Positions 1-34,349 of a DNA stretch of 34,349 nt are shown one piece after another (the first letter of the stretch is position 1; the number at the start of each line of letters is the position of its first letter). Source of the stretch: Alcaligenaceae bacterium. Its GTDB lineage: Bacteria > Pseudomonadota > Gammaproteobacteria > Burkholderiales > Burkholderiaceae_B. Under the pieces are notes generated by a model that saw only the letters and a program-made list of their open reading frames with translations, did no database searches and was not told where the DNA came from. The position numbers and the translations under genes are program-made. The stretch spans positions 1 to 34,349 of the forward strand of contig JAJUFI010000009.1 in the NCBI GenBank assembly GCA_029263795.1, given 5' to 3'.

Positions 1-596
1 CTGCGCACCACACCATCCACGCCAATCAATTCCAGCATGTCGCGCCCGCCCAGATAGGCTTCGCGATAGAACTCGGTGAAATCTTCCGGGGCCACTGAGA
101 GCACAACCACGCCGGCAAACGAGCCGTCTGCGCGACTGATACGCAGCGACATGGGAATACGGACTTCTCCGGACACCCTTCCGACCACGGGGGGACTCAC
201 GAAAAGCGCATCTGACGTACTGTCGCGTTGAAAGGTGAAGAACTCGCGGTCAGCGTAATTTACCTGCACCCCGGGCTGAGTGGAGTCGACGACGTCGCCA
301 TTCTCGTCGGAAACATTGATGATGGTGAACATGTTTTCACGGATCAGGCCCTCTTCCAGCCAGCGTCCCAATTCAGTTTTCCCGCTGCGCACGGCCTGTT
401 CACGGACGAAGGACGCGAGTTGCTCGGCAGACTTTATGGTGCGATGAACTTGTTGTTCGAACGCAATGGCGAGGTTGAGATTCGCATCGCGCGCGGCGGC
501 GATTGCCTGTTTGCGCTCTGCGTCAATACGTTGCAGCGTGGCGAGCCAAATGCCGATCACCACTACTGCACACAGCAGGGCGACGAGCGCATTCAC
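1..596 (-). CDS. Membrane sensor with Cache/PDC-type extracytoplasmic domain, N-terminal part (runs off left edge)
   Basis: This gene is absent from the ORF track because it has no stop inside the window; I read it by translating the minus strand. From a GTG at 596 the frame stays open for 198 codons to the edge. It starts with one hydrophobic membrane segment (VNALVALLCAVVVIGIW), then a helical stretch and a domain resembling the PDC1/Cache sensors of diguanylate cyclases and some sensor kinases (ADREFF, SPPVVGRVSGE and DGSFAGVVVLSV). Such proteins sense small ligands outside the membrane and pass the signal to a C-terminal output domain, which lies beyond the window. The start is doubtful. 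A good ribosome-binding site (AGAGGAG, 9 nt spacing) serves an ATG at 629 in the same frame, but a TAA at 612-614 stops that frame after MLSGW. The gene may start at the GTG or carry a damaged 5' end. Confidence 0.7.
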   Translation of the reverse strand, partial: MNALVALLCAVVVIGIWLATLQRIDAERKQAIAAARDANLNLAIAFEQQVHRTIKSAEQLASFVREQAVRSGKTELGRWLEEGLIRENMFTIINVSDENGDVVDSTQPGVQVNYADREFFTFQRDSTSDALFVSPPVVGRVSGEVRIPMSLRISRADGSFAGVVVLSVAPEDFTEFYREAYLGGRDMLELIGVDGVVR

Positions 597-611
597 TGGC
601 CCTGCGGAACG

Positions 612-629
612 TTACCAGCCGGACAACAT
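612..629 (-). other. Five-codon ORF MLSGW with strong RBS, in frame with the downstream sensor gene
   Basis: On the minus strand AGAGGAG lies 9 nt before ATG (629-627). The frame reads M-L-S-G-W and then TAA at 614-612. It continues open as R-S-A-G-P-V into the sensor reading frame. This is either a minimal leader ORF or the true start of the sensor, broken by a nonsense change. Confidence 0.5.
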
Positions 630-694
630 CGGATGAATCTCCTCTTTTTTGCAGCGATGTTACCGGTTCTGTGGTGCCTCCAGTATGGAGGATG

Positions 695-713
695 CCCGAC
701 TTAGAAAGTCGGG
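695..713. terminator. Short perfect hairpin between the flavoprotein and sensor genes
   Basis: CCCGACTT and AAGTCGGG form an 8-bp stem with a 3-nt loop, starting 5 nt after the stop codon of the minus-strand flavoprotein gene. On the minus strand no T-run follows. The T-rich stretch (TTATTTT) is on the plus-strand side, where no gene needs terminating. It probably protects or weakly ends the flavoprotein transcript. Confidence 0.4.
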
Positions 714-718
714 TTATT

Positions 719-1987
719 TTAGGTCGAATTTTTAGAACCAGATGAAATAAATGAGCGCTGCAACCAGTGCCGCACCCCTTCCGCTGCCCACCGCCCCTGA
801 GCGAGGCAGGCACTTAGGAGATAGCCACCGGTGGGGGCCTCCCAATCGAGCATTTCCCCCGCAGCAAAAGTGCCCGGCAATGACGTGAACATCAGATGGT
901 CGTCCAGCGCTTCAAATCTGACGCCACCCGCGGTGCTTATGGCTTCGTGCAGAGGACGGGGCGCCGTCAGCTCCACAGGCAGTGCCTTGATGGCCCGGGC
1001 AACCAAGATGGCATCCCCATAGCCCTGTGGGCCAAGACTTTCCCTGAGCAAAGCAGCCTTCACACCCTTCACCCCGAGCCTGCTCTGCAGATGACTGGAC
1101 ATGGAACGTGAACCGCGCGGCCGCGCCAGTTCCTGAAACACGTTTTCCACACTGCGCCCGGGGGTCAGGTCCAGCTCCACCTTCACAGACCCGGTGCGGG
1201 CCAGGGTATCACGCAAGGGGCGCGACAGGGCGTAAATCAGGCTGCCTTCCACACCGTATTGGGTCACGATGAATTCCCCTTGCCGACTGTGCCGCACACC
1301 ATCCGCATCGGTAAAGGAAAGCACCACCGGCTTGACCTGTGCGCCGGCGAAACGCTCCTGCAAATGAGGACTCCAGTCCACCTGGAAACCACAGTTCGCA
1401 GTTTGCAACGGTGCGATGCTTACGCCCCGGGCTTCAAGCCACGGGACCCAGGCGCCGTCAGACCCCAACTGGGGCCAGCTGGCACCCCCGAGCGCCAGTA
1501 TGGTGGCGCCCGCCTGGACCGCAACTTCACCGTCCGGTACGGTGAACAGCAGTGCGCCAGCCTCATTCCACCCCTGCCAGCGATGCCTGAGTCTGAAACT
1601 CACACCCAGCCCGCGCAGACGCTGCACCCAGGCGCGCAATAAGGGGGCCGCCTTCATGTCCACCGGAAAAACTCTGCCGGAAGAACCCTTGAAGGTTTCC
1701 ACGCCCAGGCCAGCAGCCCAGGCACGGATGGACTCTGGGGGGAAGGCATCCAGCACTGGCTTCAGGCGTTCACTGCGCTCACCAAAGCGGGTAACGAACT
1801 GCGCATAGTCTTCGCCGTGGGTAAGGTTCAACCCACCAATGCCTGCCCGCAGGAACTTCCGTCCCAGCGACGGTTTGGCCTCAAAGACCGTCACCGCAAG
1901 CCCTGCATGCGCCAGCACTTCTGCCGACATCAGGCCCGCAGGGCCGCCGCCGATGATGGCGATTTCGAGGTTTTCCAGTTCGGTCAT
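719..1987 (-). CDS. FAD-dependent flavoprotein, TIGR03862 (PP4765)/HI0933-like family
   Basis: A 422-residue flavoprotein oxidoreductase. The N-terminal dinucleotide-binding motif GGGPAGL is at about residues 13-19. A family motif GIGGLNLTHGE follows near residue 50, and the C-terminal FAD motif AGEMLDWEAPTGGYLLS is near the end. Size and motif order match the HI0933/BaiN-like flavoproteins, specifically the branch NCBI calls TIGR03862. Members bind FAD, but the physiological substrate is mostly unknown, so no reaction is assigned. The track starts 15 codons earlier (MQCIMICTLL...). I prefer the ATG at 1987 (MTELENLEIAIIGGG), because the nucleotide-binding strand normally begins within 10 residues of the start. 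Neither start has a strong ribosome-binding site. The gene is divergent from the hydratase-like gene, and the shared upstream region carries three GGGTGCA boxes. Confidence 0.85.
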   Translation of the reverse strand: MTELENLEIAIIGGGPAGLMSAEVLAHAGLAVTVFEAKPSLGRKFLRAGIGGLNLTHGEDYAQFVTRFGERSERLKPVLDAFPPESIRAWAAGLGVETFKGSSGRVFPVDMKAAPLLRAWVQRLRGLGVSFRLRHRWQGWNEAGALLFTVPDGEVAVQAGATILALGGASWPQLGSDGAWVPWLEARGVSIAPLQTANCGFQVDWSPHLQERFAGAQVKPVVLSFTDADGVRHSRQGEFIVTQYGVEGSLIYALSRPLRDTLARTGSVKVELDLTPGRSVENVFQELARPRGSRSMSSHLQSRLGVKGVKAALLRESLGPQGYGDAILVARAIKALPVELTAPRPLHEAISTAGGVRFEALDDHLMFTSLPGTFAAGEMLDWEAPTGGYLLSACLAQGRWAAEGVRHWLQRSFISSGSKNST

Positions 1988-2007
1988 AAGGGTGTCTTCG
2001 GGAAGCA

Positions 2008-2056
2008 GGGTGCAAATCATAATGCACTGCACCCGATTTCATTCCTTCCGGGTGCA
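2008..2056. promoter_or_regulatory. Three GGGTGCA/TGCACCC boxes in a divergent intergenic region
   Basis: GGGTGCA occurs at 2008-2014 and 2050-2056, and its exact reverse complement TGCACCC at 2028-2034. The start points are 20 and 22 bp apart, close to two helical turns each. They sit between the divergent flavoprotein and hydratase-like genes. This looks like an operator for a dimeric regulator that I cannot identify. Confidence 0.45.
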
Positions 2057-2113
2057 AGGGTATGCTTGGCCATTCCTTTCAACTGGCCATCGTTTTTCAA
2101 TTCAGAGGAACCC

Positions 2114-2863
2114 ATGAGCAGCAGCCTACGCGAGCCCTTCACTCTTTCCGAACTTTCCTCCGCCTATCGGACGGCAGCTGAGCGCGAGGCACAGCGCATC
2201 AGCCAGGGTGCGAGCACCACCGGCTACAAGGTGGGCTTCACCAATACGCGTAACTGGGCGCAGATGGGTGCAACGGAACCAATGTGGGGTGCCATGTACG
2301 ATGACACCGTTACACACTTGGCGGGCGGCACTGGCCACTACTCGCTTGCCGGCTTGATGGGCCCGCGCATTGAACCGGAAATCGTGCTGCATTTCCACAA
2401 AGCCCCTGCACCGGATGCGAGCCTGGAGCAGATTCTGGAATGCGTGGACTGGCTGGCCCAGGGTTATGAAATTGTGCTCACCCCCGCCGACGGCGTACCT
2501 CCGACAGTGCCGCAGGCCATTGCCAATGGCGGCATGCACGGCGCACTGGTGATTGCGGAACGCCGCGCTGTGGAAGATCTGGGCCCCGGCCTGACCAACC
2601 GCCTTGCCGAAGTGAAATTGGAACTGCGCTGCGATGGTGAAACCAAGGACAGCGGTTCAGGCGCAAACGTGCTGGGCAACCCCCTGAATGCCGTTGTGCA
2701 CCTGATGAGGGGCCTGCAGCGTGAGGGCTGGCCCCCAGTGGGCCCCGGTTCACTTGTCACCACCGGCACATTGACGGCTGCCTTCCCGATTGCACCCGGC
2801 CAACGCTGGACCACCGAACTGTCCGGCCTGCCGCTGCCAAACCTCGACGTCATGTTCGAGTGA
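2114..2863 (+). CDS. 2-keto-4-pentenoate hydratase-like protein (MhpD / fumarylacetoacetate hydrolase superfamily)
   Basis: A 249-residue protein. The ATG at 2114 has a close ribosome-binding site (AGAGGAA) and gives the usual family length of about 260. The track's 348-residue version is an artificial upstream extension. Family signs are GYKVGFTN near the N terminus, GPRIEPEIVL (the acidic metal-ligand region), the EIV(L)TPADG stretch and GSGANVLGNPLNAV with a C-terminal GSLVTTGTLTAAFPI. Relatives hydrate or decarboxylate 2-oxo-enoic acids in meta-cleavage-type pathways, using a divalent metal. No ring-cleavage genes are nearby, so the true substrate may be another 2-oxo acid. It is cytoplasmic and transcribed alone. 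It converges with the aminotransferase gene across 68 bp of GC-rich sequence that includes the palindrome GGGCGCGCCC. Confidence 0.8.
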   Translation: MSSSLREPFTLSELSSAYRTAAEREAQRISQGASTTGYKVGFTNTRNWAQMGATEPMWGAMYDDTVTHLAGGTGHYSLAGLMGPRIEPEIVLHFHKAPAPDASLEQILECVDWLAQGYEIVLTPADGVPPTVPQAIANGGMHGALVIAERRAVEDLGPGLTNRLAEVKLELRCDGETKDSGSGANVLGNPLNAVVHLMRGLQREGWPPVGPGSLVTTGTLTAAFPIAPGQRWTTELSGLPLPNLDVMFE

Positions 2864-2931
2864 TGCCGGGCCGGGCGCGCCCGGGCTGCGTCGCAAACCG
2901 ACGCGCCTGCGGCGCGCTGCCAGAGCGATGC

Positions 2932-4092
2932 TTACCGGCCCATGGCCGCTGCGGGCTCGCTGGCGGACTGGATCTCGTCGACAGCCCGGGCCAGACGATT
3001 GACCGTACCGTCGATGTCGGCCCATTTATCCAGGCCGAACAGGCCGATGCGGAAGGTCTTGAAATCAGCCGGCTCCCCGCACTGCAAAGGTACACCGGCT
3101 GCCGCCTGCACACCTGCAGCGGCAAATTTCTTCGCTGACTGAATGCCGTCGTCGTCGGTATAGCAGACCACCACGCCGGGCGCTTCAAAACCGGGTGCCG
3201 CCACGCTGCGGAAGCCCTTTTCCCGCAACATGCTGCGTACACGATCGCCAAGCGTCTGTTGCGCTGTACGCAGATTCTCGAAGCCTCTTGACTCGGCCTC
3301 CGCCATGACATCGCGCAAGGTGAGCAAAGAGTCGGTCGGCATGGTGGCGTGGTAGGCAAAACCACCCTGCTCGTAACTTTGCATGATCTGCAGCCACTTG
3401 CGCAGGTCACAGGCGAAACTGGTGCTGGCGGTGGAATCAATACGCCGGCGCGCCTCTTCCCCCAGCATGACCAGCCCGGCGCAGGCCGGCCCGGACCAGC
3501 CCTTCTGGGGCGCGCTGATGAGAATATCCACGCCCACAGCCTGCATGTCCACCCAGATGGCTCCCGAAGCAATGCAGTCCAGCACGAACATACCACCATG
3601 CTCATGAACGGCATCGGCCACAGCGCGGAGATAATCTTGCGGCAGCATGATGCCCGACGCTGTTTCCACATGGGCGGCAAATACCAGATCAGGCTTCTGT
3701 TCGCGAATCGCGGCAACGACTTCGCCGATGGGAGGCGGTGCAAAAGGCGCCTGAGGGTCGGCCTGTGTGCGCACAGCAGTCAGAACCGTGGTCTCGGCCG
3801 GGATGGAACCCATTTCGAATATCTGGCTCCAGCGGTAGCTGAACCAGCCATTGCGTATGACCATGCAGTGCCTGCCAGTGGCAAACTGTCGCGCAACGGC
3901 TTCCATAGCGTAGGTTCCGCTGCCCGGCACCACGATGGCGGCTTCCGCCTGGTAGACCTGTTTGAGGGTGCGGCTGATGTCGTTCATCACGCGCTGAAAG
4001 CGCTGCGACATATGATTCAGTGCGCGGTCTGTGTAGACCACCGAATATTCAAGCAGGCCGTCGGGATCCACATTGGGAAGCAAACCAGGCAT
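2932..4092 (-). CDS. Class V aminotransferase, alanine-glyoxylate transaminase-like
   Basis: A 386-residue PLP enzyme of fold type I, class V. Visible signs are GSGTYAMEAVARQF (cofactor phosphate-binding region, about 57-70), HVETASGI (about 141-148), LDCIASG with the ring-nitrogen Asp172, and SAPQKGWSG with the Schiff-base Lys197. This resembles alanine/serine-glyoxylate aminotransferases, which move an amino group between an amino acid and glyoxylate or pyruvate. The start has a good ribosome-binding site (AGGAG, 7 nt). It lies 170 bp downstream of the E1 gene on the same strand, with a promoter candidate of its own in the gap. An aminotransferase beside a 2-oxoacid dehydrogenase E1 could make or use the oxo acid that E1 decarboxylates; this is inference from position. 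The exact amino donor is unknown. Confidence 0.85.
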   Translation of the reverse strand: MPGLLPNVDPDGLLEYSVVYTDRALNHMSQRFQRVMNDISRTLKQVYQAEAAIVVPGSGTYAMEAVARQFATGRHCMVIRNGWFSYRWSQIFEMGSIPAETTVLTAVRTQADPQAPFAPPPIGEVVAAIREQKPDLVFAAHVETASGIMLPQDYLRAVADAVHEHGGMFVLDCIASGAIWVDMQAVGVDILISAPQKGWSGPACAGLVMLGEEARRRIDSTASTSFACDLRKWLQIMQSYEQGGFAYHATMPTDSLLTLRDVMAEAESRGFENLRTAQQTLGDRVRSMLREKGFRSVAAPGFEAPGVVVCYTDDDGIQSAKKFAAAGVQAAAGVPLQCGEPADFKTFRIGLFGLDKWADIDGTVNRLARAVDEIQSASEPAAAMGR

Positions 4093-4124
4093 TGTGTTCT
4101 CCTGTTCTGGAAGATTGACTGCCC

Positions 4125-4153
4125 ATTATTGAACGCGACAACAGTTTCGGCAA
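4125..4153 (-). promoter_or_regulatory. Candidate sigma70 promoter for the aminotransferase gene
   Basis: On the minus strand TTGCCG (-35), a 17-bp spacer and AATAAT (-10, 5 of 6 consensus) lie about 33 nt before the aminotransferase ATG. It would allow expression independent of the E1 gene upstream. Confidence 0.45.
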
Positions 4154-4187
4154 TCAGCGATCCAGTCTCCCGGTGCAGCCATTCGCC

Positions 4188-4215
4188 GTAGGCGGGAATA
4201 CGTCTTGCGCCCTAC
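4188..4215. repeat. Imperfect palindrome resembling an intergenic REP-type unit
   Basis: GTAGGCG at one end and CGCCCTAC at the other can pair with one bulge. It lies in the gap between the E1 and aminotransferase genes, next to a second hairpin. The GTAGG...CCTAC ends resemble dispersed REP-like elements of proteobacteria. Whether it recurs in the genome cannot be tested here. Confidence 0.3.
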
Positions 4216-4220
4216 CGCCC

Positions 4221-4246
4221 GGCGCAGGGTCATCCGGCCCCTGCGC
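4221..4246 (-). terminator. Stable hairpin after the E1 gene
   Basis: GGCGCAGGG and CCCTGCGCC form a perfect 9-bp stem with an 8-nt loop, 16 nt after the E1 stop codon. There is no T-run, so it may stabilise the 3' end or weakly terminate rather than act as a classical intrinsic terminator. Confidence 0.4.
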
Positions 4247-4262
4247 CTGACAGCACGACGAA

Positions 4263-6956
4263 TCACAACGCCTTGAGCGCCGCGGCGGCAATGGAGTCTG
4301 CGTCCACCCCAAAATGCCGGCGCAGCCGTGCACGCGTATCGCTCAGGCCGAAGCCATCCGTGCCCAGGCAGCGGTAGTGGCGCCCTTCCGGCAGATAGGC
4401 ACGCACGGATTCGGGTACCAACCTCACATAGTCGCTTGCCGCGATGATGGGTCCTCCCGTTCCCGCCAGCACCCGGCGGATATGGCTGTTTTCCAGTGAT
4501 GCTTCGGCATCCTCAAGCCGCATGCCATCGCGCGCCAGCTCGCACCAGCTTGTGACGCTGATGACGTCCACGGACACTCCCTGGCCCGACAAAAGCCCGG
4601 CAGCGCGAATGACTTCAGTAAGAATCGCGCCCGACCCCATCAGAGTGACGCGGCGCGGTTCGTCACCCGCCCGACCCTGGGCGGGATAATGGCCGAAGCG
4701 GTAGGCACCCTTGATGATGTCGTCCTCCACTCCGGCAGGCAGCGCAGCCTGCACATAGTTTTCGTTCATGACGGTCAGGTAAAAGAACTCATCCTGCTGT
4801 TCCACCATCATGCGCTGCATTCCGTGAGCGATGATGACGGCCAGCTCCCCGGCAAAGGCAGGGTCATAGGAACGGCAGTTCGGAATGGTCATGGCCCAAA
4901 GGTGGCTGCTGCCATCCTGGTGTTGCAGGCCCTCGCCCGCCAGCGTCGTGCGCCCCGACGTGGCACCAATCAGGAAACCGCGCGGTTTCTGGTCGGCGGC
5001 CGCCCAGATCAAGTCGCCTATGCGCTGAAAGCCGAACATGGAGTAATAGATGTAAAAGGGCAGCATGGCCAGGCCGTGGACGCTGTAGCTCGTCGCAGCG
5101 GCAACCCAGCTGGAAATCGCACCTGCCTCGCTGATGCCTTCTTCCAGAATTTGCCCGTCCAGCGCTTCTCGGTAGCTCAGGATGGAACCTATGTCCTCGG
5201 GCTCATATTTCTGGCCAACACAGGAATAGATGCCTACCTGTTTGAAGAGGTTGGCCATACCGAAAGTCCGCGCTTCGTCAGCGACGATGGGCACGATGCG
5301 TGGGCCCAGGCTCTGGTCGCGCAGCAGGCTGCCCAGCATGCGTACGAACGCCATGGTGGTGGACATCTCCCTGTCGGAAGGCTCCATGGCAAAACGTGCA
5401 TAGCTTTCAATGGGCGGCACCGCGACTGGGTCGCAGGCCGTGTGGCGCGCTGGCAGACTGCCACCGAGCGCAGCCCGGCGCTCGCGCAGGTAACGCAATT
5501 CTGCGCTGTCAGCAGGCGGGCGGTAGAAGTCCAGCCTTAGTGCCTGCTCGTCGGAAAGCGGCAGAGCAAAACGGTCGCGGAATTGCAGAATATCGGTGTC
5601 CTCGAATTTTTTGTTGGAGTGGGTGTTCATGCGGCCTTGGCCAGCGCTGCCCATTCCATAGCCCTTCATGGTGTGAGCCAGGATCACGGTCGGCTTGCCC
5701 TCACTTGCCATGGCTGCCGCGTAGGCTGCGTAAACCTTCACCATGTCATGCCCGCCGCGGCGCAGGCGGTCGATGTCTTCGTCCGTCATGCCTTCCACCA
5801 GCCGCGCCAGGGAAGGGTCCTGCCCGAAGAAGTGCTCCCGGTTGTACCGGCCATCATTGGCCGCGAAGGTCTGCATCTGCCCATCCACCGTGGCGGCCAG
5901 GGCCCGCATCAGGACGCCGTCCTTGTCACGGGCGAATAGGCCATCCCAGTCACTGCCCCACAACAACTTTATGACGTTCCAGCCCGCACCCAGGAATAGG
6001 CGTTCAAGTTCGTCAACCACCTTGAAATTGCCACGCACCGGGCCATCCAGACGCTGCAGATTGCAGTTCACCACCCATACCAGGTTGTCCAGACGTTCCC
6101 GCGCTGCCAGGGTGAGTGCGCTCATGGACTCGGGTTCGTCCATCTCGCCATCGCCGAACACACCCCAGACTTTGCGGCCGCTGCAATCCAGCAAACCGCG
6201 GTGCGTGAGATAGTGCATGAAACGCGCCTGGTAAATGGAGCTGATCGGGCCTATGCCCATGGACCCGGTGGGAAATTGCCAGAAATCGGACATCAGCCAG
6301 GGGTGGGGGTAGCTGCTCAGCCCACGTGCCCCGGCTTCCGGGCCACCGAGTTCCTGGCGGTAATGAGCCAGATCTGCTTCAGTGAGCCGCCCTTCCAGAA
6401 AGGCGCGGGCATAGACACCTGGTGCACTGTGCGGTTGCAGGAAGACCAAGTCACCGCCAAACCCGCCCGGCCTGGTGTCACGCGCCCGGAAAAAATGGTT
6501 GAAACCCACTTCGAACAGTTCCGCCGCACTGGCGAAGCTGGCGATATGCCCGCCCAACTCGCCGTAAGCCGCGTTCGCCCGCAGAACCATCGCAAGCGCG
6601 TTCCAGCGGATCATCGCGCACAGACGCTGTTCCATGGCAAGGTCACCGGGATAAGGTGGCTGGCGGTCGGCGGGAATGGTATTCACGTAGGGCGTTCCCA
6701 ACAGCGGACGCCAGCCCACCTTGAGATGCACCGCCAGCCGGTGCAGTTCGTCCAGCATGAAGGCCGCCCGTTGCGAACCATGCACCGCGGCCAGCGCCAT
6801 GAAGGCCTCCCGCCATTCGGCGGTTTCCTCGGGGTCTGCATCCTGGGTGACGGGGTGCAGTTCCGCATCTCCCGAAGCGTACGTTTGACCCGGTTCACCA
6901 TAAGGCGATTGGGCTGCCTGATTGAACAGTGATTGAAAGTCGGTGATGGCGTTCAT
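4263..6956 (-). CDS. aceE: 2-oxoacid dehydrogenase E1, homodimeric pyruvate dehydrogenase type (AceE/MdeB-like)
   Basis: An 897-residue thiamine-diphosphate enzyme, the size of E. coli AceE (887). It has the ThDP motif GDGEMDEPES at about residue 268 and NCNLQRLDGPVRGN about 27 residues later, both typical of homodimeric E1. It decarboxylates a 2-oxo acid and passes the acyl group to an E2 lipoyl domain. I set the start at ATG 6956 (MNAITDF), which has GAGGT 6 nt upstream. The track's 29 extra residues lack a ribosome-binding site. No E2 or E3 gene is adjacent, unlike an aceEF-lpd operon, and an Lrp/AsnC gene is divergent. That layout resembles mdeR-mdeB of pseudomonads, where MdeB is a 2-oxobutyrate dehydrogenase E1. 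The active-site region reads LQHQDGSSH, whereas E. coli AceE, from memory, has QHEDGHSH. The family is certain; pyruvate versus 2-oxobutyrate is open. Confidence 0.88.
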   Translation of the reverse strand: MNAITDFQSLFNQAAQSPYGEPGQTYASGDAELHPVTQDADPEETAEWREAFMALAAVHGSQRAAFMLDELHRLAVHLKVGWRPLLGTPYVNTIPADRQPPYPGDLAMEQRLCAMIRWNALAMVLRANAAYGELGGHIASFASAAELFEVGFNHFFRARDTRPGGFGGDLVFLQPHSAPGVYARAFLEGRLTEADLAHYRQELGGPEAGARGLSSYPHPWLMSDFWQFPTGSMGIGPISSIYQARFMHYLTHRGLLDCSGRKVWGVFGDGEMDEPESMSALTLAARERLDNLVWVVNCNLQRLDGPVRGNFKVVDELERLFLGAGWNVIKLLWGSDWDGLFARDKDGVLMRALAATVDGQMQTFAANDGRYNREHFFGQDPSLARLVEGMTDEDIDRLRRGGHDMVKVYAAYAAAMASEGKPTVILAHTMKGYGMGSAGQGRMNTHSNKKFEDTDILQFRDRFALPLSDEQALRLDFYRPPADSAELRYLRERRAALGGSLPARHTACDPVAVPPIESYARFAMEPSDREMSTTMAFVRMLGSLLRDQSLGPRIVPIVADEARTFGMANLFKQVGIYSCVGQKYEPEDIGSILSYREALDGQILEEGISEAGAISSWVAAATSYSVHGLAMLPFYIYYSMFGFQRIGDLIWAAADQKPRGFLIGATSGRTTLAGEGLQHQDGSSHLWAMTIPNCRSYDPAFAGELAVIIAHGMQRMMVEQQDEFFYLTVMNENYVQAALPAGVEDDIIKGAYRFGHYPAQGRAGDEPRRVTLMGSGAILTEVIRAAGLLSGQGVSVDVISVTSWCELARDGMRLEDAEASLENSHIRRVLAGTGGPIIAASDYVRLVPESVRAYLPEGRHYRCLGTDGFGLSDTRARLRRHFGVDADSIAAAALKAL

Positions 6957-7045
6957 GGCTGACCTCGAATTAACTCTCATGCTTTCATTCTGCGCCACAA
7001 AGCACCGAATTTGCTTCTGAAACCTGCCCCCAAAACCAAACATCG

Positions 7046-7060
7046 CAGCATAAAATGCTG
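7046..7060. promoter_or_regulatory. Lrp-like operator box 1
   Basis: CAGCATAAAATGCTG is a palindrome with a 3-bp centre. It matches 13 of 15 positions of the E. coli Lrp consensus YAGHAWATTWTDCTR as I recall it. It lies between the divergent E1 and Lrp/AsnC genes, as expected for local autoregulation and control. Confidence 0.6.
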
Positions 7061-7076
7061 ATCACAACACAATTAC

Positions 7077-7091
7077 CAGAACAAAATTCTA
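7077..7091. promoter_or_regulatory. Lrp-like operator box 2
   Basis: CAGAACAAAATTCTA matches about 12 of 15 positions of the same consensus. Its start is 31 bp from that of box 1, three helical turns, so both boxes face the same side of the DNA. It ends 9 bp before the regulator start codon. Confidence 0.5.
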
Positions 7092-7100
7092 GTAGACATA

Positions 7101-7565
7101 ATGAAGTTGGACTCCACCGACTTGAAGATCCTGGACGAGCTGCAGCGCGACGGTTCACTGAGCAATGTGGAACTGGCGCGTCGCGTTCATCTTTCGCCCT
7201 CTCCATGCCTTGCCCGCGTCAAGGCGCTGGAGGCGGCCGGCATTATCGAACGCTATGTCGCCATCGCCAATGCCGCCGCACTGGGGCTGGGCCTCAACGT
7301 CTTCATTTCCATCAGCCTGAAGTCCCAGGAAAAAGCCGCCCTGAATCTATTCGAAAAACGGATCTGCGAGCACGAGGAGGTCATGGAGTGCTATCTCATG
7401 ACTGGCGATTCGGATTATCTGATCCGGGTCGCCGTACGCGATATCGCTGCCCTGGAACGCTTCATCATCGAGCAGCTCACCCCTATTCCAGGCATCGACA
7501 AGATTCGCTCGAGCTTTGCGCTCAAACAGGTGTCTTACAAGACAGCCCTTCCCCTGGGGCTATGA
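7101..7565 (+). CDS. Lrp/AsnC-family transcriptional regulator
   Basis: A 154-residue regulator of normal Lrp size. The N terminus is a winged helix-turn-helix (LDSTDLKILDELQRDG, then NVELARRVHLSPSPCLARVKALEAAGII). The C-terminal RAM/effector domain includes VMECYLMTGDSDYLIRV, the usual amino-acid-sensing region. It is divergent from the E1 gene across 144 bp containing two Lrp-like boxes, so it probably controls E1 and itself in response to an amino acid. By analogy with MdeR the ligand could be methionine or a branched or short-chain amino acid, but this is inference. The ribosome-binding site is weak (TAGTAGACATA). Box 2 would overlap the leader, which fits autorepression. Confidence 0.9.
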   Translation: MKLDSTDLKILDELQRDGSLSNVELARRVHLSPSPCLARVKALEAAGIIERYVAIANAAALGLGLNVFISISLKSQEKAALNLFEKRICEHEEVMECYLMTGDSDYLIRVAVRDIAALERFIIEQLTPIPGIDKIRSSFALKQVSYKTALPLGL

Positions 7566-7706
7566 GCCGCCGACCAGCAAAGTTGACCTGCGCGGGCCGC
7601 CAGCCGGCTCGCGCGGCATGATGCTTGCACGGGTCCGACTCCATTGCCGCGCTTGCCCCAACCCTTCCGGTAAAGAAGCAAGCCGTACAAATAACGGAGC
7701 CCCATC

Positions 7707-10121
7707 ATGCCGAGTCGCAAAGATTCTTCCTCTCAGCCCCCTCGTTCACCGGCCAACGACGCGGCCCGGGCGACGGATACCGCTTATTCCCGTACCGACA
7801 GTGGCCCAGCCCACCCTCCAGGCAGTGAAAACCAGCCCACGGAGCAGGTTCAGAAGGCAGCAGCCGTTGCAGCCATGGCTGCCGGCATGCCTTACAACCC
7901 GACCAAACCCGCTGAACACGGCCAGGCCAACGCCCTCAACCCACAGCCAGGCGCGACATCACCGCCACCCGAGGTGGAGGCAACCGGCAGCACCCTGTCC
8001 GAAACAAATTTGACCGACAAGGCTGGCCAGGCCGCCACACCCGGAGTGAACCACTCTGGGGGCCCGCTGGAGCGCTTCCGCGCTGACTCCGCGGGGCAAG
8101 CACTGACTACCAATCAGGGCGTACGGATATCCGACAATCAGAACTCCCTGAAGGCCGGTCTGCGCGGCCCCGCGCTGCTCAAAGACTTCATCCTGCGGGA
8201 GAAACTCACCCACTTCGACCACGAGAGAATTCCGGAACGGGTGGTCCACGCACGCGGTTCGGGCGCTCACGGCTACTTCGAGTGTTACGAAGATCTGAGC
8301 GAGATCACCTGCGCCGCACCGTTCAATTCCGCGGGCAAGATCACGCCCGTGTTCGTTCGTTTTTCCACTGTGCAGGGCGAGCGCGGTTCCAAGGACACCG
8401 CTCGCGACGTGCGCGGGTTCGCCGTGAAGTTCTATACGGACGAGGGCAACTGGGATCTGGTCGGCAACAATATGCCGGTCTTCTTCATCCAGGATGCGAT
8501 GAAGTTCCCTGACCTGGTCCACGCCGTCAAACCCGAGCAGCATCATGCCATGCCGCAGGCGGCATCGGCCCACGACACATTCTGGGATTTCGTCTCGCTC
8601 ATGCCCGAATCCACCCACATGCTGATGTGGCAGATGTCCGACCGGGCAATTCCCCGCAGTTACCGCATGATGCAGGGTTTCGGGGTGCACACTTTCCGCT
8701 TTGTGAATCGCGCGGGAGAGGCGACCTTTGTGAAGTTCCACTGGAACCCCAAGCTGGGCACCCATTCCCTGGTGTGGGACGAGGCCGTGAAGATTTCCGG
8801 TGCCGACCCGGATTACCACCGGCGCGACCTCTGGGAAGCCATCGAGGCCGGCGAATACCCTGAGTGGGAACTGTGTGTGCAGCTGTTCACCGAAGAAGAT
8901 GCCGCCCGCTTCAGTTTCGACATCCTGGATTCCACCAAAATCATTCCGGAGGAACTGGTGCCGTTGCGCCCCATCGGTCGGATGGTGCTGAACCGCAACC
9001 CCGACAATTTCTTCGCGGAAACTGAGCAGGTGGCCTTCTGCACGGCTCATGTGGTCCCGGGCATCGACTTCACCAACGACCCCCTGCTGGCCGGTCGCCT
9101 GCATTCATATATCGATACGCAGCTCATCCGCCTGGGAGGCCCCAATTTCCATGAGCTGCCCATCAATGCTCCGCTGGCTCCGGTTCACAATAACCAGCGT
9201 GAAGGCATGCACAGACAGACGATTAACCGTGGTGGCGTGGCCTACGAACCGAATTCCCTGGCCGGAGGCTGCCCGTTTCAGGCCGGTCGCGGTGGTTTCG
9301 TGTCCTTCCCCGAGCCGGTTCGCGGAGAAGAATTGCGCGGCAAACCCGAGCTATTTGCCGAGCACTTCAACCAGGCCGCACTCTTTTACAACAGCCAGAC
9401 TCCTGTCGAGCAGGCACATATTGTCGGCGGCTTCCGTTTTGAATTGAGCAAGGTCACGGTGGGTGCCATTCGGGAGCGCACCATCGCCATGCTGCGCAAT
9501 GTGTCGGAAGACCTTGCCAGCCGTGTGGCCCAGGGGCTGGGTATGGCCTTGCCGCCGGCAATGCCGCGTACCCTGGAAAACCCGCCCGAGCCGGAAGTCA
9601 CCACCTCACCGGCCTTGTCCTTGATGGCGCGACCCGGCGAAGGAGGCATCGCCACGCGCATGGTTGCGATCCTGGTGGCTGACGGAGTCGATGAGACGTC
9701 AGTATGGCCCCTCGCGGAAACTTTGGTGGCTCAAGGGGCGGTGGTCCGCCTCGTGGGTCCACATATTGGTGGACTGCAAGGCAGTGGCGGCAGCCTGCTG
9801 GATGCCGATGCTTCGCTGGAAAATCACCCCGGTGTACTGTTCGACGCGGTCGCCGTACCCCAGGGCCCGCAGGCCATGCAAGTTCTGGCAGCCGATCCGA
9901 AGGCCAGGGAATTCCTGCAGGACCAGTTCCTGCACTGCAAGACCATGCTTGTCTCGCGCGACGCCGAACCCCTGCTGCGCAAGGCCGGCATCATGGCTGA
10001 AGATGAAGCCGCCGCCGGAGTGATACTCTGCGACAGCGTCGACGCCACGGCGGTGCAGGCTTTCATTGATGGCATTGCCCGCCATCGCCACTACGAAAGA
10101 GAGGGCTGGCGCACCCTCTGA
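7707..10121 (+). CDS. katE: Large-subunit catalase HPII type
   Basis: An 804-residue heme catalase that breaks hydrogen peroxide into water and oxygen. Alignment by eye to E. coli HPII gives a constant offset of 53: catalytic His181 (HPII 128, in [12 protein letters not shown]), Asn254 (HPII 201, VGNNMPVFF) and the proximal heme ligand Tyr468 (HPII 415, RLHSYIDTQ). A C-terminal flavodoxin/class-I amidotransferase-like domain follows (about 650-800), as in all large catalases. The N terminus is longer than in HPII, Pro/Ala/Gln-rich and probably disordered. Residue 445, which aligns with the His392 that cross-links to the heme tyrosine in HPII, is Cys (FCTAHVVPG). The start has GGAG 8 nt upstream. 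It stands alone, with 141 bp to the regulator gene upstream. Confidence 0.95.
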
Positions 10122-10124
10122 AAC

Positions 10125-10148
10125 CAAGCCGTGATCTATGCCGGCTTG
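10125..10148 (+). terminator. Weak hairpin after katE
   Basis: CAAGCCG and CGGCTTG form a 7-bp stem with a 10-nt loop, 3 nt after the katE stop. There is no clear T-run. It may be a weak terminator or an RNA end-stabilising hairpin. Confidence 0.3.
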
Positions 10149-10185
10149 CTAAACTTCGCGCCTTGGACTTTTTCTCGGTGCATTG

Positions 10186-10932
10186 ATGATGCAGGCCGGC
10201 TTTCTTCTGATCACCGCCTTTTCCGTACTGGCGACCTCCTTCATCTCGGGTATTTTCGGCATGGCCGGAGGGATGATTCTGATGGGGGTGCTGGTCGCCT
10301 TCATGCCGGTTTCGGCTGCCATGGTACTGCATGGTGCTGCGCAGCTGACCTCGAATGGCTGGCGCGCATTACTCTGGCGCCGTCACATCGACTTTCGCAT
10401 TTTCGGACGGTTTCTTCTCGGCCTGCTGCTGGCAGGCCTGATGTTTTCCTTCGTGGGCTTCATTCCGGACCGCGCAATGGTATTGATCACCCTGGGCATT
10501 GTGCCCTTTCTGGTGATGATCATTCCGCGCCGTTTCGTCCCACAGGTCACCACGCGCGGTGGCGCAGAAATGTGCGGCTTTCTCAATACGGCCATGCAGT
10601 TCATCGCGGGCGTCTCGGGGCCTCTGCTCGATATTTTCTATGTTCGGACCGACATGGACCGCCGCGTGGTGGTGGCCACCAAGGCGGCCTGCCAGGCCTG
10701 TGCCCACCTCGCCAAGCTGATTTATTTCGGTCACGCCCTCTCCGGCGGTGACACCCTGCCCGGCATGCTGCTGGGGGTGGCCGTGCTGTGCGCAGTCATT
10801 GGCACCAGCCTGAGCAAATTCGTCCTGGAGCGCCTGAACGACAAGCAATTCAGGCGCTGGACCCAGTGGCTGGTGATGGTGATAGGTACGGTTTACCTGG
10901 TGCAGGGTGTGCACCTGTTGCTGACCCGGTGA
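10186..10932 (+). CDS. TauE/SafE-family membrane permease
   Basis: A 248-residue polytopic inner-membrane protein with about seven to eight hydrophobic segments. Its N-terminal motif SGIFGMAGGMILMGVLV is the hallmark of the TauE/SafE (DUF81) family, and a second repeat carries GFLNTAMQFIAGVSGP. Family members are proposed exporters or importers of sulfite, sulfoacetate and other organosulfur or small anions. Nothing nearby fixes the substrate. The start lies among TTG 10183, ATG 10186 and ATG 10189, with no strong ribosome-binding site to decide; I use the first ATG. It is 64 bp after katE. Its stop is only 6 bp from that of the convergent spermidine-synthase-like gene, so the two transcripts must overlap. 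Confidence 0.85.
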   Translation: MMQAGFLLITAFSVLATSFISGIFGMAGGMILMGVLVAFMPVSAAMVLHGAAQLTSNGWRALLWRRHIDFRIFGRFLLGLLLAGLMFSFVGFIPDRAMVLITLGIVPFLVMIIPRRFVPQVTTRGGAEMCGFLNTAMQFIAGVSGPLLDIFYVRTDMDRRVVVATKAACQACAHLAKLIYFGHALSGGDTLPGMLLGVAVLCAVIGTSLSKFVLERLNDKQFRRWTQWLVMVIGTVYLVQGVHLLLTR

Positions 10933-10938
10933 AGCAGC

Positions 10939-11841
10939 TCACCCGCCTTCCTGTGGCGGGTCCCGCAAGGGCATGGCCCGCCCGGGTGGTTCATGGTGCA
11001 CCACAAACGCCTGCAAGGCCCGGTCGACATCAATACCAAAGGGTTCCAGCCCTCTGGTCAATTGATGTGCGTGGCGCTCCAGCACGTCGGTTTCCGGCAG
11101 GGGGCCTGCAGTGGCGATGATGACCCGGTTTCCTTCCACCCCTGCGCGCAGGTTGAAGAATTCGCCGAATACATTCGCGTAGGTGGCAGATTCGCGTTCA
11201 TACATGCGGCTTTGTGTGAAGGAATTGGCTACCACCACGCCGTGGGGTGTGAGCAGGCTGCGCACCCGCTCCAGGAACTCGACCGTGAGCAGGTGGGCCG
11301 GGATGTAATCGACATCGAAGGCATCCAGCATGACCATGTCGTAACGTCGGCCTTCCGCCAGCGCCCGTTCTACATATGCCCTGCCGTCCTCCACATGGAT
11401 GCGCTGGCGCGGCCCCAGCTGATAGCCAAAGAAACGTTCTGCCACCCTGACCACCGCCGGGTCGATTTCCACCGTATCAATGACAGCCGTGGGCAACAGT
11501 TTGTGAAGCGCCGTGGGCAAGGTTGCTCCGCCCAGGCCAATGATCAGTATGGAGTGCGGTTCCGGGTTGACGAACAGTGCGCTGGTCATCATGCGGGTGT
11601 ATTCGAACACCATGCGGTCCGGGTCGTTCAGCTGCATGCAGGTCTGGCGACCTTCGCCTTCGATGTCGTTGAAATTCATGCACCGCTCGCCGTACTGCTC
11701 GAAGACGATAATGGGGGCGAATTCCGACGCCTCGGTATGCACCAGCCTCTCGCCGGCCAGCAGGTCGCGGACCACCGGCCCCGAGTTGACCGTGGCCAGG
11801 GCCAGCACTACCAGAAAGATGATCCACCCACGCTTTTTCAT
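10939..11841 (-). CDS. Membrane-anchored spermidine synthase-like protein (class I methyltransferase fold)
   Basis: A 300-residue protein. Residues 1-22 form a hydrophobic signal anchor (KKRGWIIFLVVLALATV). The rest has a spermidine synthase-like Rossmann core: IIGLGGATLPTALHKLLP (about 97-114), VEIDPAVVRVAERFFG with the acidic ribose-binding end, VEDGRAYV, and YDMVMLDAFD. True spermidine synthases have GGGDGG at the first glycine loop. Here it is GLGGAT, and the catalytic Asp pair region is altered, so polyamine synthesis is doubtful. It starts 19 bp after the FMN-binding glutamate-synthase-like gene, so the two are probably co-transcribed and translated together. Function unknown; possibly a methyl- or aminopropyl-transferase acting at the membrane. 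Confidence 0.75.
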   Translation of the reverse strand: MKKRGWIIFLVVLALATVNSGPVVRDLLAGERLVHTEASEFAPIIVFEQYGERCMNFNDIEGEGRQTCMQLNDPDRMVFEYTRMMTSALFVNPEPHSILIIGLGGATLPTALHKLLPTAVIDTVEIDPAVVRVAERFFGYQLGPRQRIHVEDGRAYVERALAEGRRYDMVMLDAFDVDYIPAHLLTVEFLERVRSLLTPHGVVVANSFTQSRMYERESATYANVFGEFFNLRAGVEGNRVIIATAGPLPETDVLERHAHQLTRGLEPFGIDVDRALQAFVVHHEPPGRAMPLRDPPQEGG

Positions 11842-11860
11842 GACTTGATTGAACGAGCCG

Positions 11861-13453
11861 TCAGCGCACCAGCCCGAAGGACTCGCTGCTCACCCGATTC
11901 CAGTATTTTTCAAAGACAGGATGCCGGAAATTGCCCTGCAGCAGGTCCCCGGGTTCGAGGAAAGTAAGAATCTGCGAAATCGGCTTGGCCTCATCCCGCG
12001 AAAGGCGGCGCAGAATGTGATCCGGCCTGAATTCCGACGGGTGTAGCAAACCCGTTGCCTGAACCAGTTCGCGCAGCGCGTGCAGGGTGTTGCGATGGAA
12101 ATTGGCGACGCGCTGGGATTTGTCCTTGATGTCGATGGCTCTCTGGCGGCGCGGGTCCTGCGTGGCCACACCGGTGGGGCATTTATCCGTGCCGCAGATG
12201 CCCGCCTGAATACAGCCCACGGCAAACATGAACCCTCGGGCGCTGTTGCAGTAGTCTGCCCCCATGGCCAGGGTGCGCGCAATATCGAAGGCGGTGATGA
12301 TCTTGCCACTGGCCCCTATCCGTATCTGGTCGCGCAAGCCTGCACCCACCAGGGTGTTGTGCACCAGCAGCAGCCCCTCCTGCAGCGGTGCCCCTACGTG
12401 ATCGGTGAACTCCACTGGTGCTGCGCCAGTGCCGCCTTCAGCACCATCCACCACAATGAAGTCGGGAAGAATGCCGGTCTCCAGCATGGCCTTCACCATG
12501 CTCATGAATTCCCAGGGGTGGCCGACACATAGCTTGAGCCCCGCAGGCTTGCCTCCCGCGAGCGTCCGCAAGCGGTCGATGAAGGCCAGCATTTCCTTGG
12601 GGGTGGAGAAGGTGGAATGGGAGGACGGCGAAACGCAGTCGACATCCATGAGCACTCCACGGGTGCGGGCGATCTCCGGAGTGATCTTGGCTGCAGGCAG
12701 AATGCCCCCATGGCCGGGTTTGGCTCCCTGCGACAACTTGAGCTCGATCATCTTGATCTCTTCCCTGGCGGCCACCTTCTCGAACAGCTCGGGGTCGAAC
12801 CTGCCTTTTTCGTCACGACAGCCGAAATATCCGGAACCCAGTTGCCAGACCAGGTCACCACCCTGCAGATGGTAGGGGGAAACCGAACCTTCGCCGGTAT
12901 CATGAGCGAAGCCGCCCAGGCGGGCGCCCATGTTCAAGGCCCTGATTGCATTGGCCGACAACGCGCCAAAACTCATGCCGGAAATATTGAACACCGACAT
13001 GGAATAAGGCTGCTTGCGACCAGGCCCGACCGCAATGCGGAAATCCTGGCTTTCAATCTGGGAGGGCACCACCGAGTGGCTCACCCATTCATAGCCGATT
13101 TCATGCATCGCCAGCTTGCTTCCAAAGGAGCGCCCGTCCGGCTGGCCCTTGGCCCGCTGGTACACCACGGCCCGTTGCAGACGTGCGAACGGGACCTCAT
13201 CGGTGTCGGAGTCCACCAGGTACTGCTGGATCTCCGGCCTCACGGTTTCTATCATGTACCGCATATGGCCGATAATCGGATAATTGCGCAACACAGCGTG
13301 GCGCCGCTGGAATATGTCATACACACCAATGACCACCAGAACGGCAGGCATGAGCGCCCAGCCCCAGTGCCAGCCTAGCAGCAGGCACCCTGCAATCGTC
13401 ACCCCCAGCGCAAGCCATGAAAGTGCAAATACCAGATAACGCATACCAAGCAT
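11861..13453 (-). CDS. FMN-binding glutamate synthase-family protein, membrane anchored
   Basis: A 530-residue protein. Two hydrophobic segments at about 4-50 (FALSWLALGVTIAGCLLLGW, then ALMPAVLVVIGVYDIF) precede a glutamate synthase central domain. The core has the FMN barrel signatures SMSFGALSANAIRALN and KPGHGGILPAAKITPEIA, and VDGAEGGTGAAP. A 3Fe-4S cysteine motif, CX5CX4C (CIQAGICGTDKCPTG, around residues 413-425), matches the large subunit of GltS. The amidotransferase and C-terminal GXGXG domains are absent, so it cannot be a stand-alone glutamate synthase. Substrate and electron partner are unknown. I moved the start from 13492 to ATG 13453, which has GGGGAGGGG close upstream and leads directly into the membrane segment; ATG 13444 is also possible. 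It forms an operon with the spermidine-synthase-like gene. Confidence 0.85.
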   Translation of the reverse strand: MLGMRYLVFALSWLALGVTIAGCLLLGWHWGWALMPAVLVVIGVYDIFQRRHAVLRNYPIIGHMRYMIETVRPEIQQYLVDSDTDEVPFARLQRAVVYQRAKGQPDGRSFGSKLAMHEIGYEWVSHSVVPSQIESQDFRIAVGPGRKQPYSMSVFNISGMSFGALSANAIRALNMGARLGGFAHDTGEGSVSPYHLQGGDLVWQLGSGYFGCRDEKGRFDPELFEKVAAREEIKMIELKLSQGAKPGHGGILPAAKITPEIARTRGVLMDVDCVSPSSHSTFSTPKEMLAFIDRLRTLAGGKPAGLKLCVGHPWEFMSMVKAMLETGILPDFIVVDGAEGGTGAAPVEFTDHVGAPLQEGLLLVHNTLVGAGLRDQIRIGASGKIITAFDIARTLAMGADYCNSARGFMFAVGCIQAGICGTDKCPTGVATQDPRRQRAIDIKDKSQRVANFHRNTLHALRELVQATGLLHPSEFRPDHILRRLSRDEAKPISQILTFLEPGDLLQGNFRHPVFEKYWNRVSSESFGLVR

Positions 13454-13563
13454 TGCCAGCCCCTCCCCCGCCCCAGCGGCAGCGAAAAACATCCCAATAT
13501 TAAGCAGCTTCTCTCGTGCTACGCTAACTCCGTCATTTTCACAGGTGGTTTCAAGCGACAGAC

Positions 13564-14247
13564 ATGCGCATTCTGCTGGTCGAAGACGAGCCGGAACTGG
13601 CTCACTGGCTGAGCCGCAGCCTGGAGAAAAAGGGTTTCTCCATACAATGGTCCAATGATGGTCTGGTGGCTTACCGTCGCCTGCAGCTGGAGGAATTTGA
13701 CGCCGTCATTCTGGATCTCGGCATCCCCGGCATGGACGGCCATTCTGTATTGAGCCGCCTGCGCTCGGAAGACAACCGTACGCCCATCCTGATTCTGACG
13801 GCGCGCGATTCCCTGGCCGAACGGGTCGACACTCTGGAGTCAGGTGCCGACGACTTCCTTCCCAAGCCATTCCGTATTGAAGAGCTGGTTGCCCGCCTGC
13901 ATGCCCTGATCCGCCGCAGCCGCGGCAGGGACAAACCGCGCTTCGCCTGCGGCTCGCTTGCCTATGACCTCTCCTCGCAACGCTTCACCCTCAATGGAGG
14001 CCTGCTTTCCGTCACGCCACGCGAAGCCGAAGTGCTGCGCACACTCATACAGCGCAGCGGCGAACCCGTGAACAAGCAGTTCATTCTGGACCGCCTCACC
14101 GAACGTGATGCCGAACTCATTGGGGTGGAAGCCGTGGAAGTAATCATCCACCGCCTGCGCAAGAAGCTGCAGAACTCCGATGTGCAGATAACTACGCTGC
14201 GCGGCATCGGCTACTGCCTTGAGCCCGCTCACGATGCGCCGGCCTGA
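13564..14247 (+). CDS. OmpR-family response regulator, TctD-like
   Basis: A 227-residue two-component response regulator. The receiver domain (1-115) has the acidic pocket VEDEP, phospho-acceptor Asp51 (VILDLGIPGMDG), Thr79 (LILTARD) and Lys101 (LPKPF). A winged-helix DNA-binding domain follows (about 125-220), with LSVTPREAEVLRTL and the recognition region VEAVEVIIHRLRKKL. It is followed 36 bp later by a histidine kinase gene and then tctCBA on the same strand. The system therefore most likely activates the tricarboxylate transporter when its carboxylate is present, as TctD does in Salmonella and Pseudomonas. The ribosome-binding site is weak. The gene is divergent from the glutamate-synthase-like gene across 110 bp in which I see no convincing promoter. 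Confidence 0.92.
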   Translation: MRILLVEDEPELAHWLSRSLEKKGFSIQWSNDGLVAYRRLQLEEFDAVILDLGIPGMDGHSVLSRLRSEDNRTPILILTARDSLAERVDTLESGADDFLPKPFRIEELVARLHALIRRSRGRDKPRFACGSLAYDLSSQRFTLNGGLLSVTPREAEVLRTLIQRSGEPVNKQFILDRLTERDAELIGVEAVEVIIHRLRKKLQNSDVQITTLRGIGYCLEPAHDAPA

Positions 14248-14283
14248 TACGCACCCCGCAGCCGAGACACGGCACCGTTGCCC

Positions 14284-15693
14284 ATGGCACTGAACAGCAT
14301 TCGTTCCACGCTTCTATGGATACTGATTCCCGCGGTGGTACTCACCTCCGGGCTTTCCTTGTGGGTGTCCAGCGTTGAACTGACGGACAGAGTGAATGCG
14401 GCTTTCGACCGTGCACTGGCCGGCGCCCTGCAGTCAATTGCCCTCAATGTAAATACGGAAAGCGGCGGTCTGGCCATGGAACAGCCCTTCTACATGCTGG
14501 AATTCATCGAGCTGGCCACCGACAGCCGCGTATATTTCAGGGTCTCCACGGAGGATGGGCTTTCGGAAATTGGCTATTCGGAACTCCCCATGCCCGAAGA
14601 CGACCTGCTCGAAGATGGTCGCCCCCTTTTCTACAGCGGCGAATACTTTGGTGAAACACTGCGCCTGGCCATCATGGCCATCGGGCCTTCCGAACGTCTT
14701 CAGACTCCGCTGGACAGCCGCATCATCATTCAGGTGGGCGAAAGCACCACCGGCCGGGATGAATTCATCCGCAGGGTTCTGCTGCAGACCGTACGCAAGG
14801 ATTTCGCCCTTCTGCTGCTTTTTGTGTTTCTGATCTCGGCGGGGGCCATCCTTGCCCTGCGCCCCTTGCGCGAAACCAGCGAAATCATTCATCAACGGGC
14901 GTCCGGCAACCTTCAGCCCATAGATGAAGCTACCCTGCCGCGCGAGGTGCGTCCGCTGATACGTGCCATCAACCTGCATATGGAACGATATGCCCGCAAA
15001 ACCACGACGCAGCAGCAATTTCTGGACGATACCTCGCACCAATTGCGCACCCCCCTGTCCGTTTTGATGATGCAGGTGGAATACGCGAAATCGCTGGCCC
15101 GCAGTGAGGAAATGCAGGAAGTGCTTGAAGCCATCCAGCAACGCCTGAACAACACCATCCAGCTCACCAACCAGATGATGGCCCTGGGCCGGGTGCACGA
15201 TGCCGCGGACAAACTCCGCAGCGGTGAATCCCTGGAAGAAGTGGACCTGTGCGAAGTGGCGCGCGACGTGGTGAATGATTTTCTGGCGGCTGCACGGGAA
15301 AAACGCCAGGATTTCGGCCTGGACCTCCCCGACACGCCCATCGTGATCCGGGGTATCGGTTGGCTTCTACACCAGGCCTTGAGCAATATGGTGAACAACG
15401 CCATCAAATACAGCCCGGTTCAGGCCCGCATCACAGTTTCTGCTTACGACACGGAAGACGGCGCAGTGCTGCAGGTTGAAGACAACGGCCCAGGGATGTC
15501 TGCCGAAGATATTGCGCTGGCCGGCCACCGTTTCCGGCGTGGCGCGGCAGGCCGGGCCCAGCATGGTTCCGGCCTGGGCCTGGCGATTGTGCAGACGATT
15601 GCGGATATCAACAATGCACACATGGAGATCGTGCCTGCAACTGCAGATGGAGGACTGACGGTGCGCCTAACCTTCCCTCAGCATTCCTCATAG
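14284..15693 (+). CDS. Sensor histidine kinase, TctE-like
   Basis: A 469-residue inner-membrane sensor kinase. Membrane segment 1 is at about 8-28 (LLWILIPAVVLTSGLSLWV). A periplasmic domain of about 140 residues follows, then membrane segment 2 (FALLLLFVFLISAGAILAL). The kinase core has the H-box with His252 (DTSHQLRTPL), N-box (NMVNNAIKYSP), G1 (VEDNGPGM) and G2 (HGSGLGLAIVQ). It autophosphorylates and passes phosphate to the response regulator encoded just upstream. The periplasmic domain would sense the extracellular carboxylate directly or through the TctC protein. The track starts at a TTG (14278); I use the ATG two codons later. Neither has a clear ribosome-binding site, so translation may be coupled to the response regulator gene. 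Confidence 0.92.
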   Translation: MALNSIRSTLLWILIPAVVLTSGLSLWVSSVELTDRVNAAFDRALAGALQSIALNVNTESGGLAMEQPFYMLEFIELATDSRVYFRVSTEDGLSEIGYSELPMPEDDLLEDGRPLFYSGEYFGETLRLAIMAIGPSERLQTPLDSRIIIQVGESTTGRDEFIRRVLLQTVRKDFALLLLFVFLISAGAILALRPLRETSEIIHQRASGNLQPIDEATLPREVRPLIRAINLHMERYARKTTTQQQFLDDTSHQLRTPLSVLMMQVEYAKSLARSEEMQEVLEAIQQRLNNTIQLTNQMMALGRVHDAADKLRSGESLEEVDLCEVARDVVNDFLAAAREKRQDFGLDLPDTPIVIRGIGWLLHQALSNMVNNAIKYSPVQARITVSAYDTEDGAVLQVEDNGPGMSAEDIALAGHRFRRGAAGRAQHGSGLGLAIVQTIADINNAHMEIVPATADGGLTVRLTFPQHSS

Positions 15694-15702
15694 TCTTATA
15701 TA

Positions 15703-15747
15703 AGATAAAAGATAAAAGATAGAGGGATATCCCTAGTTTCCAGGGAT
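15703..15747 (+). promoter_or_regulatory. AT-rich tandem repeat plus three AGGGAT half-sites upstream of tctC
   Basis: AGATAAA is repeated at 15703-15709 and 15710-15716, with a third imperfect copy AGATAGA at 15717-15723. It runs into AGGGATATCCCT (15723-15734), a perfect 12-bp palindrome. AGGGAT recurs at 15742-15747. The middle ATCCCT can also pair with the last AGGGAT across 7 nt, a 6-bp hairpin followed by TTTT. The block lies between the kinase stop and tctC, so it may end the regulator transcript and also carry the regulator's binding sites. Confidence 0.45.
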
Positions 15748-15836
15748 TTTCATATTTCTGAAAGGATTGAGAAAGCTTCGATTGGATATCGTAAGTTCCG
15801 GAACATACCGACACACAAAATTCCGGAGGACATCCA

Positions 15837-16829
15837 ATGAAGCTTTACAAGAAAACGCTGGCCGTGGTTGCTGCCGGCCTGATGACGTTCACGGGCATCG
15901 GCGCCGTTCAGGCTCAACAACCCAGCAAGCCCGAGTGTATCGCCCCGGCCCAGCCCGGCGGTGGCTTCGACCTGACCTGTCGCGTCGCCCTGAACGGCTT
16001 TGCCAGCACCGACATTCTCAAGGAGCCCATGCGCACCGTATACATGCCGGGTGGCATTGGTGCCGTGGCTTACAACCACATCGTGGCGCAGCGTCCCGGT
16101 GACCCGAACGCGATAGTGGCGTTTTCTGGCGGTTCACTGCTGAACCTGGCACAGGGCAAGTTCGGCCGCTACAACGTCAATGACGTGCGCTGGCTGGCCG
16201 CCATTGGCAGCGACTACGGCGTTGCCATCGTGCGTGATGACTCGCCCTATAAAGACCTGAAGTCCCTGATGGAAGCCTTCAAGGCAGACCCCACCAAAAT
16301 CGTTCTGGGTGCGGGCGGTTCGGTCGGCAGCCAGGACTGGATGAAGGCCGCCCTTACCGCCAAAGCTGCTGGTGTGGACTACAAGAAGATGCGCTTTGTG
16401 GCGTTTGAAGGCGGTGGTGAAGCACTGACTGCCCTGCGCGGCGGCCATATCCAGGCCTACATGGGCGATGCTGCAGAAGCCCGTACCATGCTCGACGGTG
16501 GCGCGCCCATCCGCGTCCTGGCAGTGTTCAACGACCAGCGCCTGCCCGGCAGCATGTCGGAGATCCCCACGGCCACGGAGCAGGGCTTTGAAATCATCTG
16601 GCCCATCATCCGCGGCTTCTACGTTGGCCCCAAGGTGTCCGACGAGCAATACCAGTGGTGGGTGCAGGCTTTCGACAAGCTTATGCAGACACCTGAATTC
16701 GCCAAGCTGCAGGAACAACAAGGCCTGTTCCCCTTCAACAAGACTGGCGATGAGCTCGACGCCTACGTGAAGGAGCGCGTCAAGTTTTACACCGAACTGG
16801 CGGACAGTTTCGGTCTGATCAAGAAGTAA
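15837..16829 (+). CDS. tctC: TTT-family periplasmic substrate-binding protein TctC
   Basis: A 330-residue periplasmic binding protein for a tripartite tricarboxylate transporter. A signal peptide covers 1-26 (KKTLAVVAAGLMTF..., cleavage after VQA). The mature protein opens with PECIAPAQPGGGFDLTC, the conserved first carboxylate-binding loop of TctC proteins; Cys34 and Cys48 could form a disulfide. Later motifs are VYMPGGIGAVAYN and VLGAGGSVGSQDW. TctC proteins capture citrate or other carboxylates and deliver them to TctAB. A strong ribosome-binding site (CCGGAGG, 8 nt) suggests high expression. It is the first gene of the tctCBA operon, downstream of its two-component system, and a hairpin separates it from tctB. 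Substrate not determinable from sequence alone. Confidence 0.93.
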   Translation: MKLYKKTLAVVAAGLMTFTGIGAVQAQQPSKPECIAPAQPGGGFDLTCRVALNGFASTDILKEPMRTVYMPGGIGAVAYNHIVAQRPGDPNAIVAFSGGSLLNLAQGKFGRYNVNDVRWLAAIGSDYGVAIVRDDSPYKDLKSLMEAFKADPTKIVLGAGGSVGSQDWMKAALTAKAAGVDYKKMRFVAFEGGGEALTALRGGHIQAYMGDAAEARTMLDGGAPIRVLAVFNDQRLPGSMSEIPTATEQGFEIIWPIIRGFYVGPKVSDEQYQWWVQAFDKLMQTPEFAKLQEQQGLFPFNKTGDELDAYVKERVKFYTELADSFGLIKK

Positions 16830-16879
16830 ATCACCGCAGGCCCCCACCCCAGTTGGCGGGTCTGCCTCACACCCCCGGC

Positions 16880-16907
16880 ACACGGCCATGTCCACCCATG
16901 GCCGTGT
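16880..16907 (+). terminator. Attenuating hairpin between tctC and tctB
   Basis: ACACGGCCATG and CATGGCCGTGT form a perfect 11-bp stem with a 6-nt loop, followed by only TTC. The weak T-run suggests partial termination or protection of the tctC RNA, giving more binding protein than permease, as is common in binding-protein operons. Confidence 0.65.
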
Positions 16908-16946
16908 TTCTCCAGTCAGGGGGAAATCAACGGAGAACCACCCACC

Positions 16947-17393
16947 ATGCTGACGCTCAATGACCGCGTATTGGGCATTGCGGCGCTGATTTTCGCAGCG
17001 CTGATCACTGCCTTCGGTTACGACCTAGAACCACCTTTTTCCTACGAACCGGTCGGCCCCAAAGCCTTCCCACTTCTGCTTGCGCTGATCATCGCCCTGT
17101 GCGGCCTGCGCCTGGTCATCAAAGGCGGCGGCGAGGTAGAAGCCAATCCCGAAGGTGCCAACGTCCGCATTGCCACCATGGTGGCTTACCTGGCCGGCTA
17201 TGCCTTCCTTTTCCAGTGGATAGGCTTCATTGCCGCCACGACGCTCATGGTCACCCTGATCGGCCGCCTGTTCCAGGCAACCTGGGCCCAGGCAATCATT
17301 GGTGGCGTCGTCATGAGCGTCGGGCTTTTCTTCCTCTTTGACAAGGGTCTGGATGTGGTCCTGCCCGCCGGCATTCTGGGAGATCTCCTGTGA
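16947..17393 (+). CDS. tctB: TTT-family small permease subunit TctB
   Basis: A 148-residue inner-membrane protein with four hydrophobic segments (for example IAALIFAALITAFGYDL and LAGYAFLFQWIGFIAATTLMVTLIG). It contains the TctB signature GPKAFPLLLALIIALCGL near residues 37-54. TctB is the small, poorly conserved membrane subunit that works with TctA to move the carboxylate across the inner membrane. A ribosome-binding site (CGGAGA) lies about 12 nt before the ATG. Its stop overlaps the GTG start of tctA by 4 bp (GTGA), showing translational coupling. Confidence 0.88.
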   Translation: MLTLNDRVLGIAALIFAALITAFGYDLEPPFSYEPVGPKAFPLLLALIIALCGLRLVIKGGGEVEANPEGANVRIATMVAYLAGYAFLFQWIGFIAATTLMVTLIGRLFQATWAQAIIGGVVMSVGLFFLFDKGLDVVLPAGILGDLL

Positions 17394-18913
17394 GCAGCGT
17401 ACTTGAATATCTTTCTCTGGGCTTCAGCGTTGCCTTTACGGCGACCAACCTGCTGGTCGCAGCCATTGGCTCCTTCATCGGGACGATTGTCGGCGTACTT
17501 CCCGGCCTGGGCCCCATCAACGGCGTGGCCATGCTGGTGCCCATTGCCTTCGCCATGCAGCTGCCCCCGGAAACCGCACTCATTCTGCTGGCTGCGGTCT
17601 ATGTGGGTGCTGAATACGGTGGCCGCATCACCTCCATTCTGATCAACGTGCCAGGCGAGGCCGCCGCAGTGATGACCACTCTTGATGGCTACCCGCTGGC
17701 TCGCCAGGGGCTGGCCAGTGTGGCGCTGTCACTTTCAGCGTGGTCGTCCTTCATCGGTTCCACAATTGCCATCATCGGCATTGTGCTGCTAGCCCCGCTG
17801 CTGGCCAATTTTGCCGTGGCTTTCGGACCGGCCGAGTACTTCGTTCTCATGGTCTTCGCCTTCTGCGCCCTGACAAGTCTGCTGGGCGATGAGCCGGTCA
17901 AGGGCATACTCGCCGCCATGCTGGGCTTGTTCATCTCGACCGTGGGCGTGGACTCCAATTCCGGTGTCTACCGCTACACCTTCGACCTGCCAAACCTGGC
18001 CGATGGGATTGACTTCGTTGTTGTGGTGATCGGCCTGTTTGCCGTCGCCGAAATGCTGCAAATGCTCGAAAACCTGCTGGGCGGGACATCAATTGAAGTT
18101 CCAAAGAGCGAACGCAAGCTGTTCAACCTGAAAGAACTCGCTTTCACCTGGTGGTCCACTGTCCGCGCTGGTGTCACCGGGTTCGTCATCGGCATCCTGC
18201 CGGGAGCTGGCGCCAGCGTGGCGTCCGCCGTAGCTTACGCCAATGAGAAGAAGATCTGCGAGGGCAAGGATCCAAACGCGAAGTTCGGCCAGGGCGACAT
18301 GCGCGGCCTGGCCGCCCCCGAAGCCGCCAATAACAGCGCTGCCACGGGTTCCTTCATTCCCATGCTGACACTGGGCGTACCCGGATCCGGCACCACCGCC
18401 GTGATGATGGGCGCGCTGACTCTCTACAACATCACTCCCGGTCCCGTGCTCTTTGACGCACAACCGCAAATTGTCTGGGGGCTGATTGCCTCCCTGTTCG
18501 TGGCCAACGTCATCCTCTTCCTGATGAACGTGCCCCTGGTGCGGCTGTTTGCCTCCATGCTGTCCATTCCGCCACGCCTGCTGGTGCCGGGCATCCTGGC
18601 CATCAGCTTCATTGGGGTATATGCCATCAATGCCACCCGCTTCGACCTGCTCATGGTGGTTGGCATCGGTGTCATCGGCTACTTCCTGCGCAAGATGAAT
18701 GTGCCCATGGCACCCATGGTGCTGGGTGTAGTGCTTGGCGACATGATGGAGCAGAATCTGCGCCGCGCACTTTCCATCACCAATGGTGAAATTTCCATCC
18801 TGTTCGAGAGCAAGATCTCCATCGCGCTGTGGATTCTTGCCGCCCTGGTTGCCATTGTCCCACCGGTTTTGCGTAAACTAGCCAGCAAGAAGGCATCAGT
18901 CCCTGCCAATTGA
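17390..18913 (+). CDS. tctA: TTT-family large permease subunit TctA
   Basis: A 507-residue polytopic inner-membrane protein, normal length for TctA. It contains the two duplicated signature loops, GVLPGLGPINGVAMLVPIAF (about 35-54) and GILPGAGASVASAVAY (about 266-281), which mark the two inverted halves. MTTLDGYPLARQG and PEAANNSAATGSFIPMLTLGVPGSGTTA are also typical. It forms the carboxylate pathway, probably driven by the proton or sodium gradient. It starts at GTG 17390, overlapping tctB. A strong intrinsic terminator 68 bp downstream ends the operon. Confidence 0.93.
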   Translation: MSSVLEYLSLGFSVAFTATNLLVAAIGSFIGTIVGVLPGLGPINGVAMLVPIAFAMQLPPETALILLAAVYVGAEYGGRITSILINVPGEAAAVMTTLDGYPLARQGLASVALSLSAWSSFIGSTIAIIGIVLLAPLLANFAVAFGPAEYFVLMVFAFCALTSLLGDEPVKGILAAMLGLFISTVGVDSNSGVYRYTFDLPNLADGIDFVVVVIGLFAVAEMLQMLENLLGGTSIEVPKSERKLFNLKELAFTWWSTVRAGVTGFVIGILPGAGASVASAVAYANEKKICEGKDPNAKFGQGDMRGLAAPEAANNSAATGSFIPMLTLGVPGSGTTAVMMGALTLYNITPGPVLFDAQPQIVWGLIASLFVANVILFLMNVPLVRLFASMLSIPPRLLVPGILAISFIGVYAINATRFDLLMVVGIGVIGYFLRKMNVPMAPMVLGVVLGDMMEQNLRRALSITNGEISILFESKISIALWILAALVAIVPPVLRKLASKKASVPAN

Positions 18914-18981
18914 TTGGCCGAACTCGCCCGGCGTCACACCGGGCAGCGTTCGAGGCAGGCCCGGCCAGGCAAGCGGGCAGG

Positions 18982-19005
18982 AAACTCCGGCCCTTGCCGG
19001 AGTTT
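18982..19005 (+). terminator. Intrinsic terminator of the tctCBA operon
   Basis: AAACTCCGGC and GCCGGAGTTT form a perfect 10-bp stem with the loop CCTT, followed by CTTTTT. This is a textbook rho-independent terminator 68 bp after the tctA stop. Confidence 0.9.
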
Positions 19006-19064
19006 CTTTTTGGAGCGCCGGCAGGCGTTCATCTTCGGGGGGATGGTGCCACAACCCGCGCAGC

Positions 19065-20120
19065 ATGTTCATGTTCATGACCAACGTCACACGCATCATC
19101 CTGGGTCTGTTCACTGCCACCGTCGGCGCCCTTGCCGCGGTCAAGCTGGGGATGCCGCTGCCCTGGATGATCGGTGCCCTGCTGGCCACCGCCATCTCGA
19201 AAATGGCGGGCAGCCCAGCCTGCAGCCACAAAGTGTTCCGCAATGGTGGCCAATGGGTAATCGGCGCCTCCCTGGGGCTTTACTTCACCCCGGAAATGCT
19301 GCGGCTCATTGCCCTCAACCTGCCCTTCATCCTGGCAGGAACGGTCTTCGCCCTGGGCCTGGGAGGCATGGGCGCCTGGATATTGCGCACGCTGGGCGGG
19401 GCCGACTTCAAGACGGCGTGGTTCGCCAGTGCCATAGGCGGGGCCAGCGAAATGACCACTCTCGCCGAGCGCAACCATGCCCGCGCCGACCTGGTCGCCT
19501 CAGCACACAGCCTGCGCATGCTCATGGTGGTGGTCATCATCCCCTTCGCCTTTCAGGCGCTCGACATCCACGGCAGCGATGCCTCCCAGCTTTCCCGCAG
19601 CGGCTTCTTCGACCCCGGCGGCCTGCTCCTGCTCATTCTACTGACCAGCGTTATGGGGCTGGTGTTCCAGCGCTTCAGCCTGCCCAACCCCTGGGTGTTG
19701 GGCCCCCTGCTCGTCACTGCCCTGCTGACCAGCCAGGAGGTCGTCTTCACCTATCTGCCGGTGGAAATGACTAATCTGGGCCAGTTGCTGATAGGTTGGT
19801 CGCTAGGCGATAAATTCGGTTCCGACTTTTTTCGCCGGGCACCCCGTTACCTGAGCGTGGTGGCGCTGGCCAATGCACTCAACATTTTGCTGGCCTTCTG
19901 CTTCGGCTATGTGGTTTCTCTGCTCTCGGGCATCGCCTTTCCCACCTTGGTGCTGGGCACCAGCCCGGGAGGCATTGCTGAAATGGCCATCACTGCCAAG
20001 GTACTGATGCTGGGAGCACCTGTGGTCACCGCATTTCATGTCATACGCATGGTTGGTGTGCTGCTCGCCACTGCACCGTTGTATCGAGTGCTGGTGAGGC
20101 GCATGGAATCATCAAGTTAG
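19065..20120 (+). CDS. AbrB-family membrane protein (Pfam 'transition state/ammonia monooxygenase' family)
   Basis: A 351-residue membrane protein with about ten hydrophobic segments in two similar halves. The first half has GMPLPWMIGALLATA and later ASAIGGASEMTTLAE; the second has PNPWVLGPLLVTALLTS and GTSPGGIAEMAITAKVL. The paired PW-M/V-G-LL and GG-EM motifs define the AbrB family (not the Bacillus AbrB regulator). The E. coli member is sometimes called a regulator of aidB expression, and the old ammonia monooxygenase label is misleading. Transport is likely, substrate unknown. Such genes often sit beside TTT transporters in Burkholderiales-type genomes. Three in-frame ATGs (19065, 19071, 19077) lie close together with no clear ribosome-binding site. 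A CoA-transferase gene follows after 40 bp, probably co-transcribed. Confidence 0.85.
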   Translation: MFMFMTNVTRIILGLFTATVGALAAVKLGMPLPWMIGALLATAISKMAGSPACSHKVFRNGGQWVIGASLGLYFTPEMLRLIALNLPFILAGTVFALGLGGMGAWILRTLGGADFKTAWFASAIGGASEMTTLAERNHARADLVASAHSLRMLMVVVIIPFAFQALDIHGSDASQLSRSGFFDPGGLLLLILLTSVMGLVFQRFSLPNPWVLGPLLVTALLTSQEVVFTYLPVEMTNLGQLLIGWSLGDKFGSDFFRRAPRYLSVVALANALNILLAFCFGYVVSLLSGIAFPTLVLGTSPGGIAEMAITAKVLMLGAPVVTAFHVIRMVGVLLATAPLYRVLVRRMESSS

Positions 20121-20160
20121 GCGTTCAGCGCCGCTCATCCCTTCAAGGAGTAGACACAAT

Positions 20161-21360
20161 ATGTCCACACAGATTCTTGCCGGCATCCGTGTCATCGAGC
20201 TCGGTCAGCTCATTGCCGGGCCTTTTGCCGCCAAGACCCTGGCTGACTTTGGCGCAGAAGTCATCAAGATCGAACCGCCGGGCCAGGGCGACCCGCTGCG
20301 CAAGTGGCGCCTGCTGCATGAAGGCACTTCCGTGTGGTGGGAGGCCCAATCACGCAGCAAGAAATCGGTGTGCGTGGACCTGCGCCAGCCGGAAGGGCAG
20401 GAGGTTGTGCGTCGTCTCGCCGCCGAAGCCGACGTGCTGATCGAAAACTTCCGGCCGGGCACCATGGAAAAATGGGGTCTGTCGTGGGAAGTCCTGCATG
20501 AACTGAATCCGCGTCTGATCATGCTGCGGGTATCAGGCTATGGCCAGAATGGGCCGCGCGCCCAGGAACCGGGCTTTGCCGCAGTGGGCGAAGCATTCGC
20601 CGGCATCCGCTATCTGAATGGTGAACCTGGACGGGCCCCGGTACGGGCGGGCTTATCCCTGGGAGACACCATTGCGGGCCTGCACGGTGCCCTCGGTGTG
20701 CTGCTGGCCCTCTATCAGCGTGACGCACGGGGCGGCAGCGGGCAAATGATAGACGCCGCCCTTTACGAAAGCCTGTTCAACCTGACGGAAAGCCTGCTCC
20801 CCGAATATTCCGTCTTCGGGGCGGTGCGTGAGCCTGCTGGTGCAGCCCTGCCCGGCATCGCACCCTCCAATGCGTACAAATGTCACGATGGCAGCTATGT
20901 CCTCATCGCCGGCAACGGCGACGGAATTTTCCAGCGCCTCATGCACTGCATTGGGCGGCCCGACCTGGCGGATGACCCCGGTCTCGCCCACAACGATGGC
21001 CGAGTGGCACGTGTGGAGGAGCTGGACGCCGCCATCGAAGCCTGGACGCTGACTCAAACCGACATACCCGCAATGCTTGAGAAGCTAAAGGAGGCACGGG
21101 TGCCGTCAGGGCTTATCTACTCCATCCGCGATATTGCTCAGGAACCGCACTACCGCGAGCGTGGCGCCATCACTGCGATAAAGGCGGCCAGCGGCATCCA
21201 GGTGGAGATGCCTGCCGTGTTCCCGATTCTTTCAGGCAACCCCGGCGCTGTGCGCCACCGTGCACCCACCTTGGGCGAGCACACCGACCAAGTTCTGGCC
21301 GAAGCAGGCTTTGATGCCGAAACGCTGGCAGACCTCCGGGCACGGGGAATTCTGGCCTGA
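20161..21360 (+). CDS. CaiB/BaiF-family (class III) CoA-transferase
   Basis: A 399-residue class III CoA-transferase, normal length. The N terminus has VIELGQLIAGPFAAKTLADFGAEVIKIEPP, the family's CoA-binding region. SYGQNGP-like VSGYGQNGPRA follows near 125, and SLGDTIAGLHG contains the Asp expected to form the aspartyl-CoA anhydride. The enzyme moves CoA from a donor such as succinyl- or acetyl-CoA to a carboxylic acid, in the cytoplasm. Placed between two TTT importers, it may activate the imported acid; candidates from the family include dicarboxylates such as malate, citramalate, itaconate or mesaconate. This is inference. A ribosome-binding site (AAGGAG, 10 nt) supports the ATG. Confidence 0.9.
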   Translation: MSTQILAGIRVIELGQLIAGPFAAKTLADFGAEVIKIEPPGQGDPLRKWRLLHEGTSVWWEAQSRSKKSVCVDLRQPEGQEVVRRLAAEADVLIENFRPGTMEKWGLSWEVLHELNPRLIMLRVSGYGQNGPRAQEPGFAAVGEAFAGIRYLNGEPGRAPVRAGLSLGDTIAGLHGALGVLLALYQRDARGGSGQMIDAALYESLFNLTESLLPEYSVFGAVREPAGAALPGIAPSNAYKCHDGSYVLIAGNGDGIFQRLMHCIGRPDLADDPGLAHNDGRVARVEELDAAIEAWTLTQTDIPAMLEKLKEARVPSGLIYSIRDIAQEPHYRERGAITAIKAASGIQVEMPAVFPILSGNPGAVRHRAPTLGEHTDQVLAEAGFDAETLADLRARGILA

Positions 21361-21497
21361 GGTTCAGTTTGATGCCCGCATTCTTGAGCGTGGGCCCCAA
21401 TGCCGGCAGCCGGACTCCGGAACAATCCTGGTATGGGGCTTGCTGCTTTGCCCCCAGGCATCGCAACGCGGTGCAGACCATACGACGGAGCCTGTTC

Positions 21498-21926
21498 ATG
21501 CACACACGTAAAGCCTCTCTGCCGGCGATCCCGGCATTCGCCCTGAAACTCCTCATTGCCGGCGTTCTGATGGTCGCCGCCTTCATTTTGGCGCCGTTGG
21601 CGCAGGCCGCTGAGCCGGCCCAGGGCGGTGGCGACCAACCGGTGGTGCAACGCCTGCTGGATGCCATGGCCCAGAACGATTACCAGGCTTTCACCAGTCA
21701 GGGAACACCCGAATTCGCCGCAATTGACCAGGCCCAGTTCAGCCAGGTCTCCACTTCGCTTGCACCCCGCCTGAAGCAAGGCTACACCGTGCAGTATATG
21801 GGCAACCTGCAGCAGCAGGGCCTGGATATTTCCGTCTGGAAGATCAGCTTCCAGGATCAGGGAGATGATCTGCTCGCCACCCTGAATGTGCAGGATGGTC
21901 GTGTGGGCGGGTTCTTCCTGCGCTAG
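21498..21926 (+). CDS. Small exported protein, DUF3887/NTF2-like
   Basis: A 142-residue predicted periplasmic protein. I start it at ATG 21498 (MHTRKASLPAIPAF), which has CGGAG 7 nt upstream. The track's 43 extra residues lack signal features. Residues 1-36 form a signal peptide (KLLIAGVLMVAAFILAPLAQA) ending near AQA-A. The mature part (VVQRLLDAMAQNDYQAFTS..., then VQYMGNLQQQG and VWKISFQDQGDDLLATLNVQDGRVGGFFL) has the helix-then-sheet pattern of small NTF2-like or DUF3887 proteins. No catalytic residues are recognisable and the function is unknown. It follows the CoA-transferase by 137 bp and precedes the EcsC-like gene. Confidence 0.65.
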   Translation: MHTRKASLPAIPAFALKLLIAGVLMVAAFILAPLAQAAEPAQGGGDQPVVQRLLDAMAQNDYQAFTSQGTPEFAAIDQAQFSQVSTSLAPRLKQGYTVQYMGNLQQQGLDISVWKISFQDQGDDLLATLNVQDGRVGGFFLR

Positions 21927-21983
21927 GGGCGTCCGCCTGCTATGCTGGGGGTTCATGCCTACCCCGCTGCCCTTGAACTGCAC

Positions 21984-22832
21984 ATGCGCCCGCTAGACAA
22001 CCCCGCTGACATGAAGGCGCTTGCCGAAGCTGTCGCCCTGTTGGAAGCGCCTTCATTCACCATACGCATCGCCAATCTTGTCGGCACCCCTGTGGAATGG
22101 GCACTCGAGCGTCTCCCGGGAGCTGCCGCGGACACCATTCAGAAGGCCATACGTCTTGCCCTGAACAAGGCGGTTTCCGGCGCCCTTCGCACCATGGATG
22201 ACTCCGCCGGCGGCGCTGCCCGCCCAAGGACGCATACCGCGCTGGCTGCCGCTTCCGGGGCACTGGGCGGTTTTTTCGGGCTGAAAGGCACGTTGGTGGA
22301 GCTTCCGGTGACCACCACCATCATCATGCGTTCGGTGGCAGACATCGCCCGCAGCGAAGGCTTTCTCGTGAATGACCCAATGGTGCAGGCAGACTGCATT
22401 CAGGTCTTCGCACTGGGAGGTCGCAGCTCTGACGACGATGCCGCGGATTCCGCCTACTATGCGGCGCGCGTGGGCCTGAGTGAACTCACTCGCGAAACGG
22501 GCAGGATACTTGTGGAAGGTGCCGCCCGCCATGCTGCCGGAGCTGCCGCACAGGGAATTCAGTTCACACCCGGCCAGATTGCCGCCTGGCTGGCCCAGGT
22601 CATCGAAGCCGTCGCCCAGCGCTTCGGCGTCAAGGTGACGGAAAAACTCGCGCTGCAGGCGGCACCTGTGCTCGGCGCGGTCAGTGGCGCTGCCATCAAC
22701 ACCCTGTTCATCTCGCATTATCAGGACATGGCCCGGGGGCATTTTGTGGTGCGCCGGCTGGAAGAAAAGTACGGTGCGGAAACCGTACGCGACGCTTACG
22801 CAACATTGAGCAAGCGCCCGCCACTGAAGTAG
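21984..22832 (+). CDS. EcsC-family protein
   Basis: A 282-residue protein of the EcsC family. Typical parts are the N-terminal amphipathic region (IANLVGTPVEWALERLP), the Gly/Ala-rich stretch ALAAASGALGGFFGLKGTLVELPVTTTIIMRSVADIA (here 110-150), and QAAPVLGAVSGAAINTLFISHYQDMARGHFVVRRLE near the end. The hydrophobic Gly-rich segments suggest membrane association. EcsC is the third gene of the Bacillus ecs operon and has no agreed biochemical role. I choose ATG 21984 over 21942, since the earlier stretch has no ribosome-binding site, but 21984 is also weakly supported. Nothing in the context fixes a function. Confidence 0.75.
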   Translation: MRPLDNPADMKALAEAVALLEAPSFTIRIANLVGTPVEWALERLPGAAADTIQKAIRLALNKAVSGALRTMDDSAGGAARPRTHTALAAASGALGGFFGLKGTLVELPVTTTIIMRSVADIARSEGFLVNDPMVQADCIQVFALGGRSSDDDAADSAYYAARVGLSELTRETGRILVEGAARHAAGAAAQGIQFTPGQIAAWLAQVIEAVAQRFGVKVTEKLALQAAPVLGAVSGAAINTLFISHYQDMARGHFVVRRLEEKYGAETVRDAYATLSKRPPLK

Positions 22833-22857
22833 CTCGCTCATCAAGCAGTACGCACCT

Positions 22858-22878
22858 CAAGTGGATGGCGGCCACTTG
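22858..22878. promoter_or_regulatory. Perfect inverted repeat upstream of the parvulin gene
   Basis: CAAGTGG and CCACTTG form a 7-bp inverted repeat with a 7-nt centre, 25 bp after the EcsC-like stop. No T-run follows, so it could be an operator or a weak 3' hairpin. Confidence 0.35.
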
Positions 22879-22937
22879 CCCACGATGGTTGCGCATTTGC
22901 GTTAACCTGTTGGTTCAATCATTCAGGAGCAATACCC

Positions 22938-23219
22938 ATGGCACGAGCCTCTGCCCGTCATATCCTCGTCGACACCGAAGCCAAATGCAATGAGCTGAAG
23001 CAGGCTATCGAAAATGGTGCCGACTTCGCTCAGGTTGCGAAGGAAAACTCCCGCTGCCCCTCCAGCCGCGATGGCGGTGCGCTTGGCACCTTCGGCCGCG
23101 GTGAAATGGTTCGCGAATTCGACGAAGTGGTTTTCAGCGCCCCCGTCGGCGTCGTTCAGGGCCCCGTCAAGACTCAGTTCGGCTACCACCTGGTGGAAGT
23201 CACCGAACGTCAGGACTGA
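22938..23219 (+). CDS. ppiC: Single-domain parvulin-type peptidyl-prolyl isomerase
   Basis: A 93-residue protein, the same size as E. coli PpiC. It opens with ARASARHILVDTEAKC (parvulin strand 1 with the first active-site His), then NGADFAQVAKENSRCPSSRDGGALGTFGRGEMV and ends QFGYHLVEVTERQD with the second conserved His. It speeds cis-trans turnover of prolyl bonds in the cytoplasm; no signal peptide is present. A ribosome-binding site (CAGGAG, 9 nt) fits the ATG. Two tandem hairpin terminators follow, so it is insulated from the two-component system downstream. Confidence 0.93.
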   Translation: MARASARHILVDTEAKCNELKQAIENGADFAQVAKENSRCPSSRDGGALGTFGRGEMVREFDEVVFSAPVGVVQGPVKTQFGYHLVEVTERQD

Positions 23220-23236
23220 CTCCCGCACATTGCCTG

Positions 23237-23256
23237 AAGCCCGTTATTCCGGGTTT
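23237..23256 (+). terminator. First of two tandem terminators after ppiC
   Basis: AAGCCCG and CGGGTTT pair over 7 bp (one G-T) with a 6-nt loop, followed by CTTA. The T-rich arm serves as part of the T-run. Confidence 0.55.
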
Positions 23257-23267
23257 CTTACAATGGA

Positions 23268-23300
23268 GGCCGGTCATGGTGTAAACCGCCATGGCCGGCC
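23268..23300 (+). terminator. Second tandem terminator after ppiC
   Basis: GGCCGGTCATGG and CCATGGCCGGCC pair over 12 bp (one T-G) with a 9-nt loop, followed by TTTGTC. It lies only 22 bp before the response regulator start codon, so it may also lie in that gene's leader. Confidence 0.7.
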
Positions 23301-23322
23301 TTTGTCATTCAGGAGGACGCCT

Positions 23323-24054
23323 GTGATCTGGAATTGTCTCATCATCGAGGACGACCGGGAAAACGCGCACTACATCGCAGAAGGCTTTCGCGAGCTGGGC
23401 CACTGGCCCGTCGTCTGCCACGACGGAGTCGAAGGGCTGCACCGTGCATCCACCGAAACCTGGGACCTCATCATTCTCGATCGCATGCTGCCCAATCAGG
23501 TGGATGGCCTGACCATCCTCACCAAACTGCGGGCGGCCGGCATCAAGACGCCCGTCATCGTACTCAGTGCGCTCACCGCACTCGATGAACGCGTAAAAGG
23601 CCTGAAACTGGGTGGAGACGACTACCTGACCAAGCCTTTTGCCCTCATCGAACTGCTGGCCAGGGCCGAGGCACAGGTTCGCAGCTCACGCAGCAACCGC
23701 AGCGAGCGCATACTGGAATACGCCGACCTTCGGTACGACCTCACCATACCGCGCGTAACCCGGGCGGGCCGGGTTCTCAACCTGCAGCCCAGGGAATGCA
23801 GGCTGCTGGCCTACATGATGACCCACCCCGACCAAGTGCTGACCCGCGCCATGTTGCTGGGTGCGGTCTGGGGCTATCAGTTCAACCCGCAGACCAACGT
23901 GATCGACGCCACTGTCAGCCGCCTCAGGCAGAAAGTTGACGGAGACTTCTCCCCGCCCTTGATTCACACCGTTCGGGGCGTGGGCTACCGTTTTTCGACC
24001 GACTCCGAACCTGCATTCTCACAGGCCTCCGGCGAGCCATCTCATGCCGTTTGA
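23323..24054 (+). CDS. OmpR-family response regulator of the second TTT locus
   Basis: A 243-residue response regulator. The true start is GTG 23323, with AGGAGG 6 nt upstream; the track's longer version runs back through ppiC and both terminators. The receiver has IIEDD, phospho-acceptor Asp53 (IILDRMLPNQVDG), Ser82 in the usual Thr/Ser place and Lys104 (LTKPF). The winged-helix domain has LNLQPRECRLLAYMM and TNVIDATVSRLRQKVD. It overlaps the histidine kinase gene by 11 bp, so the pair is co-translated. Downstream are tctB and tctA without tctC. A 7-4-7 direct repeat in front of tctB is a plausible target of this regulator. Confidence 0.93.
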   Translation: MIWNCLIIEDDRENAHYIAEGFRELGHWPVVCHDGVEGLHRASTETWDLIILDRMLPNQVDGLTILTKLRAAGIKTPVIVLSALTALDERVKGLKLGGDDYLTKPFALIELLARAEAQVRSSRSNRSERILEYADLRYDLTIPRVTRAGRVLNLQPRECRLLAYMMTHPDQVLTRAMLLGAVWGYQFNPQTNVIDATVSRLRQKVDGDFSPPLIHTVRGVGYRFSTDSEPAFSQASGEPSHAV

Positions 24055-25462
24055 GCGACTGCTCACGGGGTGGCAGCGGCTTTGGGGTTCGGTTGCCTTC
24101 CGACTGACTCTCAATTACAGCTTGCTGGCGGCAGGTACTACTGCCTTCCTGCTCATATTCGCATACGGGAAGATTGTCGACCTGCTACAGAATCAGTACT
24201 CGCGGCAGGTCGCCCTGGCTGCGAACCGCCTGGCCTCCCACTACGACGCCTATGGTCTCGAAGCTCTGAGGCAGGAAATTGAACAGCTGCTTTCCGACCA
24301 GACAGATATCGACACCGAGATGTTCCTGCTGCTCTCGGCCCAAAATGAGCGTCTGGTCGGCAACCTGGAACTGCTGCCCGTCGAAGATATCGACGAATCC
24401 ATCAGCGCCACCGACTTGCTGGCCGAGGCCCAAGCCCCCCTGCTGCTGAACGTATTGCGTGAGGGGGCTCCCGTCACGGGCCTGCTGACCCTGCGTGAGC
24501 TGGGCCAGGGCAACCGGCTGATCATTGGCCGGGACATCGCCGACATGCATGAGATTCAGGCGCTGATCGGCAATGCGGTACTCGCCGCCACCCTGGTGGC
24601 ACTGGTCCTGGTTCTGGTGGGCACGACCATTTTCCGGCGAGAGCTGCGCAACCGTGTACAGGCAATTCGTGAAACCGCTCTGCGGGTGGGTACGGGCGAA
24701 CTCACCAGACGCGTACCGGATGCAGCTGAAATCGACGAATTCGTCCAGCTGCGCTACGACATCAACTACATGCTGGACCGCATCGAGAACCTGATGACGG
24801 GTGTGCGCAATGTTTCCGATTCGATTGCCCACAACTTGCGCACCCCACTGGCGCGTGTACTCGGTCGCCTGGAAAAAGCGCGCTACGGCAATCAGGACTG
24901 TGAAAGCCTGAAGGCCGCCATGGAAGCCGCATCAGTGGAAATCATGGAATTAATCACGGTTTCCGAAAAGCTCCTGCTCATTGCCGAGGCCAATTCCGGC
25001 CTGCAGCGCCAGAATTTCTCAACCGTGTCACTCCCAGCCCTGGTTGAAGATGTCTGCGAACTGTACGAACCGGCGGCAGCGGAAGATGGCATACGTCTGA
25101 GCTGCCATCTGAAGCCAGTCACCATTCAGGCAGACCCGGACCTGCTGATCAGCGCCATCACCAACCTTATAGACAACGCGTTCAAGTACGCCGGCTCCGG
25201 CTCCCAAATTGTTCTGGAAGTGGACACATACGAGCGCATGGCACGGGTCAGTGTCACGGACGACGGCCCTGGTGTGCCCGACGAGGAGCTTGACCGGCTA
25301 GGGACCCGTTTCCACCGTCTGGAACAAAGCCTGCCCGGTTTTGGCCTGGGGCTGGCCTCCGTACGGGCCATTGCTGCCCTTCATGGTGGCCGGGTCGAGT
25401 TCAGCAATGCCCGACCGGGACTGAGGGTGGACATTCTGCTGCCTAACAGTGCGAAACAGTAA
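24044..25462 (+). CDS. Sensor histidine kinase of the second TTT locus
   Basis: A 472-residue membrane kinase. Membrane segment 1 is at about 18-42 (FRLTLNYSLLAAGTTAFLLIFAYG), then a periplasmic domain of about 130 residues, and segment 2 at about 177-198 (LIGNAVLAATLVALVLVLVGTTIF). A HAMP linker follows (VGTGELTRRVP). The H-box holds His263 (SDSIAHNLRTPL); HN replaces the commoner HE or HD. The catalytic domain has NLIDNAFKYAG, VTDDGPGVP and FGLGLASVRAIAALHGG. It belongs to the EnvZ/QseC-like kinases and is only distantly similar to the first kinase in the window, so the two systems probably sense different ligands. Confidence 0.93.
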   Translation: MPFERLLTGWQRLWGSVAFRLTLNYSLLAAGTTAFLLIFAYGKIVDLLQNQYSRQVALAANRLASHYDAYGLEALRQEIEQLLSDQTDIDTEMFLLLSAQNERLVGNLELLPVEDIDESISATDLLAEAQAPLLLNVLREGAPVTGLLTLRELGQGNRLIIGRDIADMHEIQALIGNAVLAATLVALVLVLVGTTIFRRELRNRVQAIRETALRVGTGELTRRVPDAAEIDEFVQLRYDINYMLDRIENLMTGVRNVSDSIAHNLRTPLARVLGRLEKARYGNQDCESLKAAMEAASVEIMELITVSEKLLLIAEANSGLQRQNFSTVSLPALVEDVCELYEPAAAEDGIRLSCHLKPVTIQADPDLLISAITNLIDNAFKYAGSGSQIVLEVDTYERMARVSVTDDGPGVPDEELDRLGTRFHRLEQSLPGFGLGLASVRAIAALHGGRVEFSNARPGLRVDILLPNSAKQ

Positions 25463-25485
25463 GGCGGCAGCAAAAAACTGCCCAA

Positions 25486-25514
25486 CATTACAGAACGGTA
25501 ATGTGATGGTAATG
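25486..25514 (+). promoter_or_regulatory. 11-bp phased repeats upstream of the second tctB: likely OmpR-family binding site
   Basis: GGTAATG occurs at 25497-25503 and 25508-25514, separated by TGAT: the 7-4-7 layout typical of PhoB/OmpR-type tandem sites. CATTACA, almost the reverse complement of the same word, sits one further 11-bp step upstream (25486-25492). The block is 67 bp before the tctB start. A possible -10 (TAACAT, 25546-25551) follows at a suitable distance, with no good -35, as expected for an activated promoter. Confidence 0.6.
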
Positions 25515-25580
25515 AACGCGTGACGCACAGCGGCTGGCCGTCTCCTAACATGCCGGATGCTTTGAACAAGGAGGCATCTG

Positions 25581-26045
25581 GTGAATATCAGAATCAAAAA
25601 TCAGCAGGACTTCTGGTCCGGCGTAATGTTCGTGCTCGTTGGAATCGGTTTCGCCCTAGGCGCCACCAAGTATTCCATGGGTACGGCGGCACGCATGGGG
25701 CCGGGCTATTTCCCATTCTGGCTGGGCACCTGCCTGGCACTGTTGGGAGCATTTGTCGCATTCGGCGCGACATCCAGCAAGGCTGAGGAAACCACAGTCG
25801 AGAAATTCGACTGGCCCATTGTCTTCATTCTGCTGGGCAGCGTAGTCCTTTGCGGGCTCCTGATGAACTACCTGGGCGTCTACATCAGCGTCTTTCTGCT
25901 GGTGTTCCTCAGTAGCTTTGCAAGCCACGTATTCAACTGGAAAGTTGCCGCCATCACCGGCCTGTGCCTGGTGATCTTCGTGTGGGGTGCATTCATAAAA
26001 GGCCTGGGACTTATCTTCCCCCTGTGGCCCTCTTTCATGGGCTGA
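25581..26045 (+). CDS. tctB: TTT-family small permease subunit TctB (second system)
   Basis: A 154-residue membrane protein with four hydrophobic segments. The TctB mark ARMGPGYFPFWLGTCLALLGAFVAF is near residues 37-60. GTG start 25581 has an excellent ribosome-binding site (AAGGAGG, 7 nt). It works with the TctA encoded 17 bp downstream. Unlike the first system there is no tctC on either side, so the binding protein must be encoded elsewhere or borrowed. The spacing, shared strand and upstream regulator pair indicate an operon expressed on demand. Confidence 0.88.
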   Translation: MNIRIKNQQDFWSGVMFVLVGIGFALGATKYSMGTAARMGPGYFPFWLGTCLALLGAFVAFGATSSKAEETTVEKFDWPIVFILLGSVVLCGLLMNYLGVYISVFLLVFLSSFASHVFNWKVAAITGLCLVIFVWGAFIKGLGLIFPLWPSFMG

Positions 26046-26062
26046 CGCAGGAGTAAATGTAA

Positions 26063-27568
26063 ATGGAACTGTTTGACAACCTCATCTTGGGCTTTTCCGT
26101 CGCCCTGACCCTGGAGAACCTGGCCTACTGTCTGCTAGGCTGTCTTCTGGGTACGCTGATCGGCGTTCTGCCTGGCATCGGCCCCGTGCCGACCATCGCC
26201 ATGCTTCTGCCCATCACCTACGTGCTGCCGCCCACCGCAGGGCTCATCATGTTGGCCGGTATCTATTACGGGGCGGCCTATGGGGGTTCTACCACCGCCA
26301 TTCTGGTGGCCCTGCCCGGTGAAACTTCCGCAGTGGTGACAGTGCTGGACGGCCACCAGATGGCCCGCAATGGGCGCGCTGGTTCGGCCCTGGCCATTTC
26401 CGCACTGGGTTCCTTCTTCGCCGGCTGTGTCACCACCTTCCTTATTGCAGGCTTTGCACCGCCCCTGGCAGAAGTGGCCTTCAAGTTCGGCCCCGCGGAA
26501 TATTTCTCGCTCATGGTGCTGGGCCTGATCGGCGCCGTGGTGCTGGCATCCGGCTCCCTGCCCAAAGCCATCTGCATGATCTTCCTGGGTCTGCTGCTGG
26601 GCATGGTGGGTACGGATGTGAACTCCGGCGTGGCCCGCTTCGATTTCGGCATTCCCGAGCTGCAGGACGGCATCGACTTCGCCGTGGTGGCCATGGGTGT
26701 GTTCGGTTTCTCCGAAATCATGAGCAACCTGGAGTTGCGTGACCAGCGCGTGGACCTTACCGATAAGGTCGGCCAGCTCTACCCCAACAAGCAGGAGTTC
26801 AGGGAAGCCTGGCCCGCCGTCATTCGCGGCACTGCTATCGGCTCGGCCCTGGGCATTCTGCCGGGCGGCGGCGCGGTGCTTTCCTCCTTCGCGTCCTACA
26901 CGCTGGAAAAGAAACTTTCCAAGGAGCCGGAGCGCTTCGGCAAGGGCCACCCTGCGGGGGTGGCGGGCCCCGAATCCGCCAACAATTCGGGTTCTCAGGC
27001 TTCCTTCATTCCGCTGCTCACCCTGGGCATTCCCGGCAACGCCGTGACTGCCCTGATGATCGGTGCGATGACCATCCACAACATCCAGCCCGGCCCGCAG
27101 GTCATGTCCAGCCACCCCGAACTGTTCTGGGGCCTGATCGTGTCCATGTGGATCGGCAACCTGATGCTGGTCATCCTCAACCTGCCGCTCATCGGTTTGT
27201 GGGTGAAACTGCTGACCGTCCCCTACCGCATTCTGTTCCCGGCCATTCTGGTGTTCTGCACCATCGGGGTCTACTCTCTGAACTACAACGTGTTCGACAT
27301 CTGGGTGACCGCCGCCTTCGGCCTGGTGGGCTACATCTGGGTGAAGCTGAAATGCGAGGGAGCGCCATTGCTGCTGGGTCTGGTGCTTGGGCCCATGATG
27401 GAAGAGAACTTCCGTCGTGCCCTGCTGCTGGCGCGCGGTGACTACTCCACCTTCGTGACCCGCCCGCTGTCGCTCAGCCTGCTGGTGATGGCGGTGATTC
27501 TGGTGGCGCTGGTGGCACTGCCCTCCATCAAGGCCAAGCGCGAAGAGGCCTTTGTGGAAGAAGGCTGA
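26063..27568 (+). CDS. tctA: TTT-family large permease subunit TctA (second system)
   Basis: A 501-residue polytopic membrane protein. Signature loops are GVLPGIGPVPTIAMLLPITY (about 34-53) and GILPGGGAVLSSFASYTLEKK (about 262-282). VLDGHQMARNGRAGSALA and PESANNSGSQASFIPLLTLGIPGNAVTA are also family-typical. It is clearly related to the TctA at 17.4 kb but differs through most of its length, so it is a separate lineage and not a recent tandem copy. A ribosome-binding site (AGGAG, 9 nt) supports the ATG. Two hairpins follow; the second is a strong terminator. Confidence 0.93.
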   Translation: MELFDNLILGFSVALTLENLAYCLLGCLLGTLIGVLPGIGPVPTIAMLLPITYVLPPTAGLIMLAGIYYGAAYGGSTTAILVALPGETSAVVTVLDGHQMARNGRAGSALAISALGSFFAGCVTTFLIAGFAPPLAEVAFKFGPAEYFSLMVLGLIGAVVLASGSLPKAICMIFLGLLLGMVGTDVNSGVARFDFGIPELQDGIDFAVVAMGVFGFSEIMSNLELRDQRVDLTDKVGQLYPNKQEFREAWPAVIRGTAIGSALGILPGGGAVLSSFASYTLEKKLSKEPERFGKGHPAGVAGPESANNSGSQASFIPLLTLGIPGNAVTALMIGAMTIHNIQPGPQVMSSHPELFWGLIVSMWIGNLMLVILNLPLIGLWVKLLTVPYRILFPAILVFCTIGVYSLNYNVFDIWVTAAFGLVGYIWVKLKCEGAPLLLGLVLGPMMEENFRRALLLARGDYSTFVTRPLSLSLLVMAVILVALVALPSIKAKREEAFVEEG

Positions 27569-27583
27569 TCAGACGTCCGAGGG

Positions 27584-27604
27584 TCGAAGCCTGCGCGGCT
27601 TCGA
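27584..27604 (+). repeat. Perfect hairpin after the second tctA
   Basis: TCGAAGCC and GGCTTCGA form an 8-bp stem with loop TGCGC, 15 bp after the tctA stop. No T-run follows; the stronger terminator comes 17 bp later. Confidence 0.45.
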
Positions 27605-27621
27605 TCCGCCTGCAAACATGA

Positions 27622-27664
27622 AGAGAGCGGAACAGCTTCGGTTACAGTAGCTGTTCCGCTCTCT
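27622..27664 (+). terminator. Strong intrinsic terminator of the second tctBA operon, abutting the IclR gene
   Basis: AGAGAGCGGAACAGC and GCTGTTCCGCTCTCT form a perfect 15-bp stem with a 13-nt loop, followed by CTTGTTTTT. The stem ends 15 nt before the IclR start codon, so the terminator takes up nearly all of that gene's upstream region. Confidence 0.9.
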
Positions 27665-27679
27665 CTTGTTTTTCAGGTG

Positions 27680-28438
27680 ATGGCTTCCAAGAACCCTGCA
27701 TCCAACGTAAAGACAGCGCTGCGCGTCATCGAAATCATCGAAATCTTCGCGCGTGAAGGCAAGCCCCTGTCGCTAACCGAACTGTCCCGCCAGTTGGGCG
27801 CCCCGGTTTCCAGCTGCCTCAACCTGCTGCGCACACTGACCGGGCTGGGCTATCTCTACGAAACCGCGCCCCGGCAGGGCTATTACCCCACCGGCCGCCT
27901 GCTTGCCATGGCCCAGAGAATCGCACGGGCCGACCCCATTCTGGAAAAGATAGGGCCGACGCTGGCCGCCTTGCGTGACGCGGTGACGGAAACCGTTGTG
28001 CTGGCCAAGCTGGGCCCGGACGCCGCCGTCGTTTATCTAGAGGTGTTCCCCTCCCCGCATCCCATCAGCTATGTAGCCGACCCGGGCGCACAGCGCCACC
28101 TTCACAGCAACTCCCTGGGCAAGGCGCTGATGTCGCTCATGAGCGAACAGGAAAGGGCTCGCCTGCTGAAGAGCCGCAAGCTGGAAAAACTGACCGGACG
28201 CACTCTGGTCACGCTGGAGGAGATCGAGCGCGAGATTGCCGTTTCCCGGGAAAGAGGCTGGTTTCAGAACCTGGGGGAATCGATCCCTGATGTAGGTGCC
28301 GTGGCCTGGCCCCTGCAGATATCCGGCGCGGAATATGCCGTTTCCATCGCGGGGCCGCTCTACCGCATCCAGCCCAATCTGGAAAACCTGGCCCAGCAAC
28401 TGCGCGTTGCCTGCCAGGTCATGAGCCAGAGGCGGTGA
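27680..28438 (+). CDS. IclR-family transcriptional regulator
   Basis: A 252-residue regulator. The N-terminal winged helix-turn-helix is at about 10-75 (KTALRVIEIIEIFAREG, then SLTELSRQLGAPVSSCLNLLRTLTGLGYLYE). The C-terminal effector domain has ETVVLAKLGPDAAVVYLEVF, the typical HSNSLGKALMSLMS and RERGWFQNLGESIPDVGAVAWPL. Such proteins sense carboxylates or aromatic acids and repress or activate catabolic operons. It converges, with 1 bp between stops, with the acyl-CoA dehydrogenase/CoA-transferase operon, its most likely target. The track starts at GTG 27677; I use the adjacent ATG. There is no good ribosome-binding site, and a strong terminator occupies the leader, so expression may be low or depend on read-through. 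Confidence 0.92.
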   Translation: MASKNPASNVKTALRVIEIIEIFAREGKPLSLTELSRQLGAPVSSCLNLLRTLTGLGYLYETAPRQGYYPTGRLLAMAQRIARADPILEKIGPTLAALRDAVTETVVLAKLGPDAAVVYLEVFPSPHPISYVADPGAQRHLHSNSLGKALMSLMSEQERARLLKSRKLEKLTGRTLVTLEEIEREIAVSRERGWFQNLGESIPDVGAVAWPLQISGAEYAVSIAGPLYRIQPNLENLAQQLRVACQVMSQRR

Positions 28439-28439
28439 A

Positions 28440-29606
28440 TCAATAAGACTTGGGCATGCCCAGCACTTTCTCTGCAATGAAGCACAGAATCAGCTGAGGG
28501 CTGACCGGGGCGATGCGCGGAATGAAGCTTTCCCGCAGGTAGCGCTCCACATGGTATTCACGGGCGTAGCCCATGCCACCAAGGGTCTGGACGGCAGTCT
28601 GACAGGCGTTGAATGCAGCTTCCGCGCCCAGATACTTCGCACTGTTTGCGTAGGGGCCACAAGGCTCGCCCGCGTCATAAAGCTCGGCCGCCTTCTGCAC
28701 CATCAGGTCGGCCGCCTCGAGCTGCATCCATGCGTGAGCCAGGGGATGCTGGATGCCCTGGTTCTGGCCGATGGGGCGGCCAAACACCACCCGTTCCTTC
28801 GCATATTCGCCTGCCTTGCGTAACGCCGCGTGGCCCAGGCCCACAGCCTCTGCTGCAATCAGAATGCGTTCCGGATTGAGACCGTGAAGAATGTATTCAA
28901 AGCCGCGTCCTTCCTCGCCTATGCGGTCCTCCACCGGTATCTCCAGCCCATCAATGAACAGCATGTTGGAGTCGACCGCCTTGCGTCCCATCTTGTCGAT
29001 TTCCCTCACCTCGATATGGCTGCGGTCCAAATCGGTATAGAAGAGCGAAAGACCCTGGGTGGGCTTCTGTACCTCGGAAAGCGGAGTGGTACGCGCCAGC
29101 AACAGCATCTTGTCGGCCACCTGCGCGGTGGATATCCAGATCTTGCGCCCGTGCACAATATAGCGGTCGCCTTCCCTGCGGGCGCGCGTCGACAAGCGGG
29201 TCGTATCCAGGCCGGCGTCCGGTTCGGTCACGGCGAAACACGCCTTCTGCTTTCCGGCTATCAGTGGCGGCAGGAAACGGGCACGTTGCTCATCATTCCC
29301 GAACACCACCACGGGGTTAAGGCCGAAAATATTCATGTGTATTGCCGAAGCGCCGCTGAACCCCGCTCCCGAACGGGCAATGGTGTGCATCATCAGGGCC
29401 GCTTCCCGCATGCCCAGCCCCGCCCCTCCATAGGGCTCCGGCATGGCGATTCCCAGCCAGCCGGCCTCTGCCAGATCGCGATGGAAATCATGTGGAAACT
29501 CGCCGTCCCGATCTCGAGTGTGCCAGTAGTCATCGTCATAACGGCTGCAGAGGTTTTCAATGGCAGCGACCAGGGCTTTGTGATCGTCTGACTGGATGAA
29601 ACTCAT
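28440..29606 (-). CDS. Acyl-CoA dehydrogenase
   Basis: A 388-residue FAD enzyme that oxidises an acyl-CoA to the 2,3-enoyl-CoA and passes electrons to ETF. It has AMPEPYGGAGLG, the signature CFAVTEPDAGLDTT (about 123-136), RKIWIST, and the C-terminal LGGMGYAREYHVERYLRE. The short-chain enzymes' catalytic Glu in YEGT is absent; here the tail reads RIAPVSPQLILC. A Glu in helix G (LNPERILIAAEAVG, Glu246) aligns with the catalytic base of isovaleryl- and long-chain enzymes and probably replaces it. The ATG overlaps the stop of the upstream CoA-transferase by 4 bp (ATGA), so the two are made together. The transferase product, or something derived from it, is probably this enzyme's substrate. Confidence 0.92.
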   Translation of the reverse strand: MSFIQSDDHKALVAAIENLCSRYDDDYWHTRDRDGEFPHDFHRDLAEAGWLGIAMPEPYGGAGLGMREAALMMHTIARSGAGFSGASAIHMNIFGLNPVVVFGNDEQRARFLPPLIAGKQKACFAVTEPDAGLDTTRLSTRARREGDRYIVHGRKIWISTAQVADKMLLLARTTPLSEVQKPTQGLSLFYTDLDRSHIEVREIDKMGRKAVDSNMLFIDGLEIPVEDRIGEEGRGFEYILHGLNPERILIAAEAVGLGHAALRKAGEYAKERVVFGRPIGQNQGIQHPLAHAWMQLEAADLMVQKAAELYDAGEPCGPYANSAKYLGAEAAFNACQTAVQTLGGMGYAREYHVERYLRESFIPRIAPVSPQLILCFIAEKVLGMPKSY

Positions 29607-30841
29607 CGGGACTCCTGAACGGTGGGCTGGCTCAGCGTGAACCTGGCCTTGATGTCATCTTCTGTATATCCGGCTTCGGCAAGGACTTCTTTCGTGTGCT
29701 CTCCAAGGCGGGGGGCGTGACGATGCAGACCTGCCGGTGTACGTGAATAGCGCCCCACCGGCGCCGGTGTGTGGATTTCGCCTTCCGAAGGGTGATGCTG
29801 CGCCCGCACCATGCCCACTGCGCGGATGTGCGGGTCGTCCAGCAGGTCTTCAACGCTGTAGAGTGGTGCAACGGGAATGTCGGCCGCCGCCAGGGCTTCG
29901 AGCCAATGCCGGGAATTACGCGTGGCGAGCACTTCCGCCACCAGCCGGTAGGCGGCATCAATATTCCGCGAACGTGCCGTATGGGTGCTGAAGCGGGGGT
30001 CTGACCTGAGCTCTGGCCTGCCGATGAGCTCGAAGAACCGTGTCCAATGCTTGTCGTTGTAGATCAGTGCGCTGATGTACCCATCGGAAGTGGCGTACGG
30101 CCTGCGATGCTCGACCAGCAGCCGTGTGTAGCCGGTTTCACCATTGACGGGATCAAAGCTGCGACCAGCCAGATGGTCTCCCAGCACCAGCTGCGCCATG
30201 GCCTCGAACATGGGAATTTCGATCGCCTGGCCGCGGCCAGAGGTGCGCGCTTCCAGCACCCCCGCGAGAATGGCAATGGCGACATGCATGCCGACCGCGC
30301 GGTCAGCCAGGGTCAGGGGTGCGTAGCGGGGAACATCGCCCGAATTGCGCTGGTAGAGCGAGGGCAGGCCGGTCATTCCCTGTATGAGGTCGTCATAGGC
30401 GGGTTTGCCGGCATATGGCCCCTGCTCCCCAAAACCGTAGGCACCCACGTACACAATGGCCGGGTTCGCCGCCGCCACCGTTTCATAGTCCAGCCCCAAC
30501 CGTCGCATGGCTTGCGGGCGAGTGTTGTAGAGGAGCACATCCGCCGATTTCGCCAGGCGCAGGCAGGCTTCCTGCCCCGTTTCCGTTTTCAGGTCCAAAA
30601 CAACGGACCGCTTGTTGCGATTCAGATGCAGATAGAGGGCGCCCATGCCGGGATTCCTCATGGGGCCGACCGCCCGCAGGTTGTCACCGCTGGGCGGCTC
30701 GATCTTGATCACGTCGGCGCCCAGGTCACCAAGGATCTGCGTGGCGTACGGCCCCATCACCACCGAGCTGAGGTCCATCACGCGTACGCCAGCCAGCGGC
30801 CCCAGGCGCGCCGCCGCGCTTCCGGCATTTTTTTCTTTCAT
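29603..30841 (-). CDS. CaiB/BaiF-family CoA-transferase, second copy
   Basis: A 412-residue class III CoA-transferase. It has VRVMDLSSVVMGPYATQILGDLGADVIKIEPP at about 19-50, GAYGFGEQGPYAGKPAYDDLIQG near 135-157, and TLADRAVGMHVAIAILAG with the expected catalytic Asp. It differs widely from the first copy at 20.2 kb. In this family the sequence normally begins about 10-18 residues before GPLAGVRV, which fits the ATG at 30841. That ATG has only a weak ribosome-binding site. A much better one serves an upstream ATG (30901) in the same frame, closed by TAG, giving a 15-codon leader. A palindrome and promoter candidate lie further upstream. The gene forms an operon with the acyl-CoA dehydrogenase. 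The acid substrate is unknown. Confidence 0.9.
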   Translation of the reverse strand: MKEKNAGSAAARLGPLAGVRVMDLSSVVMGPYATQILGDLGADVIKIEPPSGDNLRAVGPMRNPGMGALYLHLNRNKRSVVLDLKTETGQEACLRLAKSADVLLYNTRPQAMRRLGLDYETVAAANPAIVYVGAYGFGEQGPYAGKPAYDDLIQGMTGLPSLYQRNSGDVPRYAPLTLADRAVGMHVAIAILAGVLEARTSGRGQAIEIPMFEAMAQLVLGDHLAGRSFDPVNGETGYTRLLVEHRRPYATSDGYISALIYNDKHWTRFFELIGRPELRSDPRFSTHTARSRNIDAAYRLVAEVLATRNSRHWLEALAAADIPVAPLYSVEDLLDDPHIRAVGMVRAQHHPSEGEIHTPAPVGRYSRTPAGLHRHAPRLGEHTKEVLAEAGYTEDDIKARFTLSQPTVQESR

Positions 30842-30853
30842 GAAACAGCCGCC

Positions 30854-30901
30854 CTACGCGATAAGACCGGCTTTGCGGGGGGATGATGAGGTGCGTTTCA
30901 T
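30854..30901 (-). CDS. Putative 15-residue leader peptide of the CoA-transferase operon
   Basis: AAGGAG 6 nt before ATG 30901 is the best ribosome-binding site in the region. The ORF reads MKRTSSSPRKAGLIA and stops at TAG 30856-30854. It is in frame with the CoA-transferase, whose ATG is 12 nt beyond the stop. It could be a regulatory upstream ORF or a coupling device. Alternatively it is an N-terminal extension broken by an amber codon. Too short for the ORF track. Confidence 0.45.
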   Translation of the reverse strand: MKRTSSSPRKAGLIA

Positions 30902-30912
30902 GTTTGTCTCCT

Positions 30913-30930
30913 TTTTCATGATTATGAAAA
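30913..30930. promoter_or_regulatory. Operator-like palindrome before the CoA-transferase operon
   Basis: TTTTCAT-GATT-ATGAAAA is a perfect 7-bp inverted repeat with a 4-bp centre, just downstream of the candidate -10 and near the expected transcription start. A bound repressor there would block initiation. The IclR protein encoded at the other end of the operon is the obvious candidate. A related word, TTTCATGAAA, covers the CoA-transferase start codon (30836-30845). Confidence 0.55.
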
Positions 30931-30932
30931 TA

Positions 30933-30960
30933 ATTTTATAACAGTGAATAAATCATGCAA
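30933..30960 (-). promoter_or_regulatory. Candidate sigma70 promoter of the CoA-transferase/acyl-CoA dehydrogenase operon
   Basis: On the minus strand TTGCAT (-35), a 16-bp spacer and TAAAAT (-10, 5 of 6) lie within an AT-rich island. TATAAA overlaps the -10 in an alternative register. The expected start point falls inside the adjacent palindrome. Confidence 0.45.
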
Positions 30961-31091
30961 GCGCGAGCCAGCCCCAGGCCGTTCGCACACCAGTTCTTCG
31001 GGCCCGATATAATCGGTCTTTCGGCCATTTACCGAATCTCATCTTCACCGGAAGCTTCCTACCCTTGCAGCTTCCCTTTGGTCGTGCCCCT

Positions 31092-31120
31092 TTGCCTGGG
31101 CTCATCTTCGCTTTTATCGT
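31092..31120 (+). promoter_or_regulatory. Candidate promoter of the ABC transporter operon
   Basis: TTGCCT, a 17-bp spacer and TATCGT (each 4 of 6 consensus) lie just upstream of the binding-protein gene. The leader would be short, about 12 nt. Weak support. Confidence 0.3.
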
Positions 31121-31138
31121 GCGCTGCACCTTCTAGAA

Positions 31139-31933
31139 ATGAAAAAACTGACTGGTATCCTCCTGGCGTCCGCCGCTGTCTTTCTGACTGCCTGCGGGCC
31201 GGCCGACAACACTTCTTCCGCCAAGGCCGAAGCGCCCGCACAGCCAAGCAAGGTAGTCATCGGCCTTGACGACAACTTCCCGCCAATGGGTTTCCGTGAC
31301 GAGAAGAATGAACTGGTCGGCTTCGACATCGACCTGGCGCGTGAAGCTGCCAAACGCCTGGGTGTGGAAGTCGAATTCAAGCCCATCGACTGGAGCGCCA
31401 AGGAAGCCGAACTGCACGGCAAGCGTGTGGACGTGCTGTGGAACGGCCTGACCATCACTGAAGAACGCAAGAAGCACATCAAGTTCACCAAGCCGTACAT
31501 GGCCAACCACCAGATCATCGTGGTGTCCGCCGGCTCCGACATCCAGACCAAGGCTGACCTCACCCAGAAGGTTGTCGGCGCACAGGAAGGCAGCAGCGCA
31601 GTCGACGCCATCAGGAAAGAAGCGGCTGTGTTCGAGAGCTTCAAGGAACTCAAGACTTTCGGCGACAACGTGACCGCCCTGATGGACTTATCCGCCGGCC
31701 GTCTGGACGCCGTGGTGCTTGACGAAGTCGTGGGCCGCTATCTGGCCGACAAGCGCAAGGGCGAATACCGGGTGCTTGAAGACCATTTCGGTACTGAAGA
31801 CTATGGCGTGGGTGTACACCTGGAGAACACCGAACTGCATGCCAAGCTTGAGAAAGCCCTGGACGATATGAAGCAGGACGGCACTGCCGGTCGCATCTCC
31901 ACCAAGTGGTTTGGCTCCGACATCATCAAGTAA
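31139..31933 (+). CDS. Polar amino-acid ABC transporter, substrate-binding lipoprotein
   Basis: A 264-residue binding protein of the solute-binding family 3. Residues 1-20 form a lipoprotein signal with the lipobox LTAC, so Cys19 or so is lipidated and the protein tethered to a membrane. The mature domain has VVIGLDDNFPPMGFRDEKNELVGFDIDLAREAAKRLG, WNGLTITEERKKHIKFTKPY and QEGSSAVDAI, the standard ligand-binding strands of GlnH/FliY-like proteins. It delivers an amino acid, possibly cystine or another polar one, to the permease encoded 75 bp downstream. The neighbouring rhodanese-like gene makes a sulfur amino acid attractive but unproven. The ribosome-binding site is weak. Confidence 0.9.
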   Translation: MKKLTGILLASAAVFLTACGPADNTSSAKAEAPAQPSKVVIGLDDNFPPMGFRDEKNELVGFDIDLAREAAKRLGVEVEFKPIDWSAKEAELHGKRVDVLWNGLTITEERKKHIKFTKPYMANHQIIVVSAGSDIQTKADLTQKVVGAQEGSSAVDAIRKEAAVFESFKELKTFGDNVTALMDLSAGRLDAVVLDEVVGRYLADKRKGEYRVLEDHFGTEDYGVGVHLENTELHAKLEKALDDMKQDGTAGRISTKWFGSDIIK

Positions 31934-31949
31934 GCTTCTTTTCCCGGCG

Positions 31950-31974
31950 GGGCCACGGCACAGGCTGCTGGCCC
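31950..31974 (+). terminator. Short hairpin between the binding-protein and permease genes
   Basis: GGGCCA and TGGCCC form a 6-bp stem with a 13-nt loop, 16 bp after the binding-protein stop. Hairpins here often make the binding protein more abundant than the permease. No T-run. Confidence 0.3.
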
Positions 31975-32008
31975 TCTGAACTTCTAGACGCGTGGCAGCC
32001 GCCTCAGC

Positions 32009-32662
32009 ATGGATTATGTTCTTTCCCTGATCGGGCCGATGGCCGAAGGTGCAAAGGTTACGCTTTCGCTCTTCTTCATCACCCTGATCCTGTCAGTTCC
32101 CCTGGGCCTGGTTCTGGCGCTTGTACGCATCAGCAAATGGCGCAGTCTCAGCGCCGCCGTCAATGGCTACATCTGGCTGATGCGCGGCACACCGCTCATG
32201 CTGCAGCTGCTGTTCGTCTACTTTGCCCTCCCTTTCGTGCCGGTCATCGGCGTTCGCCTGCCTGATTTTCCCGCTGCCGTTGTCGCCTTCGCCCTGAACT
32301 ACGCCGCCTACTTTGCGGAAATCTTCCGCGCCGGCATACAGTCGGTGGACCGCGGCCAGTATGAAGGCAGCAAGGTGCTGGGTCTGAGTTATCTGCAGAC
32401 CCTGCGCCGCATAGTCCTGCCACAGATGGTGCAGCGCGTGTTGCCGCCCATGAGCAATGAAACCATCACGCTGGTGAAGGACACCTCGCTCATCTACGTG
32501 CTGGCCCTGAATGACATTCTGCGCACGGCCCGCGGCATCGTGCAACGTGACTTCACCACCACTCCCTTCCTGGTAGCCGCCGTCTTCTACCTGCTCATGA
32601 CGCTGGTTCTCACCTGGTTCTTCCAGCGCATGGAAAAACGCTATGCCAAATTCGATGAATAG
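32009..32662 (+). CDS. Polar amino-acid ABC transporter, permease
   Basis: A 217-residue inner-membrane permease of the HisM/GlnP type with about five membrane segments. It starts with MDYVLSLIGPMAEGAKVTLSLFF, typical of this family. RGTPLMLQLLFVYFALP is the conserved N-terminal loop. AEIFRAGIQSVDRGQYEGSKVLGLSYLQTLRRIVLPQ is the EAA loop that contacts the ATPase. No second permease gene is present, so it likely works as a homodimer. Its 3' end overlaps the ATPase ORF by 20 bp. No clear ribosome-binding site; coupling to the upstream gene across 75 bp is unlikely, so initiation may be inefficient. Confidence 0.92.
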   Translation: MDYVLSLIGPMAEGAKVTLSLFFITLILSVPLGLVLALVRISKWRSLSAAVNGYIWLMRGTPLMLQLLFVYFALPFVPVIGVRLPDFPAAVVAFALNYAAYFAEIFRAGIQSVDRGQYEGSKVLGLSYLQTLRRIVLPQMVQRVLPPMSNETITLVKDTSLIYVLALNDILRTARGIVQRDFTTTPFLVAAVFYLLMTLVLTWFFQRMEKRYAKFDE

Positions 32663-33455
32663 CAGCGCCGTCCCTGCAGCCGGCGTGGACCCTCGCGAAG
32701 TCATGATCGAAGCCCGGGAGATCGTTAAATCCTTCGGCAACAACCGGGTGCTGGACGGTGTCTCCCTGACCCTGCGTAAGGGTGAAGTAGTCGCCATCAT
32801 CGGTCCCTCCGGGTCCGGCAAGAGCACTTTCCTGCGCTGCCTGAATCATCTGGAAATCATCGACGGCGGCTCTATTTTCGTGCAGGGCGAGCCTCTGGCC
32901 GTAGCCTCGGACCACGGCCCGAGCAAGTATGTGAGCGACACCGACGTACGCCGTATTTGCCGCAAGATGGGTATGGTGTTCCAGTCATTCAACCTTTTCC
33001 CCCACATGACGGTGCTGGAGAACGTCATAGAAGCTCCCATCACTGTCAAGCGCCTGCCCCGCCAGGTGGCAGTCGCCAAGGCAGAACAGCTGCTGGAAAA
33101 GGTTGGCCTGCTGAATAAGCGCGACAACTACCCCGGCAGGTTGTCAGGCGGGCAGAAACAGCGAGTTGCCATTGCCCGCGCCCTGGCAATGGAACCTGCC
33201 ATCATGCTGTTTGATGAGCCCACCTCTGCACTGGACCCGGAACTGACTGTCGAAGTGCTTCGCACCATGCGCCAGCTTGCCGAAGAACACATGACGATGC
33301 TGGTCGTCACCCATGAAATGGGCTTTGCCCGCGAAGTCGCTCACCGCGTGGTCTTCATGGACAATGGCCGCATCGTGGAGTCCGCCCCATCGTCAACGTT
33401 CTTCAGTTCCCCCAAGCACGAGCGAACCCGCACCTTCCTGGGGCAGATGCTCTGA
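32643..33455 (+). CDS. Polar amino-acid ABC transporter, ATPase
   Basis: A 270-residue ABC ATPase that powers amino-acid import. Walker A is GPSGSGKST (near residue 54), the Q-loop MVFQSFNLFPHMTVLENV, the signature LSGGQKQRVAIARAL, Walker B IMLFDEPTSALDP, and the switch His in VVTHEMGFAREVAHRV. All are intact. The first ~20 residues precede the usual start (MIEAREIVKSFG, ATG 32703), so the true start could be 32655 or 32703. The track start overlaps the permease gene by 20 bp. It forms one operon with the binding protein and permease. Confidence 0.93.
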   Translation: MPNSMNSSAVPAAGVDPREVMIEAREIVKSFGNNRVLDGVSLTLRKGEVVAIIGPSGSGKSTFLRCLNHLEIIDGGSIFVQGEPLAVASDHGPSKYVSDTDVRRICRKMGMVFQSFNLFPHMTVLENVIEAPITVKRLPRQVAVAKAEQLLEKVGLLNKRDNYPGRLSGGQKQRVAIARALAMEPAIMLFDEPTSALDPELTVEVLRTMRQLAEEHMTMLVVTHEMGFAREVAHRVVFMDNGRIVESAPSSTFFSSPKHERTRTFLGQML

Positions 33456-33507
33456 CAGCATCCTGAACCCGAGGCACAGCGTTCCCGGGCTAACCAACCT
33501 CTGGCTT

Positions 33508-33541
33508 GGGGGCGGCCGGAAATCGCTGCGCCCGACCTACG
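33508..33541 (-). repeat. REP-like GC-rich unit at the 3' end of the rhodanese gene
   Basis: Read on the minus strand, GTAGGTCGGGCGCAGCG begins at the rhodanese stop codon and runs on to TTTCCGGCCGCC. It resembles the GTAGG(T)-headed dispersed repeats of proteobacteria and shares the GTAGG start with the element at 4188-4215. AAATCGCTGCG recurs just inside the gene at 33568-33578. Only a genome search could show whether it is repeated. Confidence 0.3.
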
Positions 33542-34349
33542 CCACAGGCTGGTTGACGGGAAGGCGAAAATCGCTGCGCTCGAGCTCGTCGATCTGATCC
33601 ACCAGCTGCACTTCCCACTCCAGGTAACGCCGGGAGGCTTCCTTGTTCCCGCTGTGGCGGTCATGCACGAAAAACAGGTAATCAATGCAATCGGCATCTG
33701 GTGGGGTATCGGGACTTGCCTCCAGTGGCAGGCCAGCCGCCTTCCAGGCATCTATCCCGCCCGCAAGCATTTGCACCGACATCCCCGCGTCAGCTAGCTC
33801 GATCGCAGCACAGGCCGCCACCCCTGGTTCATCCGCCACTAGCACAACCTCACCCTTCCAGCCCGCCAGAGCGTCCAGCAAGCGTGGCCGGATCGACCAG
33901 CGGGAAGTGGGAATATGCGACTTTCGATACCGCATGCTCGCGCCCACGTCGAGCAGCAGGGGCGGTTCGGCCGAACGCAGACGTTCAGCCAGGACCTCGG
34001 GATGTATGCCGGGTGGCTCGGCGGGCGTTGGTTGCTCGGCCACCTGCAGCCCTGCCGCGCGCCCCGCCGCCAGACCGCCAGCCAGAACGTAGGCTTCGTG
34101 GCCCATCTGACGCAGCCAGCTGGCCACCACCGGGGCGCGGACTCCGTCATCATCAAACAGCACCAGGCGTGCGCGGCGCACACCAATGTATTGATCAGTC
34201 GCCTGAATTAACTGCCCCCCAGGGGTATGCTGAGCACCAGGCAGAGTTCCCGCAGCAAATTCTTCAGGGGTGCGCACATCACAGAGAAACAGGGTGCGTT
34301 GCTCATCTTGCTCCCAAGCGGCCACGCTTGCGGCATCAACTTCCTCCCC
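33537..34349 (-). CDS. Multi-domain rhodanese-like protein, C-terminal part (runs off right edge)
   Basis: At least 270 residues; the gene continues beyond the right edge. The track's GTG at 34325 is internal, because the frame stays open upstream (GEEVDAAS...) with rhodanese-like sequence. Two rhodanese domains are visible. The first has CDVRTPEEFAAGTLPGAQH and ends VLAGGLAAG; the second has LLLDVGASMRYRKSHIPTSR and ends MLAGGIDAWKAAG. In both, the loop that should carry the catalytic Cys has Asp instead (LFDDDGVRA and VADEPGVAA), so these domains look inactive. The tail DYLFFVHDRHSGNKEASRRYLEWE is typical of a family of long rhodanese-related proteins. An active domain may exist further upstream. 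It converges with the ABC transporter operon. Confidence 0.8.
   Translation of the reverse strand, partial: GEEVDAASVAAWEQDEQRTLFLCDVRTPEEFAAGTLPGAQHTPGGQLIQATDQYIGVRRARLVLFDDDGVRAPVVASWLRQMGHEAYVLAGGLAAGRAAGLQVAEQPTPAEPPGIHPEVLAERLRSAEPPLLLDVGASMRYRKSHIPTSRWSIRPRLLDALAGWKGEVVLVADEPGVAACAAIELADAGMSVQMLAGGIDAWKAAGLPLEASPDTPPDADCIDYLFFVHDRHSGNKEASRRYLEWEVQLVDQIDELERSDFRLPVNQPVA

Follow-up and report, generated by a model that had tools for sequence, protein, structure and literature searches.

A likely mosaic of TTT transporter and CoA-transferase genes in an Alcaligenaceae genome, with a candidate permease for orphan Bug proteins

The closest described relatives of the transport genes considered here are the tctDE-tctCBA system of Salmonella and the bctDE/bctCBA system of B. 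pertussis, which has the same layout as the first of our two importers and for which citrate is given as the substrate (PMC5812351). Burkholderiales genomes encode tens to hundreds of TctC/Bug proteins but only a handful of permeases, and the TTT literature leaves open through which of these the orphan binding proteins work (PMC5812351, PMC5994714, PMC11452294). For the CoA-transferase genes, the methylsuccinate/itaconate clusters (Ict-Mcd-Msi, PMC12290011) offer the nearest described arrangement, in which, as here, a family III transferase accompanies an acyl-CoA dehydrogenase (ACAD).

We report a computational analysis of a 17 kb region (13564-30841) within a 34,349-nucleotide stretch of DNA, hereafter the window, from a small Alcaligenaceae genome. 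A first-pass annotation had proposed that these genes form a single combined pathway for sensing, import, CoA activation and oxidation. Taken as a whole, the evidence is best explained if the region is a mosaic of units, four in number and each inherited on its own, which we call module A, CaiB1, module B and module C; we consider this reading likely.

Gene content and synteny of the region

The gene list of the first-pass annotation was borne out, since every named family is present as an intact ORF in its place (Table 1) with Pfam matches far beyond chance, although three genes between the importers, the PpiC rotamase included, had been omitted. The first ATG of the RR2 frame lies at 23014 and overlaps PpiC; 23323 is the most probable start of the gene.

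Table 1. Features of the region, in window coordinates
Unit	Feature	Position	Strand	Evidence
A	RR1, TctD-like OmpR-family response regulator	13564..14247	+	PF00072/PF00486
A	HK1, TctE-like sensor kinase	14278..15693	+	2CSK_N + HisKA + HATPase; PF08521 E 4.9e-27
A	Putative TctD box, promoter repeat TGAAAGG-N5-GAAAGC	15759..15776	+	0 mismatches in L151-L170 and window
A	TctC solute-binding protein	15837..16829	+	PF03401 E 2.2e-19
A	TctB1, small membrane subunit	16947..17393	+	PF07331 E 4.2e-23
A	TctA1, large membrane subunit	17390..18913	+	PF01970 E 1.7e-152
A	AbrB-family membrane protein, module A companion	19065..20120	+	PF05145 E 8.5e-77
CaiB1	CaiB1, family III CoA-transferase	20161..21360	+	PF02515 E 1.2e-121
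	Small conserved protein, no module	21369..21926 (likely start 21516)	+	Conserved in genus; no Pfam match
	EcsC-family protein, unrelated neighbour	21942..22832	+	PF12787 E 1.7e-24
	PpiC-type peptidyl-prolyl isomerase (rotamase), unrelated neighbour	22938..23219	+	PF13616 E 2.1e-23
B	RR2, OmpR-family response regulator	23323..24054	+	PF00072/PF00486
B	HK2, sensor kinase without 2CSK_N	24044..25462	+	HATPase_c E 1.1e-21
B	Putative RR2 box, promoter repeat ACGGTAATG-N4-GGTAAT	25495..25513	+	Conserved upstream of tctB2
B	TctB2	25581..26045	+	PF07331 E 1e-21
B	TctA2, SBP-less TTT permease	26063..27568	+	PF01970 E 6.2e-164
C	IclR-family regulator	27677..28438	+	PF01614 E 4.2e-24
C	ACAD, IVD-type catalytic Glu246	28440..29606	-	PF00441 E 4.3e-39
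C	CaiB2, family III CoA-transferase	29603..30841	-	PF02515 E 1.9e-113; 4-bp overlap with ACAD start
C	Deletion scar where congeners have cupin and Bug genes	30846..30908	-	blastn against L031/L032; junction alignment

The proposal of a combined pathway did not survive the gene-neighbourhood comparison that had been set beforehand as its test. The genes are scattered in related genomes, synteny divides the 17 kb into the four units, and each of these has a locus of its own in genomes outside the genus. Inside the genus, the four are present or absent separately: G001, G005 and G006 keep CaiB1 without A, and no module C was seen in the congeners G001, G003, G005 and G007.

Regulation and conservation of the two permease sets

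In 20/20 loci, drawn from 15 genera, module A is complete and keeps its gene order, with HK1 adjoining RR1-TctCBA in every one and AbrB immediately 3' of TctA1 in ten. A single locus brings together TctC, TctB, TctA and a pair resembling TctDE, and both the binding protein and the permease are orthologous to the Salmonella prototype, TctC being 59% identical to its Salmonella counterpart (62% to that of Serratia) and TctA1 62% identical to Salmonella TctA, against only 42% for TctA2. RR1 is 47% identical to Salmonella TctD, and its best NCBIfam match is TctD (NF012023, 239 bits, below the cut-off of 337). The repeat upstream of tctC is found with 0 mismatches in the window and in all 20 relatives (L151-L170), and a GAAAG repeat with the same 11-bp spacing occurs in the tctC promoters of Salmonella and Serratia. 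The predicted ligand is citrate or a similar tricarboxylate, which TctC would bind and HK1/RR1 would sense, activating the TGAAAG-repeat promoter.

The notion of two TTT importers holds only in so far as there are two permease sets; a TctC gene belongs to the first, whereas the second consists of TctB and TctA. No tctC lies beside TctB2-TctA2 in the window, or between the neighbours in L131-L150, and module B does not constitute a complete importer. The further proposal, that two independent two-component systems control the importers, is supported: the sensors differ in kind, and each system has its own conserved promoter repeat. HK1 is TctE-like (2CSK_N), whereas HK2 and RR2 are nearest to the CopRS/CzcRS subfamilies (cztR/silR/copR models for RR2), although neither belongs to these heavy-metal groups by the NCBIfam subfamily cut-offs (HK2, 182.7 against 292.6; RR2, 203 against 279). 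An AlphaFold model of HK2 (mean pLDDT 68.8), searched against PDB folds, yielded matches to nothing but kinase cores and offered no clue to the ligand of the sensor.

HK2 is linked to TctB2 in seven genera, in tandem in four and divergently in three; at one locus (L134) RR2-HK2-TctB2 is present and TctA2 was not detected. The RR2 box (GGTAATG-N4-GGTAAT, at most one mismatch) precedes tctB2 in 17 of the 19 HK2-linked loci, tandem or divergent, with one stray occurrence among the 20 module A loci, and the copy in the window is the only exact one in the genome. RR2 is the putative ligand of this box, through which HK2/RR2 would switch on tctBA2. TctA2 has a strong match in 107/151 family genomes, and in 46 of 53 genomes its class shows higher conservation than TctA1 (medians of 87% and 76%, respectively), a comparison in which best matches may mix two TctA2-like paralogs and conservation may have other causes.

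The CoA-transferase units and readings that would link the modules

CaiB1 and CaiB2 are family III CoA-transferases, each matching PF02515 over its full length (positions 1-366 of 366). The best-matching NCBIfam model for both is that of the SUGCT / HMG CoA-transferases (NF052585, succinate-glutarate CoA-transferase) but, at 257.5 and 241.9 bits respectively, they lie far below its cut-off of 750 and are therefore not members. Outside the genus, HMGL and Bug genes flank CaiB1 in 9/13 loci, and among the listed non-genus genomes with a CaiB1 ortholog of at least 73%, none has CaiB1 within 20 kb of TctA1. CaiB1 is a remnant of a LysR-CaiB-HMGL-Bug operon, which elsewhere is HMG-CoA-lyase-like; a literature search found no published description of a CaiB-HMGL-Bug operon.

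Elsewhere, module C has the order cupin-Bug-CaiB2-ACAD (43 loci, 41 of them with no TctA nearby), an operon for which the literature search likewise found no published description, and IclR lies near CaiB2-ACAD in Variovorax, Advenella and Alcaligenes. In Variovorax an HMGL match is located downstream of ACAD and was weighed as an additional step of module C; it is not adjacent in the Alcaligenaceae. The ACAD is of the isovaleryl-CoA dehydrogenase (IVD) type: the canonical EGT is replaced by APVS, and in 79/79 sequences Glu is absent from that site and E246 is invariant in the L-N-P-E-R motif, which we take to be the catalytic position of IVD. In the window, the scar retains the operon leader and a 15-codon remnant ORF, and no ortholog of the module C Bug is left in G000; G004 and Yanghanlia caeni have this Bug. 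Since the private Bug and cupin have been deleted in this strain, any uptake that persists has to go through some other binding protein. Under the control of IclR, CaiB2 would move CoA, probably from succinyl-CoA, onto an imported acid and ACAD would use Glu246 to oxidise the resulting acyl-CoA.

That this acid is glutarate, methylsuccinate or 3-sulfinopropionate, as for known CaiB-ACAD pairs, is suggested by the pairing itself and by the top-scoring model of CaiB2, and yet is quite improbable. The CaiB2 score falls well short, the ACAD reaches only 203 bits against 3-sulfinopropionyl-CoA desulfinase (NF042439, cut-off 600) and 209 against glutaryl-CoA dehydrogenase (NF045552, 470), and no MmgE/PrpD isomerase, hydratase or lyase was seen in the conserved module C operon, unlike the methylsuccinate cluster (PMC12290011). 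With scores so far below the cut-offs and partner genes missing, all three assignments were rejected. Two further candidates were set aside: the Advenella mercaptosuccinate/dithiodipropionate cluster (PMC5373536), for whose desulfinase, Acd, the module C ACAD scores below the cut-off and whose listed gene order differs, and, as a methylsuccinate cluster, a LysR-ACAD-CaiB pair on contig C82, which has no MmgE/PrpD nearby.

The case for a single carboxylate pathway, with the two importers as the source of acids that CaiB1 and CaiB2 activate and ACAD then oxidises, is a case from physical proximity, and the same facts count against the mosaic: in the window a gap of 40 bp separates CaiB1 from AbrB, in G003 and G004 CaiB1 is in tandem with module A, and B adjoins C in G000 and G006. 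Local co-expression within the genus is therefore possible, and in Advenella (g56) TctA1 and a TctA2-class permease are likewise 12-18 kb apart, so that clustering of the importers may not be pure accident. The single pathway is nevertheless not supported, because the modules dissociate within the genus and across the family. Moreover, three housekeeping-like genes intervene, the promoter repeats of A and B differ and neither was found upstream of CaiB1 or module C, and elsewhere C is accompanied by a private Bug and CaiB1 by private HMGL/Bug; we consider this reading very unlikely. Because the catabolic modules come with a Bug but no permease, the closeness of genes in this family says little about which pathway they belong to. 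A narrower link, in which C's Bug docks on the neighbouring TctBA2 in this genus, would suit the adjacency of B and C in two genomes and a module that encodes a Bug but no TctA. It is unlikely, however, given that this Bug is deleted in this very genome, that B occurs without detected C in G001, G003 and G007, and that module C has no RR2 box.

The genome holds many more binding proteins than permeases, with 42 TctC-like matches against 3-5 TctA (five matches, two of them short fragments); a tctBA2 paralog lies on C203. Furthermore, the only other copy of the RR2 box within one mismatch lies 25 bp upstream of an orphan TctB-Bug-gamma-glutamyltranspeptidase (GGT) operon on contig C224, an observation from one genome. 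TctBA2 may thus import what several orphan Bug proteins with genes at other loci hand over to it, this operon providing one such set, and we lean slightly towards module B as a permease common to orphan binding proteins. The fuller proposal is that TctBA2 is a general permease for many orphan Bugs with its own two-component system, that RR2, acting on an operator common to both, ties the supply of permease to at least one operon of an orphan SBP (TctB-Bug-GGT), and that in other genera the permease class is under a different TctDE-type sensor; for this, we judge the chances a little less than even. More tentative still is a dedicated TctBA2 that handles a single cognate substrate with a single SBP from another locus, such as the Bug of the C224 operon. 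A box at only two promoters at one mismatch or fewer agrees with a regulon of two operons devoted to one substrate, which might be a gamma-glutamyl compound, but at most five TctA stand against 42 SBPs, and the permease is widespread in the family (107 of the 151 genomes) and is kept under unrelated sensors. As a concrete candidate permease for the orphans, module B brings a defined sensor pair, a putative operator and a possible second member of the regulon, by which the orphan-permease question becomes testable.

Comparison with described systems

Module A matches tctDE-tctCBA of Salmonella in gene content and in its promoter repeat, although the regulator operon is divergent there and co-directional in module A. 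With bctDE-bctCBA of Bordetella it has in common both the genes and, as described for that system, a sensor operon that is upstream and co-directional; AbrB after TctA sets module A apart from both citrate importers. The module C ACAD has, like those of the isovaleryl-CoA-dehydrogenase type, Glu in the L-N-P-E-R motif and has lost the canonical EGT Glu, but its partners are a CoA-transferase and a Bug SBP. Module B resembles the SBP-less tctAB sets with orphan Bugs of Bordetella and Advenella, and TpiBA/TphC in Comamonas, in that a TctBA pair without an adjoining TctC occurs alongside few permeases and many orphan SBPs. Our literature search found no report of such a set with a dedicated CopRS-like system and an operator in common with a TctB-Bug-GGT operon. 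It is in these two features that module B differs from the described sets: it has its own CopRS-like two-component system, and its conserved putative operator also precedes the orphan TctB-Bug-GGT operon.

Separate inheritance of the carboxylate modules

The first-pass annotation had read this 17 kb as one combined pathway for sensing, import, CoA activation and oxidation of carboxylic acids, a reading that our comparison does not support, since the modules are inherited separately, differ in regulators and repeats and, in the case of the catabolic modules, bring their own binding protein elsewhere. The carboxylate gene families that it named are all intact and full length at the locus, and the separate sensing of two importers is borne out by the different regulators and repeats of modules A and B; the second importer, however, lacks a TctC, and only the first is a complete TctCBA system. 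An unclassified ORF, EcsC and PpiC, three genes with no relation to carboxylate uptake, separate AbrB-CaiB1 from the second sensor pair; in congener G001 (L112, 8193-14207) a block with Bug, cyclase-like protein, AMP-ligase and ACAD genes is inserted between EcsC and PpiC. Module A still adjoins CaiB1 in three genomes and module B adjoins module C in two, so local read-through between these neighbours is possible. In Advenella, TctA1 and a TctA2-class permease likewise lie 12-18 kb apart. The genome itself is a 2.73 Mb draft of 234 contigs, listed as 100% complete, with the window as contig C165; its neighbours place it in the Alcaligenaceae.

Features of the window and related loci
Feature	Position	Content
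Pyruvate dehydrogenase E1-like protein	window 4263-7043	outside the 17 kb
Large catalase	window 7707-10121	C-terminal DJ-1-like domain; outside the 17 kb
Module A	window 13564-20120	RR1-HK1-TctC-TctB1-TctA1, then AbrB
CaiB1	window 20161-21360	40 bp 3' of AbrB
Module B	window 23323-27568	RR2-HK2-TctB2-TctA2
Module C	window 27677-30841	IclR + ACAD-CaiB2
Natural deletion site of cupin and Bug	window 30846-30908	operon leader and 15-codon remnant ORF left; 62 bp between aligned parts
Amino-acid-type ABC importer	window 31139-33455	SBP_bac_3, permease, ATPase; adjoins module C
TctB-like, Bug, gamma-glutamyltranspeptidase operon	L206 (G000:C224:9000-18356) 2889-6190	RR2-type box upstream

The CoA-transferases CaiB1 and CaiB2

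The short spacing behind AbrB invites the reading that CaiB1 forms part of an operon with module A. In none of the listed genomes from other genera, however, does an ortholog with 73% identity or more lie near TctA1, and inserted genes split AbrB from CaiB1 in congener G007. CaiB1 is also retained where module A is absent, in G001, G005 and G006, several congener genomes being incomplete drafts in which single absences (G002, G003, G004, G005) are weak. Of 13 CaiB1 loci fetched from outside the genus, nine have an HMG-CoA-lyase-like (HMGL) gene and a Bug gene as neighbours, in most cases preceded by a LysR gene, and two further loci have LysR and Bug without HMGL. A genus-wide search found no close full-length ortholog of this HMGL; a 66% match is a fragment adjoining a paralogous CaiB on C154. 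From these neighbourhoods, its survival without module A and the missing HMGL, CaiB1 most plausibly belongs to a different pathway, from which it has been orphaned. The G007 insert (L114, 10646-14670) encodes NADPH-reductase-like, IclR, Bug, FAH-like hydrolase and VOC proteins.

CaiB2 and ACAD belong to a cupin-Bug-CaiB2-ACAD operon, which 43 of the 80 loci carry (Variovorax, Advenella and Alcaligenes among them), usually with IclR nearby and with TctA in the fetched flanks of only 2 of the 43. The cupin and Bug genes are missing from the window, where the alignment with congener locus L031 runs to the cupin start and resumes at the CaiB2 start, and a search of the genome found no remaining ortholog of this Bug. 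Glu246 lies within LNPERI in all 79 ACAD sequences and the canonical EGT glutamate is lost, with APVS instead, as in isovaleryl-CoA dehydrogenase, where the glutamate has this placement. CaiB1, CaiB2 and ACAD fit none of the NCBIfam equivalogs. A further LysR/ACAD-CaiB pair lies on C82 (L209, 6099-9471), its ACAD being of the same subfamily (LNAER, APIS) and 46% identical to that of the window. An amino-acid-type ABC importer also stands beside module B in genus g14 (L135-L137).

Module B and the RR2 box

HK2 and RR2 are nearest to CopS/CzcS and CopR/CzcR, respectively, with scores below the cut-offs. HK2-TctB2 linkage occurs in seven genera, tandem in four and divergent in three, and in both arrangements the tctB2 upstream alignments share a box, ACGGTAATG-N4-GGTAAT, the putative RR2 operator. 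Allowing up to one mismatch, it occurs in 17 of the 19 loci linked to HK2, and the 20 module A loci hold a single stray copy; TctBA2-class loci without HK2 have GAAAG repeats upstream of tctB instead, some with a TctDE-like pair nearby. The only exact copy in the genome is at module B. The sole one-mismatch copy, on C224, precedes by 25 bp an operon with TctB-like, Bug and gamma-glutamyltranspeptidase genes but no TctA, which is a candidate for a second RR2-regulated operon. A second TctBA pair (C203; L207, 3-1851), its TctA 93% identical to TctA2, has triplicated GAAAG repeats in place of the GGTAATG box.

A permease common to orphan solute-binding proteins has been posed as a hypothesis (PMC5994714, PMC11452294). 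Such a role for TctBA2 would fit the absence of an adjacent TctC, the excess of binding proteins (42 TctC matches against 5 TctA matches, two of the latter short fragments), the box before the orphan TctB-Bug operon and the conservation of TctA2-class permeases, which by identity exceeds that of TctA1 in 46 of the 53 genomes where both occur. Alternatively, module B may serve one substrate only, as part of a dedicated system of two operons.

Module A and the TctDE-TctCBA systems

RR1, HK1, TctC, TctB1 and TctA1 follow one another without interruption at all 20 loci compared, which represent 15 genera; AbrB comes directly 3' of TctA1 in 10 of them. HK1 is TctE-like with a 2CSK_N domain. Alignment of the HK1-TctC gap gives one conserved element, the direct repeat TGAAAGS-N5-GAAAGS, which both the window and 20 of 20 relatives carry with no mismatch; as a putative promoter repeat it would be bound by the regulator. 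The module is orthologous to the proteins of the Salmonella tctDE-tctCBA locus (TctC 59% and TctA1 62% identical), and in Salmonella and Serratia a GAAAG repeat with 11-bp spacing also precedes tctC. The bctDE-bctCBA locus of B. pertussis has the same layout, with citrate as ligand and BctC serving both transport and signalling (PMC5812351); citrate is likewise the probable ligand of module A.
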